From Nocardioides baekrokdamisoli (GTDB lineage: Bacteria > Actinomycetota > Actinomycetes > Propionibacteriales > Nocardioidaceae), in NCBI RefSeq assembly GCF_003945325.1, contig NZ_AP019307.1, positions 2,852,001 through 2,916,000 on the forward strand: 64,000 nucleotides of DNA, written 5' to 3'. Below are positions 1-64,000 of this stretch, in pieces. The notes under the pieces were generated by a model. The model was given only the letters and a program-made list of their open reading frames with translations, was not told the origin of the DNA and ran no database searches. How positions within the stretch are numbered: the stretch's first letter is position 1; each line of letters opens with the position of its first letter. A program made the position numbers and the translations under genes.

Positions 1-173
1 TGTCAGTCGAGACCCGACGTTTGTCAGTCGAGACCCGACGTTTGTCAGTCCGAGATCGATTGGCCGCAGGCGTACAGCCACCGGCTTCCGACGGGCCGCC
101 GCGAGCGCGGCCAGATGCCGGGTCTCGGGCTGACGGATGCCGGGTCTCGGCGTGACGGATGTCGGGTTTCGGC
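1..173. repeat. REP-like cluster of inverted short repeats
   Basis: Two copies of a 21-bp unit (core GTCAGTCGAGACCCGACG) lie at 1-21 and 22-42, with a decayed third from 43. At about 113-134, 135-156 and 157-173 lie three copies of a 22-bp unit (core GGATGCCGGGTCTCGG) that is essentially the reverse complement of the first. The whole block is therefore an inverted arrangement of one repeat family, placed just downstream of panB. It could act as a transcription end or be an REP/BIME-like element. No gene is seen here; the block may continue left of the window. Confidence 0.7.
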
Positions 174-1049
174 CTAGAAGGTGTGGTCCGCGCCGGGGAA
201 GGCCTGGGACTTCACGTCAGCGACGTACGCGCGGGCGCCGTCGCTGAGGGCGGTGGCCACGTCGGCGTACTTCTTGACGAAGCGCGGCACCCGACCCTGA
301 TTGAGGCCGAAGGCGTCCTGCCACACCAGCACTTGACCGTCGGTCTGGTTGCCGGCGCCGATGCCGATCGTCGGGATCTCGACCTTCCTGGTGACCTCGG
401 TGGCGACCGGGCCCGGCACCATCTCGAGCACGACCGCGAACGCACCGGCCTCCTGGACCGCGTACGCGTCGCGCAGGATGTGCTCGGCCGCGTCCTCGCC
501 GCGGCCCTGGACGCGGTAGCCGCCCAGCGCATGCTCCGACTGCGGGGTGAAGCCGATGTGTGCGCAGACCGGGATCCCGCCTCGTGCGAGCCGTTCGATC
601 TGCGGCACCATCTCGACGCCGCCTTCGAGCTTGATCGCGGCGACCCCGGCTTCCTTCATGAAGCGCACCGAGGTGGCGTACGCCTGCTCCGGCGAACCCT
701 GGTAGGACCCGAACGGCAGGTCACCGATGACGAGCGCGCGTGACGCGCCGCGTACGACCGCCCGGGCCAGCGGGATCAACTCGTCGACCGACACCGGGAG
801 GGAGGTCGGGTAGCCGTAGACGACGTTCGCGGCCGAGTCGCCGACCAGCAGTGTGTCGACCCCGGCCTCGTCGAAGATGCGGGCGGTGGCGACGTCGTAC
901 GTCGTCAGCATGGTGAACTTCTCGCCGGCCTGCTTCCAGTCACGCAGGTGGTGCGTACGCACCTTCTTGACAGCTGCTGCACCGGTGGGGGTGCCCCCGT
1001 AGGGCGCTACCTCTGCCTCAGCAGACATGGGCATTGCCTCGTTGGACAT
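174..1049 (-). CDS. panB: 3-methyl-2-oxobutanoate hydroxymethyltransferase
   Basis: Transfers a hydroxymethyl group from methylenetetrahydrofolate to 2-oxoisovalerate, giving ketopantoate for pantothenate/CoA synthesis; cytoplasmic, Mg-dependent. The 291-aa product has the family landmarks in order: LTTYD near the N terminus, LLVGDSAANV with a metal-binding Asp, AIKLEGG, PVCAHIGFTPQS and GQVLVWQDAFGL. The start at 1049 is chosen because AAAGG stands 6-10 nt upstream; a longer frame to 1094 lacks such a site. The C terminus ends ADHTF. Repeats follow immediately downstream. Confidence 0.95.
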   Translation of the reverse strand: MSNEAMPMSAEAEVAPYGGTPTGAAAVKKVRTHHLRDWKQAGEKFTMLTTYDVATARIFDEAGVDTLLVGDSAANVVYGYPTSLPVSVDELIPLARAVVRGASRALVIGDLPFGSYQGSPEQAYATSVRFMKEAGVAAIKLEGGVEMVPQIERLARGGIPVCAHIGFTPQSEHALGGYRVQGRGEDAAEHILRDAYAVQEAGAFAVVLEMVPGPVATEVTRKVEIPTIGIGAGNQTDGQVLVWQDAFGLNQGRVPRFVKKYADVATALSDGARAYVADVKSQAFPGADHTF

Positions 1050-1109
1050 GAGGTGCCTTTCATGGACATCTCGCGGCTCCCTGATGGAGTCCACGGACCA
1101 TCGTCCAGC

Positions 1110-1463
1110 CTAGTGACCGGGCGCGGAAGAGTCGCTGTGGGGTGAATCACTCGCGCCGTACTCACGGGTCACCGTCGCCACCCGGACGCGGTAGTCCGAG
1201 TACCAGACGTCGCGACCGCGACGTTGGGCGATGGTGTGCTCGGCGACCTGCTTCCACGCGGCGGCGTCAGCCTCGGTCCGCCAGTACGACACCGTGATCC
1301 CGAGGCCCTCGCGGGCCGACTCGATCCCGAGGAATCCCGGCTGGGCGGACGCCAACTCCACCATCCTTGCCGACATGACCGCGTAGCCCTGGTCGCCGGC
1401 GGTGCGCAGCGACGTGAAGATGACCGCGGTGTAGGGCGGTTCGGGGGTAGGCGCAATGCTCAC
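1110..1463 (-). CDS. Antibiotic biosynthesis monooxygenase (ABM) domain protein
   Basis: A 117-aa protein with the compact ABM ferredoxin-like fold pattern: YTAVIFTSLR, then QPGFLGIESAR, ITVSYWRTEADAAAWK and HTIAQRRGRDVWYSDYRVRV. Members are small cofactor-free monooxygenases or heme-degrading/stress proteins; the substrate cannot be read from sequence. It starts with GTG preceded by GAAGG/GAGG. It lies upstream of panB on the same strand with a 60-nt gap and is divergent from nadE. The last ~15 residues (Ser/His-rich) are an unstructured tail. Confidence 0.8.
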   Translation of the reverse strand: MSIAPTPEPPYTAVIFTSLRTAGDQGYAVMSARMVELASAQPGFLGIESAREGLGITVSYWRTEADAAAWKQVAEHTIAQRRGRDVWYSDYRVRVATVTREYGASDSPHSDSSAPGH

Positions 1464-1483
1464 GCCTCAACCTTCCCGCATCG

Positions 1484-1569
1484 GCCGCCCTTTGGGCGGC
1501 GACCTCCCTCGCTCGGCGCGGGAGCGTGTGTGCACGCTCCCGACCTCGCTCAGTCGGTCTCTAGACTGA
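1484..1569. promoter_or_regulatory. Three consecutive hairpins between divergent genes
   Basis: The 110-bp gap between the ABM gene and nadE holds three perfect inverted repeats: GCCGCCC-ttt-GGGCGGC (1484-1500), CGGGAGCGTG-tgtg-CACGCTCCCG (1519-1542) and TCAGTC-8nt-GACTGA (1550-1569). The last ends 4 nt before the nadE GTG start and so would lie in its leader. They may control transcription or nadE translation, but no known riboswitch is recognised. Confidence 0.5.
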
Positions 1570-1573
1570 CCGC

Positions 1574-3586
1574 GTGGACTTTGCCAACGCGTACGCACAT
1601 GGCTTCGCCCGGGTCGCGGCGGTCACTCTGCCGGTGACCCCGGCAGATCCGGCCGCGAACGCGCGTGCAGTGATCGAGCAGGCCCGGGCTTGCCACGACG
1701 ATTCCGTGGCCGTCGCCGTCTTCCCGGAGCTCTGCCTCAGCGGCTACTCGATCGATGACCTGTTGCTCCAGCAGACCCTCCTCGAGGCCGTCGAGCAGGC
1801 GATTGCAGACGTGGTCGCCGCCAGCGCGGATCTGAGTACGGTGCTGGTCGTCGGTGCTCCGGTCATCCATCAGAACCGGGTGCTCAATGCGGCCGTCGTC
1901 ATCCACCGGGGATCCGTACTCGGCGTCAGTGCCAAGTCGTACCTGCCGACCTACCGCGAGTTCTACGAACGTCGCTGGTTCGGGTCCGGGGTGGACATCG
2001 AGGACGAGATCACGGTCGCGGGCCAGGACGAGGTGCCGCTGTCGACTCGCTTGATCTACCGGGCGACCGACATTCCCGGCCTGACGTTCCATGCCGAGAT
2101 CTGCGAGGACATGTGGGTCCCGGTCCCGCCGAGCGCGATCGCGGCGCTGGCTGGAGCCACGGTCCTGCTCAACCTGAGCGCGAGCCCGGTGACAGTGGGT
2201 CGGGCCGAAAGCCGCCGACTGCTGGTCGCCAGTGCGAGCGCCCGGTGCAGCGCGGCGTACGTCTACACCGCGGCAGGCGCGGGGGAGTCGACGACGGATC
2301 TCGCCTGGGACGGCCACGCGATGATCTACGAGCTGGGAAGCCTGCTCAAGGAGAGCGAGCGCTTCAACGCCGAAGCCCATCGCACGGTCGCGGACGTCGA
2401 TCTCGAGCAGATTCGCGCCGAGCGGATCCGTCAGGGGACGTTCGACGACAACGCCCGCGCGGAGACTGCGGCGGAGGTGTTCCGCGTCGTGGATTTTCAG
2501 TTGGGGCCGAGGCAGGCCTTGGATCTGAAGCGGCCGCTGGATCGATTCCCCTTCGTTCCTGACGATCCCGAGCGGCTCGCGCAGGACTGTTACGAGGCGT
2601 ACAACATCCAGGTCTCTGGACTCGTCACGAGACTGAAGGCCCTCCCGCCGGGGACGAAGGCAGTCATCGGCATCAGTGGCGGACTCGACTCGACCCACGC
2701 GCTCATCGTTGCTGCCGACGCGATGGATCGGCTCGGGCGGCCGCGCAGCGACATCCTGGCGTTCACGATGCCCGGCTTCGCGACGACCGACCAGACCAAG
2801 GGCAACGCGCTCAAACTCATGGAGGCGATCGGCGCCATCTCGGAGACGCTCGACATCACCACGACCGCCACGCAGATGATGAAGGACCTCGGCCAGTCCG
2901 CGACGAACTACGACGTGACGTTCGAGAACATCCAGGCCGGGCTGCGCACCGACTACCTGTTCCGGATCGCCAATCAGCGCCACGGCATCGTGATCGGCAC
3001 CGGTGACCTGAGTGAACTCGCGCTCGGGTGGTGCACGTACGGGGTCGGCGACCAGATGTCGCACTACAACGTCAACTCCGGCGTCCCGAAGACGCTGATC
3101 CAGCACCTGATCCGCTGGGTCATCTCGACCGACACATTCACCGCGGACACCAACGCCGTGCTACAGGTGGTCGTCGACCAGGAGATCAGCCCGGAGCTCA
3201 TTCCCGGCAGCATGCAGTCCACCGAGGCCACCGTCGGACCGTACGCACTCCAGGACTTCACCCTGTTCCATGTCGTACGGCACGGGTTCCGGCCGTCGAA
3301 GATCGCCTTCCTCGCCCTGCATGCGTGGGGGGATGTCGCCGCGGGCGGATGGCCTGTCGGCTATCCGGAGGACCAGCGCAGGGCGTACGACCTCGGTGAG
3401 ATCACCGGCTGGATGCAGGTGTTCATCACCCGGTTCTTCGCCAGTCAGTTCAAGCGCTCGGCGCTGCCGAACGGACCGAAGGTGAGCAACGGCGGCACGA
3501 TGAGTCCGCGCGGAGACTGGCGGATGCCGTCCGATGTCGCACCGACTGCGTGGCTGGCCGATCTCGACACCGTCGGGACGGGCTGA
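1574..3586 (+). CDS. nadE: Glutamine-dependent NAD(+) synthetase
   Basis: Catalyses ATP-dependent amidation of nicotinic acid adenine dinucleotide to NAD+, using ammonia released from glutamine. The 670-aa product has an N-terminal nitrilase-type glutaminase with the Glu-Lys-Cys triad visible as FPELCLSGYS (about residues 55-65), SAKSYLPTY and EICEDMW, and a C-terminal synthetase with the P-loop SGGLDSTHAL near residue 370 and GTGDLSELALGW. The length matches the long actinobacterial form. GTG start; the hairpin leader lies directly upstream. Confidence 0.96.
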   Translation: MDFANAYAHGFARVAAVTLPVTPADPAANARAVIEQARACHDDSVAVAVFPELCLSGYSIDDLLLQQTLLEAVEQAIADVVAASADLSTVLVVGAPVIHQNRVLNAAVVIHRGSVLGVSAKSYLPTYREFYERRWFGSGVDIEDEITVAGQDEVPLSTRLIYRATDIPGLTFHAEICEDMWVPVPPSAIAALAGATVLLNLSASPVTVGRAESRRLLVASASARCSAAYVYTAAGAGESTTDLAWDGHAMIYELGSLLKESERFNAEAHRTVADVDLEQIRAERIRQGTFDDNARAETAAEVFRVVDFQLGPRQALDLKRPLDRFPFVPDDPERLAQDCYEAYNIQVSGLVTRLKALPPGTKAVIGISGGLDSTHALIVAADAMDRLGRPRSDILAFTMPGFATTDQTKGNALKLMEAIGAISETLDITTTATQMMKDLGQSATNYDVTFENIQAGLRTDYLFRIANQRHGIVIGTGDLSELALGWCTYGVGDQMSHYNVNSGVPKTLIQHLIRWVISTDTFTADTNAVLQVVVDQEISPELIPGSMQSTEATVGPYALQDFTLFHVVRHGFRPSKIAFLALHAWGDVAAGGWPVGYPEDQRRAYDLGEITGWMQVFITRFFASQFKRSALPNGPKVSNGGTMSPRGDWRMPSDVAPTAWLADLDTVGTG

Positions 3587-3602
3587 CTCGAGCCCAATCG
3601 CA

Positions 3603-3672
3603 CAACAATTCAGGACATGGCGGCAGCCGAGGGCATATGACCCTCGGACCCCCTGCTCATCCTGAATTGTTG
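3603..3672. repeat. 70-bp nested palindrome between convergent genes
   Basis: Outer arms CAACAATTCAGGA (3603-3615) and TCCTGAATTGTTG (3660-3672) enclose a second perfect hairpin, CCGAGGG (3627-3633) and CCCTCGG (3641-3647). The flanks extend the outer pairing with one small mismatch (CGCA on both sides). It sits between nadE and the convergent gene at 3706, so it could be a bidirectional terminator. Its long, exact outer arms also fit a small non-coding mobile element. Confidence 0.65.
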
Positions 3673-3705
3673 CGTGAGGTGTCCCGATCGACCTGACGAT
3701 CGGTC

Positions 3706-4044
3706 TCAGCCGAGAGTGATCCAGAGCCCCACGATCATCGGGATCAGACCGAGCAACAGCCACGGGGTGAGCGGAGACTTCTTGTGGATCACGAATCCGA
3801 CCGCGACCGCAACCAGCCCGAACATGCCGGCGATCACGTTCAGCCCGATCCGCGGGGTGTTCGACTGACCGACGACGATCAAGGAGGCGATCACCAGCCC
3901 GATCGACAGGTGGGCGATGGTGAAGACGGCGAGCACCGAGACGACCCAGCGTTGGACATGGGTCAGCGCCTTGTTGTTGACCGGACGGACCGGGTTGTTC
4001 GGATCCATCAGGTGGCGGGGGCGGCGCACCGGGGTCTCGGACAT
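3706..4044 (-). CDS. Small membrane protein, function unknown
   Basis: A 112-aa protein: a polar N terminus of about 35 residues rich in Pro/Arg, then three hydrophobic stretches (VVSVLAVFTIAHLSIGLVIAS, IGLNVIAGMFGLVAVAVGFVI, PWLLLGLIPMIVGLWITLG) that should be membrane-spanning. The start at 4044 is the Met giving this layout; the frame is open upstream but that part looks non-coding. Divergent from the ATP-grasp gene, convergent with nadE. No family recognised. Confidence 0.65.
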   Translation of the reverse strand: MSETPVRRPRHLMDPNNPVRPVNNKALTHVQRWVVSVLAVFTIAHLSIGLVIASLIVVGQSNTPRIGLNVIAGMFGLVAVAVGFVIHKKSPLTPWLLLGLIPMIVGLWITLG

Positions 4045-4180
4045 GACCACCAGAGTACGGTCGATCCAGGTCGGTCCTCGCATCGGTGGAAGAGGCCGAC
4101 ACGGCTGTGGGTGCGTTTGTTGACACGTGCGTCGGCCGTACGTAACAACGCTGTCACGGGCAGGGCCTAGGTTCGCGAGC

Positions 4181-5749
4181 ATGGACGTGTTCGAGGGATA
4201 CAAGGCGACGAGCACGGCGTACGACGAGATGTTCGGCGACTGGGGTGTCCGGCCCGGGTACCGGTCGCTGCACCAGGCGCTGGCCGCGCTCGCACCCGGT
4301 GAACTCAGGGCGCGCGTCGATGCCCTCAGGTCGAGCTATCTCGATCAGGGCGTCACGTTCGACATCGGCGGCGAGGAGCGGGCATTCCCGCTCGACGTGC
4401 TGCCACGGATCATCTCCCCGAGCGAGTGGGAGCCGATCGAGCAGGGCGTACGCCAGCGGGTACGCGCGTTGGAGGCGTTCCTGGCCGACGTGTACGGCGC
4501 CGGCCGGGTGTTCAAGGATCGGGTGATCCCGCGTGCGGTGATCACTTCCTCCTCACACTTCCATCGCTCGGTGAGCGGGGTGGTGCCGCCGAACGGCGCA
4601 CGCGTCCAGGTGTCCGGGATCGACCTGATCCGCGACGACGCGGGGGAGTTCCGGGTCCTGGAGGACAACGTACGAGTTCCGTCCGGGGTGTCGTACGTGA
4701 TGACGAACCGACGTGCGCTCGGCGCGACCCTCCCGGAGCCGTTCACCGATCACCGGATCCGCCAGGTGGCCGGATACCCGCAGAAGCTCCTGCGCGCATT
4801 GCGCGCCTCTGCCCCGGCCGGTGTGGCCGACCCGACCGTCGTGGTGCTGACACCCGGTGTCTACAACGGCGCGTACTTCGAGCACGCGTTGCTGGCGCGC
4901 ACCATGGGTGTGGAGTTGGTCGAGGGCCGTGACCTGGAGTGTCGCCAGGGCCATGTGGTGATGCGTACGACCACCGGCCCGCGGCCGGTGCACGTGATCT
5001 ATCGCCGGGTCGATGACGAGTTCCTCGATCCTGTGCATTTCCGGGCCGACTCGATGCTGGGCTGCGCGGGCCTGATCAATGCCGCGCGAGCCGGCAATGT
5101 GACCATCGCGAACGCGGTCGGCAACGGCGTCGCGGACGACAAACTCGTCTACACCTACCTGCCGGACCTGATCCGGTACTACCTGAACGAGGAGCCGGTC
5201 CTGCGCAACGTCGACACGTGGCGACTGGACGAACCCGAAGCGCTTGCCGAGGTCCTCGACCGGCTGGACGAGCTCGTCCTCAAGCCCGTCGACGGCTCGG
5301 GCGGCAAGGGCATCGTGATCGGTCCGGCCGCGACCCGGGCCGAAATCGACACGCTCAGGGCTCGGCTGCTGGAGGATCCGCGTGGCTGGATCGCGCAGCC
5401 CGTCGTCCAACTCTCGACTGTCCCGACGTACATCGACGGAGCCATGCGTCCGCGGCACGTCGACCTGCGACCGTTCGCGGTCAACGACGGCGAGGACGTG
5501 TGGGTACTTCCGGGTGGACTCACCCGGGTCGCGCTCCCGGAAGGGGAGCTGATCGTGAACTCCTCCCGAGGAGGCGGCTCCAAGGACACCTGGGTGCTCG
5601 CCGACGACGGCCCGGTCACACCTGAACCCGAACCGGTCCACGAGCCGATGGTCCTCCAGCGAAGCCCAGTGCCGGTCGGGAACCGCCCCGAGGCCCAACC
5701 CAGTCAGCAGGAGCAGCAGCAACAGCAGGGCCGGGAGGCGTCATGTTGA
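4181..5749 (+). CDS. Circularly permuted ATP-grasp protein (copy 1)
   Basis: A 522-aa member of the circularly permuted ATP-grasp family (DUF404/407, COG2308), predicted to make amide or peptide bonds. The ATP-binding loop KPVDGSGGKG is intact near residue 367, with HVDLRPF and SSRGGGSKDTWVL further on. It begins the classical gene set of ATP-grasp, alpha-E and transglutaminase; comparative genomics links such sets to synthesis and trimming of an unknown peptide, but no substrate is established. The start at 4181 gives MDVFEGY. The C terminus carries an odd Gln-rich tail (QEQQQQQ). It overlaps the next gene by 7 nt. Confidence 0.88.
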   Translation: MDVFEGYKATSTAYDEMFGDWGVRPGYRSLHQALAALAPGELRARVDALRSSYLDQGVTFDIGGEERAFPLDVLPRIISPSEWEPIEQGVRQRVRALEAFLADVYGAGRVFKDRVIPRAVITSSSHFHRSVSGVVPPNGARVQVSGIDLIRDDAGEFRVLEDNVRVPSGVSYVMTNRRALGATLPEPFTDHRIRQVAGYPQKLLRALRASAPAGVADPTVVVLTPGVYNGAYFEHALLARTMGVELVEGRDLECRQGHVVMRTTTGPRPVHVIYRRVDDEFLDPVHFRADSMLGCAGLINAARAGNVTIANAVGNGVADDKLVYTYLPDLIRYYLNEEPVLRNVDTWRLDEPEALAEVLDRLDELVLKPVDGSGGKGIVIGPAATRAEIDTLRARLLEDPRGWIAQPVVQLSTVPTYIDGAMRPRHVDLRPFAVNDGEDVWVLPGGLTRVALPEGELIVNSSRGGGSKDTWVLADDGPVTPEPEPVHEPMVLQRSPVPVGNRPEAQPSQQEQQQQQGREASC

Positions 5750-6678
5750 GTCGCATCGCCGAGTCCCTCTTCTGGATCGGCCGCTATGTCGAACGTGCCG
5801 AGGGCACGGCCCGGATCCTCGACGTCCAGACGCAGCTGATCCTGGAGGACCCCACCGTCGACGAGGCCCTGACCTGCGCCGGCGTACTGGCGGTCATGGG
5901 GATCCCGGCCGAGCCGGGCGAGCTCGTGGACGTACGCGAGATGCTGCGCCGGCTGGTCTACGACGCGTCCTGCGACACGTCGATCGCGGCCTGCCTGATC
6001 GCGGCCCGAGAGAGTGCCCGACGAGCCCGCGAGACGCTGTCGACGTCGCTGTGGGAGGTCATCAACACGACCTATCGCGAGATCCCGCTCGGGACGTTCG
6101 CAGCCAACCCGCGGCTGTTCTCCTGGGTGCGTGACCGCGCCGCCCTGATCAACGGCACCGCCGACTCGACGATGATGCGTGACGAACCGTGGCGGTTCCT
6201 CGTACTCGGTCGTTCGATCGAACGCGCCGACATGACCGCCCGTCTGGTGGCCTCGGCCGCGGTGGCCAGCGGGGATGCGTGGACGACCACGTTGCGCGCC
6301 TGCGGTGGCCATGAGGCCTTCCTGCGTACGCACGCCGGCGTGGTCACCGACCAGGGTGCGGCCGAGTTCCTGCTGCGCGGAAGCCTCTTCCCGCGGTCGG
6401 TGGTGGCGGCGCTCAACCGGGCCGAGCAGGAGCTCGCGTACCTGGAAGCGCTCGGCGGTCACGTCGGCGTACGCGGTGAAGCCGAGCGGCTGCTCGGCAA
6501 GATCCGCGCCGACCTCGAGTACCGGACACCCGAGGACCTGCTCAACAACCTGCCGCTGGAGATGGAGTTGCTGCAACGCTCCTGCGTCGCGGGGACGAAT
6601 GCGATCACTGGCCGCTACTTCGCCGGCGCCGAGGCGCGTCACTGGCGTGGCGGCGGCATGGCCGAAGGAGATCAGTGA
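5743..6678 (+). CDS. Alpha-E domain protein (DUF403)
   Basis: A 311-aa all-helical alpha-E protein (COG2307) opening with the diagnostic MLSRIAESLFWIGRYVERAEGT (residues 1-22, family signature FWIGRYVERAE). It always travels with circularly permuted ATP-grasp proteins and is thought to be a partner or modification module rather than a known enzyme. Its start lies inside the end of the ATP-grasp gene, and its stop overlaps the next ATG, so the three genes are translationally coupled. Confidence 0.88.
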   Translation: MLSRIAESLFWIGRYVERAEGTARILDVQTQLILEDPTVDEALTCAGVLAVMGIPAEPGELVDVREMLRRLVYDASCDTSIAACLIAARESARRARETLSTSLWEVINTTYREIPLGTFAANPRLFSWVRDRAALINGTADSTMMRDEPWRFLVLGRSIERADMTARLVASAAVASGDAWTTTLRACGGHEAFLRTHAGVVTDQGAAEFLLRGSLFPRSVVAALNRAEQELAYLEALGGHVGVRGEAERLLGKIRADLEYRTPEDLLNNLPLEMELLQRSCVAGTNAITGRYFAGAEARHWRGGGMAEGDQ

Positions 6679-7514
6679 TGCATCTGAAGATCGTGCACAC
6701 CACCGGGTACGAGTACGGCGAGCCGGTCACGGCGTCGTACAACGAGGCCCGGCTGACGGCGCAGACCCAACCGAGTCAGTTCGTCACCCAGGTCCGACTC
6801 GACGTCACCCCGAAGCCGTGGGCCTACAGCTACCGGGACCACTGGGGCTCCCAGGTCACCTCGTTCGAGGTCCAGGAAGCGCACTCCTCGCTCAACGTCG
6901 TGGCGACCACAGTGGTCCACACCAACCCGCCGTATCCCTTCGTCGATGCGCTGAGTTGGTCCGATCTGGCGCGAGTCTCCGACGAGTACGCCGAGTACCT
7001 GATGGTCCTCGAACGGGCTCGGCCGCCAGCCGATCTGCTCAAGCTGCTGCAGCCGATCCGGGAGACTGCGCCGACGCCGACGGCGGCCGTACGCGAGGTC
7101 TGCGCGCTGATCCATCGCGAGGTCGAGTACGTCCCCGGATCGACGCATGTGCACGCGCATGCGGCGGACGCCTGGGACCAGCGCAAGGGCGTCTGTCAGG
7201 ACATCGCGCACCTGGCGATCGGTTGCCTGCGGTCGCTGGGCATCCCCACCCGGTACGTCTCGGGCTACCTGCACCCCAACCGCGAGCCCGAGGTCGACAA
7301 GACGGTCGAGGGCGAGTCGCATGCCTGGATCGAGTGGTGGGACGGTGGCTGGCGTGGCTTCGACCCGACCAACGAGACCGTGCCCGGCGAGCGCTACGTG
7401 GTGGTGGCGACCGGTCGCAACTACGACGACGTACGCCCGCTGGCCGGTGTGTATACCGGTGGTGGTGCAGAGTCGCACATGTACGTCACCGTCGAGATCA
7501 CCCGACTTCCGTAG
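6678..7514 (+). CDS. Transglutaminase-like protease/amidase (set 1)
   Basis: A 278-aa protein of the bacterial transglutaminase-like family (COG1305): an N-terminal beta domain, then the catalytic core with Cys in GVCQDIAHL (about residue 173), His in ESHAWIEW (about 215) and Asp in FDPTNE (about 229). These proteins hydrolyse or exchange peptide amide bonds. The ATG at 6678 shares its A with the previous stop and follows AAGGAG by 7 nt; a GTG one codon earlier is the alternative. Third gene of set 1. Confidence 0.88.
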   Translation: MHLKIVHTTGYEYGEPVTASYNEARLTAQTQPSQFVTQVRLDVTPKPWAYSYRDHWGSQVTSFEVQEAHSSLNVVATTVVHTNPPYPFVDALSWSDLARVSDEYAEYLMVLERARPPADLLKLLQPIRETAPTPTAAVREVCALIHREVEYVPGSTHVHAHAADAWDQRKGVCQDIAHLAIGCLRSLGIPTRYVSGYLHPNREPEVDKTVEGESHAWIEWWDGGWRGFDPTNETVPGERYVVVATGRNYDDVRPLAGVYTGGGAESHMYVTVEITRLP

Positions 7515-7541
7515 CCCGACCTTCCTGAGGAGCCCGACGCC

Positions 7542-10500
7542 GTGACCATCAGGGTGGCAGTCCAGCACCGCACCACATACACGTTCGCCGAGCCGGTGAA
7601 GGTGTACCCGCACGAGGTACGCCTGCGGCCCGCGCCGCACTGTCGGACGCCGATCACCTCGTACTCGCTCACCGTGGGTCCCAGCGACCACTTCGTGAAC
7701 TGGCAGCAGGATCCGTTCGGCAACTTCCTGGCTCGGTTGGTGTTCCCCACGCCCGTCCGGGAACTCGACATCACGGTCGACCTCGTGGCAGACCTGACGG
7801 TGATCAACCCGTTCGACTTCTTCGTCGAGGAGTACGCCGAGACGTACCCGTTCGCGTACGCCGACCCGCTCCGGGCCGACCTGGACCCGTACCTGCGACC
7901 GGTCATCGAGGCCGGCTCGGTCGGTCCGGGACCGGCCGTGACCGAGTGGCTGCGCTCGAACGGTCTCGCCGAGGTCGGACCGACCCGGATCGTCGACTTC
8001 CTGGTGGAGGTCAATCGGCTCGTGCGTGATGCGGTCGACTACTCGGTCCGGATGGAGGCGGGCGTCCAGTCGCCCGATGAGACGCTGCAACGCGCGATCG
8101 GGTCGTGCCGGGACTCGGCGTGGCTGCTGGTCAGTGTGCTCCGGCAGCTGGGTCTGGCTGCGCGTTTCGTGTCCGGCTATCTGGTCCAACTGGTCACCGA
8201 TGACGTGCTCTCCGGCGAGGGTTTCCTGGACGGTCCGTCGGGCCCGCCGGCTGACTTCACCGACCTGCACGCGTGGGCCGAGGTATACGTACCCGGTGCC
8301 GGGTGGATCGGCCTCGACGCGACCTCCGGCCTCTTCGCCGGCGAGGGCCACATCCCGCTGTCGGCCACCCCGGACCCGGCCACGAGTGCCCCGATCAGCG
8401 GGGCCACCGGCCCCGTCGGCGTGCAGTTCTCGTTCTCGAACTCGGTGACTCGGATCCACGAGGATGCCCGCGTCACGTTGCCGTACACCGACGACCAGTG
8501 GGCCGGGGTCGATCGCCTCGGCGTCCACGTCGACGACCTGCTGCAGGCGGGGGACGTCCGGTTGTCGATGGGAGGCGAACCGACCTTTGTCTCCGTCGAC
8601 GACTCGAGTACGCCGGAGTGGAACACTGCCGCCGACGGCCCGGTCAAACGGACGCTCGCGCGGGAGTTGACCGAGCGGTTGAAGGAACGCTGGGCACCGA
8701 CCGGGATCGTCCAGCACCCGCAGGGGAAGTGGTACCCGGGCGAGCCGCTGCCGCGCTGGCAGGCAAGTCTGGTGTGGCGTACAGACGGCGTCGCGCTGTG
8801 GCAGGACCAGTCCTTGCTGGACCACCCGTGGTCTCCGGGGACCGACGTTCGTCCGGAGGTTCCGGCCCGCTTCGCGCGTACGCTCGCCGCGTTGCTCGGA
8901 GTCCCAGACGAGCACGTCCTGCCGGCCTTCGAGGACGCGTACTCCGCCCGGTGGTCGCAGGCGCGGCTGCCCTTCGGCGACCCCGAGGGCGCCGAGGCCC
9001 CGACGGTCGCGGATGTCGACGCGGGCATCGACGACGAAACCGCCTGGGTGATCCCGGTCTTCGAGCGCATCGAGGAGCGTGGCTGGGCCACGACCCAGTG
9101 GCGGCTGCGACGGGAGCGACTCTTCCTGACTCCGGGCACGTCTCCGGCAGGGTTGCGGCTGCCACTCGACTCGATCGGGTGGGTCGCCCCGCCCGAGACC
9201 CCGGACGCCTCGCCGTTCGCTGACCGGCCACCGCTGGGCCGCGTGAAGAACGCGTGGCAGCCGGCGAAGGTCGTACCGGTGGAGCAGGCGCCCCGGTTCG
9301 CGGTTGTCGTGGAGGAGCGGGAGGGTCACCTGTTTGTGTTCCTGCCGCCGATCTACGACGTGGAGCACGCAGTCGAACTCATCGCGATGGTCGAGGAGGC
9401 CGCCACGCAGGTGGGCACGCCGGTCGTCCTGGAGGGCTACCCGATCCCCGGTGACGCACGGACTCGGACCCTGTCGGTGACCCCCGATCCGGGCGTGATC
9501 GAGGTCAATGTCCAGCCGACGTCGACGTGGTCACAACTGCGGGACCTGACCACGTCGTTGTACGCCGATGCCCGGGCGACCCGCCTGACCACCGAGAAGT
9601 TCGACGTCGACGGGACCCACACGGGGACCGGTGGCGGCAACCACTTCACCCTCGGTGGCCTGACCCCGGCGGACTCACCACTGTTGCGTCGCCCCGACCT
9701 CCTCCGGTCGCTGCTCACCTACTGGCAGCACCACCCCGCGCTGTCGTACGTGTTCTCGGGCCGGTTCATCGGGCCGACCTCCCAGGCGCCGCGGGTGGAC
9801 GAGGGTCGTGCGGAGACGTTGTACGAACTCGAGATCGCCTTCGCCGAGCTCGACCGCGTGGCCGGCGGCGAGGAGGAGACGTCGCCATGGGTGATCGATC
9901 GGGCGCTGCGGCACCTGCTCACCGACCTCACCGGCAACACCCACCGGGCCGAGTTCTGCATCGACAAGCTCTACAGCCCCGACAGCGATCGCGGCCGACT
10001 CGGCCTGCTTGAGCTTCGCGGCTTCGAGATGCCGCCGCACGCTCGGATGGCACTGGTGCAGGCGCTGCTCATCCGCGCGCTGGTCGCACGCTTCTGGGAC
10101 GAGCCGTACGCAGGCTCGCTGGTGCGCTGGGGGACTCGGTTGCACGACCGGTTCCTGTTGCCGCACTTCGCTCGCCAGGACCTGCTCGACGTCGTCGAGG
10201 ACGTCAACCGGTGGCTGGTCCGGCACGATCCCGACGCACCCACCTTCGATGCGGCCTGGTTCGAACCCTTCCTCGAGTTCCGCTTCCCGCGGATCGGCGA
10301 GGTCGATGTCGCCGGCGTGCACATCGAGGCTCGCTGGGCGATCGAGCCCTGGGCCGTACTCGGTGAGGAGGTCGGCAGCGGCGGCACCGCGAGGTACGTC
10401 GACTCGTCGGTCGAGCGACTCCAGCTCCTGGTGCGCGGCCTCGCCGAGGGCCGTCAGGTCCTGGCCGTCAATGGTGTCCCAGTCCCGCTGACCCCGACCG

Positions 10501-10865
10501 GGGTGCCGGGCGAGTTCGTCGCCGGCGTCCGCTACCGAGCCTGGGCGCCGTACTCCGCGCTCCACCCGACCATCGGCGTGCACTCGCCGCTGGTCGTCGA
10601 CGTGGTCGAACTCGGCGCCTCGCGCAGCATCGGCGGGTTCACCTACCACGTCGTCCACCCGGGCGGGCGTGCGTACGAGGACCGGCCGGTGAACGCGATG
10701 AGTGCCGAAGCCCGCCGCGCGGGTCGGTTCCAGGTTGGTGGCCACACGTCGGGACTGATCGATCTCGACAGCTCGACGCCTCCGGCAGGGCGTGCGGACC
10801 CGTTGGCGGGCGCCGAGTACCCGACGACGTTGGACCTCCGGCGATTCAGACCCAGTGACAGTTAG
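7542..10865 (+). CDS. Transglutaminase/DUF2126 large protein
   Basis: An 1107-aa protein. The N-terminal ~290 residues are a transglutaminase-like domain with Cys in GSCRDSAWL (about 189), His in LHAWAEV (about 243) and Asp in GLDATSG (about 260). The rest is DUF2126, recognisable from LSMGGEPTFVSVDD, HPQGKWYPGEPLPRW and the C-terminal GGFTYHVVHPGGRAY. Such proteins co-occur with the ATP-grasp/alpha-E genes. GTG start with GAGG upstream; 27 nt after the preceding gene and 9 nt before the next, hence one operon. Cytoplasmic: no signal peptide. Confidence 0.88.
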   Translation: MTIRVAVQHRTTYTFAEPVKVYPHEVRLRPAPHCRTPITSYSLTVGPSDHFVNWQQDPFGNFLARLVFPTPVRELDITVDLVADLTVINPFDFFVEEYAETYPFAYADPLRADLDPYLRPVIEAGSVGPGPAVTEWLRSNGLAEVGPTRIVDFLVEVNRLVRDAVDYSVRMEAGVQSPDETLQRAIGSCRDSAWLLVSVLRQLGLAARFVSGYLVQLVTDDVLSGEGFLDGPSGPPADFTDLHAWAEVYVPGAGWIGLDATSGLFAGEGHIPLSATPDPATSAPISGATGPVGVQFSFSNSVTRIHEDARVTLPYTDDQWAGVDRLGVHVDDLLQAGDVRLSMGGEPTFVSVDDSSTPEWNTAADGPVKRTLARELTERLKERWAPTGIVQHPQGKWYPGEPLPRWQASLVWRTDGVALWQDQSLLDHPWSPGTDVRPEVPARFARTLAALLGVPDEHVLPAFEDAYSARWSQARLPFGDPEGAEAPTVADVDAGIDDETAWVIPVFERIEERGWATTQWRLRRERLFLTPGTSPAGLRLPLDSIGWVAPPETPDASPFADRPPLGRVKNAWQPAKVVPVEQAPRFAVVVEEREGHLFVFLPPIYDVEHAVELIAMVEEAATQVGTPVVLEGYPIPGDARTRTLSVTPDPGVIEVNVQPTSTWSQLRDLTTSLYADARATRLTTEKFDVDGTHTGTGGGNHFTLGGLTPADSPLLRRPDLLRSLLTYWQHHPALSYVFSGRFIGPTSQAPRVDEGRAETLYELEIAFAELDRVAGGEEETSPWVIDRALRHLLTDLTGNTHRAEFCIDKLYSPDSDRGRLGLLELRGFEMPPHARMALVQALLIRALVARFWDEPYAGSLVRWGTRLHDRFLLPHFARQDLLDVVEDVNRWLVRHDPDAPTFDAAWFEPFLEFRFPRIGEVDVAGVHIEARWAIEPWAVLGEEVGSGGTARYVDSSVERLQLLVRGLAEGRQVLAVNGVPVPLTPTGVPGEFVAGVRYRAWAPYSALHPTIGVHSPLVVDVVELGASRSIGGFTYHVVHPGGRAYEDRPVNAMSAEARRAGRFQVGGHTSGLIDLDSSTPPAGRADPLAGAEYPTTLDLRRFRPSDS

Positions 10866-10874
10866 GGTTCCCGG

Positions 10875-13397
10875 GTGAGCGGGGTCGAACTGGTCGGTGC
10901 TGCGGCGCCGGGAGACGTCGACCGCTACCGCGCTGTCCAGGCGCCGCTCGCTGCGTACGACGAGCTTCTTGCCGGTGCCCCGGGTGCCGCCAGTGGTCTC
11001 GCGGCCGCCATTGACGCGATGGGTCGCGGCGGCTTGGTGTCGGCCCGTCAGGAAGTACGCCGGCTGGTCGATGACGACGGCATCCAGTACGGGTTCCCTG
11101 CAACCGATGACGACCCACAAACACGGCGGCCATGGCACCTCGACCCGCTGCCGCTGGTCATCGCAGCGCAGGAGTGGGCTGGACTCGAACGCGCGATCCA
11201 GCAGCGCGCGCACCTCCTCGGCCTGATCCTCGACGACTTCTACAGCGACCGACTGCTCCTGCGTCGCGGCGTGATCCCGGCCGAGGTCGTGCTCGGGCAT
11301 CCCGGGTTCATCCGCCAGGCCGACGGCATTCGTGGGACGCGACTGACGATCGGCGCCCACGACCTGGGACGGGATGCAGCCGGTTCGTGGCGGGTACTCG
11401 CCGACCGTACGTCTGCTCCCTCCGGCGCCGGGTACGCGATGGCGAACCGCCGGATCGTCTCGCAGGTGATGGCTCAACTGCACCGCGAGACCGATCTCGT
11501 CCGTCTCCGCGGCTTCTTCCACACCATGCGCGCGGCCATCATGGATGCCGCTCCAGGTCGGGCCGAGAGTCCGCGGGCTGTGTTGCTGTCGCCGGGCGCC
11601 TACAGCGAGACCGCGTACGACCAGAGCTTCCTGGCGAGCCTGCTCGGGTTCCCCCTGGTCGAGTCCGACGACCTGGCGCTGCGCGATGGCCAGGTGTGGA
11701 TGCGTTCGGGCGGCCGACTGGCTCGCGTGGACGCGATCATCCGGCGAGTCGACTCGGACTTCTGTGATCCGCTCGAACTGCGTGCGGATTCCCAACTCGG
11801 ACTTCCCGGACTGATCGAGGCCACCCGACGTGGCACGGTCTCGGTGCTCAACCCATTCGGTGCCGGCGTCCTGGAGAACGCTGGCCTCGCGCCCTACCTT
11901 GCCCGCGCCTGTCATGAACTCCTCGGTGAGGACCTGCTGCTGGAGAACGCCCCGACCTGGTGGTGCGGCGACGCCGACGCGCGGACGTACGTGCTCGCGC
12001 ACCTCGAGCAACTGATCGTCCGGCGGCTCGACGCGGTCGACGGGCAGCCCCCGCAGGACGGCTGGGCGCTGAGCAGTACGAACCTCGCCTCGCTTCGCGC
12101 GGCGATCGCTGCGGAGCCGTGGGCCTGGGTCGCCCAGGAACCACTCCCGTTGTCGACCGCCCCGGTGGTCGAGGGCGACCACCTCACGCCCGGCCGGGTC
12201 GTCCTGCGTACGTTCTGGGCCGCCGACGAGACGGGCCCGACCGTCATGAAGGGTGGTCTGGGCCGGATCGGACCGGCCCCGTCGTCGCAGCGGATCTCCT
12301 CGAGTGCGGGAGCGGTCGCCAAGGACGTCTGGGTGCTGTCCGGCGGGGAGGAGACCCGGTGGGTCGACCGCACCGATCAGCTGCCGATCCTCGTCGGTCT
12401 GCGGGAACCGTCCGCGGTGTCCCCGCGAGTGGCGGACAACCTGTTCTGGATCGGTCGATACGTCGCCCGGGCAGAAGGCACGACCCGACTGCTGCGCGTC
12501 GTGGACGACCTCACCGAGGACTACGCATCCCACGTCGGTACGCCGGGTGCCTCGACGATGCAGGCGATGATCGAGGCCGCGGCTGACCTGACCCGGATCC
12601 GTTTCGACGGCGAGACCGACCCGCATGGCCATGTCCGGGCGATGCTGGCGGACACGGCGTTCTCCGGCTCGGTGGCGTACTCCGTTCGCCGTCTCGTCGA
12701 TGCCTCGCAGAACGTCCGCGACTCGCTGTCGTACGACGTCTGGCACGTGTTGAGTCGGTTGGTGCGCGCACTGGCCCGGACGCCGAAGAGTTCCCAACAA
12801 CTGCGGCCGACGCTCCTGCGGGTCATCGAGTCGTTGCTGGCGGTGAGCGGCATCGTCGCCGAGTCGATGGTGCGCGACGAGTCATGGGGTTACCTCGACG
12901 GCGGGATCCGGCTGGAGCGAGGCCTGATGACCGCCGAACTGTTGCGTTCCACGCTCGGGGTGGCCCGTCCCCCGGTCGTGGAGGGCCAGGTGACCGAGGC
13001 CGTCCTGGAGGTCGGCGAGAGCATCATCACCCACCGCCGGCGGACGGTCGCCGGTGTCGGGCCGGCCTGGCCGGTGCACTCGGCAGTGGCGTTGCTGCTG
13101 GCCGATACCGGCAACCCTCGATCGGTGGCCTTCCAGGTCGAGCGGCTCCACGAGGACTTCGTGTTGGTGGGCGACACCGCGATGGCGGCGCGTACGCGCA
13201 CGCTGGCGGAGGAGATCGCAGCCTTTGACATCGTCGCTGCGTGCGCTGACGGCCGCGCCGGGTTGGCATCCGGGCTGCAGGAGTTCGCCGATGCTCTGCG
13301 CGGGATCGACCAGGAGCTGGAGCAGCGTACGTTCGCCCGTCGGCAGATGCAGCGGGTGCTGCCCGCGCCGTGGACCGGTGGGAGGAAGTTGTCATGA
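10875..13397 (+). CDS. Fused circularly permuted ATP-grasp/alpha-E protein (copy 2)
   Basis: An 840-aa natural fusion: residues 1 to about 515 resemble the ATP-grasp protein, and from about 516 on the alpha-E signature reappears (VADNLFWIGRYVARAEGTTR). This shows that the two separate products of set 1 act together. The glycine-rich ATP loop of copy 1 (KPVDGSGGKG) is missing: the equivalent stretch reads RRLDAVDGQPPQDG, so nucleotide binding may be lost or altered. GTG start; 4-nt overlap with the next gene. Confidence 0.85.
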   Translation: MSGVELVGAAAPGDVDRYRAVQAPLAAYDELLAGAPGAASGLAAAIDAMGRGGLVSARQEVRRLVDDDGIQYGFPATDDDPQTRRPWHLDPLPLVIAAQEWAGLERAIQQRAHLLGLILDDFYSDRLLLRRGVIPAEVVLGHPGFIRQADGIRGTRLTIGAHDLGRDAAGSWRVLADRTSAPSGAGYAMANRRIVSQVMAQLHRETDLVRLRGFFHTMRAAIMDAAPGRAESPRAVLLSPGAYSETAYDQSFLASLLGFPLVESDDLALRDGQVWMRSGGRLARVDAIIRRVDSDFCDPLELRADSQLGLPGLIEATRRGTVSVLNPFGAGVLENAGLAPYLARACHELLGEDLLLENAPTWWCGDADARTYVLAHLEQLIVRRLDAVDGQPPQDGWALSSTNLASLRAAIAAEPWAWVAQEPLPLSTAPVVEGDHLTPGRVVLRTFWAADETGPTVMKGGLGRIGPAPSSQRISSSAGAVAKDVWVLSGGEETRWVDRTDQLPILVGLREPSAVSPRVADNLFWIGRYVARAEGTTRLLRVVDDLTEDYASHVGTPGASTMQAMIEAAADLTRIRFDGETDPHGHVRAMLADTAFSGSVAYSVRRLVDASQNVRDSLSYDVWHVLSRLVRALARTPKSSQQLRPTLLRVIESLLAVSGIVAESMVRDESWGYLDGGIRLERGLMTAELLRSTLGVARPPVVEGQVTEAVLEVGESIITHRRRTVAGVGPAWPVHSAVALLLADTGNPRSVAFQVERLHEDFVLVGDTAMAARTRTLAEEIAAFDIVAACADGRAGLASGLQEFADALRGIDQELEQRTFARRQMQRVLPAPWTGGRKLS

Positions 13398-14302
13398 GCC
13401 AGACCGCCGACGACTTCCTGCCCCGGCGCTACCAAGTGCGGCATCGGACCACGTACACCTACGAGGGCGCGGTCGACACGTGCTACGAGCGTGGTTTCCT
13501 GGCGCCGCGGGACACGCCGTCGCAGCTGGTGCTCTCCAACCGGATCGACATCGACCCGGAGCCCGACCTGATCACCGAGCACCTCGACCACTTCGGGAAC
13601 CGGAGCTTCTATGTCGAGGTGCACTCCTCGCACTCCCAACTGCAGGTGACCAAGACGAGCGTGCTCGACGTGGCGTGGTCGCAGCCGAATCTTGATCGCT
13701 TGAACCAGTGGACCGTGGCGACCGCCGCGGCCCAGATCGTGGCCCACGCGGACCCGGTGGAACGCGCCGAGTACGAGATGTCGTCGCCTTTGGTACGCCT
13801 GTCGCCGGTGGTCTCGGAATTCGCTGCCAGCCTCATCAATCCGGCCATGCCGCTGGGCGAAGCGATCCGCGCACTGACGCACGGCATCTTCTCCGGCTTC
13901 GCGTACGAGCCCGGCGCGACGACCATCAACACCACCTTGCCGGACTTGCTGCAGTTGCGTGCGGGGGTGTGTCAGGACTTCACCCATCTCGCCGTGGGTG
14001 CGCTGAGGTCCGTCGGTCTGCCTGCCCGCTATGTCTCGGGCTATCTCGAGACCTCACCGCCACCAGGCAAGGCGAAGCTCGAAGGGTCTGACGCGTCCCA
14101 TGCGTGGGCGTCGGTGATGCTTCCGGACGGGTCGTGGCTCGACTTCGACCCGACGAACGACCACTTCTGTGACAGCCGCTATGTCGTCACCGCGTGGGGC
14201 CGCGACTTCCGCGACGTCTCCCCGCTCAAGGGCGTGATCTTCGCCGATGCCGCGAGTTCGTCGATGTCGGTCGCCGTCGACGTGACCCGAGTGCCGACCT
14301 GA
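13394..14302 (+). CDS. Transglutaminase-like protein (set 2)
   Basis: A 302-aa transglutaminase-like protein with catalytic Cys in GVCQDFTHLAVG (about residue 193), His in ASHAWASV (about 236) and Asp in FDPTND (about 251). It is paralogous to the gene at 6678 and completes the second ATP-grasp/alpha-E/transglutaminase set. Its ATG overlaps the stop of the fusion gene in an ATGA arrangement. No signal peptide. Confidence 0.88.
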   Translation: MSQTADDFLPRRYQVRHRTTYTYEGAVDTCYERGFLAPRDTPSQLVLSNRIDIDPEPDLITEHLDHFGNRSFYVEVHSSHSQLQVTKTSVLDVAWSQPNLDRLNQWTVATAAAQIVAHADPVERAEYEMSSPLVRLSPVVSEFAASLINPAMPLGEAIRALTHGIFSGFAYEPGATTINTTLPDLLQLRAGVCQDFTHLAVGALRSVGLPARYVSGYLETSPPPGKAKLEGSDASHAWASVMLPDGSWLDFDPTNDHFCDSRYVVTAWGRDFRDVSPLKGVIFADAASSSMSVAVDVTRVPT

Positions 14303-14356
14303 TCTGGCGAAGCCATGCTCTGCGCCGGCGTCGTCCTTCAGGGTTGAATCTGCTGA

Positions 14357-14370
14357 CTAGTCCGGACTAG
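14357..14370. promoter_or_regulatory. Perfect 14-bp palindrome, candidate operator
   Basis: CTAGTCCGGACTAG is a perfect palindrome, flanked by CTG and CAG that extend the symmetry with small gaps. Such sites are typical for TetR-like dimers. It lies 80 bp left of the IS3 element; any gene it served on that side has been replaced by the insertion. No regulator gene next to it identifies the ligand. Confidence 0.4.
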
Positions 14371-14520
14371 CAGTTGGCGCTTTTCGGTTCATCTTCGCCC
14401 CTGGACCACTCATTCTGTTGACCGCTCGCTGGATCCGAAGGAATCCTCATGTCCGGCCCCCCGATTTCTGGTCCAAAACTTGTGAGAATCCATCCATGAG
14501 TGAGAGGACCGGTGTCAGTG

Positions 14521-14802
14521 ATGGCTGCCGCTAAGAGGTTGTCGCCTGAGCAGATCGTGGCGAAGTTGCGGGATGCGGAGAAGCTTCAGGGGCAGGGCGC
14601 GACGATCCCGCAGGTGTGCAAACGGCTCGGGGTGTCTGAGCAGACGTTCTATCGCTGGCGTCAGAAGTACGGGGCGTTGAAGGAAGACGAGGCGATCCGG
14701 CTCAAAACCCTGGAGCAGGAGAACGCTCGGTTGAAACGGATCGTGGCTGAGCAGGCGCTCGACATCTCGATGTTGAAGGACCTTGCGAAGGGAAACTTCT
14801 GA
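14521..14802 (+). CDS. IS3-family transposase OrfA
   Basis: A 93-aa helix-turn-helix DNA-binding protein: KRLSPEQIVAKLRDAE, then IPQVCKRLGVSEQTFYRWRQKYG, followed by a leucine-zipper-like segment (LKTLEQENARLKRIVAEQ). It recognises the IS ends and forms the N-terminal part of the OrfAB transposase. The start at 14521 is an ATG; GTG codons upstream in the frame are possible. It stops just after a -1 slippery site. Confidence 0.9.
   Translation: MAAAKRLSPEQIVAKLRDAEKLQGQGATIPQVCKRLGVSEQTFYRWRQKYGALKEDEAIRLKTLEQENARLKRIVAEQALDISMLKDLAKGNF
14790..14796 (+). promoter_or_regulatory. Programmed -1 frameshift heptamer GGGAAAC
   Basis: G GGA AAC stands in the canonical X XXY YYZ register of orfA, two codons before its stop (next codons TTC TGA). 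A -1 slip continues into the frame of orfB, which is open without a start codon up to this point, giving an OrfAB fusion reading GNLLSPSRRDAVAM across the junction. This is the usual way IS3 elements make their active transposase. Confidence 0.8.
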
Positions 14803-14825
14803 GCCCGTCCCGTCGACGCGACGCG

Positions 14826-15674
14826 GTGGCGATGCTGACCAGGAAGCACAAGGTCAGCGAACGTCGCGCGTGCCGGCTGGTCGGGCAGAACCGATCCTCG
14901 AACCGCTACGTCGCGGTGCCTTCGGATTTCGAAGTCAAGCTCGTAGCGCGGATGACGAAGTTAGCTGCGCGGCATCCGAAGTGGGGTTACCGGATGATCC
15001 ATCTGATTCTGGTTGAGGAGGGCTGGGAGGTGAACCGCAAACGGATCGAGCGGTTGTGGCGCCAAGAAGGCCTGCAAGTGCCCCCGTCGAGGGCTAAAGA
15101 CGCAGGTCAGAAGGCGTTGGGGGCCGATGAGAACAGTTTGTGGAAGCTGCCACCGCTGCGTCGTAATCACATCTGGTCCTATGACTTCGTGACCCGCAGG
15201 ACCGATGACGGGCGGGCGGTGCGGGTGCTGAACGTCATCGATGAGTTCACTCGGGTCGCGTTGGGGTCGTGGGTGGCGCGGTCGATCGGGGCGATGCACG
15301 TCCAGGAACACCTTGAAGCGCTGTTCGAGGTCCACGGGAAGCCGTCGCTGATCCGGGCCGACAACGGTCGGGAGTTCGTGGCTGATTCGCTGCGTGAATG
15401 GCTCACCGAGCAGGGCGTCCGGGCAGTGTTCGTGGCGAAGGCGTCGCCGCAGCAGAACGGGTACATCGAACGGTTCAACGGCTCGATGTCACGCGAGGTG
15501 TTCGGGCACGAGATCTACCACTCGGTGCTCGAGGTTCGACACGTGGTGAACGAGTGGACCGAGGTGTACAACACCCGCCGGCCTCATCGAGGACTTGGTG
15601 GCAAGACCCCGGCGGCGTACGCGAAGATGCATCCAGACACAGAAGATCCGGAAGAGGATGGTGGTTGCCCGTGA
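14826..15674 (+). CDS. IS3-family transposase OrfB (DDE catalytic subunit)
   Basis: A 282-aa integrase-core protein: an HTH_21-like segment (PKWGYRMIHLILVEEGWEVN), then the rve domain with the DDE residues in WSYDFVTRR, RADNGREF and NGYIERFNGS. The DNGREF form fits the IS407 group. The coordinates give the longest frame with its own start (GTG); in cells it is mostly made as the C-terminal part of OrfAB by frameshifting at 14790. Confidence 0.92.
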   Translation: MAMLTRKHKVSERRACRLVGQNRSSNRYVAVPSDFEVKLVARMTKLAARHPKWGYRMIHLILVEEGWEVNRKRIERLWRQEGLQVPPSRAKDAGQKALGADENSLWKLPPLRRNHIWSYDFVTRRTDDGRAVRVLNVIDEFTRVALGSWVARSIGAMHVQEHLEALFEVHGKPSLIRADNGREFVADSLREWLTEQGVRAVFVAKASPQQNGYIERFNGSMSREVFGHEIYHSVLEVRHVVNEWTEVYNTRRPHRGLGGKTPAAYAKMHPDTEDPEEDGGCP

Positions 15675-15778
15675 GAGGGACTACCACCACTGCGCGTGGA
15701 CCAGTCCGCCCACGGGCCCGGATCGGATGTTCTGCCCGGAACTCTCACACCGGGCGGACCAGTTTCTTGGGGCCGGAC

Positions 15779-17131
15779 ATGCCTTACGTGCCGGCCAGCA
15801 GCGGTTCGCAACGGATCCTCGACACCCACGCCGGGACCGGGACCTGCACCCCGTCCTGCGCAACGCTGACCGACGGCACACCCGAATACGTCAAGGCCAC
15901 CGGTACCGCGGTCCCGGCTGATGCCACCGCGGTGGTGTTGTCGGCCACCGTCACCACTCCCAGCGCAGGTGGCTCGCTCAGCATCTGGCCCCAAGGACAA
16001 CTCGGATCAGCGAATACCAGCCTCAACTACCTGTCCGGGATGACCACGACCGGCACCGTCCTCACCAGCCTCGGTGGCGGGACGATCGGCACTGAGCTTC
16101 ACGGCGCCACCGCCGACCTCGCCCTCGACGTCCAGGGGTACTACCTCGCCGCACCCGTCACCACCACGTACACCTACAACGGCGACAACCAACTCACCGA
16201 CACCACCACCAGCAGCGCCACTACCAACCCGCACTACACCTACGACCCCCACACCGGGCTCGCCCAGCGGATCAACGACCACACCAGCGACTACATCTAC
16301 GGACCCGACGGTGCGCTGCTGGAGACCACAGCCGACACGGCCAACGCACCCGGCACCGTCACCAACTACTACCTCACTGACACGCTGACGTCCGTCCGAG
16401 CCCAAATCTCCACCGACGGCACCCTCAACACCACCAACACCTACACACCCTGGGGAACCGGCGGTCCCGCCTACGCAGGCGGATACACCGACCCAACCAC
16501 TGGCTACAACTACCTCCTCAACCGCTACCAAGACCCCACTACCGGCCAATTCGCCACCGTCGACCCGCTGGTCGGTCTCACTGCGCAGCCATACGGATAT
16601 GCAGACGGAAACCCCACAGGCGAAACTGACCCGACCGGGCTGTCATGCAGTCTCAATCCGTTTTCTGGCGACAATTGCATTGGAGCTGCGTTCGTAGCCG
16701 TCGGCGGAGTCGTAGACAACACGCTCGGATGGGCCGCTGACCACCCGGTACAAGCCGTCGGCATCGGATTGGGAGCCGTGTCGCTTGCTACTGGCGTTGG
16801 TGAGCTCGCCGGCGCCACCCTAGTACTGGGAGATCTGGTTATTGGGCCGACCGCGCTCGGGGTCGTATCGTTCGGAACTGGTGTGGTGGGCACGGTCCTT
16901 GACGCCAAAGACTGTCACAATGAGGGGGGCGCGGCCTGTGCTGGCCTTGCGCTCAGCCTTCCGGGTGCGATCAGTGGTATCGGGGGCCTTCTTCCCGCTG
17001 GGCTGTTGCCCGAGAGCCTTCTCTCTCTGCTGGACTACATCGGATTTGGGACCGGTGCGCTTGGTTTTGGTTGGGACACCGGAGCAATTCTGTTCGGCAC
17101 CGATGCCAGTTCGTCGGAAGGATGTAGGTAG
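15779..17131 (+). pseudogene. 5'-truncated RHS/YD-repeat polymorphic toxin gene
   Basis: The 3' part of an RHS-type gene abruptly begins at the IS3 right end. Visible parts: a secreted-protein beta module ending ADLALDVQGYY, YD repeats (TYTYNGDNQLTDTT, HYTYDPHTGLAQ), then the RHS core end GGYTDPTTGYNYLLNRYQDP and PYGYADGNPTGETDPTGL. After DPTGL, where variable toxin tips start, come about 165 residues rich in Gly/Ala/Leu with several hydrophobic segments, suggesting a membrane-active tip; no enzyme motif is seen. The last A of the IS makes an in-frame ATG at 15779, so a 450-aa fragment might still be translated. Confidence 0.8.
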
Positions 17132-17133
17132 CT

Positions 17134-17493
17134 ATGCCGCGCGAAACCTTTGATGAAATTTGGCTACCTCGCGTCGGTGCGTCCGCGGCTGCCCAACTTC
17201 GAAAGAGCGGGTACTGCGCCATGGTCGCTGGCCCGGTCTGTCTTGGCCTTGCGGTGGCTTGCAGTTTCGCGTTCGGCTCCGGATCTATAGAAGGTACGGT
17301 CATCGGTCTCTGTTGCGGTGTGGTAATCCTCGTTGTATTCGGGTTTTGGGTACGAAGCTTGGTGATACTCGCTAGGGAACTGTCGACGCAGTTCGGTACC
17401 ACCATTCGCTGGTCCGAGATGCCCCGCATGCAACCGACACAGTTCGACGAATGGTGCCGCAAGCGGGGTCTCCCGACACCGCCCACAACGTAG
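17134..17493 (+). CDS. Small membrane protein, possible immunity partner of the RHS tip
   Basis: A 119-aa protein starting 2 nt after the RHS stop. Two hydrophobic stretches (YCAMVAGPVCLGLAVACSFAF and IEGTVIGLCCGVVILVVFGFWV) are likely membrane helices; the rest is charged. Position directly behind an RHS tip is where the cognate immunity gene is found in polymorphic toxin loci, and a membrane protein would fit a membrane-active toxin. No immunity family is recognised, so the role is inferred from position only. Confidence 0.6.
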   Translation: MPRETFDEIWLPRVGASAAAQLRKSGYCAMVAGPVCLGLAVACSFAFGSGSIEGTVIGLCCGVVILVVFGFWVRSLVILARELSTQFGTTIRWSEMPRMQPTQFDEWCRKRGLPTPPTT

Positions 17494-17648
17494 CCCCCAG
17501 AAGACATTCGCAACCCGCACACAAGAGTTGGGAATGCTGCACGAATGGGTGACAGGTCTCTTCACGCGGTCCGAGTGCCGTGTGGTCGTGATGGTCTCGT
17601 ACGATCTGCAACTGGCTTCCACGACGCGTGAGATGAGGCGCCGATCAC

Positions 17649-18437
17649 CTAGCTGAAGGCGACGGCCAGGACGCCGTCGTCGTGGGGCAGCACATCGGCG
17701 CGGGCGTCGACGGTCATCGAGACCAGCTCGATCTGACCCCGGATCGCGTCCAGGAACGCGATGTCTGCCGCGTCCCGGCCGGCTGCGATCCGGACCATGC
17801 TGCCGCGCGGCGCCAGACCGGTGCCGTCGACGATCCACCAGATGCCGTCGATGAGCACCTCGGAGACCGCGTGGAAGTCCATCGGCACCAGCCCCGGCGC
17901 GTACACGGCGGCCACCCGTGCCGGGATCCCCATGGCCCGGGCGAACGCCGTGAGCAGGTGCGCGGTGTCTCGGCAGACCCCGCGCCGCGACAGGAAGACT
18001 TCGGTGGCGCCGTCGAGGTGATCGGTGGTGCCGGGGGCGTACTGGATGGATTCGAGCGTCCAGCGTCGGATCGCGCCGACGGTGTCCCGCGCAGGGGCGG
18101 ACTCGGCGAACAGCGATTGGGCGACGTTCACGAGGCGATCGGAGTCGCAGTAGCGGCTCGGGCGCAGGTAGGTGAGGTCGTCGCCGGGTTGCGGACCGGC
18201 GGTCCGGTGAGCGGTCACGGTCGCGGCGTACGCCACGGTCAGGCGCCCGAGCCCGGCCTGGAAGCAGTGCCGGCGAGTGCCGAACGTGTCGACGCGTTCG
18301 ATCACGTCCACGGGTTGGCCGTCGAGGCGTACGTCCAGCCGTTCGGACACCTCGTACGCCGTGTGCGGGGCGACCGTGAGCACGAGGTCGGCTGATCGAT
18401 GGACCACGACGTCGAGCTGGCAGGAGACCTCACGCAT
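17649..18437 (-). CDS. Transglutaminase-like protein (fourth copy)
   Basis: A 262-aa transglutaminase-like protein with Cys in GVCRDTAHLLTAF, His in DFHAVSEV and Asp in WIVDGTGL. The N-terminal half is the usual beta domain. It is more divergent from the other three copies (ends ...DDGVLAVAFS). It overlaps the end of the AraC-type gene by 8 nt, so the two are cotranscribed. It may once have been nearer to the ATP-grasp sets, before the IS3/RHS junction formed. Confidence 0.82.
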   Translation of the reverse strand: MREVSCQLDVVVHRSADLVLTVAPHTAYEVSERLDVRLDGQPVDVIERVDTFGTRRHCFQAGLGRLTVAYAATVTAHRTAGPQPGDDLTYLRPSRYCDSDRLVNVAQSLFAESAPARDTVGAIRRWTLESIQYAPGTTDHLDGATEVFLSRRGVCRDTAHLLTAFARAMGIPARVAAVYAPGLVPMDFHAVSEVLIDGIWWIVDGTGLAPRGSMVRIAAGRDAADIAFLDAIRGQIELVSMTVDARADVLPHDDGVLAVAFS

Positions 18438-19485
18438 GTCCGGAGCGTACTCCGGGTATGTCGGTCTGGCTCGCGCGGAAGGCGCGCGGAGTGGTGCGGT
18501 ACCAGCGCCGGAAGGAGCGGTTGAACGTGCTCTGCTCGGTGTATCCGAGGAGAGCCGCGATCTGTCGTAGTTGCAGTCCCGGGTTTGCGAGCATCCGGGC
18601 TGCCTGCTCGGAACGTTCGCGCTCCACGAGCGCCGCGAAAGAGGTCCCTTCCTCAGCCAGCCGGCGTTGCAGCGTTCGAGCGTGCAGGCCGAGGTGGTGG
18701 GCGACGGCGTCGGCCTGACACGTCCCGGTTGGCAGGAGCCTGCGGATCAGGTCGGCAACGGGGGCCGAGAGGTCAGCGCCGGGATGGAACGACGCCTCCA
18801 GGTACTGCGTGGCGATCCGCAGCGTTGCCGGGTCGGCATTGTCGATCGGCGTCGCGGCGTACACCTCGCTGATGGAGAAGCCGCACCAGTCCTGCTCGAA
18901 CTCCACTGAGGGGCCGAGGACCTCGGCATAGGTCGACCAGGGGCCGACTTGGGCATGCCGGAACGCCAATGACCCGTGCGGCACCTCCGGGCCCGAGAGC
19001 ATGCGGAGGATCTGCATCCCGTTCCCGAGGCTGAGTTCGTACGTCTGTGGGAGGTACGGCAGCCCGGGCTCCTCGATCGAGTAGTTGAACGCGATCAACC
19101 CCTGCTGGTGGCCGGGGTCGTACGGGCCGACGGGGCTGAGGTGCAGGACCGGGGAGTGAGCGTGCAGGTAGCGTCCGATCGCGACGAACGCCTCCAGGAT
19201 GGTCTCGGTGTTGCGGGCCACCACCGCGATCGGGCCGAGGATTCCGAGCCCCTGCCAAGCGCTGAGTCGCAACCCGAAATCCGGACAGTCCAGTTCGTCC
19301 GCGGTCGTCTGGAGCATCCAGGCCATCGGGGCGTACGGGACGAACGACTCGTCGGTCGTCTGGTCCTCGCGCGGGAGGCCGAATCGGCGCCGCAGCGATC
19401 GCGGATCCCCACCGAGTTCGCGGACGAGCGCGTCGTATCCACGAATGTTGGTCGCCCGGATCAGTCCGCCCACGCTCGCCTCCAT
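18430..19485 (-). CDS. AraC-family regulator with arabinose-binding-like N domain
   Basis: A 351-aa transcription factor. Residues ~20-210 match the Arabinose_bd (PF12625) type N-terminal domain (LGILGPIAVVARNTETILEA, LQTTADELDCPDFGLRLS); the last ~100 residues carry two helix-turn-helix motifs (ADAVAHHLGLHARTLQRRLAEE and LRQIAALLGYTEQSTFNRSF). The start at 19485 gives MEASVGGL. Divergent from the monooxygenase gene across a 72-bp gap, which it probably controls in response to a hydrophobic substrate. Confidence 0.85.
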   Translation of the reverse strand: MEASVGGLIRATNIRGYDALVRELGGDPRSLRRRFGLPREDQTTDESFVPYAPMAWMLQTTADELDCPDFGLRLSAWQGLGILGPIAVVARNTETILEAFVAIGRYLHAHSPVLHLSPVGPYDPGHQQGLIAFNYSIEEPGLPYLPQTYELSLGNGMQILRMLSGPEVPHGSLAFRHAQVGPWSTYAEVLGPSVEFEQDWCGFSISEVYAATPIDNADPATLRIATQYLEASFHPGADLSAPVADLIRRLLPTGTCQADAVAHHLGLHARTLQRRLAEEGTSFAALVERERSEQAARMLANPGLQLRQIAALLGYTEQSTFNRSFRRWYRTTPRAFRASQTDIPGVRSGHA

Positions 19486-19507
19486 CTGTCGCCTAAAGCA
19501 AAAAATG

Positions 19508-19522
19508 TGTCGTGAAATGACA
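19508..19522. promoter_or_regulatory. Short inverted repeat in divergent promoter region
   Basis: TGTC-7nt-GACA lies in the AT-richer part of the 72-bp gap between the AraC-type regulator and the monooxygenase gene. It may be part of the regulator's operator; arms of 4 bp are too short to be sure. Confidence 0.25.
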
Positions 19523-19557
19523 ATACTTGGGACATCGGCTGGCGCGACAGTGGACGC

Positions 19558-21045
19558 ATGACCACACAGCACGCCGAAGTTCTCATCATCGGTGCCGGGA
19601 TCTCCGGAATCGGCATCGCGTCCCGTCTGCGCCGGGAGTTCCCGGAGCGCGACATCGCCATCCTGGAGCGTCGCCGGAACATCGGGGGGACCTGGGACCT
19701 CTTCCGGTACCCGGGCATCCGCTCGGACTCGGACATGTTCACCTTCGGGTACGAGTTCAAGCCGTGGGACGAGACCAAGGTGCTCGCAGACGGACCCGCG
19801 ATCCGCAACTACGTCACCACGACCGCCCGGGAGAACGGCGTCGACCAACTGATCCACCACGGGCTCAAGGTCATCGATTCCGACTGGTCATCGGCTGACC
19901 AACGGTGGACCGTCACGGCACTCCGCGAGGAGACCGGCGACATCGAGACCTGGACGTGCACCTACCTCGTGATCGCGACGGGGTACTACAACTACGACGC
20001 GGGCCACACCCCGGAATTCGCCGGCATCGAGGACTTCGCCGGGTCCGTGATCCACCCGCAGCACTGGCCCGAGGACTTCGACCACACCGGCAAGAAGGTC
20101 GTGGTGATCGGCAGCGGTGCGACGGCCGTCACCCTCGTGCCGTCGATGGCGGACACGGTCGAGCACATCACCATGCTGCAGCGTTCGCCCTCGTACATCC
20201 TCCCCGTCCCGTCGGTCGACAAGATCACCGCGGCGCAGCGGCGGTTCCTTCCTCGCGCGGTTTCGCACCGGATGACGCGCACCCGCAACATAGCCATGTG
20301 GCGGGCCATGTACGGCGGCTCGCGCAAGTACCCCAAGCAGGTGCGCGCGATGATCGCCGCGATCACCCGGCGTCAGTTGGGTGAGGACTTCGACATGTCT
20401 CATTTCACGCCGAAGTACGACCCGTGGGACCAGCGTCTGTGTGCGGTTCCGGACGGCGACCTCTTCAAGGCGCTCAGGTCCGGGAAGGCCTCGATCGTCA
20501 CCGACCGCATCGAGCGGTTCACTGAGAACGGCATTCTGCTGACGTCCGGTCGTGAACTGGAAGCCGACGTCATCATCACGGCCACCGGGCTCGAGTTGCA
20601 GATGTTGGGCGGCGCCACCCTCCGGGTCGACGGGAAGGTCCACGACATCGCTGACGGCTGTGTCTACAAGGGCGTCATGCTGCAGGACGTACCGAACCTG
20701 CTCTGGGTCCTCGGCTACACGAACATCTCCTGGACGCTCAAGGTCGACATCGCCGGAGCCTGGCTCGTCCGCCTGCTCCAGCACATGGATGCGACGGGTC
20801 ACGCGGTCGCGGTCCCGGTGGATCGGAGCGGTCTCGGCACCGCGGGTGCAGCGATCGACGAGATGTCGTCGGGCTACATCCAGCGCGGGCTCGGGATGGT
20901 GCCGCGGCAGGGCAAGGACTTCCCGTGGCGGTTGGTGATGGACTACAAGCACGACCGCCAGGTGCTGCTCAACGACCCGATCGAGGACGGGGTGCTCAGC
21001 CTCCAGCCGGTACGCCAGCCGGTCGCGCAGGCGGTGCACCCATGA
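19558..21045 (+). CDS. Flavin-containing (Baeyer-Villiger type) monooxygenase
   Basis: A 495-aa FAD- and NADPH-dependent monooxygenase. The FAD motif GAGISG is at residues 11-16, the Baeyer-Villiger fingerprint FAGSVIHPQHWP at about 160-171 (FxGxxxHxxxWP), and the NADPH motif GSGATA follows. Such enzymes insert oxygen next to a carbonyl to make esters. The adjoining overlapping gene encodes an alpha/beta hydrolase that could cleave the ester, so the pair looks like a ketone-degradation module. The substrate cannot be told. Confidence 0.9.
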   Translation: MTTQHAEVLIIGAGISGIGIASRLRREFPERDIAILERRRNIGGTWDLFRYPGIRSDSDMFTFGYEFKPWDETKVLADGPAIRNYVTTTARENGVDQLIHHGLKVIDSDWSSADQRWTVTALREETGDIETWTCTYLVIATGYYNYDAGHTPEFAGIEDFAGSVIHPQHWPEDFDHTGKKVVVIGSGATAVTLVPSMADTVEHITMLQRSPSYILPVPSVDKITAAQRRFLPRAVSHRMTRTRNIAMWRAMYGGSRKYPKQVRAMIAAITRRQLGEDFDMSHFTPKYDPWDQRLCAVPDGDLFKALRSGKASIVTDRIERFTENGILLTSGRELEADVIITATGLELQMLGGATLRVDGKVHDIADGCVYKGVMLQDVPNLLWVLGYTNISWTLKVDIAGAWLVRLLQHMDATGHAVAVPVDRSGLGTAGAAIDEMSSGYIQRGLGMVPRQGKDFPWRLVMDYKHDRQVLLNDPIEDGVLSLQPVRQPVAQAVHP

Positions 21046-21842
21046 GCCCGGCGTTGGAGCTCCGCGGGCCTGGTCGTGGGGCAGCCCCGGACAAGCCGAC
21101 GCTGCTCTTCGTCCCGGGCCTGGGCCATGAGGCCGGCTGCTGGGACAACTGGCGGGCGTCCGCCGAGGCCGTCGGCCACCCCGCGTACGCGATGTCACTG
21201 CGCGGTCACGGCACCAGTGCCGGCCGCCTGCGGACCGCCCGGCTCGGCAACTATCGCGACGACGTGGTCCGAGTGGCGCGATCCCTGCCCGAGGCGCCGG
21301 TACTGATCGGACACTCGATGGGCGGGCTCGTCAGCGCGATGGCCGCAGCCCGCCAGCCGGTGCGCGCGGTCGTGCTGGTCGCAGCGGTGGCGGCTCACCC
21401 GGGCATCGGCTCCTTCCTCTCGGTGGCGCGCCAGCACCCGGGCGACGCCCTGGGGATGATGATCGGCCGTACGCTGACGCTGCGCCCGGAATACATGTAT
21501 GAGCGACTCGATCCGGTCACTGCCGAGCGGTACATCTCGCAGGTCGGCAAGGAGTCCCCGATCGCCCAGCAGCAGTTGATCTTCCATCGGCCTCCGCCGG
21601 CGCCGCTGGGTGGTGCACCGGTCCTGGTGGTCGGGGCGACTGCCGACAGGCTGGTGCCGATCACGGACGTACGCGCCAACGCGCGGCGCTACGGCGCCGA
21701 GCTGATCGAGTTCGACGGGATCGGGCACAACCTGATGCAGGACGTCGGCTGGGAGCAGCCGTGGGCGGCGATCGAGGACTGGATCTCGCGCAGGGTCCTC
21801 ACGGCCGAGCGTCCACGATCGGCGGCCCGGTCAGCGACCTGA
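21042..21842 (+). CDS. Alpha/beta hydrolase
   Basis: A 266-aa alpha/beta-hydrolase with oxyanion segment [14 protein letters not shown], nucleophile elbow GHSMGG (Ser near residue 91), acid Asp in GATADRLVP and His in GIGHNLM. ATGA overlap with the monooxygenase gene indicates coupled translation and probably hydrolysis of its ester product. The last 44 nt overlap the 3' end of scoB on the other strand, so the C-terminal Arg/Ala-rich tail is encoded antisense to scoB. Confidence 0.88.
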
Positions 21843-22437
21843 GCTGCTCGATCGTGACGTCGGGTGCCAGCTCGATCAAGTGCAGTGCGCCGTCGACCAG
21901 ATCGATCACACCCAGGTCGGTGATGATCCGATCCACCACGCCGGCGCCGGTCAGCGGGAGGTCGCAGCTCTCGACGATCTTGTGGCTGCCGTCCTTGGCC
22001 ACGTGCTCCATCAGCACGACGACCCGGCGGGCACCGTGGACCAGATCCATGGCGCCGCCCATGCCCTTGACCATGCGGCCGGGGATCATCCAGTTGGCGA
22101 TGTCACCGTTGGGGGAGACCTGCAACGCTCCGAGGATCGCCGCATCGATCTTGCCGCCACGGATCATCCCGAAGGACGTCGCCGAGTCGAAGAAGCTCGC
22201 CCCCGGGCGGATTGTCACGGTCTCCTTGCCGGCATTGATCAGATCCGGGTCGACGTCCTCGTCGTACGGGTACGGCCCCGTGCCGAGGATCCCGTTCTCG
22301 CTCTGCAGCACGATCTCGACGTCGACGGGGACGTAGTTCGGCACGAGCGTCGGGAGGCCGATCCCGAGGTTCACGTACTGCCCGTCCTCCAGCTCCTGCG
22401 CCGCTCGCGCCGCCATCTGTTCGTGTGTCCAGCTCAT
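21799..22437 (-). CDS. scoB: 3-oxoacid CoA-transferase subunit B
   Basis: A 212-aa beta subunit; the catalytic Glu is E47 in SENGILG. Typical parts are [28 protein letters not shown] and [14 protein letters not shown]. With ScoA it moves CoA from succinyl-CoA to acetoacetate, giving acetoacetyl-CoA. Acetoacetate is an end product of the homogentisate route encoded a few genes away, so this pair closes that pathway. It overlaps scoA by 4 nt. Confidence 0.92.
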
Positions 22438-23219
22438 CGGACGTCCTCCGGGTGCGCGTTGACGGTCCGGCGTTCGATCCGTTTCGTACGCGCCTGCTCG
22501 GGCGTCAGTGGCACGACGCGTTGGACGAAGGCGCCGGGCGTATGGATCAGGTCCGGGTCGAGTTCGCCCGGCTCGACGAGATGCTCGACCTCGGCGATCG
22601 TGACCCGTCCGGCCATCGCGGCCAATGGGTTGAAGTTCCGTGCGGCCCGCCGGTAGACGAGGTTCCCGTGCCGGTCGCCCTTCCAGGCGCGTACGAGGCC
22701 GAAGTCGGCAACGATCGCGGTCTCCAGGATGAACTCGCCGGGCCCATCCACCGTCTCGAAGACCTGGGACTGTTTGGGAGGGCTGGAGAGCACGACGTTG
22801 CCGTCGGAGTCGTACCTCCACGGCAGACCGCCCTCGGCGACCTGGGTCCCGACTCCGGTCCGGGTGAAGAAGCCGGCAAGGCCGGAGCCGCCGGCTCGCA
22901 ACCGCTCGGCGAGCGTGCCCTGTGGAGTCAGTTCGACCTCGAGTTCCCCGGCCAGGTACTGCCGGGCGAACTCCTTGTTCTCCCCGACATAGGAGGCCAC
23001 GATCCGCCGTAGGCGACCGGCGGTGAGGAGGAGACCGAGACCCCAGTCGTCGACCCCGGCATTGTTGGACACCGCCTCTATGTCCTTGACCCCGGATCGC
23101 AGCAGCGCGTCGATCAGAGTGGACGGGATCCCGCAGAGACCGAAGCCGCCGAACGCGATCGTTGCGCCGTCACCGATGGTTGCGACGGCGTCATCGGCGC
23201 TGGCCCAGACCTTGTCCAT
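22434..23219 (-). CDS. scoA: 3-oxoacid CoA-transferase subunit A
   Basis: A 261-aa alpha subunit with the CoA-transferase family I signature [17 protein letters not shown], then [12 protein letters not shown] and [20 protein letters not shown]. Works with ScoB on acetoacetate or a similar 3-oxoacid. Its start shares one nucleotide with the stop of the Lrp-type gene, and scoB overlaps its end, making a three-gene operon regulator-scoA-scoB. Confidence 0.93.
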
Positions 23220-23740
23220 CAGTGCGCCGCCCGTGCGATTCGGTACGCCGGCGCGCGCGGCGGTGTCGAGGCCGTCCCGGTCGCGAGCAGCGGGAGCGTC
23301 CGCGGGGGAATGAGGACCGACAGCACCATGACGCTCGTCGACCGGGCGACGGGGACCGATCGGTCGATCTGGATGAGCGTCTCCTGCAATTCGGGATGCG
23401 ATCGGGTCGCGACGCGGCAGAGCACGTCGAAGTTCCCGGTGGTGCCGTACGCCTCCAGCACCTGGGGGATGGCGGTGAGGTCGCGTACCACCTCGTCCAG
23501 GGCACCCTGGGCGATCTCGAGGGTCACGTACGCCTGCACCTCGAAGCCTGCTGAGGCCACATCGAGGGTGGGGGTCCAGTCGGCGATGACGCCTGCCTCG
23601 GTGAGGCGACGAAGGCGGCTCTGCACGGTCGCTCGAGCCACCTTGACCTGCCGCGAGAGCTCAAGGTCACCTGCGCGGGGCGACTCGCTGAGTGCGGTCA
23701 GGAGCGCGATGTCGATCTCGTCCAGTGTGGTTGGGGTCAC
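23219..23740 (-). CDS. Lrp/AsnC-family transcriptional regulator
   Basis: A 173-aa feast/famine regulator: N-terminal helix-turn-helix (LDEIDIALLTALSESPRA, ARATVQSRLRRLTEAGVI) and C-terminal RAM ligand domain (FEVQAYVTLEIA, VLEAYGTTGNFDVLCRV). Such proteins usually sense an amino acid. First gene of an operon with scoA/scoB and divergent from hppD, so it very likely controls the phenylalanine/tyrosine genes, plausibly in response to Phe or Tyr. GTG start at 23740. A ~20-residue basic tail follows the RAM domain. Confidence 0.9.
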   Translation of the reverse strand: MTPTTLDEIDIALLTALSESPRAGDLELSRQVKVARATVQSRLRRLTEAGVIADWTPTLDVASAGFEVQAYVTLEIAQGALDEVVRDLTAIPQVLEAYGTTGNFDVLCRVATRSHPELQETLIQIDRSVPVARSTSVMVLSVLIPPRTLPLLATGTASTPPRAPAYRIARAAH

Positions 23741-23815
23741 ACCTCATTGCTTAGCATATTGAGTAGATCAAGCGCCAGATTGCTGGACATATTGCGCAGA
23801 CATGCCAGCGTGTCA

Positions 23816-23840
23816 TGCACAGGTTGTCCACCACTGTGCA
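23816..23840. promoter_or_regulatory. Inverted repeat upstream of hppD, candidate operator
   Basis: TGCACAG (23816-23822) and CTGTGCA (23834-23840) are separated by 11 nt, about 20 bp before the hppD start in the 118-bp divergent region with the Lrp-type gene. Arms and spacing suit a dimeric regulator. The surrounding stretch 23745-23800 is AT-richer (CATATTG occurs twice in it) and probably holds the two promoters. Confidence 0.4.
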
Positions 23841-23846
23841 CAGTAG

Positions 23847-25064
<1,218 letters not shown>

Positions 25065-25066
25065 CC

Positions 25067-26266
25067 ATGGCGCACTACCAGCGGATCGGATCCGTGCCGC
25101 CGAAGCGGCACACCCAGCATCGGGACCCCGACGGACAGCTCTACTACGAGGAGTTGATGGGGGAGGAGGGCTTCTCATCCGACTCCTCGCTGCTCTATCA
25201 CCGCCACATCCCGTCGGCGATCCTCGAGGCGCGTACGTGGGAGCTGCCGGATCAGTCCACGACGCCCAACCACCCGCTGATCCCGCGGCACCTGAAGCTG
25301 CACGACCTCTGGAGCGGGGAGGACTGGCGCACGACCGACGCCGTGACCGGTCGTCGACTCGTGCTCGGCAACGGCGACGTGCGAATCAGTTATGCCGTGT
25401 GCGGAACGCCGTCGCCGTACTACCGCAATGGCATCGGCGACGAGTGCGTGTACGTCGAGTCCGGCACGGCCACGGTCGAGACTGTCTTCGGTGCGCTTGA
25501 GGTCGCGGGCGGCGACTACGTGATCCTGCCGCGTGCCACCACCCACCGCTGGGTGCCCATCGGGGACGAGCCCCTCCGCATCTACGCGATCGAGGGCAAC
25601 AGCCACATCGCGCCGCCGAAGCGCTACCTCTCCCGGTACGGGCAACTGCTCGAGCATGCGCCGTACTGCGAACGCGACCTGCGGGTGCCGGCGGCGCCCC
25701 TGCTGGTGGACGGCGGCCCGACCGAGGTCTTCATCAAGCATCGTGGCAACGGGCCGGGCGGCCTCGCGGGGACCATCCACGTGACGCCGCACCACCCGTT
25801 CGACGTCGTCGGCTGGGACGGCTGTCTCTACCCGTACGCCTTCAACTGGCGTGACTTCGAACCGATCACCGGACGAGTGCACCAACCGCCGCCGGTGCAC
25901 CAGGTGTTCGAGGGCAACAACTTCGTCATCTGCAACTTCGTGCCGCGGAAGGTCGACTACCACCCACTGTCGATCCCGGTGCCGTACTACCACTCGAACG
26001 TCGACTCCGATGAGGTGATGTTCTACTGCGGCGGCGACTACGAGGCGCGCCGGGGATCGGGCATCGGGCAGGGCTCGATCAGCCTGCACCCGGGCGGGCA
26101 CAGTCACGGACCGCAACCAGGGGCGTACGAGCGGTCGATCGGCGTGCACTTCTTCGATGAGCTCGCCGTCATGGTCGACACGTTCCGGCCGCTGGAACTC
26201 GGGGAGGCCGGTCGTGCTGTGGATGACGGTGTGTACGTGACGTCGTGGATCCGGGGGGAGGAATGA
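25067..26266 (+). CDS. hmgA: Homogentisate 1,2-dioxygenase
   Basis: Opens the homogentisate ring to maleylacetoacetate. A 399-aa cupin-type Fe(II) enzyme; iron-ligand regions are YYHSNVDSDEVMFY (His and Glu) and SISLHPGGHSHGPQPG (His). N-terminal Tyr/His-rich MAHYQRIGSVPPKRHTQHR resembles the actinobacterial form. Starts 2 nt after hppD and overlaps the next gene by 4 nt. Confidence 0.95.
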   Translation: MAHYQRIGSVPPKRHTQHRDPDGQLYYEELMGEEGFSSDSSLLYHRHIPSAILEARTWELPDQSTTPNHPLIPRHLKLHDLWSGEDWRTTDAVTGRRLVLGNGDVRISYAVCGTPSPYYRNGIGDECVYVESGTATVETVFGALEVAGGDYVILPRATTHRWVPIGDEPLRIYAIEGNSHIAPPKRYLSRYGQLLEHAPYCERDLRVPAAPLLVDGGPTEVFIKHRGNGPGGLAGTIHVTPHHPFDVVGWDGCLYPYAFNWRDFEPITGRVHQPPPVHQVFEGNNFVICNFVPRKVDYHPLSIPVPYYHSNVDSDEVMFYCGGDYEARRGSGIGQGSISLHPGGHSHGPQPGAYERSIGVHFFDELAVMVDTFRPLELGEAGRAVDDGVYVTSWIRGEE

Positions 26267-27024
26267 CCTTCCCGCTGATCTTCGACGATGCCGCGATCTA
26301 CCCGCCGGGCAACCTGCCGTTGACCGACGCGATCGTGGCCCATCGGGGGCACCTCGCGGCCGCGTACTCCCGCCTGGTGGGGCCGCTCGTCGTGGGTCTC
26401 GCGGATCTGCCCGCGCTTGCTGGAGAGGGGCCGCTCCAGATCGCGGTGGTGGTGCCGGATGCATCGGGTGCCGCTGAGGCGATCGCGCGCGTACGCGATC
26501 TCGACGGAATCTGCCTGGTCGCGCTCGAGGTCAGGGACGCAGGCATCGAGGAACTGGCCGAGGCGATCGGCGAGCCCGACGGCGTGGCGGTGTACATCGA
26601 GGTGCCGCGCGACGCCCGGAGCGCGGGGCTGATCAGCGAGCTGGCCAGCACGGCGTACCGCGCGAAGTTGCGAACGGGGGGACTCGAGCAGGCGATGTAT
26701 CCCGACGAGGCCGAACTCGCCTCTGCACTCGTGGCGCTGACCGCTGCGAAGGTGCCGTTCAAGGCCACTGCCGGACTGCACCATGCCCTGCGCAACACCG
26801 ATCCCGAGACCGGGTTGGAGCAGCACGGTTTCGTCAACATCCTCGCAGCCACCGAGCGGGCTCGACTGGGTGCCGACGTCGATGAGGTCGCGGCCGTCCT
26901 GGCCATACGTGATGCGAGCCAACTGCCACCGCTCCCCGAGAGCTCGCCGTTGCTGTCGATCGGCACGTGCGTGATCGCGGAGCCCGTCGAGGAGATCGCG
27001 GCACTCGGGTTGGTGACGCTGTGA
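26263..27024 (+). CDS. Conserved-looking protein of the homogentisate operon, function unknown
   Basis: A 253-aa soluble protein placed by ATGA overlap between hmgA and fahA. It begins MTFPLIFDDAAIYPPGN and has an alternating helix/strand pattern with segments LQIAVVVPD, GICLVALEVRD, AVYIEVPRD, AKLRTGG, VPFKATAGLHHALR and GFVNILAATER, which look like successive strands of a TIM-barrel-like alpha/beta fold. No family or catalytic motif is recognised. Because no maleylacetoacetate isomerase gene is seen, this gene, at the right place in the pathway order, is a candidate for that step or for a pathway accessory; that is inference from position only. Confidence 0.75.
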   Translation: MTFPLIFDDAAIYPPGNLPLTDAIVAHRGHLAAAYSRLVGPLVVGLADLPALAGEGPLQIAVVVPDASGAAEAIARVRDLDGICLVALEVRDAGIEELAEAIGEPDGVAVYIEVPRDARSAGLISELASTAYRAKLRTGGLEQAMYPDEAELASALVALTAAKVPFKATAGLHHALRNTDPETGLEQHGFVNILAATERARLGADVDEVAAVLAIRDASQLPPLPESSPLLSIGTCVIAEPVEEIAALGLVTL

Positions 27025-28157
27025 TGGACGATGATCTCTTCGGCCTGACCAACCTCCCGTACGGCGTCTATTCGGTGGCCGGATCGACGCCGCGGGTCGG
27101 CACCCGGCTCGGTGGTCAGGTGATCGATCTCGCGACCCTGCTGGGTGACACGGTCTTCGCCGCGCCGACGCTCAACCCGTTCATGGCCCAGGGCCGCGAA
27201 CGGTGGGATGCCGTCCGAGCGGCGATGATCGCGGCGTTGACCGACGGTGTGCCGCATCGTGGGGCGTACCCGCTCGCGGATGTCGCGCTGCACCTGCCGT
27301 TCGAGGTCGCCGACTACGTCGACTTCTACGCCTCGGAACAGCACGCCTCGAACCTCGGCAGGTTGTTCCGACCGGACAACCCCGACCCGCTGATGCCGAA
27401 CTGGAAACACCTGCCGGTGAGCTACACCGGCCGCGCAGGCTCGATCGTCGTGTCGGGCACCGACATCGTCCGCCCACGCGGCCAACGCCTGCCCGTGGGT
27501 GGGACCACGCCGGAGTACGGACCGGCGCTGCGCCTCGACATCGAGGCCGAGATCGGCTTCGTCGTCGGTGTCGGCAACCCGATGGGCTCCTCGATCTCCG
27601 CTGCCGACGTGGCCGATCACATCTTCGGACTCATGCTCTTCAACGACTGGTCCGCACGCGACATCCAGGCCTGGGAGTACGCACCCCTCGGCCCTCACCT
27701 GGGCAAGTCGTTCGCCTCGACCGTCTCGCCGTGGGTGGTGCCGTTGGCCGCGCTGGACGCGGCCCGGATCCCGACGCCGGAGCAGAAGCCGGAACCGATC
27801 GCGTACCTCCACATGGACGAGCCATGGGGCCTCGACATCGATCTCGAGATCGAGTGGAACGGCGATGCGATCAGCCGGCCTCCGTACGCCTCGACCTATT
27901 GGTCTCCGGCGCAGATGCTGGCGCACCTGACCGCGAACGGCGCGCCCACGCGTACCGGCGACCTGTTCGCCTCCGGCACGGTTTCCGGACCGACGAAGGA
28001 CCAGGTCGGATCGCTGATCGAGCGCGGCGAAGGCTTCCTGGCGGACGGCGACGAGATCGTCATCCGCGCGACCGCGCCAGGAGCCGATGGCACCCGGATC
28101 GGTTTTGGCGAAGCACGCGGACGCATCGCCCCGAGTCCGATCGGAGCACGACCATGA
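27024..28157 (+). CDS. fahA: Fumarylacetoacetase
   Basis: Hydrolyses fumarylacetoacetate to fumarate and acetoacetate. The 377-aa product has the expected Ca/Mg-site pieces: DYVDFYASEQHASN, LDIEAEIGFVVG and LMLFNDWSARDIQAWEY, followed by LGKSFASTVSPWVV. N-terminal SH3-like part begins at LFGLTNLPYGVYS. The ATG at 27024 shares its A with the previous stop; the downstream gene overlaps by 4 nt. Confidence 0.95.
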   Translation: MDDDLFGLTNLPYGVYSVAGSTPRVGTRLGGQVIDLATLLGDTVFAAPTLNPFMAQGRERWDAVRAAMIAALTDGVPHRGAYPLADVALHLPFEVADYVDFYASEQHASNLGRLFRPDNPDPLMPNWKHLPVSYTGRAGSIVVSGTDIVRPRGQRLPVGGTTPEYGPALRLDIEAEIGFVVGVGNPMGSSISAADVADHIFGLMLFNDWSARDIQAWEYAPLGPHLGKSFASTVSPWVVPLAALDAARIPTPEQKPEPIAYLHMDEPWGLDIDLEIEWNGDAISRPPYASTYWSPAQMLAHLTANGAPTRTGDLFASGTVSGPTKDQVGSLIERGEGFLADGDEIVIRATAPGADGTRIGFGEARGRIAPSPIGARP

Positions 28158-29443
28158 CCACCACCACAGAACGGACCCCGATGAAGACACTGCTCCACCG
28201 GTTCGAGGACACCGCTCCGGAGATCGTGTTCGAGTGGCACGACACCGAGACCGAGGCCAGGGGCTGGGCGGTGATCAACTCCTTGCGCGGCGGAGCGGCC
28301 GGCGGTGGCACCCGGATGCGCAGCGGTCTGGATCGCCGTGAGGTCGAGTCGCTCGCGAAGACGATGGAGGTCAAGTTCACCGTCTCCGGTCCGGCGATCG
28401 GTGGCGCCAAGTCCGGCATCGACTTCGACCCGGCAGACCCACGCCGCGACGAGGTCCTGGCGCGCTGGTTCAAGGCGGTGACGCCGCTGCTGAAGGCGTA
28501 CTACGGCACCGGCGGCGACCTCAATGTGGACGAGTTGCACGACGTCATCCCGCTGACCGAGCGCTATGGCCTCTGGCACCCGCAGCAGGGCATCGTCAAC
28601 GGACACTTCGCACCCGACGAGCGCGAGTTGATCCGGCGCGTCGGCATGTTGCGCCTCGGTGTCTCAAAGGTCGTGGAGGACCCGCGCTACACCCCGTCGG
28701 TGCAGCGGAAGTACACGATCGCCGATCTCGTCACAGGCTGGGGCGTCGCGGAGTCGGTCATCGGCTTCTACGACGTGTACGGCTCCGGCGAGAACGTCGC
28801 AGGCAAGCGTGTGATCGTCCAGGGCTGGGGCAACGTCGGGGCGGCCGCCGCGTACTACCTCGCCCATGCCGGGGCTCGCGTCGTCGGGATCATCGACCGC
28901 GACGGCGGGCTGATCAACGCCGAGGGGTTCAGCGTCGAGGAGATCGACGCGTTGTTCCTCGGGAAGGCAGGCAACGGCCTGGCTGCTGAGGGACTGCTCA
29001 GTTTCGAGGAGGTCAGCGAGCACATCTGGGATCTGGAGGCCGAGATCTTCCTGCCGTGCGCCGCTTCGCGACTCGTCACCACCGACCAGGTGAAGCGGCT
29101 CAGCGTCGCCGGCCTCGAGGTGATCTCCGCCGGCGCGAACGTACCCTTCGCCGACCTCGAGATCTTCTACGGGCCGACGTACGAACTCGCGGACCAGACG
29201 GTCGCCGTGATCCCGGACTTCATCGCCAACTGTGGGATGGCCCGCGCCTTCACGCTCCTGATGGAGGGCTCGGGGGTGGTCACGGACGAAGCGATTCTCG
29301 GGGATGTGTCCCGCACGATCCGCGCCGCACTGGAGCGCTGCCATGACCGGTCGTCCGCGCGTACGGGCATCGCCGCCACCGCGCTGGAGTTGGCGCTGGA
29401 TCAGTTGGTGGCGACGCCGGATCACGTCACGGAGAGGAGCTGA
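28154..29443 (+). CDS. Glu/Leu/Phe/Val-type amino-acid dehydrogenase
   Basis: A 429-aa NAD(P)-dependent oxidative deaminase of the Glu/Leu/Phe/Val dehydrogenase superfamily: catalytic-Lys region PAIGGAKSGIDF, and Rossmann motif VQGWGNVGAAAA. Within this operon the likely job is deamination of phenylalanine or a related amino acid to the 2-oxo acid, feeding hppD or balancing transamination; glutamate is the other possibility. Overlaps fahA by 4 nt and ends 1 nt before the phhA ATG, so strongly coupled. Confidence 0.85.
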   Translation: MTTTTERTPMKTLLHRFEDTAPEIVFEWHDTETEARGWAVINSLRGGAAGGGTRMRSGLDRREVESLAKTMEVKFTVSGPAIGGAKSGIDFDPADPRRDEVLARWFKAVTPLLKAYYGTGGDLNVDELHDVIPLTERYGLWHPQQGIVNGHFAPDERELIRRVGMLRLGVSKVVEDPRYTPSVQRKYTIADLVTGWGVAESVIGFYDVYGSGENVAGKRVIVQGWGNVGAAAAYYLAHAGARVVGIIDRDGGLINAEGFSVEEIDALFLGKAGNGLAAEGLLSFEEVSEHIWDLEAEIFLPCAASRLVTTDQVKRLSVAGLEVISAGANVPFADLEIFYGPTYELADQTVAVIPDFIANCGMARAFTLLMEGSGVVTDEAILGDVSRTIRAALERCHDRSSARTGIAATALELALDQLVATPDHVTERS

Positions 29444-29444
29444 C

Positions 29445-30329
29445 ATGTTTGACGAGGGCCAGTGCTTCGCGCCGATCGTCGAGGACGCGCACGGCAACGT
29501 GAGTGTCCAGTTGGGCAGCGAGCATCCCGGGTTCGCCGACGCCGAGTACCGGAGTCGCCGCGACCGGCTCGCCAGTCTGGCGAGCAGTTGGGAGCCGGGT
29601 GGCCCCTGCCCGATCGCGGACTACACGGCCGAGGAGGACGAGGTCTGGCGAGTGGTCTGCGAAGCACTCGAGACCAGGCACCGTGCGTACGCGAGCGGGG
29701 TGTTCCTCGAGGGGAAGGAGATGCTCCACCTCCCGGTCGATCGCGTGCCGCAGCTCGACGAGGTCAGCGACCTCCTCGCCCCGCTGACCGGCTTCCGGTA
29801 TCAACCCGCCGCCGGTCTGGTGCCACTGCGCGAGTTCTATGGCGCGCTGGCCGACAAGCACTTCTGGGGTACGCAGTACATCCGCCACCACAGTGTGCCG
29901 CTCTACACGCCCGAGCCCGACGTGCTGCACGAGGTCGTCGGGCATGGCAACACGCTCGCCCATCCGCGATACGCGGCGCTCTACGAATCCGCCGGCCGGG
30001 CGGCGCGCCGGGTGGAGTCGGAGGAGGCGCTCGAGTTCGTCAGCAAGGTCTTCTGGTTCACCCTCGAGTTCGGCGTGCACCACGAAGGTGGTGAACTCCG
30101 TGCCTACGGAGCCGGCATCCTCTCAAGTCCGGGCGAGATCGAGGAGTTCCGCGGGATGGAGATCCGGCCGTTGGATCTGATCGACATGGGGACCCACGAT
30201 TACGACATCACCAAGTACCAGGACGTCCTGTATGCCGGAGACTCGTTCGCGCACGTCGAGGACGTCGTCGGTGCATTCTGGGACTCGTGCGACGACGACT
30301 CGATCGGGAAGTTGAAGGAAACGGCATGA
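29445..30329 (+). CDS. phhA: Phenylalanine 4-monooxygenase
   Basis: Hydroxylates phenylalanine to tyrosine with tetrahydropterin, Fe(II) and O2. The 294-aa catalytic domain has the iron motif PDVLHEVVGH (two His), the pterin/substrate region GFRYQPAAGLVPLREFYGALA and FWFTLEFGVHHEGGELRAYGAGILSS with the third ligand Glu. No regulatory ACT domain, as in other bacterial forms. Followed with 4-nt overlap by phhB, which recycles its cofactor. Confidence 0.95.
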   Translation: MFDEGQCFAPIVEDAHGNVSVQLGSEHPGFADAEYRSRRDRLASLASSWEPGGPCPIADYTAEEDEVWRVVCEALETRHRAYASGVFLEGKEMLHLPVDRVPQLDEVSDLLAPLTGFRYQPAAGLVPLREFYGALADKHFWGTQYIRHHSVPLYTPEPDVLHEVVGHGNTLAHPRYAALYESAGRAARRVESEEALEFVSKVFWFTLEFGVHHEGGELRAYGAGILSSPGEIEEFRGMEIRPLDLIDMGTHDYDITKYQDVLYAGDSFAHVEDVVGAFWDSCDDDSIGKLKETA

Positions 30330-30646
30330 CCAAACCACTCACTCCGCAGGAGATCGAGGTCGCCGTCGCGACGCTGACCGGATGGTCGAAAGTCGACGGG
30401 ATGCTGACGCGTACGCGCACCCTCGACACCTTCCCCGCGGCTCTCGACTGGGTGCAGATGGTCGGCGGGATCGCCGAGGAACTCAACCATCATCCGGACA
30501 TCGACATCCGCTGGTGCACCGTGACGTTGCGGATCTGCACGCACGATGCGGGCAATCAGATCACGGCGAAGGATGTGGAGTTCGCGGCCCTGGTGGATCG
30601 GATCGGCGTCGACGCTGAGGCGAGGTCAGACGGCCGCGCAGAATAG
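30326..30646 (+). CDS. phhB: Pterin-4a-carbinolamine dehydratase
   Basis: Dehydrates 4a-hydroxytetrahydropterin, the oxidised cofactor product of PhhA, to quinonoid dihydropterin for reuse. The 106-aa product has the full signature: EELNHHPDIDIRWCTVTLR followed by THDAGNQITAKDVEFA. Last gene of the operon; a strong hairpin follows 48 nt downstream. Confidence 0.94.
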   Translation: MTKPLTPQEIEVAVATLTGWSKVDGMLTRTRTLDTFPAALDWVQMVGGIAEELNHHPDIDIRWCTVTLRICTHDAGNQITAKDVEFAALVDRIGVDAEARSDGRAE

Positions 30647-30693
30647 TGCGGATGCTTCCTATTCTGCCGATGTCAGGGCGATGGGCGACACAC

Positions 30694-30721
30694 GAAAGTG
30701 GCACGCATATGTGCCACTTTC
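30694..30721 (+). terminator. 11-bp stem hairpin after phhB
   Basis: GAAAGTGGCAC-gcatat-GTGCCACTTTC forms a perfect 11-bp stem with a 6-nt loop. It ends the phenylalanine/tyrosine operon, though there is no U-run after it. A further GTGCCACTT at 30752-30760 suggests a decayed second copy. Confidence 0.6.
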
Positions 30722-30774
30722 TGAGTAAACGGGCCGCGACCGTGCCACTTGCTGGCGTTCGTGCGATCAATGAT

Positions 30775-30786
30775 CGGATCTGCCGC
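30775..30786 (+). repeat. Array repeat DR1
   Basis: CGGATCTGCCGC, one mismatch to the core CTGATCTGCCGC. Left edge of the array, 54 nt after the operon terminator. Confidence 0.6.
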
Positions 30787-30788
30787 TC

Positions 30789-31010
30789 TCAGATCCAGTG
30801 GACAAGGATCGTCGCGGCAAGAGCGAGCGGAAGGGCCAGACCAAGCCACCGCGCCACGCGGATTCGTCGGTAGCGACGTGAGCCAGGTTCCGGCTTGCGT
30901 CCGGTGAACATCTCGACCGTCGACTCGCCCCAGGGGACAGTTAGAAACCACGAAGCCAGACCGAACACGACGGCTACTCCCAGCCCGAGCAAGGCGTGGC
31001 GGGTGTTCAC
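30789..31010 (-). CDS. Small membrane protein (array segment DR1-DR2)
   Basis: A 73-aa protein with two hydrophobic segments, HALLGLGVAVVFGLASWFLT near the N terminus and WLGLALPLALAATILVHWI at the C terminus, joined by a basic loop (GRKPEPGSRRYRRIR). Both helices plausibly span the membrane. GTG start without a clear ribosome site. Its stop codon lies 2 nt from DR1. No family recognised. Confidence 0.55.
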   Translation of the reverse strand: MNTRHALLGLGVAVVFGLASWFLTVPWGESTVEMFTGRKPEPGSRRYRRIRVARWLGLALPLALAATILVHWI

Positions 31011-31042
31011 GTCGCAAGGATGTCAGACGTCGTTGGCCGTTC

Positions 31043-31054
31043 CGGTTCTGCCGC
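31043..31054 (+). repeat. Array repeat DR2
   Basis: CGGTTCTGCCGC, two mismatches to the core; lies between the small membrane protein and the signal peptidase gene. The 120 bp between DR2 and the next gene end hold no ORF. Confidence 0.45.
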
Positions 31055-31173
31055 GAGTCGACCGCATCCCTCAGAGGGTGGCCCAAGAGCCAACTGACGG
31101 GACTCCTGCCGCGTCACACAAGCGCCCCAGATCGGTGACACCGACCTCCTCGCCGCGAAACACAAAGAGTGGC

Positions 31174-31794
31174 TCAGCGCACGACGACCCCGACGACGTC
31201 GGCGATCGGTACGAACACTAGGTCAGAGCATTGCGCCTGTACCGCCCGACTGGGCGCGCACATGTGGAACGCCGAGTCGGCACTGGTCGAGCGGTTGTCT
31301 CCCATCACGAAGAGTTCCCCGGCGGGCACGGTCACTTTCCAGCCCTCTGAACACGCCTTCGGGCTATCCCCGTAAGCCTCTGGACCATCACAGAACGTGG
31401 GGAGCACAGCCGCGTCCGGAACGCCTGCGCGCGGGGCAAGGAAGGGCTCGGGCATCGCGGTTCCGTTGATGATCAGTTCACCAGTGGACTTGTCGCAGCA
31501 CACGATCGTCTCGCCAGGCATCCCGATGACACGCTTCATGAGTTGGCCGGAGTCCGAGCTGTAACTCCAGCCGCTGGGAGTATTGAATACCACGATGTCC
31601 AGGCGCTTCGGCGAGTACGAAAAATGGTCGCCGTTGACACGCTCGACCCAGAAGTGTTCACCGGGCTTGATCGTCGGATACATCGATACCCCCGGCAGGT
31701 GCATCCGGTGGAAGGTCCACAAGATGCCACCGAGGCCAAGCACCACCACCGCACCGACGGCACCAATCCCGAGCAACCACCTCTTCCGAGTCAT
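31174..31794 (-). CDS. Signal peptidase I (array segment DR2-DR3)
   Basis: A 206-aa type I signal peptidase with one N-terminal membrane helix (WLLGIGAVGAVVVLGLGGILW) and an outside catalytic domain: nucleophile Ser in GVSMYPTI, general-base Lys in MKRVIGMPGE and box E VPAGELFVMGDNRSTSADSAF. This is the bacterial Ser-Lys type, unlike the two SipW-type enzymes near 60-62 kb. Two Cys-pairs (CCDKST, CDGPEAY...KACSEG) are unusual. A housekeeping-type enzyme as cargo of the array is notable; its substrate may be other secreted array products. Confidence 0.88.
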   Translation of the reverse strand: MTRKRWLLGIGAVGAVVVLGLGGILWTFHRMHLPGVSMYPTIKPGEHFWVERVNGDHFSYSPKRLDIVVFNTPSGWSYSSDSGQLMKRVIGMPGETIVCCDKSTGELIINGTAMPEPFLAPRAGVPDAAVLPTFCDGPEAYGDSPKACSEGWKVTVPAGELFVMGDNRSTSADSAFHMCAPSRAVQAQCSDLVFVPIADVVGVVVR

Positions 31795-31916
31795 GGCGCG
31801 GACGGTACTCCGATATCCGAGGTCGAACGGCGAGAAGCAGTGAATGCGCGCCCACCTGCAACGTCCACAGACCAAGCCGCACTTCGCGAAGTGCACTGTT
31901 CTGGCTCCCTTCTGTG

Positions 31917-33098
31917 TCAAGAGGCGGCTGGATGGTGCCTCTGTTCGACGGCGCCAGCGGGGCGTAGCGTGGTGGGCACGGGTCCGGGAAGTGGCTGATC
32001 CGAAGTGTCGATGTGCGGGGGCAGGTCGACCGCGCTGGATATGTCAGACGCCCCGCAGTGCCCTCCCGGACCCGCTTCACGTGCGTCGGCCACGAGTTGG
32101 CGATAGATCACATCCGAGATGCGTCGCTTCAAACACCGCAGTGCTTCCATCGGGGTCTTCCCGGCCGCGAGTTTGCGTCGGTAGTAGGCCCGGCCTTCGG
32201 TGTCACGCCGGATCTGGACGATCGCGGCGATGTGGATGACGTGGTTCATCCGCCGGTTCCCGGCCCGCGATAACCGGTGTCGGATCTGCTCACCAGATGA
32301 GGCATCCAACGGTGCGGTGCCGGTCCAGGAGGCGAACCTGTTCCGGTCAGCGAACCGGACAACATCGCCGACATCGGCCAAGATCCTGGCTGCGCCCGCT
32401 GGGCCGATGCCGTGAATGTCCATCAGGTGCGATCCGCGTTCGAGGACTGCAACTTTCAGCTCGGTGTTGATCTTCTTCAACTTCCGGTCCAGGACGACAA
32501 GGTCGGCGATCTCCTCAGCGGTGATCCGGCGACGCATCCTCCCAGCCAGATCCCGGGGCTTCACTGTCGCGAGCAGGGCCTTGGCTTGATCGGCTGACAG
32601 GTCACGTTTGCGCTGGCCAGGCAGCAATTCACTGAGCAGGCGTTGGATCCGGTTCACGGTCTGAACCCGCAGATGCGAAAGCTCATCACGACGATCGGCG
32701 AGCATCCGGATCACCTCCAGTCCCTCATCGACCGCCAGCACACGTAGACCTTTGGTGTGGACTGCGACCGCGGCGATCGAATGCGCATCGGTCGCGTCGG
32801 TCTTCCGGTTGTGGCCGGTATCGAACAACCTCACCCGGGCGGCGAGCTTGGCCGGAACATCGACCACGGACTCGCCAGCGGCGAGCAACCGTTGGGCCAG
32901 CGGTCGGCCGGCACCGTTGGCACCCTCAACCGCCCACACCCGATCAGGCCACTGCGCCACGTACTTCCGCATCAGCCGGTACCCGTCGGTGTCGGTGGCA
33001 TATCGGCCGCCGCCAAGTCGGTGACCGTGGTGGTCGACGACCTCGATCGTGGCCGAGAGTTTGTGGGGATCGACCCCAATGTTCACTGCATCCATCAC
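31917..33098 (-). CDS. IS110-family transposase, copy 1
   Basis: A 393-aa DEDD recombinase. N-terminal RuvC-like domain: NIGVDPHKLSATIEVVD with the first Asp, WAVEGANGAGRPLA with Glu, and GHNRKTDATDAHSIAAVA with the two further Asp. C-terminal Tnp20 part: LMDIHGIGPAGAARILADVG with helix-hairpin-helix and FASWTGTAPLDASSGEQIRHRLS, which carries the Ser region. Product identical to that of copy 2. Its end lies within 15 bp of the IS border. Confidence 0.95.
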   Translation of the reverse strand: MMDAVNIGVDPHKLSATIEVVDHHGHRLGGGRYATDTDGYRLMRKYVAQWPDRVWAVEGANGAGRPLAQRLLAAGESVVDVPAKLAARVRLFDTGHNRKTDATDAHSIAAVAVHTKGLRVLAVDEGLEVIRMLADRRDELSHLRVQTVNRIQRLLSELLPGQRKRDLSADQAKALLATVKPRDLAGRMRRRITAEEIADLVVLDRKLKKINTELKVAVLERGSHLMDIHGIGPAGAARILADVGDVVRFADRNRFASWTGTAPLDASSGEQIRHRLSRAGNRRMNHVIHIAAIVQIRRDTEGRAYYRRKLAAGKTPMEALRCLKRRISDVIYRQLVADAREAGPGGHCGASDISSAVDLPPHIDTSDQPLPGPVPTTLRPAGAVEQRHHPAAS

Positions 33099-33320
33099 GT
33101 TTCCTCGCTTCGATTCGATTGAACTGAAACGGCGAGGTGGGCAGTGCTACTACGAGCTGGGCAGTCCCTTCTTGAGCCACGCCTCGTCAACGGTGACCCG
33201 GCGGGCAGCAGACCAGAAGAGAGCCACACCCTCTGGTGGGCAGCCGCAAAGAGAGCCGTCCCGCCGGGCACCTAGACCGAGTCTGGCCAGACACCGATCC
33301 TGACCGGAAGTCTCTTAGTA
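33099..33320 (-). ncRNA. Candidate IS110 bridge RNA region, copy 1
   Basis: The 222 bp upstream of the transposase contain a nested structure: outer stem CCCGGCGGG (33197-33205) with CCCGCCGGG (33260-33268) and inner stem ACCAGA (33212-33217) with TCTGGT (33232-33237). In IS110 elements the non-coding end encodes a bridge RNA whose internal loop pairs with the target. On the minus strand this loop contains GCGGC, complementary to the GCCGC half of the array repeat, and GGTCTGCTGC, which resembles GATCTGCCGC. Structure is visible; function is inferred. Confidence 0.5.
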
Positions 33321-33376
33321 GCCGCTAATCGGTCGGACTCAGGCGGGCCCCGCCGACGCGACTGCCCGTACCGCGG

Positions 33377-33943
33377 TTAGTCGCCAAAGGTCTGGCCCGG
33401 AGCCGCCACCGCGCGGCGTCTCGGAATCACCCCGAGCAAGAGGGCACACGCCACAAGGCTGACCACTGCAACCGATGCCGACCACGCGGAGCCACCGATC
33501 GCATGCCAATCCACGTCCCACGGGGCGGGCGGCTCGTAGTCCGAGCCGAACAGCCCATTACCCGCGAACGCGAGAACCGGGGCGCCGATGCCCACCACGC
33601 CAAATGCGACTGCACGCCAAACCTTGTGAAAGCGCATCGACACATACACGATGCCGATGATCACGCCGACGAATGCAACGTTCGCCGTCAGGGTCCACAG
33701 CGACATGACGATGATGCTCATCTTGATCCCGTCCGGGAGCGCGTCGTAGTTGATCGACCCGTCGCTATTGATCGGATCACGCGGCGCTGTCGTTGTCGTT
33801 GGGATCGAGGTCAGGTCAGCGCGGTTGGAGAACGCGTGGACGATCCCGTCGACTCCGACATAGAGCGTCATCGTCACCCACATGCCGATCCCGATGAGGC
33901 TGAGAACCCACAGGGCCTTGGGTGCCTGAAAGGTCTGTGCCAT
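33377..33943 (-). CDS. Membrane protein (array segment DR3-DR4)
   Basis: A 188-aa protein with about four hydrophobic helices: ALWVLSLIGIGMWVTMTLYVG, SLWTLTANVAFVGVIIGIVYV, VAFGVVGIGAPVLAFAGNGLF and ASVAVVSLVACALLLGVI. A loop of ~45 residues rich in Thr/Pro/Asp after the first helix should face outside. No family recognised. Confidence 0.7.
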   Translation of the reverse strand: MAQTFQAPKALWVLSLIGIGMWVTMTLYVGVDGIVHAFSNRADLTSIPTTTTAPRDPINSDGSINYDALPDGIKMSIIVMSLWTLTANVAFVGVIIGIVYVSMRFHKVWRAVAFGVVGIGAPVLAFAGNGLFGSDYEPPAPWDVDWHAIGGSAWSASVAVVSLVACALLLGVIPRRRAVAAPGQTFGD

Positions 33944-34033
33944 GGCCGCAATCTACGACCAACAACCCGGGAATTCTGCGGCAGCACCGCCGGCCGCGAG
34001 GAGCCACCTGCTCTCCAGCCGCGGGTGAACGCC

Positions 34034-34045
34034 CTGATCTGCCGC
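34034..34045 (+). repeat. Array repeat DR4
   Basis: Exact core CTGATCTGCCGC with upstream AACGCC, matching the full consensus. Confidence 0.75.
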
Positions 34046-34092
34046 AGTGCGCCGGTCCGTTCCCGCCAGTCTGGGATCATGGATTCGTGGCG

Positions 34093-34848
34093 ATGACGAC
34101 GGGCCGGTACGCCGCGAGACCTCTAGGCCCCGGCGGTGGCGGATATGTGATTGCCGTTGCCGTCAGCCTCGTTGTGTTCAGCACGCTGGTGACTGCGTCA
34201 TTGGCCAACAGCGACGGCCTCGCGTGGGGTGGAACGTTCCTTTTCGTCCTGATTGTCGGGGTTATCCCGGCTACAGCAATTGGCTTCCTTGGGGTTGGTG
34301 TTCTCGAACTGGTGACCGGTCGCTTTCGTCATCAGTGGCCGGCCGTAGTACTGGCCTGCGTCGTGGGGGCCGCGGAGGGAGCCGCGCTCCTTCCCCATAG
34401 CCTCGTCTTCGCCACGTACCTCGGGGTGTCCGCGGGAGTTGGTCGCCTCTCCGTCGTTCCCCTGGTCGCGCGGCGACGGATAGCGCTGCGAGACCGAAGG
34501 ACAGACGTTTTCCACCACCGGCGTGGGCTTGGGCCAACCCGCAGGAGTCAGTTCACGGATGCCACGTCAGTGTTTCGTCTTCGCGTCGATGGCGTCTTCG
34601 AAGCCCGAAGGCGCGGGACCGTCGTCGTTGGCGAGATAGTCACAGGCGAGATCAGTGTCGGGGACTTCGTAGCAGTGGAGAACCGGGACATCGCGCCGAC
34701 GAAGGTCGTTGGTATCGATCCAGCACCGCGCATACCTGACGCCGCCGGACAGTCGTTTCAACGCGTGGGTCTCTTGGTTCCGGGCTGGAGCAAGACCGAC
34801 GTCACCCTCGGCGACATCCTCGTACACGCGACCAATCAACCGCACTGA
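34093..34848 (+). CDS. Membrane protein with EF-Tu domain 2-like tail (segment DR4-DR5)
   Basis: A 251-aa protein (GTG at 34087 is an alternative start). Residues ~15-125 form three or four membrane helices (YVIAVAVSLVVFSTLVTASL, FLFVLIVGVIPATAIGFLGV, WPAVVLACVVGAAEGAALL). The last ~85 residues (SVFRLRVDGVFEARRRGTVV, then GEISVGDFVAVEN) resemble beta-barrel domain 2 of EF-Tu-like GTPases, without a GTPase domain. The linker RRRIALRDRRTDVFHHRRG is odd and might hide a frameshift. The TGA stop is provided by DR5. Confidence 0.6.
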   Translation: MTTGRYAARPLGPGGGGYVIAVAVSLVVFSTLVTASLANSDGLAWGGTFLFVLIVGVIPATAIGFLGVGVLELVTGRFRHQWPAVVLACVVGAAEGAALLPHSLVFATYLGVSAGVGRLSVVPLVARRRIALRDRRTDVFHHRRGLGPTRRSQFTDATSVFRLRVDGVFEARRRGTVVVGEIVTGEISVGDFVAVENRDIAPTKVVGIDPAPRIPDAAGQSFQRVGLLVPGWSKTDVTLGDILVHATNQPH

Positions 34849-34856
34849 TTTGCTGC
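34845..34856 (+). repeat. Array repeat DR5
   Basis: CTGATTTGCTGC, two mismatches, upstream AACCGCA. Its TGA (34846-34848) is the stop codon of the preceding gene. Confidence 0.65.
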
Positions 34857-34890
34857 GACGCGAAAGAGCGTTTGCGAATACGCTCGACCA

Positions 34891-35211
34891 ATGGCGCACT
34901 CCCAGATTCTTGATATTGCCAGCGAGCACTCGCTGACGTTCTACTGCGGTGACCTGCCGGCAGACCCCGCGGTCGTCGCCGCTCAGCACGAGCCGAACGG
35001 ATACTTCTGGGAAGGCGTCGCAACCTTTGTTGCCCCCGAGATCGCGGACCGCCTCGACCTCGACTCCGAAGCCGGCATGTTCAGTGCATCAGGTTCGAAG
35101 ACGGACTGCCAGGCGCTCCAAGCCGTTCTGGAGCCACTGATCGGTTCCTCCGAGGCAATCAGCGGCGTCATCACACGAGCCAACGAGGCCGGATTCGAGT
35201 TCGACGACTAA
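34891..35211 (+). CDS. Imm51-like immunity protein (segment DR5-DR6)
   Basis: A 106-aa acidic soluble protein: LTFYCGDLPADPAVVAA, HEPNGYFWEGVATFVAPEI, DLDSEAGMFSASGSK and a C terminus FEFDD. The NGYFWEG centre and overall order resemble the polymorphic-toxin immunity family Imm51. No toxin gene adjoins it, so it would be an orphan immunity gene carried as cargo. Family assignment is by eye and moderate. Confidence 0.6.
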   Translation: MAHSQILDIASEHSLTFYCGDLPADPAVVAAQHEPNGYFWEGVATFVAPEIADRLDLDSEAGMFSASGSKTDCQALQAVLEPLIGSSEAISGVITRANEAGFEFDD

Positions 35212-35215
35212 CGCA

Positions 35216-35227
35216 CTGATCTGCCGC
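35216..35227 (+). repeat. Array repeat DR6
   Basis: Exact core CTGATCTGCCGC with upstream AACGCA, starting 4 nt after the stop of the Imm51-like gene. Confidence 0.75.
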
Positions 35228-35259
35228 GCTGAGCGACCCGCACATGGCAAAGTTCAGGC

Positions 35260-35625
35260 ATGAGTTACGACCTTGCAGTCTGGGAAGGCGAACAGCCAAT
35301 CTCTGATGCGGCTGCTCTTGACTGCTACCTGAAGCTCATGGACCGCATGGAGTCGGGCGACCACGAGCCGACCCCGACGCCGGCAATTATGGCCTTCGTC
35401 GAGGCCTTGACGGCTAGGTGGCCTGACACGGATGAAGCATGGGACGACGACGAGACGCCATGGGCCGACGCCCCCATCATCAACAACGCCTTCGGCGACG
35501 CCATCTACTTCGCAATGACCTACAGCGGCGCCGAACGTGCGGTTCCGTTCGCAGCACAATGCGCTTCAGAGCTCGGGCTTGTCTGCTTTGATCCGCAGGC
35601 TGAATCACTCGTTTCGGCCCGATGA
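35260..35625 (+). CDS. Hypothetical protein, MSYDLAVWEG type (segment DR6-DR7)
   Basis: A 121-aa acidic soluble protein starting MSYDLAVWEGEQPISDAAAL, with MAFVEALTARWPDTDEAWDD and a middle APIINNAFGDAIYFAMTYSGA. I recall this N-terminal pattern from short actinobacterial hypothetical proteins often near toxin/immunity genes, but no function is known to me. No signal peptide or membrane helix. Confidence 0.65.
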   Translation: MSYDLAVWEGEQPISDAAALDCYLKLMDRMESGDHEPTPTPAIMAFVEALTARWPDTDEAWDDDETPWADAPIINNAFGDAIYFAMTYSGAERAVPFAAQCASELGLVCFDPQAESLVSAR

Positions 35626-35641
35626 CGGCCAGCCAAGCATC

Positions 35642-35653
35642 CTGATCTGCCGC
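35642..35653 (+). repeat. Array repeat DR7
   Basis: Exact core CTGATCTGCCGC; the upstream part (AGCATC) departs from the consensus. Confidence 0.7.
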
Positions 35654-35664
35654 AGACAAGGCGT

Positions 35665-35949
35665 TCAAGATTGGCCTAGTTCGACGATCTCTGGACGCAT
35701 CCGCATCAGGGCATGGAGATCCTCAGCGCTGTGGTCCTCCGACTGCCGGATGAAGCGTCCGACCACCACGAACCGGCTGCCGATGGCGCGCAAGTGGACC
35801 GGAATCGTCTCCGTCTCGAGATCCCACGTCACTTCGCCACCCGCGATGCCGACTCCGCGGAAGCGCTCGAGCTCGACCTTGGTCATGCTCCCTGGCAGAT
35901 GCATGAGGACTGTTGCGATCTCGCGGTAGTCGCCCGACACGATGGACAC
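35665..35949 (-). CDS. Hypothetical protein (segment DR7-DR8)
   Basis: A 94-aa soluble protein read from a GTG at 35949 (SIVSGDYREIATVLMHLPG at its N terminus). The frame stays open to 36000, but that would run through DR8, so the shorter form is chosen. A beta-rich middle (GEVTWDLETETIPVHLRAIG) and C-terminal helix are visible. No family recognised. Confidence 0.5.
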   Translation of the reverse strand: MSIVSGDYREIATVLMHLPGSMTKVELERFRGVGIAGGEVTWDLETETIPVHLRAIGSRFVVVGRFIRQSEDHSAEDLHALMRMRPEIVELGQS

Positions 35950-35983
35950 CCGGCCAGTCTCGCGCGGCGACGGGAGATCCACA

Positions 35984-35995
35984 CTGTTTTGCCGC
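35984..35995 (+). repeat. Array repeat DR8
   Basis: CTGTTTTGCCGC, two mismatches, upstream CCACA. Confidence 0.6.
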
Positions 35996-36093
35996 GACAC
36001 TGCCGATATGAGTGCGTACTCCGACCTCAGAGAGACGGCGCACTAGTAGCGGAATACGTTGACCCGCTGCTGATCCTCTGCAAACTTGTCGCT

Positions 36094-36552
36094 GTGAGGA
36101 CTCTGCCGCGGTTGATTCTCGTTCTCCCGGCACTGACCGCTTGCGGATCTGCGCCCGCTGCGCCTGCGTCTCAGACGCTGCCTCCTGGGGTAACTCAGGC
36201 GTGCTTCGCCGCAGTCCGCGCTTGGTCGCATGAGGCCTACAAGCTCTCTGACGAGATGGACGAAGCCGTGCCGGAAATCCTGGCTCACGCTCCAGACTTC
36301 ACTCGCCTTCAAGCTCTGGCGGCTGGAGCACAGGGTTGGTGCCCGGCGGATGTCGTCGCATCCATCAGCAGCCCCGTGAGCATTGTCAGGGATCTCGATG
36401 GGCTCGTCGGAGGGTGCCGGAAACACATGTCGGCCAAGTGCGCTCCAGACGTTCTCGGGGCTCTTGCCAGCAGCGGGGCCGAGCTGATTCGGTACGCAGT
36501 GACGGATACCGACATCAGAGCCGGCGTTCCCCCGAGGCCACCCACGCCCTGA
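36094..36552 (+). CDS. Putative lipoprotein (segment DR8-DR9)
   Basis: A 152-aa secreted protein with GTG start, a short signal peptide RTLPRLILVLPALTAC and lipobox LTAC followed by GSAPAAPA. The mature part has four further Cys (VTQACF, QGWCPAD, GGCRKHMSAKCAPD), suggesting disulfides. Its stop TGA follows ACGCCC, the left half of DR9. No family recognised. Confidence 0.65.
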   Translation: MRTLPRLILVLPALTACGSAPAAPASQTLPPGVTQACFAAVRAWSHEAYKLSDEMDEAVPEILAHAPDFTRLQALAAGAQGWCPADVVASISSPVSIVRDLDGLVGGCRKHMSAKCAPDVLGALASSGAELIRYAVTDTDIRAGVPPRPPTP

Positions 36553-36555
36553 AAC

Positions 36556-36567
36556 CCGATCTGCCGT
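36556..36567 (+). repeat. Array repeat DR9
   Basis: CCGATCTGCCGT, two mismatches. The left half ACGCCCTGA is at 36544-36552, so this copy carries a short insertion between the halves. The 91 bp up to DR10 contain no ORF, an empty segment. Confidence 0.5.
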
Positions 36568-36658
36568 TCTGGATGGTTCCGTCTGAGCGAGAGGTTGCAC
36601 TGCGTTCGCCTCGGGTGCTCGATTTTCGCCGGCCGATCACAGGGCACTCCGTGCGAAA

Positions 36659-36670
36659 CTGATTTGCCGT
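36659..36670 (+). repeat. Array repeat DR10
   Basis: CTGATTTGCCGT, two mismatches, upstream GCGAAA. Confidence 0.6.
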
Positions 36671-36723
36671 GACTCTGTCGAGAATCGAGAGCGCATTGGC
36701 GACCCACCTGACACGCTTAGGCG

Positions 36724-37134
36724 ATGAACAGGCATCCGGCGCCTCGATACCCATTCAGACCGGTGTCCTGGGCTTACATCGACGACAGGTTCGCCAAGTT
36801 CGCCGACGATCATCCCGAGTTCGCTCATATGTCGGCCATCGTGAAGAGCGTGCGTGCAGTAGGCGCTGACGCTGATCTCGCCGCGTGCACCTCAATGCAT
36901 GACTTGATAGTCGTCGCCGAACCCATCCCGGAGCCGCCCTATGACGTCGTAGCCATCCGTGCTCCAAGTTCCCTGGCGCACCCGTCAAACGGCTCCGTAC
37001 TCATTGAGCACCTATCCATCACGGGTCGAGACGATCGGCTTGAGCGCCCAGTCGACGAAGCCGTTCTGCTGTTTTGGCGTTTCATGATCGAGAAGTTCGG
37101 CGTCGACCCATCCAATTACTCCCATCCGCAATGA
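36724..37134 (+). CDS. Hypothetical protein (segment DR10-DR11)
   Basis: A 136-aa soluble protein beginning MNRHPAPRYPFRPVSWAYID. Contains FAKFADDHPEFAHMSAIVK, HDLIVVAEPIPEPPYDVVAI and VDEAVLLFWRFMIEKFGVD. The mixed alpha/beta pattern gives no known family. Its TGA stop coincides with the TGA of DR11. Confidence 0.6.
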   Translation: MNRHPAPRYPFRPVSWAYIDDRFAKFADDHPEFAHMSAIVKSVRAVGADADLAACTSMHDLIVVAEPIPEPPYDVVAIRAPSSLAHPSNGSVLIEHLSITGRDDRLERPVDEAVLLFWRFMIEKFGVDPSNYSHPQ

Positions 37135-37142
37135 TCTACTGC
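37131..37142 (+). repeat. Array repeat DR11
   Basis: ATGATCTACTGC, three mismatches, upstream CCGCA. Weakest in the middle, kept because of position and because its TGA ends the preceding gene. Confidence 0.4.
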
Positions 37143-37163
37143 GGGTCTTGGGCGACTACTCGT

Positions 37164-37979
37164 TCAAGGCTGTCGACCCAGGCAATATGCGGCCTGGTTC
37201 ACAGCGACGCTGAGCTCGATCTGCCGGAGGGCCGCGCGAACCTTCGGATCAGTCGCCTTACTCAGCTTGAAGCTGCTGGGCGCCCCGTCGGGAGTCGCGT
37301 CACTCACCTCATACATTGGTGACCCGTCGGCCCCGGCCACGAAATCGAAGTAGGCCCCGTTGGTTCCCCACGTACCCCGGGTGTCGATCGCCAGCGCGAC
37401 GTACTGACGCAACCCAACTGACGCATACGACCCCGGAAGGTCATAGAGCGCGGCATGAGTTCCAATCACGGGCTCCCCTCCGTTGTCGGTCACACCGCTT
37501 GTTCGAGCTGCCATGAGCCTCGCGACCAGCGAGGCCGGCACCGCGTGACACCGGCGAGCGTCAAACCCGATGGACTGCGCGTACTTCGTATCTGCTGTCT
37601 TCGCCTTGGCCGCATCGTCAGCGTCTCCCCGCGCTTCGAGTCCACTGCCAAGAGCGACGAACACGATGCCCAAGCTTCCAATCAGCAGCGCCGGAACCAG
37701 TGTGCGACGCGGCATCGTTCGCAGCGCCCGCCTAGCGCCGCCCACGCACACCGCGATCAGGAAACCCAGACAAGCCGCCGCAAGCCACGCCACCCCGAAA
37801 AAGCCAACAGCGCCACCCACGATGGCGACCTCTGAGCCGCCCGAGTCATTGAACGCACTCACGAACAGGAAACCGACGAAGGTTAGCCCCGCTGCGATCA
37901 TGGTGACGATCCCAAATGTCAACCAGAACGGCAGCCAGAATCGTCCGGCACGTATGGTCGGATCGATCGGTTGACTCAT
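37164..37979 (-). CDS. Membrane protein with exported domain (segment DR11-DR12)
   Basis: A 271-aa protein from ATG 37979. Three hydrophobic helices (FWLPFWLTFGIVTMIAAGLT, GGAVGFFGVAWLAAACLGFL, LVPALLIGSLGIVFVALGSG) are followed by an outside domain of ~150 residues (RRCHAVPASLVARLMAAR, LPGSYASVGLRQYVALAID, GAYFDFVAGADGSPMYEV). A single late Cys pairs possibly with RRCH. No family recognised. Confidence 0.7.
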   Translation of the reverse strand: MSQPIDPTIRAGRFWLPFWLTFGIVTMIAAGLTFVGFLFVSAFNDSGGSEVAIVGGAVGFFGVAWLAAACLGFLIAVCVGGARRALRTMPRRTLVPALLIGSLGIVFVALGSGLEARGDADDAAKAKTADTKYAQSIGFDARRCHAVPASLVARLMAARTSGVTDNGGEPVIGTHAALYDLPGSYASVGLRQYVALAIDTRGTWGTNGAYFDFVAGADGSPMYEVSDATPDGAPSSFKLSKATDPKVRAALRQIELSVAVNQAAYCLGRQP

Positions 37980-38014
37980 GCAGACATGTTGGCCGCTGCA
38001 CAGCCCATTGCGCA

Positions 38015-38026
38015 CTCGTTTGCCGC
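38015..38026 (+). repeat. Array repeat DR12
   Basis: CTCGTTTGCCGC, three mismatches, upstream GCGCA as in the consensus. Confidence 0.5.
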
Positions 38027-38181
38027 TGATCGCGCGCGACCCTGTTGAGATGAGTACGTCTCGTCGGGCCGAACGATGCACAGATCAGCCTTTCCGCAAC
38101 GCCTTGTGGCGGTCCGACACTGGGTTCTAAGGTGGCGCCGTCAGGCATGGTGCACTTGTCCACCCGCAAGAAGGACTTCGC

Positions 38182-38421
38182 ATGATCACACCTATGAAGA
38201 GCATCGCGCTGTTAGGCGCCGCCGCCGCGGTTCTGGCTCTCTCCGCCGCTCCCTCCTCGGCCGACACTGTCTCGGATCTTCAGGGCCAACTCGCAACACT
38301 TCAGGGTCAACTTGCGTACCAGCAGTGCCAACTGCAGAACACGCTGATTCTTGAGGGGATGCGCGTCCCGTATCTCTTTTATCTTCTCCCGAAGGGACAC
38401 ATCTGCATCCCGCCCGGATAG
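38182..38421 (+). CDS. Small secreted coiled-coil protein (segment DR12-DR13)
   Basis: A 79-aa protein with AAGAAGGA 6 nt before the ATG. Signal peptide KSIALLGAAAAVLALSAAPSSA, cut probably after SSA, then a heptad helix (VSDLQGQLATLQGQLAYQQ) encoded by an internal near-duplication. Two Cys (YQQC, HICIPPG). Likely exported; function unknown. Confidence 0.65.
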   Translation: MITPMKSIALLGAAAAVLALSAAPSSADTVSDLQGQLATLQGQLAYQQCQLQNTLILEGMRVPYLFYLLPKGHICIPPG

Positions 38422-38447
38422 TCGGAGTCCTGACCGGCCGGCGGGGG

Positions 38448-38459
38448 TTCACCTGCCGC
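38448..38459 (+). repeat. Array repeat DR13
   Basis: TTCACCTGCCGC, three mismatches; 26 nt after the coiled-coil gene. Confidence 0.45.
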
Positions 38460-38490
38460 AACCGGACATATTCGACGCCGTCTGCCGCCG

Positions 38491-38649
38491 TCAGTTGTGC
38501 CGCTCGATACGGGCCAGGACGTGTTCGCGCAGCGGCGCATGCCCATGTTCAGCCTCAACGTGTCCGATCAACAGATCTGCAAGCGAATCAGCTTCCTCCC
38601 CAGAGAAGGAGGCCTTGCAACGCGGGCATTGAAGCGACAGTTCGGCCAT
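38491..38649 (-). CDS. 52-aa zinc-finger-like protein (segment DR13-DR14)
   Basis: A very short gene encoding MAELSLQCPRCKASFSGEE and continuing ADSLADLLIGHVEAEHGHA. Cys8, Cys11, His30 and His35 form a CxxC-18-H-4-H pattern, a plausible C2H2 zinc finger. Fills the whole segment between two repeats, which supports it as a real gene despite its size. Might bind DNA or a protein partner. Confidence 0.6.
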   Translation of the reverse strand: MAELSLQCPRCKASFSGEEADSLADLLIGHVEAEHGHAPLREHVLARIERHN

Positions 38650-38696
38650 GCGCCGAGTCTGTTACCCATACCCAAGGGGCGACATCCGAGGACGCC

Positions 38697-38708
38697 CAGT
38701 TCTGCCGC
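38697..38708 (+). repeat. Array repeat DR14
   Basis: CAGTTCTGCCGC, two mismatches, upstream GACGCC matching the consensus. Confidence 0.6.
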
Positions 38709-38806
38709 CAACCGTGCGCGGGTTTGTCGAGTTCAAGGGGTCCGGATTGGAACCTTTGCTGACGAACCTGGCGTCATACTTCTGGAGACAGAGGGTTGGA
38801 GGTGCC

Positions 38807-39151
38807 GTGCGCTGGAGCACCGTTCTCGCCGTTGCCGCGCTCATTGCCACTATGACCGGCTGCAGTTCCTCTGACAATGGCGAGGAACCTCACGCGACAC
38901 CGACCTCGTCGCCGTTCTCCCTCTACACCCACTGCGGCATTAGCCGCGCTCGCATCAATGGCCAGTACTACGAAGCAGAAACGCACCTCAGCGACGGGAA
39001 CGACAATCCGCCAAAGGGATGGGGCAATCCGTACCAGCACGGGACCATCACGCTGACGTCACCTTCAACAGCGATCTTTCGCGACGACCGCGGGCACGAA
39101 GTCGTCTTCCGCGCCGCCACGGCGAATCCAAATCACTTCCTCTGCAGTTGA
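38807..39151 (+). CDS. Putative lipoprotein (segment DR14-DR15)
   Basis: A 114-aa exported protein; GTG start with TTGGAGG 6 nt upstream. Signal peptide RWSTVLAVAALIATMTGC with lipobox MTGC, followed by SSSDNGEEPHATPTSS. The mature domain (YTHCGISRARINGQYYEAE, then TITLTSPSTAIFRDDRG, ending HFLCS) has two Cys likely in a disulfide. No family recognised. Confidence 0.7.
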   Translation: MRWSTVLAVAALIATMTGCSSSDNGEEPHATPTSSPFSLYTHCGISRARINGQYYEAETHLSDGNDNPPKGWGNPYQHGTITLTSPSTAIFRDDRGHEVVFRAATANPNHFLCS

Positions 39152-39184
39152 GACGAGAGGTTTGGGCGGCGCACACCGGACGCC

Positions 39185-39196
39185 CTCATCTGCCGC
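39185..39196 (+). repeat. Array repeat DR15
   Basis: CTCATCTGCCGC, one mismatch, upstream GACGCC. Confidence 0.7.
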
Positions 39197-39238
39197 GACG
39201 AGTCTTCTGAGAATCCGGTCGGCAACTAATGTCTCCGT

Positions 39239-39715
39239 ATGCGCGAACAAGACCCGCGGGTACCGGCCGACGTCGAGCAGTACCTAATCGAACTGTTCGC
39301 ACGTGCCGGCCAACTCGGTGGATCGATCGGGGGCGGAGTGGGCGCTGGCGGAGCCGGGGCACTCGGTGGCGGTCGCGGCGGAGCCAAGGGCGGGGCCCGG
39401 GGCGCGATGCGACTCCGGACCGTCGTAGAGGATCGCGGCACAGTTGCGCCCCTGACACGTGACGAAGCACTTCAGAAGCTCACGAGCGCATTCCCGAAGC
39501 TCATACCGTTGCCGACCGCCGATGCGGCGGTCCGTGTGGCGATTCCGCTTGGATTGACCGGGCTTCAGCAAGTTGTTGTGGACATCCTCGTCCCGGCCTC
39601 TTCCGACGGTCAGCAACTGCCCCTCGTGCGCACATATTGCAAAGAGGGACTGCTCAGCCGGAAACCCGCCGCCCGGATCGCAGATCAGGTCGCTAACGCC
39701 CTTCAAAACCAGTAG
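39239..39715 (+). CDS. Hypothetical Gly-rich protein (segment DR15-DR16)
   Basis: A 158-aa protein: N-terminal VPADVEQYLIELFARAGQLG, a very Gly-rich stretch (GGGVGAGGAGALGGGRGG), then a folded C-terminal domain (LTRDEALQKLTSAFPKLIPL, GLTGLQQVVVDILVPASSDG, LVRTYCKEGLLSRKPAARIA). The Gly run may let it insert in membranes or act as a linker. No family recognised. Confidence 0.6.
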   Translation: MREQDPRVPADVEQYLIELFARAGQLGGSIGGGVGAGGAGALGGGRGGAKGGARGAMRLRTVVEDRGTVAPLTRDEALQKLTSAFPKLIPLPTADAAVRVAIPLGLTGLQQVVVDILVPASSDGQQLPLVRTYCKEGLLSRKPAARIADQVANALQNQ

Positions 39716-39791
39716 TCGCGCGCCAGCGACGGCGAGGACATCTAGGTCGGTAGCGACCGCCCTGAACGCGCTGATCTGGCTCCCTTCTGTG

Positions 39792-40973
39792 TCAAGAGGC
39801 GGCTGGATGGTGCCTCTGTTCGACGGCGCCAGCGGGGCGTAGCGTGGTGGGCACGGGTCCGGGAAGTGGCTGATCCGAAGTGTCGATGTGCGGGGGCAGG
39901 TCGACCGCGCTGGATATGTCAGACGCCCCGCAGTGCCCTCCCGGACCCGCTTCACGTGCGTCGGCCACGAGTTGGCGATAGATCACATCCGAGATGCGTC
40001 GCTTCAAACACCGCAGTGCTTCCATCGGGGTCTTCCCGGCCGCGAGTTTGCGTCGGTAGTAGGCCCGGCCTTCGGTGTCACGCCGGATCTGGACGATCGC
40101 GGCGATGTGGATGACGTGGTTCATCCGCCGGTTCCCGGCCCGCGATAACCGGTGTCGGATCTGCTCACCAGATGAGGCATCCAACGGTGCGGTGCCGGTC
40201 CAGGAGGCGAACCTGTTCCGGTCAGCGAACCGGACAACATCGCCGACATCGGCCAAGATCCTGGCTGCGCCCGCTGGGCCGATGCCGTGAATGTCCATCA
40301 GGTGCGATCCGCGTTCGAGGACTGCAACTTTCAGCTCGGTGTTGATCTTCTTCAACTTCCGGTCCAGGACGACAAGGTCGGCGATCTCCTCAGCGGTGAT
40401 CCGGCGACGCATCCTCCCAGCCAGATCCCGGGGCTTCACTGTCGCGAGCAGGGCCTTGGCTTGATCGGCTGACAGGTCACGTTTGCGCTGGCCAGGCAGC
40501 AATTCACTGAGCAGGCGTTGGATCCGGTTCACGGTCTGAACCCGCAGATGCGAAAGCTCATCACGACGATCGGCGAGCATCCGGATCACCTCCAGTCCCT
40601 CATCGACCGCCAGCACACGTAGACCTTTGGTGTGGACTGCGACCGCGGCGATCGAATGCGCATCGGTCGCGTCGGTCTTCCGGTTGTGGCCGGTATCGAA
40701 CAACCTCACCCGGGCGGCGAGCTTGGCCGGAACATCGACCACGGACTCGCCAGCGGCGAGCAACCGTTGGGCCAGCGGTCGGCCGGCACCGTTGGCACCC
40801 TCAACCGCCCACACCCGATCAGGCCACTGCGCCACGTACTTCCGCATCAGCCGGTACCCGTCGGTGTCGGTGGCATATCGGCCGCCGCCAAGTCGGTGAC
40901 CGTGGTGGTCGACGACCTCGATCGTGGCCGAGAGTTTGTGGGGATCGACCCCAATGTTCACTGCATCCATCAC
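39792..40973 (-). CDS. IS110-family transposase, copy 2
   Basis: The 393-aa product is identical to the copy-1 transposase: DEDD residues in GVDPHK, VEGANG and KTDATDAHS, helix-hairpin-helix in IHGIGPAGAARI and the C-terminal Ser domain. Full-length and without disruption, so probably active; identity of the copies points to recent transposition. Confidence 0.95.
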   Translation of the reverse strand: MMDAVNIGVDPHKLSATIEVVDHHGHRLGGGRYATDTDGYRLMRKYVAQWPDRVWAVEGANGAGRPLAQRLLAAGESVVDVPAKLAARVRLFDTGHNRKTDATDAHSIAAVAVHTKGLRVLAVDEGLEVIRMLADRRDELSHLRVQTVNRIQRLLSELLPGQRKRDLSADQAKALLATVKPRDLAGRMRRRITAEEIADLVVLDRKLKKINTELKVAVLERGSHLMDIHGIGPAGAARILADVGDVVRFADRNRFASWTGTAPLDASSGEQIRHRLSRAGNRRMNHVIHIAAIVQIRRDTEGRAYYRRKLAAGKTPMEALRCLKRRISDVIYRQLVADAREAGPGGHCGASDISSAVDLPPHIDTSDQPLPGPVPTTLRPAGAVEQRHHPAAS

Positions 40974-41195
40974 GTTTCCTCGCTTCGATTCGATTGAACT
41001 GAAACGGCGAGGTGGGCAGTGCTACTACGAGCTGGGCAGTCCCTTCTTGAGCCACGCCTCGTCAACGGTGACCCGGCGGGCAGCAGACCAGAAGAGAGCC
41101 ACACCCTCTGGTGGGCAGCCGCAAAGAGAGCCGTCCCGCCGGGCACCTAGACCGAGTCTGGCCAGACACCGATCCTGACCGGAAGTCTCTTAGTA
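40974..41195 (-). ncRNA. Candidate IS110 bridge RNA region, copy 2
   Basis: Same 222-bp non-coding end as in copy 1, with the nested stems at 41072-41080/41135-41143 and 41087-41092/41107-41112. Role inferred from the IS110 family. Confidence 0.5.
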
Positions 41196-41344
41196 GCCGC
41201 AAACCGTTCTGCTGCAATGCCAAGGCAGAGGACCAGTGCCGGGATGTCGCGCTGCTTCTTTGTCGCAAGTCAATCGCTGCGGCGTGGAACCTGCGCCACG
41301 GCGTCGGCGTCATACTCGGCATCCCCTGGTTCGAAGGAGTTCAC

Positions 41345-41857
41345 ATGTGTGTGGAAGTCGTTCGCGCGGCCTTCGTGAGTGCGTTGACAGTTGCCTGCCT
41401 GACGGGATGCGGATCTATAGGCACCGCGGCCAATCCGAGCGCCTCTGCAAGCCTGGCTACGTCGCATCCGGCCGCGCCCATGCCGCCGCACGGCTACCTC
41501 GGCAACTGGACAGTCGAGTCGGTGAGCACGATGGGTGCCGACGGGCCGATGATCCCAGTTCCGGGTTCCGCGACTCTTCAGTTCTTGGACAATGGCACCG
41601 TGACCGGATTTGATGGCGTGAACCCTTGGAGTGGTCGCTTCGTTGCCGCGGACGCACCGGTCGCCCAGATCCGGATTCGTGACGTCCATTCGGGGCTGGT
41701 CGGCCTTACCGCCGCGGCGCCGACATGGCAGAGGGCGCTCACGAGCTCGTTCGCGGTGATTGAGTCTGGCGCCCCAATGAGGGTTACGGGCAACAGAGAT
41801 CGGCTCACCATTCACGTTGGCGAAGCTGTACTCGTCATCGGCCGCTTAGTTGGCTAA
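41345..41857 (+). CDS. Putative lipoprotein, META-like domain (segment DR16-DR17)
   Basis: A 170-aa exported protein with AAGGAG 5-6 nt before the ATG. Signal peptide VRAAFVSALTVACLTGC, lipobox LTGC. The mature part LGNWTVESVSTMGADG, SATLQFLDNGTVTGFDGVNP and the later QRALTSSFAVIESG follow the order of META/HslJ-type domains, though the usual GCN is GVN here. The segment between the IS and this start (41201-41344) shows no other gene. Confidence 0.65.
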   Translation: MCVEVVRAAFVSALTVACLTGCGSIGTAANPSASASLATSHPAAPMPPHGYLGNWTVESVSTMGADGPMIPVPGSATLQFLDNGTVTGFDGVNPWSGRFVAADAPVAQIRIRDVHSGLVGLTAAAPTWQRALTSSFAVIESGAPMRVTGNRDRLTIHVGEAVLVIGRLVG

Positions 41858-41888
41858 TCGGCGGCTTAGGGCTGCCAACAACGACGCA

Positions 41889-41900
41889 CTCATCTGCCGC
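41889..41900 (+). repeat. Array repeat DR17
   Basis: CTCATCTGCCGC, one mismatch, upstream GACGCA. Confidence 0.7.
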
Positions 41901-41902
41901 GA

Positions 41903-42160
41903 TCAGTCCCGCACGAAATCCGTGAGGCCAGCCCGCCGAACCGCATCACTCGTCGCCTGACGCACACCGAAGGGAGCGGATTCGGTGCGGAAGGGCTGAC
42001 CAAGAATCGAAGGGTCGTTGAAGCCTGTAAGGCATTCGAGGCACTCAACGACCACCGCGCCAGTGTCTTCTCGGATGGCGAATACGAGGTCCCCATTCGC
42101 GCAAACCGTGCACTGATCCAATCGCCTGACAGACACCCACTGAGTATGGGCACGCCTCAT
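41903..42160 (-). CDS. Small zinc-ribbon-like protein (segment DR17-DR18)
   Basis: An 85-aa protein from ATG 42160 with two CxxC knuckles, LDQCTVCANGDLVFAI and VVECLECLTGF, the arrangement of a zinc ribbon. The C-terminal half (QPFRTESAPFGVRQATSDAV) is helical. An overlapping frame on the same strand lacks these motifs and is rejected. Stop codon 3 nt from DR17. Function unknown. Confidence 0.6.
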   Translation of the reverse strand: MRRAHTQWVSVRRLDQCTVCANGDLVFAIREDTGAVVVECLECLTGFNDPSILGQPFRTESAPFGVRQATSDAVRRAGLTDFVRD

Positions 42161-42170
42161 GCGAACCGCA

Positions 42171-42182
42171 CTCTTTTGCCGC
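42171..42182 (+). repeat. Array repeat DR18
   Basis: CTCTTTTGCCGC, three mismatches, upstream AACCGCA. Between it and 42421 no convincing gene is seen; a minus-strand frame with a hydrophobic segment lacks a good start and reads through this repeat. Confidence 0.5.
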
Positions 42183-42421
42183 TGTGCGCGTCTCAACACC
42201 GATCGCGTCTGCGGCGATCAGTCCCACGTAGGTGAGGTCCTTCAACTCAGATTCAGCTGACGTGAGGGCGTCGCGTCTCATCCGCGGGGCCGTGGTCAGA
42301 CCCTCCAGGCTGACCACACCCACGACGGCACCTGCGATCCCAACGAAGATGCCTGGCAGGCACGCAGGAGGGTCCGTCCGATGTCAGGGCTGACCAGATC
42401 CGTACGCCTCAATCGGTGTCT

Positions 42422-42673
42422 TCAACGGCCGGCGGCCCGTAACTCCGCTTCAACGTTTGAGAGGTACCTGTCCACCTCGCCCATCGCATAGCCGGGACGG
42501 ATCCGAACGGGAGTGAATCGCGCATTCTGGATCTCGCTGCTCGTAGCCGTACCAGCCTCGATTTTCGCCACGAGCGCGTCGACGTCCTCGACGGCATATC
42601 CCTCCCGCCAACGAACCAACCTGAACCGAGCTGGAGCGATCGGTTGTTCGCCATTGAAGGACATCTGAGTCAT
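42422..42673 (-). CDS. DivIVA-domain protein (segment DR18-DR19)
   Basis: An 83-aa protein with two copies of the short DivIVA-like motif found in actinobacterial proteins: ARFRLVRWREGYAVEDVDAL and ARFTPVRIRPGYAMGEVDRY. Each would form the helix-turn that binds membrane or partner. Too short to have the long coiled coil of true DivIVA/Wag31. ATG 42673 chosen; 42664 is possible. Confidence 0.7.
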   Translation of the reverse strand: MTQMSFNGEQPIAPARFRLVRWREGYAVEDVDALVAKIEAGTATSSEIQNARFTPVRIRPGYAMGEVDRYLSNVEAELRAAGR

Positions 42674-42726
42674 GAGGACACGGTACGACGCTCGGCCGTC
42701 ACTGCTGCTGATGCGAGACTTGCCCG

Positions 42727-43323
42727 GTGACCGAGACAGCCGACGGGCAACATTCGCCGGACGGGATCTGGTGGTGGACGGGCGAGGAGTGGATCTCGGC
42801 GTGGAGCCCGGACTTTCGCTACTGGTTCGACGGTTCGACGTGGATACCGCAGTCATCAGCTCGCCGAGGTCAGTCGGCGTTCCTCCGTCGATCAGACTGG
42901 GTACTCGGGGGAATCTGGATCACCGGGGCGATCCTCGCAACCGGATTCGGGATGCAGGCGGCCAGCCACAACGACCATCCGGAACTGGAGCCGACATGGG
43001 CGCTGTGGTCGTGGGGCGGCGTCGCAGCGACTCTTGTCCTGATGATGCCCGTCATGGGATACCTGACGTGCCGGGCACCCGGCCGAATCGCGCGCATGGC
43101 CCTCGCCACAGCCTTGGTCTGGGGCTCGCTGCTCGCGGCGTATGTGCTGGCAATGGCAACGTCCTCAGACCCCAACAGCGACAATGCCGCCGGGGCCGGC
43201 CTCGTCGTCCTGGGTATCCCTGCCGGGTTGGCAGCCGCCGCCCTGGTCGGGTTCGGCGGGCTGCTGCGGTTGGCAGTCGATCGGCTTCGAGCCCGACTCA
43301 CGTCGGGACCACGTACGCCCTGA
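42727..43323 (+). CDS. Membrane protein with WWTG-type N terminus (segment DR18-DR19)
   Basis: A 198-aa protein with GTG start. The N-terminal ~45 residues (SPDGIWWWTGEEWISAWSPD, FRYWFDGSTWIPQ) resemble the Trp-rich DUF2510-like modules that precede membrane segments in actinobacteria; four hydrophobic helices follow (WVLGGIWITGAILATGFGM, LWSWGGVAATLVLMMPVMGY, ALATALVWGSLLAAYVLAMA, LVVLGIPAGLAAAALVGFGG). Its TGA stop is inside DR19. Confidence 0.7.
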   Translation: MTETADGQHSPDGIWWWTGEEWISAWSPDFRYWFDGSTWIPQSSARRGQSAFLRRSDWVLGGIWITGAILATGFGMQAASHNDHPELEPTWALWSWGGVAATLVLMMPVMGYLTCRAPGRIARMALATALVWGSLLAAYVLAMATSSDPNSDNAAGAGLVVLGIPAGLAAAALVGFGGLLRLAVDRLRARLTSGPRTP

Positions 43324-43331
43324 TCTGCCGC
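43320..43331 (+). repeat. Array repeat DR19
   Basis: Exact core CTGATCTGCCGC with upstream TACGCC. Last copy seen; right edge of the array. Its TGA terminates the preceding gene. Confidence 0.75.
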
Positions 43332-43466
43332 AACTCACGTAGCCAAGAGCGTGGCTGCATGTCCGCACACGGCGTCCCTCGGAGCGCTACTTACTGATTC
43401 AAGTGCGTCGAATGCAGCACCCGGATCTGGCCCCCTAGCGTCCCGAGCAACCAAAGTATCCGAATC

Positions 43467-43501
43467 TTGACTCAAACTAGAACCGGTTCTAGTTTCAGGC
43501 C
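43467..43501 (+). promoter_or_regulatory. Promoter with KstR-like palindromic operator
   Basis: A perfect 22-bp palindrome occupies 43474-43495, centre ACTAGAACCGGTTCTAGT. It fits the KstR operator pattern TnnAACnnGTTnnA exactly. TTGACT at 43467-43472 and TAGTTT at 43490-43495 are 17 bp apart and make a plausible -35/-10 pair, which the operator covers. The gene's ATG lies 6 nt after the -10, so the transcript would be leaderless. Confidence 0.65.
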
Positions 43502-43888
43502 ATGACTGCGAGCCGCGAAGCGATTCTTGAGACCGTCAGTGCCTATGTCCGGCTCGTGGCCGACGGGACCACCGATGAACTCATGGACCTGTTCGCCGAA
43601 GGCGCCACCGTCGAGGACCCAATCGGCAGCGAGGTGCGTACCACCCGTGCGGCAATCCGCGAGTTCTACGCAACGCTTGAGGGGCTGGAACAGACCGCCG
43701 AGCTCAGTGTCGTCAAGATCGCAGACGGACAGGCGGCGTTCTTGTTCGAGCTCGTCACTCACATCGGAGAAACCGCCTATACGATCGCCCCGATCGACGT
43801 GATGACGTTCAATGAGGACGGCAAGATCACCTCAATGCGCGCGTTCTGGTCCGACGCGGACGCTCACATTGGTTCCAAGTCGGCATAG
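43502..43888 (+). CDS. SnoaL/ketosteroid-isomerase-like protein
   Basis: A 128-aa NTF2-fold protein: ILETVSAYVRLVADGTTDEL, then GATVEDPIGSEV (the DP position of steroid isomerase-like folds), FYATLEGLEQTAEL and IDVMTFNEDGKITSMRAFW. Members isomerise 3-oxo-steroids or act on polyketides. With a KstR-like operator directly upstream, a role in steroid metabolism is plausible, but no other steroid gene is in the window. First gene right of the cassette array. Confidence 0.82.
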   Translation: MTASREAILETVSAYVRLVADGTTDELMDLFAEGATVEDPIGSEVRTTRAAIREFYATLEGLEQTAELSVVKIADGQAAFLFELVTHIGETAYTIAPIDVMTFNEDGKITSMRAFWSDADAHIGSKSA

Positions 43889-43943
43889 ATCTGGCGCCGC
43901 ACCGACACGCGGCTGGCGCCTCCAGAAGCCCTGATGTGCAACA

Positions 43944-43962
43944 CCCGGAGGGATCCTCCCGG
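43944..43962. terminator. Weak hairpin between convergent genes
   Basis: CCCGGAGG-gat-CCTCCCGG forms a GC-rich stem between the convergent isomerase-like and anti-sigma genes and could terminate both. No U-run. Confidence 0.3.
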
Positions 43963-44661
43963 TCACCCGCGTTGACTTACTGCAGATCCGCTCAGTTCGA
44001 GCAGTGCTGTGCCGTCGGAGTCGGTGATGTCGATCGCCTGGATCTGGCTGATCGGCAGCGCAGTCCCCGCGCTGAAGGCGATCGATCGGCCGTCGTTGAG
44101 CTGCCAGCTGCCCAGCTGGCTGGTCGCACCGGTGGTGCTCCGTACGGACAGCGCGTAGCGGTAGCCCGCGGGGATCGCGACCCCGTGGGTGTATCCGCAG
44201 TTCACGGTGATCTCCGTCCCCCACGGGGTCTGACGGAGCGAGGCGGTCGCGTTCACGGCGGTCGGGTGCACGGCCACCATCGCCTGTGCCGGCGGACTGG
44301 TCTGATGCTGGGTCGCCAGCACCACCGCCAGCACCACCGCCAGCACCACCGCCAGCACCACCGCCAGCACCGACGCCGCGACTGCTCCGAGCGCAAAGCT
44401 GGCCGTACGCATCCGGCGCGAGGCCCGACGGGACTCGGCGAGCAGGCGTGGCAGGATCGTGTCCGGGAGCGGAGGGTACGTCTCGTCGAGATCGGCCTCC
44501 TCGCTGGCGATCAGGTACGGGAAGACGCTGCGGCCGGCGTCCACGCGCGCTCGGCACGCCTCGCAGCCCTGCAGATGTGCCTCGAAGGCGAGACGCTCGT
44601 CCGGGCTGAGCGCGCCCAGCAGATAGGCGGCGTCGACGAGTTCGTACGGGTCCGTGCTCAT
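43963..44661 (-). CDS. Anti-sigma factor with zinc-finger domain
   Basis: A 232-aa membrane anti-sigma factor. N-terminal zinc-binding ASD: AFEAHLQGCEACRARVD (HxxxCxxC). One membrane helix near residues 85-115, then an outside domain of ~110 residues that may sense a signal. The helix is encoded by four perfect 12-bp repeats giving AVVL units. It overlaps the sigma gene by 4 nt, so the two proteins are made together; it should hold that sigma factor inactive. Confidence 0.88.
   Translation of the reverse strand: MSTDPYELVDAAYLLGALSPDERLAFEAHLQGCEACRARVDAGRSVFPYLIASEEADLDETYPPLPDTILPRLLAESRRASRRMRTASFALGAVAASVLAVVLAVVLAVVLAVVLATQHQTSPPAQAMVAVHPTAVNATASLRQTPWGTEITVNCGYTHGVAIPAGYRYALSVRSTTGATSQLGSWQLNDGRSIAFSAGTALPISQIQAIDITDSDGTALLELSGSAVSQRG
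44315..44371. repeat. 12-bp minisatellite inside the anti-sigma membrane helix
   Basis: Four perfect tandem copies of GCCAGCACCACC (44315-44362) and a partial fifth. On the coding strand each adds four residues, LAVV, to the membrane helix without shifting the frame, so slippage would change helix length by 4 residues. Confidence 0.9.
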
Positions 44662-45209
44662 TCGGCACCTCCTAGTTCCTGCAGTGCGGCCCGGAGAGCC
44701 CGGATCGCGTAGTGGGTTCGGGACTTCACGGTCCCCGGCGAGATCGAGAGTGCCTCCGCGGCTTCGGCCACCGACCGTCCGCGGTAGTAGCACTGGCGCA
44801 GCACCTCACGATGCTCCGGCGTCAGTCGGCTGAGCGCCTGGCGGAGCACCTCGCGGTCGACGATCTGGTCGACAGCGTCCTCAGTGCGGGGTTCGGGCAC
44901 GTGATCCGTCACTGACTCGTGCCGACGTCGGGCGGAGCGATGGTCGTCGATCACGATCCGTCGCGCCACTGTGTAGAGCCACGCCCGGGCGGACCCGCGT
45001 TCCGGTTCGAACGCATTCGGGTTGCGCCACGCTCGCAGCAGCGTCTCCTGCACGACGTCCTGCGCCTGGGCTGCGTCGCCACCGGTCAGGCTGAGGGCGT
45101 ACCTCCACAGCGCAGCGCCGTGCTCGTCATGCAACGTACGCAGCAGGCGGTCGCCGTCCGATGCCGGACCCAGGGGCATGCCCACCAGTCTGCTCCCGAA
45201 TGGACTCAT
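44658..45209 (-). CDS. ECF RNA polymerase sigma factor
   Basis: A 183-aa ECF sigma factor: region 2 (HGAALWRYALSLTGGDAAQ, AQDVVQETLLRAW, GSARAWLYTVARRIVIDDHR) and region 4 (LTPEHREVLRQCYYRGRSV, AEALSISPGTVKSRTHYAIR). GAGAGAAG precedes the ATG at 45209. Operon order lipoprotein, sigma, anti-sigma, with a 24-nt gap before it. Two near-identical ECF-type promoter motifs lie in front of the lipoprotein gene and of the divergent membrane-protein gene, presumably its targets. Confidence 0.92.
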   Translation of the reverse strand: MSPFGSRLVGMPLGPASDGDRLLRTLHDEHGAALWRYALSLTGGDAAQAQDVVQETLLRAWRNPNAFEPERGSARAWLYTVARRIVIDDHRSARRRHESVTDHVPEPRTEDAVDQIVDREVLRQALSRLTPEHREVLRQCYYRGRSVAEAAEALSISPGTVKSRTHYAIRALRAALQELGGAE

Positions 45210-45233
45210 GGCGCTTCTCTCGCGGCCGACGGG

Positions 45234-45803
45234 TCAGTAGTTTCCGCCGCCGTACGCGCCGCTGTTGCTGCTGGAGGCAGCTCCGGTGATCGGGGCGCCG
45301 GTGGGGGAGACCAGCCACCACTTCGCGCCGAATCCATTGTTGCCCTGGCCGTTGGTCGAGCCCGCCCCGGAGTCGCCCGCGAAGTAGTAGAGCGGGTGTC
45401 CCTTGTACGTGACCTGGGTGCCGCCGTCCGAGCGCTTCACCGTGCCCAGATCGGGGGTCATGGCTGAGCCGGAGGCCTTGGGGGCGCCGGTGGTCAGCAC
45501 CGGGGGCCAGGCGCTGGCACACGCGCTGGAACAGTTGGAGGTGCTCCCGGAGTCGCCCGCCCACAGATAGACGGCCCGACCCTCGTCAGCGGTGAGGTAC
45601 GTGCCGTACTCACCCTTCGCCGTGGCGATCTGCTCTGCCCCGGAGCCGCTGGCCGACATCGACGGGCTCGTTGTGGTGGACGGATGGCCGTAACCGCCGG
45701 TGCTGTAGGTCGAGGAGCCGCATGCGGAGAGCAGGATCCCGGCGACCGCTGCGGGCGCGATGAGTACGGCGCGGCGATGGCGCCGTGTCATGAAGTCGAT
45801 CAT
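45234..45803 (-). CDS. Secreted lipoprotein with repeats of the COG4315 type
   Basis: A 189-aa lipoprotein: signal peptide RRAVLIAPAAVAGILLSAC, lipobox LSAC, then a Ser/Thr-rich linker and two modules of the lipoprotein_15 family (YGTYLTADEGRAVYLWAGD with CSSACASAWPPV; VTYKGHPLYYFAGD). Such proteins are cell-surface and often sit with ECF sigma/anti-sigma pairs; some have been linked to redox or metal functions. Start at 45803, with GGAAGGA upstream. First gene of the sigma operon. Confidence 0.85.
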   Translation of the reverse strand: MIDFMTRRHRRAVLIAPAAVAGILLSACGSSTYSTGGYGHPSTTTSPSMSASGSGAEQIATAKGEYGTYLTADEGRAVYLWAGDSGSTSNCSSACASAWPPVLTTGAPKASGSAMTPDLGTVKRSDGGTQVTYKGHPLYYFAGDSGAGSTNGQGNNGFGAKWWLVSPTGAPITGAASSSNSGAYGGGNY

Positions 45804-45854
45804 GGCTGTACGTCCTTCCGTTCGACCTGGCGGTTGATCCGCCCTCACCAAGGA

Positions 45855-45880
45855 CACGGAACAGCCCTACGGATGGTTCA
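45855..45880 (-). promoter_or_regulatory. ECF-type promoter of the lipoprotein-sigma operon
   Basis: On the minus strand TGAACC and CCGTG, with 17 nt between AAC and CGT, the typical ECF -35/-10 geometry. Matches the promoter on the other strand of the same gap, which supports autoregulation by the neighbouring sigma factor. Confidence 0.6.
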
Positions 45881-45903
45881 CCTCGACTCCGGTGAAAGTC
45901 CGT

Positions 45904-45929
45904 TGAACCGAATCCCACGCACCCTCGTG
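45904..45929 (+). promoter_or_regulatory. ECF-type promoter of the membrane protein/cupredoxin genes
   Basis: TGAACC (45904-45909) and TCGTG (45925-45929), again 17 nt between AAC and CGT. About 33 bp before the ATG at 45962. Confidence 0.6.
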
Positions 45930-45961
45930 TTCCAGATACCGATCACGAGAGGCGGTGTGCC

Positions 45962-46393
45962 ATGGAGCTCCTGCGACGTGGATGGATCGAGTGGACGCTC
46001 ATCCTGATCACGGTGGCCGGTCTGGCAATCGATGCGTACGTCCACTTGCACATCGCATCGAGTTACCACCTCGTGCGTACGTCCGCTCTCAGCCAGACGG
46101 ACCTGTTCCGGATCGAGTCGGCGATGGCGATCGTCGCCGCGATCTGGCTGGTGCTCCGTCCGAATCTCCTCTCGGCGGCCGCCGCATGCCTCGTCGGCGC
46201 GGCCGGAGTGGCGGCCGTGACCTTCTACTACTACGTCGATCCCGGGCAGCTCGGCCCGATCCCCGACATGTACGAGCCGGTCTGGTCCGCCGACAAGACC
46301 CGGAGCTTCGACGGCGAAGCCCTGGCCGCCGTCGCCGCGTTCGTACTCGCTCTCATCTATCTGCGTAGAACCCCGCGAAAGGCCCGCTCATGA
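45962..46393 (+). CDS. Polytopic membrane protein
   Basis: A 143-aa protein with four hydrophobic helices: WTLILITVAGLAIDAYVHLH, ESAMAIVAAIWLVLRPNLL, AACLVGAAGVAAVTFYYYVD and LAAVAAFVLALIYLRR. A His/Asp in the first helix (IDAYVHLHIA) is notable. It overlaps the cupredoxin gene by 4 nt, so both products may work together at the membrane, e.g. in metal handling; family not recognised. Confidence 0.75.
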   Translation: MELLRRGWIEWTLILITVAGLAIDAYVHLHIASSYHLVRTSALSQTDLFRIESAMAIVAAIWLVLRPNLLSAAAACLVGAAGVAAVTFYYYVDPGQLGPIPDMYEPVWSADKTRSFDGEALAAVAAFVLALIYLRRTPRKARS

Positions 46394-47094
46394 CCAAGAC
46401 CCGCCTGTACGTCCGCGCAGCTCTGGTGGCGGTGGTCACCTGTGTCACTGCCATGTTCGGTTCCCTCGTCCTTCTGCAGGAAGCGAGCAGCGCAGCCGGC
46501 GCGAGTGTGGCCATCCAGAACTTCGCGTACTCACCGCAGGTTGTCACCATCACGGTCGGATCGACCGTGACCTGGACCAACGACGACGGCACGGATCACA
46601 CCGTCACCTCGCTCAGCGGACCGGGAGCCTTCGACTCCGGGCAGATCGCGTCGGGCGGGACGTACTCGCACCGCTTCACCGTCGTCGGTACGTACACGTA
46701 TCACTGTGCCGACCACTCGATGATGCCGACCGCAACGGTCAGGGTGGTGCCGGCGACCACGCCGTCTCCGCATCCGACCACGCACCCGACCGTCCGGTCT
46801 TCGCCACATGTGACGCCGAGCCCACCGCACCCGGCTCCCATCCCGTTCGCGACGCACGCCGCCAGCCCCTCGATGACACCGATGGTGACCCCGACCAAAC
46901 ACGTCTCGGCCTCGACCACGGCGTCGGCGAAGCCGCACGTCAGTACATCGGCGTCTGTGGGTCCGACGGCCGGATCACCGGCAACAGGTGGAGGCAACGG
47001 GAGTCCGCACGCTGCGCTCTGGTGGATCGGCGGAGCTGTCCTGATGGTCGGAGGTGGGACGGCCATCTTCCTGCGCCGGAGCCGCCGATCCTGA
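46390..47094 (+). CDS. Membrane-anchored cupredoxin
   Basis: A 234-aa exported blue-copper-type protein: signal peptide to about residue 36, then a plastocyanin-like domain (VAIQNFAYSPQVVTITVGST) with copper ligands His in GTDHTVTS and Cys, His, Met in YHCADHSMMP. A ~95-residue linker rich in Pro, Ser, Thr and His follows, then a C-terminal helix (ALWWIGGAVLMVGGGTAIFL) and basic end. Probably carries copper or electrons outside the membrane. Under the ECF-type promoter with the preceding gene. Confidence 0.88.
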   Translation: MTKTRLYVRAALVAVVTCVTAMFGSLVLLQEASSAAGASVAIQNFAYSPQVVTITVGSTVTWTNDDGTDHTVTSLSGPGAFDSGQIASGGTYSHRFTVVGTYTYHCADHSMMPTATVRVVPATTPSPHPTTHPTVRSSPHVTPSPPHPAPIPFATHAASPSMTPMVTPTKHVSASTTASAKPHVSTSASVGPTAGSPATGGGNGSPHAALWWIGGAVLMVGGGTAIFLRRSRRS

Positions 47095-47126
47095 CCGTGA
47101 ACCCGATCAAGGCCCATGATGGTGGG

Positions 47127-47369
47127 GTGACCAGTCTGCAGCCGCGCGCGTACGTGAGCCGTGCCGGGAGGTACGCCTCGGCCGGTGCGGCGATCGCCGG
47201 CTTCATCGGTGCCCTCGCCGGCCTTGTGATCGGCCTGGACACGTATGCACCGACCGCGTGGTTCGCAGTGTTTGAGATCGGCATTCCCGCAGCGATGGTC
47301 GGCGGGCTTCTCGGCCTGCTGGTCGCCGGCGCTGTCCATGGGTGGAGGCATTCTGTCGGTGGCCGGTGA
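47127..47369 (+). CDS. Small membrane protein
   Basis: An 80-aa protein with two hydrophobic helices (YASAGAAIAGFIGALAGLVIG and AVFEIGIPAAMVGGLLGLLVAG). GTG at 47127 follows GGTGGG; GTG at 47097, 2 nt after the cupredoxin stop, is the alternative start. Probably cotranscribed with the cupredoxin. No family recognised. Confidence 0.6.
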   Translation: MTSLQPRAYVSRAGRYASAGAAIAGFIGALAGLVIGLDTYAPTAWFAVFEIGIPAAMVGGLLGLLVAGAVHGWRHSVGGR

Positions 47370-47381
47370 CAGGATGGATGC

Positions 47382-47972
47382 ATGCCCGAGGACACCACGG
47401 AGGAGTTCGCCGGCCAGCCGGTGATCTCCTTCCTCACCGTGCCCGACTGCGAGGCCTGGTTCGTCGAGCACCACGCCGACGTCCGCGGCTTCTGGCTCAA
47501 GATCGGGAAGGCCGGCGCGGCTGCGACTGTCACCTACGCCGAAGCGCTCGACATCGCCCTCTGCCACGGCTGGATCGACGGGCAGAAGCGGGGCTACGAC
47601 GAGGCGTACTGGCTGCAGCGCTTCACTCCGCGCGGCCCGCGCAGCAAGTGGTCGCAGGTCAATCGGGACAAGGTGGAGGCTCTGATCTCGGCGGGTCGGA
47701 TGCGCCCGTCCGGGCAGGCTCAGATCGACGCGGCCAAGGCGGACGGACGGTGGGCTGCGGCGTACGCCGGTCAGAAGACGGCCACGGTCCCGGATGACCT
47801 GGCTGCCGCGTTTGCCGCCGACCCGCAGGCAGAGGCGTTCTTCGAGACCCTCACAGGTGCCAACCGCTACGCCATCCTCTACCGGGTGCAGGATGCGAAG
47901 AAGGCGGAGACCCGGGCTGCACGGATCGCGAAGTTCGTCGAGATGTGCCACAACGGCGAGACCATCCACTGA
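47382..47972 (+). CDS. YdeI/OmpD-associated family protein
   Basis: A 196-aa soluble protein of the YdeI family: FWLKIGKAGAAATVTYAEAL, DIALCHGWIDGQKRGYDEAY with WLQRFTPRGPRSKWSQVN, and the C-terminal helical part FFETLTGANRYAILYRVQDA with KKAETRAARIAKFVEM. The family is linked to resistance against cationic peptides in enterobacteria, but the biochemical role is unknown. Confidence 0.88.
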   Translation: MPEDTTEEFAGQPVISFLTVPDCEAWFVEHHADVRGFWLKIGKAGAAATVTYAEALDIALCHGWIDGQKRGYDEAYWLQRFTPRGPRSKWSQVNRDKVEALISAGRMRPSGQAQIDAAKADGRWAAAYAGQKTATVPDDLAAAFAADPQAEAFFETLTGANRYAILYRVQDAKKAETRAARIAKFVEMCHNGETIH

Positions 47973-47989
47973 CGGGGACGTGGCACGCC

Positions 47990-48703
47990 CTATCTGGGGA
48001 CGGTGCGTCCTCTCCGAGCCTGGACGACGGTGACCAGCACGATCACCGCGATGGTGACGAGCGTGGAGTAGTGGTCGATCCGATGGATGACATCCACGGC
48101 CGGTTTGCCGAGGGCGTACCCGAGACCGACGGCCGGGCCGACCCACAGCAGCGAGCCGAGCACGTCCAAGGCCAGGAAGGTGCGTAGTCGCATCCCGGCC
48201 AGCCCGGAGGCCGCGTAGATCAGGATGTTCGGCACCGGCAGGTAGTACGCGAGCACAATGGCCGCGGGACCGAACCGCTCGGCCGTTCGCTCGAGTCGGG
48301 CCAGACGTGCCTCTCGACGGGCCAGCGCTCCCGGCGAGGAAGCGCGGCCCAGGAGCAGGTGCAGTGCGCGGTCACCCCACCGACGCCCCGCCCACCAGAA
48401 GACCCAGTCGAAGATCATCGTCCCGGGCACGCCGGCCAGAACGGCGAACCAGATCGGCAGTTCGCCGAGTCGACTGTGCGCTCCGACCGTGACCTCGGCC
48501 AGGGTCGACCCACTGATGATCTCCAACAGCAGCGGATGCGAACCGATCAGCGCCGGCACCAGCGGCCACAAGGCAATCCAGTACGCCATGCACAGCCCGA
48601 GCAGCACCGCGATGACTTTGTCGGGGCGAGCGGCAGTCCCGCTCCAGGGTGCTGGTGCCCGGTGCGGCCTGGGGATCTCAGGGTCGTGGGTCGCGGGCGT
48701 CAT
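47990..48703 (-). CDS. DedA-family (SNARE-associated) membrane protein
   Basis: A 237-aa integral membrane protein with the VTT/DedA core: ISGSTLAEVTVGAHSRLGEL, GVPGTMIFDWVFWWAGRRWG and the G-rich RFGPAAIVLAYYLPVPNILI, followed by ASGLAGMRLRTFLALDVLGS. DedA proteins include undecaprenyl-phosphate and phospholipid scramblases. ATG 48703 chosen as the first start giving a short Pro-rich cytoplasmic N terminus. Confidence 0.85.
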   Translation of the reverse strand: MTPATHDPEIPRPHRAPAPWSGTAARPDKVIAVLLGLCMAYWIALWPLVPALIGSHPLLLEIISGSTLAEVTVGAHSRLGELPIWFAVLAGVPGTMIFDWVFWWAGRRWGDRALHLLLGRASSPGALARREARLARLERTAERFGPAAIVLAYYLPVPNILIYAASGLAGMRLRTFLALDVLGSLLWVGPAVGLGYALGKPAVDVIHRIDHYSTLVTIAVIVLVTVVQARRGRTVPR

Positions 48704-48926
48704 CACGCCGAGTGTCCCACTCTCCGTAAGACTCTTGCGTAGTCCCCGGGTACTACGCATCGTCCTCGGTCCGGACACACCTTCGTGGCGCCCACGCTCA
48801 CGGTGGGGTCGTGCCGAGAAGTCGCTGGTCAGAACCCCTTGCGGGGACGCCTCGGATGCCTACGATTTCAGATCGTGCGGATGCGCACTCGGGGCTGTCT
48901 GCCCTGGTGTCCTGGGGAGGAAAATC

Positions 48927-50021
48927 ATGTCGAAGTTGAAGATCCGGATCGCGGCCGTCGGGCTCGCGGTCGTGGGGATGGTGGGCTCCGCCGCCGCCGT
49001 GGCCGAGGCCGCCACGGACGGACCGTCGTCGTTGGGCACGCCGGGCCTGTACGCATACACGGCTTCCAGCCCGCAGTACACCACGATGCAGTTCTATACG
49101 ACCGTCACCAACGACCCCGGCGACGGCGCCAACGTGTTCTGGTCCCACCAGTTCTCGACTGCCGACAACAGCGGTTACATCGGGTTCCAGGCGACCTCTG
49201 GCAACGGCACCGGAAGGCCCGTGCTCTTCAGCGTGTGGGGCGCGACTGACTGCCGGACCGGCGAGGCTGCGCTCGGTGCCTACTGCACCAGCGGCACCGA
49301 GACCACGGACTTCAAGTCCGCGCGGATCTACTACCCGTGGAAAGCCGGGGTGAAGTACCGGCTCACCGTGGCGCAGGCACCTGCGCAAGGCGCTGGCTGG
49401 TGGACGGCCTACCTCTACGACCCGACTACGAACGTGAACCACCGGATCGGCTACCTGAAGTTCGGTGGCGCGACCGGTGGGACCGTGAGCCCCGAGGTGT
49501 CCTGGGTCGAGTACTTCAACTGGAACGACCCGAACGCGATCTGCGGGAACCAGATCAACTCGAGTGCGGTGTTCTCGCCGATCACGGGTTCAGTCAACGG
49601 CAAGACCGTCGCCGCCGTGCCCTACACGAGCACCACGCACAGCAGCACTTGCACGTACGCCGACCAGAGCTCGATCAGCGGCAGTTCGGCGAACCTGGTG
49701 GTGACATCGCAGACCGGGGCGTACGCGCCTCCGACGGCGACCAGCCTCACCGCCTCGACGCAGTCGGTCTCCAACGGCTCCACCGTCACGTTCGCGTACG
49801 CCACTCCGGCAGGTACCGCCAGCTCGTCGAACTGGATCGGTGTCTACAAGCAGGGCACTTCGCCCGGCAACGGATACTCCACCGACTGGCAGACGGCCAG
49901 CGGTGAGCGTGGGAGCAAGACGTTCACGTTCAACTACGGGCCGGGGACCTATCAGGTCTACTACCTCTACAACGACGGCTACCAGGTCCTCTCCGGGCCG
50001 ATCACGGTCACGGTGCAGTAG
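48927..50021 (+). CDS. Secreted protein with DUF3472-like and beta-sandwich domains
   Basis: A 364-aa exported protein with GGGGAGG 7 nt before the ATG. Signal peptide SKLKIRIAAVGLAVVGMVG to about AEAA. N-terminal part (TTMQFYTTVTNDPGDGANVF, SGYIGFQATSG, VLFSVWGATDC) resembles DUF3472 carbohydrate-related domains with four Cys; the C-terminal ~95 residues (SNGSTVTFAYATPAG, SSNWIGVYKQGTSPG, GPGTYQVYYLYNDGYQVL) form an Ig/fibronectin-like sandwich. Likely binds an extracellular polysaccharide. Confidence 0.75.
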   Translation: MSKLKIRIAAVGLAVVGMVGSAAAVAEAATDGPSSLGTPGLYAYTASSPQYTTMQFYTTVTNDPGDGANVFWSHQFSTADNSGYIGFQATSGNGTGRPVLFSVWGATDCRTGEAALGAYCTSGTETTDFKSARIYYPWKAGVKYRLTVAQAPAQGAGWWTAYLYDPTTNVNHRIGYLKFGGATGGTVSPEVSWVEYFNWNDPNAICGNQINSSAVFSPITGSVNGKTVAAVPYTSTTHSSTCTYADQSSISGSSANLVVTSQTGAYAPPTATSLTASTQSVSNGSTVTFAYATPAGTASSSNWIGVYKQGTSPGNGYSTDWQTASGERGSKTFTFNYGPGTYQVYYLYNDGYQVLSGPITVTVQ

Positions 50022-50032
50022 AGCTGAACCCT

Positions 50033-50079
50033 CATCACCCCTCCCTCGCGAGCTCACGGGCTCGGGGGGAGGGGTGATG
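50033..50079 (+). terminator. Strong nested hairpin terminator
   Basis: CATCACCCCTCCC (50033-50045) pairs perfectly with GGGAGGGGTGATG (50067-50079); inside, CGAGC (50049-50053) pairs with GCTCG (50060-50064). Ends the secreted-protein gene. Confidence 0.8.
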
Positions 50080-50174
50080 TCATTTCCAGCACTCGGCGGA
50101 AACTGAAACGTGTTCTACCATGGGATCGAGGGGTGGTTGTATCGGCGACGCATGCGCGTCGTGGGGGTATCGCT

Positions 50175-51707
50175 GTGAGATCTGAAGGGGAGCGGATCGC
50201 GGAGCAGGAGCTGCTGGCTGCTGCGCGGGCGGGCGACGATGAGGCGTTCGCAGCGCTCTATCGGCAGCACTACGAGAGCGCGCTCACGTACGCGCTCACG
50301 CTGACGAATCCGGTGCGTGCGCACGATCTGGTTTCTGAGGCGACCGTGAAGGTATATCGGCTGACGCGCGCCGGAAAAGGCCCGGAGACGGCGTTCCGTG
50401 CCTATCTCTGCGCGACGATCCAGAGCGTCAATGTCGACTCGCTGCGGCGGGTCGGGCGAGAGGTCCCATTCGATGACGTGAGCCTCGTCGCTGAGCATGC
50501 GGCGCCGGATGCGGCCGAGACGGTCGTTGAGTGTGATGCCATCAGCCGGGCCTTCCGAGGGTTGCCCGACCGCTGGCAGACGGTGTTGTGGGCCACGGTG
50601 GTCCAGGGACGTACGCCGCACGACGTCGGACAGCAGTACGGGCTCTCGGCGAACTCGGTGTCGGTCCTGGCGATGCGAGCGCGCGAGGGGCTCAAACAGG
50701 CCTATCTGTCGCAGCACTTCGACGCCGTTCCGTCGGGGAGTGAATGCCACGCCCATGTCGCCGACCTGCCCAGGTACGTACGCGGGCGGCTCGCTGCGAG
50801 TCGTCACGCTGTCGTCGGCGACCATGTGCGGCGGTGCGACGAGTGCGCACGGGTCGTGGAGGGGCTTGACCACATCAACAACCGCTTCGCAGCTCTCCTG
50901 ATCCCCGTCCTCCTTCTCGGGGTGCCCTCGACGACCGGCAACCACCTGCCCGGCACCGCCGCACCCGGGACACACTCGGCCCTTGCGGCGGTCAGGGGCC
51001 GGGTCGCGGATCTGGTCGAGCGACTGCGCGTCGCTGCGCCGCTGGCCGGGCCTTCGTCGACCGTGATTGCGAACACCGTGGTGGTGATCGCGACCGTTGC
51101 GGTGGCTGGAGCTGTCGGGGTGGCTGACCTGCACGACGCCGCACACACCGCGCGGACTGTTGCCGTGGATGCTCGGCATACGGGTGGTCTGGATTCGCAC
51201 AGTTCGTCGTTCGGACCCGATCGCCCCGGAGCCACGGTGACCGCGCGGCCATCGGACGCGTCCGTGTCGGGGCAACCGATGCCGACTCCGGCCGCGCTGC
51301 CGTCGCCGGCTTCCAGCCGGTCTGCGCCGCTGGCCTTGCCGACTCCGGTGCTGCCGCACGTGCCCGCCGTACCCGTCGTGCCTGTCTCTTCTCCAACCGC
51401 TTCGGCGAGTCCGAGCGGGACGAAGTCCCTTGAGTACACCAACATCGGCACGTGCAGGATGCAGGGCGCGGGGGTGAAGTGTGTGGATTCGACAGGGAAT
51501 TCGGCTGCGGACATCGTGATGACCCCCAGCGGAGGCGGGACGTGTTCGGCGAGCGGCCCGACGGCTGACTGCGTGGGCCCCCTGCAGATCACCTCGCGGT
51601 ATCCGGATCCCTCCACCGGACAACCCACGGTGCTGTACACCCAAACCGGCTCCGCTGACAGCTGCCATGTGCGGCAGCAGGTCCTCACCTGCTACCGAGC
51701 GTCCTGA
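50175..51707 (+). CDS. ECF sigma factor fused to zinc-finger, membrane segment and exported tail
   Basis: A 510-aa one-piece regulator. Residues ~10-175 are an ECF sigma factor (region 2 AFAALYRQHYESALTYALTL with VRAHDLVSEATVKVYRL; region 4 FRGLPDRWQTVLWATVVQG, LSANSVSVLAMRAREGLKQA). Then CHAHVADLPRYVRGRLAASR and HVRRCDECARVV form an anti-sigma-like zinc finger (HxxxCxxC at ~225-230), a membrane helix VIANTVVVIATVAVAGAVGV follows, then a Pro/Ser-rich linker and a Cys-rich outer domain (GTCRMQGAGVKCVD). GTG 50133 is an alternative start. Confidence 0.85.
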   Translation: MRSEGERIAEQELLAAARAGDDEAFAALYRQHYESALTYALTLTNPVRAHDLVSEATVKVYRLTRAGKGPETAFRAYLCATIQSVNVDSLRRVGREVPFDDVSLVAEHAAPDAAETVVECDAISRAFRGLPDRWQTVLWATVVQGRTPHDVGQQYGLSANSVSVLAMRAREGLKQAYLSQHFDAVPSGSECHAHVADLPRYVRGRLAASRHAVVGDHVRRCDECARVVEGLDHINNRFAALLIPVLLLGVPSTTGNHLPGTAAPGTHSALAAVRGRVADLVERLRVAAPLAGPSSTVIANTVVVIATVAVAGAVGVADLHDAAHTARTVAVDARHTGGLDSHSSSFGPDRPGATVTARPSDASVSGQPMPTPAALPSPASSRSAPLALPTPVLPHVPAVPVVPVSSPTASASPSGTKSLEYTNIGTCRMQGAGVKCVDSTGNSAADIVMTPSGGGTCSASGPTADCVGPLQITSRYPDPSTGQPTVLYTQTGSADSCHVRQQVLTCYRAS

Positions 51708-51806
51708 CGGAGCCTGCGAAACCGTCGCAAAAAAGATCCGTACCGCGCGTCATGGTGAGGCTCCCGGTCGCGTCATAGCCCCAGGAACGAGTGAGCTCCT
51801 AGGCGC

Positions 51807-51841
51807 GCCAGCAGTCGACCATCCCCCCTCTGTCTGCTGGC
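51807..51841 (+). other. Inverted repeat in intergenic region
   Basis: GCCAGCAG (51807-51814) and CTGCTGGC (51834-51841) pair across a 19-nt loop. Together with the terminator at 51887 it makes the 335-bp gap 51708-52042 structured; no ORF is seen, so a small RNA or long leader is possible. Confidence 0.4.
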
Positions 51842-51886
51842 ACTGCTCGGACCTGTCAGCTTCCCACCCCTATCGGGAGGCTGGGG

Positions 51887-51918
51887 AAACGGCCCCGCGT
51901 CCGAGCGCGGGGCCGTTT
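51887..51918 (+). terminator. 13-bp stem hairpin terminator
   Basis: AAACGGCCCCGCG-tccgag-CGCGGGGCCGTTT is a perfect 13-bp stem with 6-nt loop. It would end transcription of the sigma-fusion gene or of an intergenic RNA. Confidence 0.8.
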
Positions 51919-52042
51919 CATCGTTCGGTGACACTCGCGTACCCCGAGGCCCTGTTGCTGGTCATCGAAAAAATTGCCCGGCGCGTGTAATGGATCGGGC
52001 GGATCGCGCGTCTAAGCAGCAGGCCTCAACGGTGAGGTATCC

Positions 52043-52738
52043 ATGCCGGTGCTCTCTGGGGGTCCTATCTTGCGCAGAATCGCTCGACTCATCACTTCGA
52101 TCAGCCTGATGCTGGCTGCGATCGCTGCCGTCCTCATTGCTTCCGGATCCGGCGTTGCCCGGTCGTGGTCGCCGGTGGCGTATCAGGGCGCGCCAGGGAC
52201 CAGCACGACGGTCAGCAACGCGCCGAGCTTCCCGTACGGGTCTTGCGTGCCGGTCCGGATCACGGTGACCTCCGACGCCGGTGTGCCTGAGGGGACTGTG
52301 GAGTTCGCGGTCGATGGCGTCGTCTACGACCGTCGGGTGGTGCCACGCAGCGGCCGCGTGACCGAGATGATCGGTTGCTGCGGATCGCGGTTCAGCAAGC
52401 CCCTGCCGGCCGGTACCCATCACTTCACCGCGACCTTCATCCCGAAGGGGAACTGGGCGCCGTCGCACGGCACCGGTCAGGTCGTCATCGTGCCTGTGAA
52501 GGGCGGCAAGGCACCGGTCTGTGGCGGAACCTCGACCCACGGCCTCCCGTCCGGGGTGGACGCGGGCCTGGACAGCACCGGTACGACGAGCGGGAGCAAC
52601 GATCAGTTGCTCCGGGCCGGCGTGAGCGGCAGCGCAGTTGTGGCTGCCAGCCTGGTGGTCGCGCTCTACCGTCGGCGTGGCCAGATCAACCTGCGTCGCC
52701 GTCCGACGTCGCGTACGCACCCCGAAGCCGGTCAGTGA
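52043..52738 (+). CDS. Surface protein with Ig-like domain and C-terminal membrane anchor
   Basis: A 231-aa exported protein: signal/anchor helix LITSISLMLAAIAAVLIASG, then one bacterial Ig-like domain (CVPVRITVTSDAGVPEGTVE, FAVDGVVYDRRVV, THHFTATFIPKGNWAPSHGT), a Gly/Ser-rich linker and C-terminal helix GSAVVAASLVVALY followed by Arg-rich RRRGQINLRRR. Four Cys. Likely displayed on the cell surface; binding partner unknown. Confidence 0.75.
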   Translation: MPVLSGGPILRRIARLITSISLMLAAIAAVLIASGSGVARSWSPVAYQGAPGTSTTVSNAPSFPYGSCVPVRITVTSDAGVPEGTVEFAVDGVVYDRRVVPRSGRVTEMIGCCGSRFSKPLPAGTHHFTATFIPKGNWAPSHGTGQVVIVPVKGGKAPVCGGTSTHGLPSGVDAGLDSTGTTSGSNDQLLRAGVSGSAVVAASLVVALYRRRGQINLRRRPTSRTHPEAGQ

Positions 52739-52768
52739 CCCTCCGGTCGACCTTCTTCGAACACGTGC

Positions 52769-53548
52769 ATGCAAGTACCTGACCCACGCCTGTCTCCCGA
52801 GTCGCTTCCTTCGATCCGCTCGATCCGCGGCATCGTGGCCCTGGAGTCCTCGCCGCTGGCCGGACTGTTCTCGATGCCGGGTCCCGGCGTCGGGTGGGCG
52901 GAGGCCTCGGACGCCGTCTTCACGGAGTTGCTGGAGGCGATCCGGACGTTGCGACTGCTGCCGGGATCGCTGCTGGTGGAAGCCGAGATCGCCGCGGCTG
53001 CCCGCGTCAGTCGCGCCTCCGTGGAAGAGGCCATCGCGCGTCTGACCGCGGCGGGTCTGGTGACCTCGGTTCCTCATGTCGGAACCAAGGTCGCACGCAT
53101 CAGGTGGCGTGAGGTCGGGAGGGAACTCCGGTTGCGCGAGAGCCTGGAGACATACGCCTTCGACGCGGCCTGCGGTGCGCGTGCTCGGGACACCACGAGG
53201 ATGCACGACCTGATCGAGGTGCAACAGGGCGCAGCGGAGTCCCGCGACATCCGTGCCTTCATGGCGGCTTGCGAGCAGTTCCACGACGAGCTCGTCGCAC
53301 TCGCTGACGCTGCCAACGGACGAATGGCCGTGCGACTGCCGCATTTTCACCTCGACCGGGCGCATCGACTCACGCGACCTGACCAGGACATCTTCACGAC
53401 CGTCATCGACGAGCACGTGGTGATTGCCGACGCGGTGGAATCCGGCAATGCCGCCAGCGGTCGGCGTACGCTGCTGCGCCACCTCCGTCGACTTCGCCAG
53501 TTCTCGGACGAGGCGTACGCGGCGTACCCGGCGTACTTCATCGACTGA
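52769..53548 (+). CDS. GntR-family (FadR-type, FCD domain) regulator
   Basis: A 259-aa regulator: winged helix (AVFTELLEAIRTLRLLPGSL, LVEAEIAAAARVSRASVEEA, IARLTAAGLVTSVPHVGTKV) and helical FCD ligand domain (LRLRESLETYAFDAACGARA, FMAACEQFHDELVALADAAN, VIDEHVVIADAVESGNAASG), where Asp/His residues normally bind a metal for an organic acid ligand. The N-terminal ~35 residues before the helix-turn-helix are extra. A later Met (52874) could be the true start. A palindrome at 53571 is a possible operator. Confidence 0.82.
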   Translation: MQVPDPRLSPESLPSIRSIRGIVALESSPLAGLFSMPGPGVGWAEASDAVFTELLEAIRTLRLLPGSLLVEAEIAAAARVSRASVEEAIARLTAAGLVTSVPHVGTKVARIRWREVGRELRLRESLETYAFDAACGARARDTTRMHDLIEVQQGAAESRDIRAFMAACEQFHDELVALADAANGRMAVRLPHFHLDRAHRLTRPDQDIFTTVIDEHVVIADAVESGNAASGRRTLLRHLRRLRQFSDEAYAAYPAYFID

Positions 53549-53570
53549 CGCAGTCCGGCGGCGGAATGGT

Positions 53571-53586
53571 TGTCACTGAAGTGACA
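53571..53586. promoter_or_regulatory. Palindrome TGTCACT-GA-AGTGACA
   Basis: A 16-bp inverted repeat with 7-bp arms, 23 bp after the GntR-family gene and ~90 bp before the next start. Symmetry fits a dimeric regulator, possibly the adjacent GntR protein; a terminator role is also possible. Confidence 0.45.
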
Positions 53587-53673
53587 CACTGTTGCCCCGG
53601 GGCTGAGAAGTGAGCTTCGTACGGTCGACTCGTCCGTCCACCAGGGGCTGGATCCGAGTCTGAAGGAAATGTC

Positions 53674-54183
53674 ATGCGTTCGCTCACACCACGTCTTCTG
53701 TCAGTGCCGATGGTTGCCGTCGTCATCCTCATCGCGGCAGTCGCCGCTGCGGGCGGCGTCGCCCTCGGCCAGTTCAGTTCGGCCTTTGCCGACACCCACG
53801 TCCAGGTGGCGAACGTCGCCAACGATGCCCACGCCGTGGGAGCCAAGACGTACCTGCTGACCTGCGGTCGCCAGCCGGTGAACCGGCCGAAGCTCTACTC
53901 GCTCACCTGCGGCGACGAGAATGTGGGCGTCGAGAACCTGTCGTGGACCGGGTGGGGCACGGCGCAGGCTCACGCAACGGGGCGACTCGTCTACAACACC
54001 TGTACGCCCTACTGTGCTGCTGGCAACTATGTCTCGGCTCCGGTGACGGTGACGGCACACGGGTTGGTACGCAAGGCCGGGACCGCGGTCTACGAGAAGG
54101 TCACCGTCTCCTTCACCAAGAAGGTTCGTGGTGACCTCGCGCCCATGGCGGGCACGTGGGACGTCAGCGCCTCCAGTCGCTGA
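53674..54183 (+). CDS. Secreted protein of unknown function
   Basis: A 169-aa exported protein with GAAGGAAA before the ATG. Signal peptide LLSVPMVAVVILIAAVAAAG to about FADT. The mature part has four Cys in pairs (YLLTCGRQPVNRPKLYSLTC and VYNTCTPYCAAGNY) and GVENLSWTGWGTAQAHATGR, VTVTAHGLVRKAGTAVYEKV: a small disulfide-linked beta fold common among actinobacterial secreted proteins. It precedes the two-component genes by 18 nt. Confidence 0.75.
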   Translation: MRSLTPRLLSVPMVAVVILIAAVAAAGGVALGQFSSAFADTHVQVANVANDAHAVGAKTYLLTCGRQPVNRPKLYSLTCGDENVGVENLSWTGWGTAQAHATGRLVYNTCTPYCAAGNYVSAPVTVTAHGLVRKAGTAVYEKVTVSFTKKVRGDLAPMAGTWDVSASSR

Positions 54184-54201
54184 GTTGGGGGATCAGGTCT
54201 G

Positions 54202-54885
54202 ATGCAGCCACGACCACACGTGCTTCTCGTCGAGGACGACGACGACGTCCGGTTGACGACGTCCCTCGTGCTGGAAGCACATGGCTTCACCGTCTCGGCG
54301 GTGGAGGATGGGCAGAGCGCGTTGGGCCTGATCTCCCGCACGGTCCCGGACGTCGCCGTCGTCGACGTGGCGATGCCGGGCATGGACGGCATCCGGCTCA
54401 CCCGGCTGATCCGGGCAGGGTTCGGCTTCCCGATCGTGCTGCTCACGGCCCGCGATCTCCCCAGTGACGTCATCGCTGGTCTGGATGCGGGTGCGGATGA
54501 CTACGTCACCAAGCCGTTTGACGGCGAAGTCCTGGCTGCACGACTACGAGCGGTGGTGCGTGGGCGCTCCGGCGCGGACGTGCGGGAGCATCGCCTGGCG
54601 ACCGAAGCCTTCGGGGACGTGGTGGTGGACCGTGCCGCACACGTGGTCACCGCGCTCGGCGATGTGGTCGCACTGAGCGCGACCGAGTTCCGGCTGCTGG
54701 AGTACCTCCTCGACAACGCCGGCCACGTCGTGTCGCGTACGCAGATCCTCCAGGCGGTCTGGGGTGAGGCCGACTGGATCGATGAGCGAGTGGTAGACAC
54801 CAATGTCGCGCGGCTGCGAGCGAAGTTGGCGACGGATGCGATCAAGACCATTCGCGGCTTCGGCTACAAGTTGGTGGCGGGGTGA
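54202..54885 (+). CDS. Two-component response regulator, OmpR/PhoB type
   Basis: A 227-aa regulator: receiver domain with acidic pocket VEDDDDVR, phosphorylated Asp in VVDVAMPGMDGI (about residue 52), Thr in LTARD and Lys in DDYVTKPFD; C-terminal winged helix (LSATEFRLLEYLLDNAGHVV, VVDTNVARLRAKLATDAIKT). GTG of the kinase gene overlaps its stop by 4 nt. Confidence 0.95.
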   Translation: MQPRPHVLLVEDDDDVRLTTSLVLEAHGFTVSAVEDGQSALGLISRTVPDVAVVDVAMPGMDGIRLTRLIRAGFGFPIVLLTARDLPSDVIAGLDAGADDYVTKPFDGEVLAARLRAVVRGRSGADVREHRLATEAFGDVVVDRAAHVVTALGDVVALSATEFRLLEYLLDNAGHVVSRTQILQAVWGEADWIDERVVDTNVARLRAKLATDAIKTIRGFGYKLVAG

Positions 54886-56126
54886 GCAGCAGCGGAGTGC
54901 GGTGGTGGCGGAGTCTCAGGCTTCCGATTGCTGCTGTCGTCGTGCTGAGTGCCGTCACCGTCGCCCTGGCGTTTGCGGTGGCTGCGGACCGCAGCACGAT
55001 GACCGAGGGCATCGCTCGCCTCCGCAGCCAGGCGCTCGATCAGCTCAGCGCTGCGACAGCGACGTACGAGTTCGCGGACACTCTCCTGGACAACGCTGAG
55101 GTGGTGGGTGCCACGGATCATCCTGCGGCGATTCCGGACGGCGTGGTCACCGCAGCAGCCCACAACGCGGCGGCAACCTATTTCGACGGCACGCACATGT
55201 GGGCCGCCAACGCCATCAGCGACAGCGACGTGCTTGTCGTGGACATCCCGGCCGACAGCCTGGTGGCGCAACGCGCCGACCTGCATCATTCTCTCTTGCT
55301 GCTCGGGCTGGTGACATCCGCGATCGCCGTGTTGGGTGGATGGGCGGTGGCGACCTCGTTGACCGCCCGGTTGCGGCGCGCGGCCCGCTGGGTGGAGACC
55401 GGCGCCGACGGGGGTCCGCGGGAGGCCGACCTCGGCCGCGATGGCGACGAGGTCGGCGAGCTCGTCGCACAGATCGACAGGTTGTCGACGACGCTGCGCG
55501 ATCGAGTGCGGTCGGAGCAGGCTTTCACCGCAGATGTCGCGCACGAGTTGCGTACCCCGCTGACTGCGCTCGTCTCGGCCGTCGAGCTCCTGCCCCGCGA
55601 GGGCCCCGAGGCGGGCCTGGTACGCCGCCAGGTGGCGCGGCTTCGCGTGCTGGTCGATCAGTTGTTGGAGTTGGCCCGTGCCGACCAGGACCAACGCTCC
55701 CCAGTGATCGAACCGGTCGATGTGGTGGCTCTGGTGGCAGAGATTGCGGCGCAGATCCCCGCGATCGCCCCGGATGAGCTCGTCGCTCCCGATGAGGCTC
55801 GCATGGTGCTGGCTGAACCTCAGCGTCTGGAACGCATCATCGTGAACCTGCTGGCCAACGCCCACCGGCACGGCGCGCAGCCGGTCTCCCTCGAGGTCTC
55901 GGGAGGCTGCGTGACGGTCCGGGACTCGGGTCGCGGATTTCCGGAGGAGATGCTCACGGCCGGCCCTCGACGACTGCACGCTCTGGGCCGATCCGCAGGG
56001 TCGGGACTCGGACTCGCCCTCGCCCAGACGTATGCACGCCAGATGGGTGCCACCTTGAGCCTGGGCAACGAGAGCGGGGGAGTCGCCGTACTCACTCTCC
56101 CGGCAGTGGACCTGTCACAGAACTGA
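54882..56126 (+). CDS. Sensor histidine kinase
   Basis: A 414-aa membrane kinase: helix LRLPIAAVVVLSAVTVALAF, an outside sensor loop of ~110 residues, a second helix (LLLGLVTSAIAVLGGWAVAT), HAMP-like linker, HisKA with the phospho-His in TADVAHELRTPL (about residue 220) and an ATPase domain with N box NLLANAHRHG, G1 DSGRGFP and G2 GSGLGLALAQ. Partner of the preceding regulator; the signal is unknown. Confidence 0.93.
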   Translation: MSSSGVRWWRSLRLPIAAVVVLSAVTVALAFAVAADRSTMTEGIARLRSQALDQLSAATATYEFADTLLDNAEVVGATDHPAAIPDGVVTAAAHNAAATYFDGTHMWAANAISDSDVLVVDIPADSLVAQRADLHHSLLLLGLVTSAIAVLGGWAVATSLTARLRRAARWVETGADGGPREADLGRDGDEVGELVAQIDRLSTTLRDRVRSEQAFTADVAHELRTPLTALVSAVELLPREGPEAGLVRRQVARLRVLVDQLLELARADQDQRSPVIEPVDVVALVAEIAAQIPAIAPDELVAPDEARMVLAEPQRLERIIVNLLANAHRHGAQPVSLEVSGGCVTVRDSGRGFPEEMLTAGPRRLHALGRSAGSGLGLALAQTYARQMGATLSLGNESGGVAVLTLPAVDLSQN

Positions 56127-56217
56127 CAACTGGCCGAGCAAGCCCTGGGATATTCGCTCCCTACCGTCGACTGCGTCGAGGCAACCAGGTCCGACAGGGT
56201 GGTTGGCAGGAGTCACA

Positions 56218-58065
56218 GTGGGCGTCGGGGGTTCGGATCGTACGCGGGTCGCAGGGCTGGATTCGCTCCGGGCCGTCGCTGTCGTGGCGGTGGTGGCGTA
56301 CCACCTCACCGCTCCCGGGTTCGGAGGCGGCTTCCTCGGCGTGACGCTCTTCTTCGTCATCTCGGGGTACCTGATCACCAGGCTTCTCCTCAACGAGATC
56401 GGTGCCGCCGGGCGCCTTGATCTCCGCAGCTTCTGGATCCGGCGGGTCAGGCGCCTCTTCCCGGCGCTCCTGGTGTTGGTCCTGCTGTGCCTCACGGTGG
56501 CGTTGTTGTTCGCGCCCGCATCGCTCCACAGGATCCGCGGCGACGCGCTCGCTTCGATGACGTACTCGAGCAATTGGTGGATGATCTTCCACCACATCTC
56601 ATACTTCGATTCCTTCGCGCTGCCGTCTCCGCTGACCCATCTCTGGACCTTGGCGATCGAGGAGCAGTTCTATCTTCTCTGGCCGCTCGTCCTCGTGGTG
56701 CTGTTGGCCGTCCTGCGTCGTCCGGGCCGGATCCTCTTCTTTCTGGGCCTGGCGGTCGTCGCGTCGTTCGCCGTGATGGCGGTGCTCTACCGGGCGGCTG
56801 ACCCGAATCGCAGCTACATGGGTACCGACGCGCGCATGGGTGAACTGCTGATCGGCGCGGCCCTGGCCGTATGGATGCATCTGGCCCCGAACGGGTCCGT
56901 GACGAGCCGATCGGCGGCCGCACGACGCGTTCGCGGATGGTGGGCGTGCGCCATCGGGCTCGGGTCGGCAGGTGTGTACGCGGCTCTGACGATCACGTTG
57001 TCAGACCGGGCCGCCTTCACCTACCGCGGCGGAATCCTGCTCGCGGCTGTGTCCTCGGTGGGCCTCATCCTCGCCCTGCAGGACGGCGCGCTGTCCCGAC
57101 TTGTCGGCCGGTTCGATTGCGGCGTGCTGGGTGCCGTCGGCAGACGGTCGTACGGCATCTACCTCTGGCACTACCCGATCCTCATCGCCCTGTCCTCGCC
57201 GCTCACGTTCGGTACGTTTTACTGGGCCCGGAGCGCGGCGGTCGTCGGCCTGACCATGGTGACCGCCGAGGTGTCCTACCGGTTCGTCGAGATGCCGATC
57301 CGGCGCCGAGGGTTCAGGAACACGCTCCGGGGTATCGCGGCACGGCTCCGAGGAATGCGTACCGTGCCGCGACGAGTCGTCGTGGGGGCAACCCTCGCCA
57401 TGGTCATCGTTCCTGGCGTCGCGTTGGCGGGCGTCGGCGTCCCGCAGGTCGACCACGGGCCGATCACGGTCCTGATGGGCAGCCATCCCGGCGAGGCACC
57501 CGCCGTCACGCAGTCCGCGACTCCTGACCATGGCGTCAGCGGGCGCTCGGGCGCCCACCCGTCCGCCGAATCCTCGGCGATGGCGCAGCCGAAGAGCATG
57601 ACCGGGCCGGACACGGTCGCCGTCGGTGATTCCCTGCTGATCGACATCGCTGGCCGGTTGCAGCGAAAGGTCCCGGGGATCTCGATCAATGCCGAGATCG
57701 GAAGGCAGCCCTGGACCGGCCTGTCGATCGCTGATACGTACACGCAGTTCAACCGTCCCGGAGGCACCTATCTGCTGGGCATCGGGACCAACGGAGCCAT
57801 CGACCCGGGCGCACTGACGGACTTCGTACGCCGCCATGCGCATGCCCTGATCCTGCTGGTGACCCCGCGAGTCAACCGTCCGTGGGAGTCGGCCAGCGTG
57901 CGTGCGATCTGGAAGGTGTCGAAGTTCCCGAACGTCCGGGTCGTCGACTTCCACAACGCGGCGGCAGGGCATCCCGAGTACTTCGGGCCCGACGGCGTCC
58001 ATCTCACTGATTCGGGAATCCGGGCGATGGTGGCTCTGATCCTGGCTGCCGGGGGCCGGCGGTGA
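56218..58065 (+). CDS. Acyltransferase 3 / SGNH membrane protein (OatA-like)
   Basis: A 615-aa protein: an acyltransferase-3 membrane domain with about ten helices (GLDSLRAVAVVAVVAYHL, FLGVTLFFVISGYLITRLLL, HLWTLAIEEQFYLLWPLV) and a C-terminal SGNH domain outside the membrane (TVAVGDSLLIDIAG with Ser, LLGIGTNG with Asn, DGVHLTDSG with Asp/His). Such two-part proteins O-acetylate peptidoglycan or surface glycans. GTG 56218 has AGGAG 5 nt upstream; TTG 56203 is an alternative. Confidence 0.9.
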   Translation: MGVGGSDRTRVAGLDSLRAVAVVAVVAYHLTAPGFGGGFLGVTLFFVISGYLITRLLLNEIGAAGRLDLRSFWIRRVRRLFPALLVLVLLCLTVALLFAPASLHRIRGDALASMTYSSNWWMIFHHISYFDSFALPSPLTHLWTLAIEEQFYLLWPLVLVVLLAVLRRPGRILFFLGLAVVASFAVMAVLYRAADPNRSYMGTDARMGELLIGAALAVWMHLAPNGSVTSRSAAARRVRGWWACAIGLGSAGVYAALTITLSDRAAFTYRGGILLAAVSSVGLILALQDGALSRLVGRFDCGVLGAVGRRSYGIYLWHYPILIALSSPLTFGTFYWARSAAVVGLTMVTAEVSYRFVEMPIRRRGFRNTLRGIAARLRGMRTVPRRVVVGATLAMVIVPGVALAGVGVPQVDHGPITVLMGSHPGEAPAVTQSATPDHGVSGRSGAHPSAESSAMAQPKSMTGPDTVAVGDSLLIDIAGRLQRKVPGISINAEIGRQPWTGLSIADTYTQFNRPGGTYLLGIGTNGAIDPGALTDFVRRHAHALILLVTPRVNRPWESASVRAIWKVSKFPNVRVVDFHNAAAGHPEYFGPDGVHLTDSGIRAMVALILAAGGRR

Positions 58066-58232
58066 CCGGCGAAGTCACGGGCTGTCCGACCTGGGAAGAA
58101 GTGGCTAGCGTCGGCGAGCCTGGCGGCGGTGGTGGCTGATGCGGCGACGTCGGAGACTGGCAACGTGATCGACGGATTGAGCCTGCCCGCCCCTCGCGGT
58201 GCGATGTGGCGACGTTGGTTGGAGCGCCTTCG

Positions 58233-58238
58233 TACAAT
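58233..58238 (+). promoter_or_regulatory. -10 hexamer TACAAT
   Basis: TACAAT is close to the vegetative -10 consensus and stands out in this GC-rich stretch. It would start transcription ~25 bp before the ATG at 58270. A -35 is not clear. Confidence 0.35.
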
Positions 58239-58269
58239 TGAGTCCCATGGGTCCCGAACGGCACGGCGT

Positions 58270-58689
58270 ATGAAACTCCCGACGCCTCATCTCGACAGGG
58301 TGCCCCGTTGGATCACCTGGTTCGCGCTGTGTGTTGCCGTCGGGTTCCTCGGGTGGATCGTCTACCTGGCGACCGACATCACGTCGATTGCGACGACGCA
58401 CCACTACGACGTCGCCTGGCTCGGGTTCGACGTCCTCGAATGGTCCATGGTGGCGCTGGCCGCCGTTGCCGCGTGGAAGCATCATCGGTCGACGACCAAC
58501 TTCACCGCCATCTGCGCGGTCATGTTCGCGGTCGACGGCTGGTTCGACGTGTGGACCAGTCCGGGCGGCAGCGTTCTGGGTGCGGTCCTGTTCGCGGTCT
58601 GCCTGGAGTTCCCGCTGGTCATGGCCTTCGCGTTCGCGACCATCCACGGAGAGCGCGTCAAGAACAGCGGGCGGGCTGTCCCTAGCTGA
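58270..58689 (+). CDS. Membrane protein of unknown function
   Basis: A 139-aa protein with four hydrophobic helices (WITWFALCVAVGFLGWIVYL, WLGFDVLEWSMVALAAVAAW, FTAICAVMFAVDGWFDVWTS, LGAVLFAVCLEFPLVMAFAF). The start at 58270 is preferred because it follows the TACAAT motif; the frame is open from 58129 with ATG 58204 as another choice. Its 3' end overlaps the convergent gene by 8 nt. Confidence 0.65.
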   Translation: MKLPTPHLDRVPRWITWFALCVAVGFLGWIVYLATDITSIATTHHYDVAWLGFDVLEWSMVALAAVAAWKHHRSTTNFTAICAVMFAVDGWFDVWTSPGGSVLGAVLFAVCLEFPLVMAFAFATIHGERVKNSGRAVPS

Positions 58690-59392
58690 GGGTCCACATG
58701 AGCGGTTGGGTCACGACGACACCCTGAGTGTTGTTGGGCGCGGACGGGCTCAGGGTTGCGACGACCTCACAGGTCCACGGGGATCCGATGTTGAGGTCGC
58801 CTGCAATCGCCGTGTGGGATCCGGTGATGCCCGACGGGATCCCGTTGTAGGACAGGTCGTTCCACGCCGCCGCAGAGTTGAAGGTCGTTCCGGCTGAGCA
58901 TCGGATGGACACCGTCAGGCTCCCGCCGCCACAGAGGTCACCTGCCGTCGGCGTCGTGGGGTTCTGCGTGCAGAAGGGGCTGGGCGAAGTCAGTGCGAAG
59001 GCCGACCCGTTGATGCTCCCCACGTTGCTGAACGTCACGTCGACCGGCACCGTGGATTGGCCAGGCGACAACAGCGTGGCAAGGCCCCCGTATTTATTGA
59101 TGGTCGAACAGCTGGAGCTGTTGGTGGCGGCGTCGTAGGAGTGGCAGACCGCCGCGCCGCTGGACTCCTGGAGCAGCGCGGCGTGGACGGCGGCTGCGCT
59201 GTTGGTGGGGTTGGTGATGACGGACGATGCCCAAGCTGAGAGGGTGCCGTTCGCCCCCAGGACGAGAAGGCATCCCGCCGTGGCCGCAGCGACCACGACT
59301 CCCAGTTGGTGCGACCGCCAGACGCGGGCGTGGACGTGGCGGGGGCGTTTGCGGCGCCCGCGGTTCGACGAACGACTAGGCGACGGTGTCAT
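58682..59392 (-). CDS. SipW-type signal peptide secreted protein (copy 1)
   Basis: A 236-aa exported protein: basic N terminus, hydrophobic LGVVVAAATAGCLLVLGANG followed by TLSAWASSVITN, the pattern of SipW-dependent (TasA/camelysin-like) precursors. Mature domain has conserved CSTINKYGGLATLLSPGQST and ends VVVTQPLMWTLS. Same ending (TQPLxWTL) in the two paralogues. Start overlaps the upstream signal peptidase gene by 17 nt. Likely a surface or biofilm fibre-type subunit; no activity known. Confidence 0.82.
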   Translation of the reverse strand: MTPSPSRSSNRGRRKRPRHVHARVWRSHQLGVVVAAATAGCLLVLGANGTLSAWASSVITNPTNSAAAVHAALLQESSGAAVCHSYDAATNSSSCSTINKYGGLATLLSPGQSTVPVDVTFSNVGSINGSAFALTSPSPFCTQNPTTPTAGDLCGGGSLTVSIRCSAGTTFNSAAAWNDLSYNGIPSGITGSHTAIAGDLNIGSPWTCEVVATLSPSAPNNTQGVVVTQPLMWTLS

Positions 59393-60290
59393 TGCCTGGA
59401 CCGTCGGTGTCATCGTTGCTCGACTCATCCGGATCCGCCGGGCGTGGCGGGAAGCCGACGACGAGGCCGTACAACGGGATGGCAAGGCATCCGAGCACGA
59501 GCAGTACCCAGAACCACCACGAGATCGCTGCGTCCAGGTGGACGTGGTACTCGCCGTCGGAGCCCTTCACGTCGGTCGAGACCGTGCCGACCTCGCCGCT
59601 GGCGAGCACGACCGAACTACCGCCCACAGCGGTGACACGAAGCGGCATCAGGCCCGTGCTCACGAAGCTCGCCTCGCCGCCCGTGCGCGCGGCATGTGAG
59701 GCGACCAGTTCGCCGTTGAGGAGCGGCTTGTGCCAGACCAGTGCGATGTCGATCGCCAGTGCGACCATCACGAGCGTGGCGGCCAACCGCCATTTCCGGC
59801 GCAGCAACCGCCGGGTCGCAGCAATCACGATCGCTGCGACGAAGAAGATCGGAGCACAGACGACGAGCCAGCCGACGCCTGGCCAGGTCATCTCGACTCT
59901 GCCGACGAGGTTGGTGTCCCTCAGCTTCCACGGGTCGACGGCAGGGATGACGCCCTTGGTCGAGACGGTGCCGTCGCCGTTGATGCTCCACACCCGGTGG
60001 CTGTACGTGACGTTCGGGGCGCCGGGCGGGTGGAAGGAGATGAAGTCGCCGACTTTGAGCGAGGCCACGTCGACAGGTCGGGTCCAGATGAGGGAGCCCA
60101 CCGGTGCCACTGTGCCCATGGAGGGCGATCGGACGACCTCGAGGCGGCCCCCACTCACCCGCCAGACGCCGGCGAACAGGAGCATCCCGACGACTCCCGC
60201 GAGAACGATCCAGCCGACGATCCGCACCCAGGGGTCCACGGAGTGTGGATCCTTCCGGGCGACGGAATCGTCGCGGTCACGCGTGGGCAC
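59376..60290 (-). CDS. SipW/ER-type signal peptidase I (copy A)
   Basis: A 304-aa membrane peptidase: helix RIVGWIVLAGVVGMLLFAGV, catalytic Ser in RSPSMGTVAPVGSLIW, His in VTYSHRVWSINGDGT with STKGVIP, the Ser-His arrangement of SipW and eukaryotic-type enzymes rather than Ser-Lys. Two further helices (LVVCAPIFFVAAIVIAA, WRLAATLVMVALAIDIALVW) and a late one follow. Its neighbours on both sides are its likely substrates. Confidence 0.88.
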   Translation of the reverse strand: MPTRDRDDSVARKDPHSVDPWVRIVGWIVLAGVVGMLLFAGVWRVSGGRLEVVRSPSMGTVAPVGSLIWTRPVDVASLKVGDFISFHPPGAPNVTYSHRVWSINGDGTVSTKGVIPAVDPWKLRDTNLVGRVEMTWPGVGWLVVCAPIFFVAAIVIAATRRLLRRKWRLAATLVMVALAIDIALVWHKPLLNGELVASHAARTGGEASFVSTGLMPLRVTAVGGSSVVLASGEVGTVSTDVKGSDGEYHVHLDAAISWWFWVLLVLGCLAIPLYGLVVGFPPRPADPDESSNDDTDGPGNDTVA

Positions 60291-60341
60291 GGTGCAGGTC
60301 GTTCTTTCGGTCGAGATCGTGAGCAGATCGGCGGCGGTTGA

Positions 60342-61010
60342 TCAGGTCAGCGTCCAGGTGAGCGGCTGCGTCACCTGCACACCCTGGGCATTCACGTTCG
60401 CACCGAGGATCAGAGTCGTCACGATGCGGCAGGTCCACGACGCGCCGACCGTGAGGTCCGCAGCGGTCGTGTGCGACAGCGCCGCCGTGGGAGGAGCCGC
60501 GGCGGAGTAGCTGAGGTCGGCCCAGGGGCTGGTTCCGGTGTATGTGGTGCCGTTGTTGCAACTCACCGAGATCGTCAGATCGCCGTCAGTGCACAGGTTG
60601 CCCGGGGTCGGCGTACCCGTCGTGGGCGAGGAGGCGCACGTCCCGGGAGTGAGCGAGAACGTGGAGCCGTTCTTGGCGCCGATGTTCGTGAAGGTGACGT
60701 AGACCGTCCGGCTGTCGCCGGGGGAGAGGGGCGTGGCGGTGCCGCCGTACTTGTTGATCGTGGTGCAACTTGCGTACGCATTGGACGGGTCGTCGCTGGA
60801 TCTGCAGGTCGCTGCACCGCTCGTTTCCTGCAGGATCACGGCCGTGGCTGCGGCGACGGAGTTCGTGTTGTTCGTGATGACCGCGGAGGTCCAACTGGCC
60901 AGAGTGCCGTTGGCGCCGAGCGCCAGGAGCCCAACTGCGGCTGCGGTGGCGGTCACCAGGACCAGCGGCCGGTGTCGCTGTCGGTCCGCTCGCCGTGTGC
61001 GTCGATCCAT
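60342..61010 (-). CDS. SipW-type signal peptide secreted protein (copy 2)
   Basis: A 222-aa paralogue of the gene at 58682: LVLVTATAAAVGLLALGANG then TLASWTSAVITN, CTTINKYGGTATPLSPGDSR, six or more Cys in the mature part, and the C-terminal VQVTQPLTWTLT. Processing by one of the two adjacent SipW-type peptidases is expected. Confidence 0.83.
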   Translation of the reverse strand: MDRRTRRADRQRHRPLVLVTATAAAVGLLALGANGTLASWTSAVITNNTNSVAAATAVILQETSGAATCRSSDDPSNAYASCTTINKYGGTATPLSPGDSRTVYVTFTNIGAKNGSTFSLTPGTCASSPTTGTPTPGNLCTDGDLTISVSCNNGTTYTGTSPWADLSYSAAAPPTAALSHTTAADLTVGASWTCRIVTTLILGANVNAQGVQVTQPLTWTLT

Positions 61011-61035
61011 GATTACCCCCTCGAGAAGATGGCCC

Positions 61036-61067
61036 GTGTGGTGGCCGGCTCAGGCCAGCCACCACAC
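61036..61067 (-). terminator. Hairpin between SipW-type genes
   Basis: GTGTGGTGGC (61036-61045) and GCCACCACAC (61058-61067) form a 10-bp stem with a 12-nt loop in the 68-nt gap between copies 3 and 2. It may reduce read-through, giving different amounts of the two proteins. Confidence 0.6.
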
Positions 61068-61078
61068 AGGTGCATGGG

Positions 61079-61699
61079 TTACGCGAGCGTCCAGACCAGC
61101 GGCTGCGTGGCGATCTGGCCGGCGATCTGCGGTGAGGCGGTGGCAGGGACCGCGACCGTGAAGGTGCACTGCGTCGAAGCGCCGGCAGCCAGGGTGCCCA
61201 CCGTCTGCGAACCGAAGGAGGACAGCGCGACCGGCGTACCCGTCGTGTCGAGCGAGCTCGGGGCGGTGCACTTGATCGTGACGGTGGCGACATCGCAGAT
61301 GCTCTGCGTTGCCGAGGCGCTGCCTGCGCTCTTGACACAGGTCCCGGGAGCGAGCGTGAGCGAGCCCGAGGCGGTGCCGGTGTTCGTCATGGTGACGGTC
61401 GTGGCCTGGTTGGTGCCAGGCGCCAGCGGGGTGGCGGTGCCGCCGTACTTGTTGATGGTCGAACAGGTGTAGCTGTTCGATCCGTCGTTGTTGTCGGTCG
61501 ACACACAGGTGTTGGTGCCGTCGGTCTCGGTGAGGACCTTGGCGTCCGCGGCCTTGACCGTGTTGGTGTCGTTGGTCAGGATCGCCGTCGACCACGAGGC
61601 GAGCGTGCCGTTCACGCCGAGGACCAAGGCGAGAGCGGCGAGAACGCCACCAGCCCAGAGCACCGGGGTGGTCCGGCGCCGCTTCTGCGTAGAAGTCAT
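61079..61699 (-). CDS. SipW-type signal peptide secreted protein (copy 3)
   Basis: A 206-aa paralogue: PVLWAGGVLAALALVLGVNG then TLASWSTAILTN, CSTINKYGGTATPLAPGTNQ, and C-terminal QIATQPLVWTLA. GGGGAAA stands 6 nt before ATG 61699. The 155 bp upstream (61700-61854) are AT-richer and may hold its promoter; no gene is seen there. Confidence 0.83.
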   Translation of the reverse strand: MTSTQKRRRTTPVLWAGGVLAALALVLGVNGTLASWSTAILTNDTNTVKAADAKVLTETDGTNTCVSTDNNDGSNSYTCSTINKYGGTATPLAPGTNQATTVTMTNTGTASGSLTLAPGTCVKSAGSASATQSICDVATVTIKCTAPSSLDTTGTPVALSSFGSQTVGTLAAGASTQCTFTVAVPATASPQIAGQIATQPLVWTLA

Positions 61700-61854
61700 G
61701 AAGAATTTCCCCATCTCATAGGTTGCGACGATGCGGAGCGACATCGTTGCCGGTTTGAAGATCGATCACGCGCGAGGCCGTCCGAGTACCTCTGCGCGGA
61801 TATTCAACGGCATCGGCGCGGATTTGTTACGAAAATCAAGAAATGCCGTCCGAA

Positions 61855-62790
61855 TCAATCTTGATCTGGCCGCTCGAGGCTTGAAGCGCTGTGCTTTCCG
61901 CGTATTCGAACGTCGTCCTCGTCCTCTGATTCAGCTGCGAATCCGACCACCAGTCCGTACAACGGGATCGTCATCGCCGCCAGAACCATGGCAACCCACA
62001 ACCACCATGGGATCGCGCTCGCGAAGTTGACGTGGTAGCGGCTGTCGGAGCCTGTGGCACTGGTGCGTACGGTCCCGACCTCGCCCGGTTCGATCACCAC
62101 CGAGGATCCGCCGACACCGGTGACGCGGAGCGGCAGGAGCCCGGTGCTGACGAAACTCGCACTCACGCCGCTGGAATCGGTTTTCGACCCGACGATCTGT
62201 GCGTTTAGCAACGGCTTGTAGACGACGAGTGCCGCATCGAGCGCCAGCGCGACCAGCACGAGGGTGGCCGGGAGCCGCCAACTGCGAGGCAGGATCCGGC
62301 GCAGCCCCAGGATCAGGAGCGCGGACAGCCCCAGTAATGGGGCGCAGACAAGCAGCCAGCCGGCGCCGGGCCAGACCATCCGTACCTTGCCGACGATGTC
62401 GTTGCCGCGCAGTTTCCAGGCGTCCGGAGCCGGGATGACGCCCTTGGTCTGGATGGTCCCGTCGGGTGAGATCTTCCAGACGCGGTGGCTGTACGTGACG
62501 CGTGGCTGGCCGGGTGGGTGGAACGAGATGAAGTCACCGACCCTGAGGGTGGACGCGTCCACCGGGAGAGTCCAGATCAGGGACCCGACGGGAGCGACAG
62601 TCCCCATCGAGGGTGTCCGGACGACCTCCCATCGACCACCGGCCACGCGCCACGACCCGGCGAACAGGATGACTCCGACAAAGAGCGCCACCAGTGCGAG
62701 CGACAGAAATCTGAGCATCCCATTCCGGCTCGTCGATTGGCGACCGGGATCCGTGCGCTGGCGACGCCGTGGTGCACGCATGAAAGACAT
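61855..62790 (-). CDS. SipW/ER-type signal peptidase I (copy B)
   Basis: A 311-aa paralogue of copy A, with Ser in RTPSMGTVAPVGSLIWT, His in VTYSHRVWKISPDGT and the same QTKGVIPAPDAWKLRGND block and helices. ATG 62790 or, three codons later, 62781. Two peptidases and three substrates in one stretch suggest duplication of a peptidase-substrate unit. Confidence 0.87.
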   Translation of the reverse strand: MSFMRAPRRRQRTDPGRQSTSRNGMLRFLSLALVALFVGVILFAGSWRVAGGRWEVVRTPSMGTVAPVGSLIWTLPVDASTLRVGDFISFHPPGQPRVTYSHRVWKISPDGTIQTKGVIPAPDAWKLRGNDIVGKVRMVWPGAGWLLVCAPLLGLSALLILGLRRILPRSWRLPATLVLVALALDAALVVYKPLLNAQIVGSKTDSSGVSASFVSTGLLPLRVTGVGGSSVVIEPGEVGTVRTSATGSDSRYHVNFASAIPWWLWVAMVLAAMTIPLYGLVVGFAAESEDEDDVRIRGKHSASSLERPDQD

Positions 62791-62846
62791 GGGAACGCGT
62801 CTCGTGGTTCAGGAGGATGAATTCGATGGACGTACGTGGTGGGGTT

Positions 62847-62872
62847 TTGCGGCAATTCAGAAAATACCGCAA
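62847..62872 (-). other. Leader hairpin upstream of peptidase B
   Basis: TTGCGG (62847-62852) and CCGCAA (62867-62872) could pair in the 5' leader of the peptidase gene. The stretch 62870-62915 is AT-rich and is the probable promoter zone. Confidence 0.3.
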
Positions 62873-62915
62873 CCGACATATCTATCCGCATAGTTAAACA
62901 AATGCATCCGTAGCG

Positions 62916-62940
62916 CTACGTAATTCCACTACGGAATTAC
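62916..62940 (-). terminator. Hairpin after the Cys-pair repeat gene
   Basis: ACGTAATTCC-actac-GGAATTACGT, 10-bp perfect stem, 19 nt past the stop at 62959. Adjacent GTAGCGCTAC is itself a palindrome. Confidence 0.6.
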
Positions 62941-62958
62941 GTTTGGGGGGTCGTGATG

Positions 62959-64000
62959 TCAGATCTCGGCCGCCGCCGGATGCGTCGGAGGAGCCGTCCC
63001 GGTCCCCGGGTCGGACAGGCCCACGAGCATGCAATGACCGTTTCCGCACCAGATGTCGCTCCACTGGTACGCGGTGTAGCCACCCGGGCTCGGGTGCGCT
63101 GACCACGCGGTTCCCTTCAGGCGTATGACGTACTGCCCCTGATGGGCCCCGGAGCCGTGGTTGAACTGTCCGATCAGTCCGCAGTCCGACGCCGAGCCGC
63201 ACGATGCCGGTGAGGCGAAGGACCCGTTCGTCGGGCCTGTCTGCTGCCCGGACCAGGGCGTGTAGAAGCCGCCTCGGGCGACGTAGCCGTTGACGTACCC
63301 GCCGCGCCCGTGGCTGTCCGCTCCGCCGGTCACGACGCAGAACGTGACGGACCGACAGGCCAGACCTGCGACGCGCATCCCTTCTGCGCGGAACTTCGAC
63401 GCGTCGCCGAACTCCAATGTGACCTTGCGTGCCTTCCACGACGTGCCGCCGTGCAACAGGTCGAGCGAGGTCGTCCCGTGCCCGGCGGCATCGGCCGTAC
63501 CCAGGGCGGCGCATTGCGCGACGGCGAAGCACGAGACGGACGAAACGAACTTCGACGGCGATGCCATCCGGCGCCAGTGGGAACCGTCCCACGCGGCCAG
63601 GACGCCGTAGGTCGCCACCGGGTCGAACTGGTTCGCGTACTGCATGTGGGCACCGCTTGCCAGACAGTACGTGGGGCTCACGCACGAGATGGCGTCCATC
63701 GCCCAACTCGACGGGAGGCTGGCGACCGAACTGATGGACTGGCCGTTCCACCGGAAGACCCTGGACGTGCTGTCGGCTGCGGGCCCGCCGCCCCCCACGA
63801 TCAGACAGAAGGTCGGGGTGGCGCATGAGACGTGTTCGAAGCTGGGTCCGTGGCCATTGGGACTGGCGATCGAGCTCGTGTCGATCTCGGTCCAGGAACT
63901 TCCGTTCCACATCTCGGCCAGAGGAGGCACTGCTTCTGCTCCTTGGCTGTACGTCTGCTGCTGCCCGACTGCGAGGCACCAAGCGATGCTTGTGCAGCTG
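62959..64000 (-). CDS. Secreted Cys-pair repeat protein, 5' end outside the window
   Basis: At least 347 residues, open to the window edge. Built from about seven repeats of ~45-50 residues, each with a Cys-pair followed by a small-hydrophobic turn: SIAWCLAVG, PTFCLIVG, PTYCLASG, AQCAALG, VTFCVVTG, SDCGLIG and GHCMLVG, alternating with W-containing strands (FRWNGQSIS, AAWDGSHW). This is a beta-propeller-like arrangement common in actinobacterial exported proteins. C terminus ...THPAAAEI. The signal peptide must lie beyond 64000. Confidence 0.75.
   Translation of the reverse strand, partial: SCTSIAWCLAVGQQQTYSQGAEAVPPLAEMWNGSSWTEIDTSSIASPNGHGPSFEHVSCATPTFCLIVGGGGPAADSTSRVFRWNGQSISSVASLPSSWAMDAISCVSPTYCLASGAHMQYANQFDPVATYGVLAAWDGSHWRRMASPSKFVSSVSCFAVAQCAALGTADAAGHGTTSLDLLHGGTSWKARKVTLEFGDASKFRAEGMRVAGLACRSVTFCVVTGGADSHGRGGYVNGYVARGGFYTPWSGQQTGPTNGSFASPASCGSASDCGLIGQFNHGSGAHQGQYVIRLKGTAWSAHPSPGGYTAYQWSDIWCGNGHCMLVGLSDPGTGTAPPTHPAAAEI

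Follow-up and report, generated by a model that had tools for sequence, protein, structure and literature searches.

A probable integron-like array of gene cassettes, present without its integrase, in the actinomycete Nocardioides baekrokdamisoli

The window, a 64,000-nucleotide stretch of the N. baekrokdamisoli genome, contains a row of small genes that is very likely an array of an integron-like gene-cassette system of Actinomycetes, present here without its integrase. Integrons are gene-collecting systems known above all for the spread of antibiotic resistance among other bacteria, and these bacteria seem to own a counterpart of them, because their interchangeable small genes are separated by a tag that resembles the cutting site of a recombinase of their relatives. 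Read directly from the sequence are the anatomy of the site, its clustering, the single orientation within each cluster, cassette copies with breakpoints at the hexamer TGCCGC, the association with one recombinase clade, and IS110 insertions within sites.

An earlier note on this DNA had described nineteen copies of an 18-bp repeat in the same orientation, the first at 30775; the orientation stands, the number falls to about 16, and the first copy starts at 30769. Allowing up to three mismatches, the 18-mer has nine matches in the window, all on the plus strand and within the array (0.73 expected; maximum of 3 in 100 shuffles). A weight matrix was built solely from 28 copies in array 2, another array of this genome, and is therefore independent of the window. 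Run over both strands of the whole window at a score of at least 12, it gave 14 matches, all plus and at 30769-43331; 50 two-mer-shuffled control windows gave a mean of 1.5 and a maximum of 6. Diverged copies at 36653 (score 12.0) and 37125 (score 9.6), located by another matrix, bring the total to about 16. The exact 12-mer CTGATCTGCCGC occurs intact four times (34028, 35210, 35636 and 43314) and once split by an insertion sequence (39765-39778 / 41197-41200), exactly as had been counted before, and a second site (31890-31903 / 33322-33325) is split in the same way. Across the genome stretches that were retrieved, the 65 copies scoring at least 12 fall into five clusters, and 64 of these copies share the orientation of their own cluster. 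Matches to the degenerate form of the repeat fall in these clusters in 27 of 28 cases at up to one mismatch and in 47 of 63 at up to two, the other 16 lying elsewhere, and a reversed-pattern control gave 5 matches in the whole genome; equal abundance in core intergenic regions, which the earlier note had named as a refutation, was checked here in part, and this concentration gave no refutation.

Between most neighboring repeats there is a single plausible small ORF, which may point either way (picked by length and by eye); this bears out the earlier description. The array opens with the tail of a cassette in which no gene is evident, together with its site (30693..30786, plus; AATGATCGGATCTGCCGC at 30769-30786); this stretch is 87% identical to G000 2787123-2787216, and the homology stops exactly at the end of TGCCGC. 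The further sites are likewise on the plus strand: the 18-mer search and the array-2 matrix both place them at 34028..34045, 34839..34856, 35210..35227, 35636..35653, 38691..38708, 39179..39196, 41883..41900 and 43314..43331, the last of the array; the matrices add 35978..35995, 38009..38026 and 42165..42182, and the two diverged copies occupy 36653..36670 and 37125..37142. The first cassette gene (31174..31794, minus; start chosen by eye from ORF 31174-31920) encodes a protein of the S26 signal peptidase family (PF10502, E 1.6e-28). The gene at 34891..35211 (plus) belongs to the Imm51 immunity-protein family, whose relatives have sites of the same kind in the same stretch at 5 of 80 fetched loci. 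Cassette genes without a Pfam match code, as judged by eye, for membrane proteins (33377..33943, minus; 34087..34848, plus, 253 aa, with its stop codon within the next site; 37164..37979, minus), for lipoprotein-like products (36094..36552, plus, 152 aa; 38714..39151, plus, start uncertain) and, in a 79-aa ORF, for a secreted-looking product (38182..38421, plus). Also without a Pfam match are genes of 121 aa (35260..35625, plus), 136 aa (36724..37134, plus, its stop codon again within the next site) and 158 aa (39239..39715, plus), as well as an ORF of 111 aa (35665..36000, minus). Matches below cut-off were obtained to a META domain in a gene for a lipoprotein-like product by eye (41345..41857, plus), to DivIVA in the ORF at 42422..42673 (minus), and to LtrA in a gene for a membrane protein by eye (42727..43323, plus), the end of which overlaps the last site. 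For a 98-aa ORF at 41903..42199 (minus), the Pfam scan, which returned no match, was of an 87-aa form in another frame (41890-42153). None of eight cassette proteins scanned (seven from the window, one from array 2) matched defence models, and an Rfam scan of the window gave nothing at gathering thresholds. The stop codons of several genes overlap a site, and sites lie close to gene ends; rows of 34-bp tandem sites also occur.

Two sites of the array are interrupted by an IS110-family element. The left part of one (31890..31903, plus) is followed by copy 1 (31904..33321, minus; 99.7% identical to copy 2), inserted at TG^CCGC, after which CCGC resumes at 33322-33325; the left part of the other (39765..39778, plus) precedes copy 2 (39779..41196, minus; transposase 39792-40973), with CCGC resuming at 41197-41200. 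Three copies were found in the genome, each splitting a site at TG^CCGC, and the transposase scores 164.1 bits against NF033542 (cut-off 140), which places it in the family.

Copying of single units with breakpoints inside the repeat, as the earlier note had anticipated, was seen within and between genomes, the comparisons between strains being of loci other than the window's own; this second refutation check, also run in part, likewise gave no refutation. Stretches of 265 bp (98.9% identity), 334 bp (99.7%) and 231 bp (98.7%) each occur in two contexts, and in hand-picked pairs of related cassettes in different contexts the identity switches at TGCCGC at six left and seven right boundaries. 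Among 112 alignment ends (28 alignments kept out of 175), 25 fall 20 nt or less from the end of a spacer, against a null of 3.2 ± 1.7 (maximum 9 in 500), and the remaining 87 lie away from any site. By sequence comparison, the cassette rows run in one direction and show unit-wise mobility, as in integrons. A locus at 540-556 kb was considered for a clean empty-site comparison with G079 and rejected, since its flanks match but with an inversion. It is highly improbable that the repeats are instead scattered elements of a regulatory or REP-like kind, with the row of genes being a recombination hot spot devoid of site-specific recombination: the proximity of sites to gene ends, the overlapping stop codons, the 34-bp tandem rows and some matches outside the clusters would suit such elements, but copied stretches end in the 6-bp spacer on which a dyad is centered, and the uniform orientation, the clustering and the association with a recombinase also speak against them.

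The 18-mer comprises the left arm and the spacer of a site of the tyrosine-recombinase type, in which two inverted arms of about 10 bp surround TGCCGC. In a dyad test of 10 pairs, complementarity about the TGCCGC center was 0.449 for 53 distinct sites of the genome itself and 0.512 for 58 distinct sites of other genomes, compared with 0.17-0.34 at 17 other centers; the right arm, which is weak, was unused in site finding. The arms showed no co-variation at dyad positions (P 0.19 and 0.54). Exact matches to the left arm's reverse complement, sought downstream of the same sites (53 own, 58 other), gave P 0.08 to 1.0 in 15 of 18 tests and uncorrected P values of 0.019, 0.032 and 0.048 in the other three, and a GTT-type conserved core is absent from the site profile. 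The earlier note had likewise reported neither a GTTRRRY core nor a palindromic attC, but missed the dyad around TGCCGC. Because this dyad is centered exactly on TGCCGC and the arms do not co-vary, the site is dif-like and not an attC hairpin; attC-like folding was rejected on these two grounds and on the downstream reverse complement, for which 3 of 18 tests gave P <0.05 and none <0.018. The last base of the spacer is variable, with TGCCGC between cassettes and often TGCCGA beside the enzyme, a variation that simple strand exchange leaves unexplained.

The least probable of the alternatives is an ordinary integron whose IntI and attC have diverged beyond recognition. The overall anatomy is indeed shared with integrons and their integrase-free arrays (CALIN): small genes, mostly one per cassette, follow one another in rows and are closed by a site; the sites point the same way; some arrays have a tyrosine recombinase gene alongside, whereas others have no integrase; and IS110/IS1111-type insertion sequences lie within sites (PMC11187229). 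Integrons have been reported from the phylum, Actinobacteriota being counted in a review among those with integrons detected (PMC8618304), and the IntegronFinder 2.0 paper gives true integrons as very rare in Actinobacteria (PMC9024848). Unlike attC, however, the site here is a short double-stranded TGCCGC dyad with neither arm co-variation nor a GTT-type core, the genes lie in both orientations, and the associated recombinase, P0001, falls short of the curated threshold for the IntI family, scoring 53.6 bits against TIGR02249 (integron integrase) where 265 are required.

P0001 is a tyrosine recombinase of 308 aa encoded within the array of G021; the genomes that carry this enzyme are relatives, presumably Nocardioides. 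Like XerC/XerD and other simple tyrosine recombinases, the protein has just two domains, one SAM-like and one catalytic (PF00589, E 1.2e-22), and R160, K186, H250, R253, H276 and Y285, which we take to be the R, K, HxxR, H and Y residues of a tyrosine recombinase, are invariant across 21 aligned sequences. Its closest solved structure by sequence is XerD, but at 118 and 120 bits it lies far below the XerC and XerD cut-offs (335 and 330). A structure model of modest quality (pLDDT 72, pTM 0.54), which serves for the fold class only, best matches phage Brujita integrase, XerD and XerA, with rmsd mostly >10. The window's genome holds no close relative of P0001, the best matches being 39% (a XerC/XerD-like protein) and 41% identical, and its five clusters are therefore integrase-free arrays.

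In relatives, sites accumulate around this clade. Twenty loci of close P0001 relatives contain 64 sites in 331 kb (19.3 per 100 kb), or 27 in 295 kb (9.1 per 100 kb) once L022, the locus of discovery, and L196, rich in tandem copies, are removed; the counts were 0 in 123 kb around homologs of 38-48% identity and 0 in 39 kb around those of 54-61%. Other loci gave 8 sites in 1,431 kb (75 loci), or 22 in 1,478 kb (1.5 per 100 kb) with five site-bearing loci kept, an overall background of 0.6-1.5 per 100 kb. At 11 of 19 recombinase loci, versus 1 of 17 control homologs, a TGCCGA/C dyad with at least 4 of its 10 pairs is present no more than 90 nt from the stop codon; in G021 and G012, a site also precedes the gene by at most 71 bp. 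Either of these may be an attI-like primary insertion site. Genomes of the genus with the enzyme average 5.6 sites (n = 11) versus 1.55 in those without it (n = 86; P 0.0013). At a score of at least 15, no sites were found at 7 of the 20 recombinase loci, some of which bear variant sites, and L176 (L199), inside the clade, has no nearby site at score 15. Relatives of P0001 abound in environmental sequence, where 6,550 of 7,999 candidate proteins scored reach E <1e-50, a cut-off that admits members beyond the site-associated clade; viral collections yielded two matches to the recombinase (34% and 27%) and plasmid collections two from Pseudonocardia (42.5% and 37.1%). The earlier proposal, a cassette system whose recombinase is not IntI, is largely supported; to it are added the dif-like dyad and, in relatives, a candidate recombinase, the XerD-like, non-IntI clade amid such sites, which would act on them.

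It is unlikely that recombination at the sites is the work of the host's own XerC/XerD, in the manner of the dif modules of Acinetobacter, and that the P0001 clade is no more than a frequent passenger. Those modules (pdif) are bounded by dyad sites of about 28 bp with a 6-bp spacer, a dyad also present here, where the approximate 10-6-10 layout resembles the 11-6-11 of dif in size and symmetry, and they too have an IS family that targets the sites (PMC12907356 and PMC10132070). The window's genome encodes XerC/XerD-like proteins and no member of the P0001 clade, and several site-rich genomes also lack a close P0001 match (G103, G098, G017, G019, G052, G080 and G089, with 5-13 pattern matches, yet no enzyme match >39%). 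The sites of dif modules are, however, described in opposite orientations around a module (PMC10132070), whereas here they are direct repeats in long chromosomal rows (64 of 65 follow their cluster), with another spacer and other arms, and are associated with a separate recombinase clade that often has a site soon after its stop. Site rows are, moreover, patchy, with at least five pattern matches in 13 of 98 genomes of the genus, while some related recombinase occurs in 97 of 98; both the many sites per genome and this distribution differ from XerC/XerD.

Under the cassette reading, the array would consist of mobile gene cassettes lined up one after another. Each would be a short segment that mostly carries a single gene, of either orientation, and that ends in the left arm of a site. 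Two neighboring cassettes would together form the full site: an arm of about 10 bp, the 6-bp TGCCGC spacer, and an inverted arm of about 10 bp. A tyrosine recombinase would cut and rejoin double-stranded DNA within TGCCGC, so that a cassette could exit in circular form or insert at another site of this kind, and the spacer, being directional, would hold the sites to the same orientation. The most likely enzyme belongs to the XerD-like P0001 clade, which in relatives lies amid such sites, often with a palindromic site soon after its stop. We infer catalysis by this clade, the circular intermediates, the exact points of cleavage and an adaptive role. The five clusters may have been built while an integrase was present, or may be served from outside.

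A search of titles and abstract openings among published open-access papers returned no description of this system. We consider it probable that Actinomycetes possess a second, independently evolved integron-like system, in which a dedicated Xer-derived clade builds and reshuffles chromosomal cassette arrays via double-stranded, dif-like TGCCGC sites, in a role that true integrons seldom occupy in the phylum, with its own site-targeting IS110 and with gene-less minimal cassettes of 34 bp. If so, integron-like gene capture would have evolved more than once, a pool of uncharacterized cassette genes would be opened, and one small enzyme with one site of about 30 bp would offer a clear experimental handle.

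The genome of Nocardioides baekrokdamisoli is a single contig of 2,965,302 bases, of which the window occupies bases 2,852,001 to 2,916,000. The 18-bp direct repeat described in the earlier note (here the site) matches nine times in the window at up to three mismatches, against 0.73 expected, with every match on the forward strand and inside the cassette array, so the claim of same-orientation copies holds. The proposed number of 19 copies is lowered to about 16: a weight matrix trained solely on a second array of the same genome gives 14 window matches, all forward, at 30769-43331, to which diverged copies at 36653 and 37125 are added. Genome-wide, a degenerate form of the 18-mer yields 63 matches at up to two mismatches versus five for the reversed pattern. 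Five clusters hold 27 of the 28 matches with at most one mismatch and 47 of the 63 with at most two (16 lie outside). Counted at matrix score ≥12 in the fetched stretches of the genome only, these clusters lie at 103-108 kb (5 sites, all +), 547-550 kb (7, all +), 2,042-2,062 kb (33, all but one -), 2,786-2,788 kb (6, all -) and 2,883-2,895 kb, the window's array (14, all +). The repeats are thus concentrated and share one direction per cluster. Lone copies outside the clusters are possible; two - strand matches 3 kb apart, at 1,756,574 and 1,759,520, are possibly a sixth, small array.

Alignment on the spacer of 53 sites from this genome and 58 from other genomes, all distinct, reveals the spacer TGCCGC flanked on the left by a strong arm (CGYMCKSWTC) and on the right by a weaker one, which played no part in site finding. 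Arm complementarity peaks only with the dyad centered on TGCCGC (0.449 in the window's genome, 0.512 in the others), compared with 0.17-0.34 at 17 other centers tested. Within-site complementarity does not exceed the level reached after exchanging right arms at random between sites (P 0.19 and 0.54), as expected of a protein-binding dyad in double-stranded DNA, whereas a folding attC site should co-vary. An attC-like hairpin was also sought and rejected: exact downstream partners reached P <0.05 in just 3 of 18 tests (lowest 0.0185). The layout of roughly 10-6-10 is close to the 11-6-11 of dif, as given in passages of two papers (PMC12907356, PMC10132070).

Several variants accompany these sites. 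A second motif resembling TGCCGATGAGCG occurs downstream of the spacer at many sites, at variable distance (L022, L153 and others). On L154, a 10,226-bp contig of genome G047 with the recombinase described below, a variant site CGCCCGACCA-TGCCGC-TGTCGG belongs to a repeat family of seven copies, some of them spaced 28 bp; its spacer is unchanged and its arms differ. At three further loci, a 34-bp unit consisting of one site and nothing else forms tandem rows, with 18 plus 2 exact copies in L196 (G139), 17 in L195 (G156) and 4 in L210 (G012). These units are like gene-less minimal cassettes, and those of L196 and L210 are ~95% identical, though their genomes come from different families.

Near-identical stretches occur in different surroundings, both within and between genomes. 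In the window's genome, 2,052,846-2,053,110 and 2,046,793-2,047,057 are 98.9% identical, and window positions 30693-30786 share 87% identity with the 2,787-kb cluster; the latter stretch is a cassette end of ~95 bp without an evident gene, with inverted repeats seen by eye. Genome G012 carries two copies of a 334-bp stretch (99.7% identical) separated by about 1.84 Mb, one of which begins at the site immediately before the recombinase gene; G097 carries a 231-bp stretch in two contexts (98.7%). Looser copies link species (G017/G098, 85%; G103/G098, 86%). At six left and seven right boundaries hand-selected from such pairs (one right boundary being the region upstream of the recombinase), identity is 0.97-0.98 within the 6-bp spacer. 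Leftward it is 0.50 inside the arm, itself conserved, and falls to 0.26 beyond it; at right boundaries it drops to 0.46 and then 0.32 outside the spacer. These identities are ungapped and therefore understate identity inside cassettes. For an unselected count, near-site alignments between 80 and 3,000 bp long were collected (175 rows), and 28 were kept after removal of IS, recombinase and tandem-row matches. Of their 112 ends, 25 lie no more than 20 nt from the end of a spacer, against 3.2 ± 1.7 for random shifts (maximum 9 in 500); the remaining 87 ends were not at a site. Together with the identity switch at TGCCGC in the selected pairs, this supports unit-wise copying with breakpoints in the repeat, within and between genomes, the kind of change that the earlier note proposed to look for between strains. 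At the level of sequence comparison, the site and the unit-wise copying of cassettes are well supported.

The cargo was scanned with Pfam for 16 cassette-ORF translations from the window, excluding the IS transposase. Two exceed the cut-off (Imm51 and S26 signal peptidase), three give sub-threshold matches and 11 have no Pfam match; several products resemble membrane proteins or lipoproteins, judged by eye. Defence models matched none of eight cassette proteins. Among 80 fetched loci with Imm51 relatives, five, in other actinobacteria, have sites of the same kind in the same stretch. Just right of the array, at 44314-44377, lies a 12-bp tandem repeat, CGCCAGCACCAC.

Scoring of 40 among 76 first-look candidates found three copies of an IS110-family element in the genome, each of which splits a site at TG^CCGC. 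Passages of published work describe IS1111-family elements targeting integron attC sites (PMC11187229) and another IS family targeting pdif sites (PMC10132070). Relatives of the window's IS110 (63-77%) start no more than 20 bp from sites elsewhere (L212 and L213 of G103, L215 of G098), so this site targeting may be old.

A candidate enzyme is P0001, a 308-aa tyrosine recombinase of G021 encoded between two groups of sites, most of which are directed away from its gene. It is XerD-like and scores far under the curated XerC, XerD and integron-integrase cut-offs. At ≥70% identity over most of its length it occurs in 11 of 98 genus genomes, G021 included; in a class sample, with the top five candidates per genome scored, 17 of 394 genomes match at 1e-60 or better, eight of them at ≥70%. 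P0001-type enzymes form one 20-row clade (support 100/100), including L176 (59%), whose surroundings (L199) have no site at score 15. The catalytic residues are invariant across 21 aligned members. The surroundings of 20 loci of the group (one of which, L161, is a fragment at 63%) contain 64 sites at score ≥15 over 331 kb, a density of 19.3 per 100 kb. When the discovery locus L022 and L196, rich in tandem units, are set aside, 27 sites over 295 kb remain (9.1 per 100 kb); seven of the 20 loci have none at this score. No such sites occur around homologues of 38-48% (123 kb, seven loci) or 54-61% (39 kb, two loci). The background at other actinobacterial loci is 8 sites in 1,431 kb (75 loci) with five site-bearing loci removed, and 22 in 1,478 kb (1.5 per 100 kb) with them kept. 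A TGCCGA/C dyad follows the recombinase stop within 90 nt at 14 of 19 loci, with at least four of ten pairs in 11 and all ten in one, versus 3 of 17 control homologues, one with at least four pairs (Mann-Whitney P 1.3e-4; the stop is probably misplaced in L159 and L196). At L157 (G082), a 10/10 palindrome around TGCCGA, a possible primary site, lies shortly after the stop codon, with no further site at score 15 in 20 kb. Across the 98 genus genomes the site pattern gives 210 matches versus 51 for a reversed control, so single matches mean little; the mean per genome is 5.6 with the enzyme (n=11) versus 1.55 without (n=86; P 0.0013). From this association of sequences, we infer that the P0001 clade would act on the sites.

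The window's genome lacks a P0001-type enzyme: it has ten tyrosine-recombinase domain matches, none inside the five clusters and none closely related to P0001 (best 39% and 41% identical); the 39% match is XerC/XerD-like in the fragment examined. Its largest array (2,040,144-2,062,025; L009/L010) occupies an island bounded by tRNA-Thr(CGT) on one side and by a 48-bp copy of that tRNA's end on the other. At the same tRNA-Thr locus of the related genome G004 (L161), a smaller island carries the 63% recombinase fragment and a site, and it likewise has a repeat of the tRNA end at its opposite border. The G004 island with its fragment and the repeated tRNA end suggest that the enzyme may formerly have been present at the tRNA-Thr array of the window's genome and later lost.

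Searches of an open-access library found no description of such a cassette system. Passages of an integron survey report no complete integrons in Actinobacteria (PMC9024848), and passages of a review count Actinobacteriota among the phyla with integrons (PMC8618304). The system works like an integron, with a site of dif type and, probably, an enzyme derived from Xer; by the features tested it belongs to neither the integron nor the dif family.
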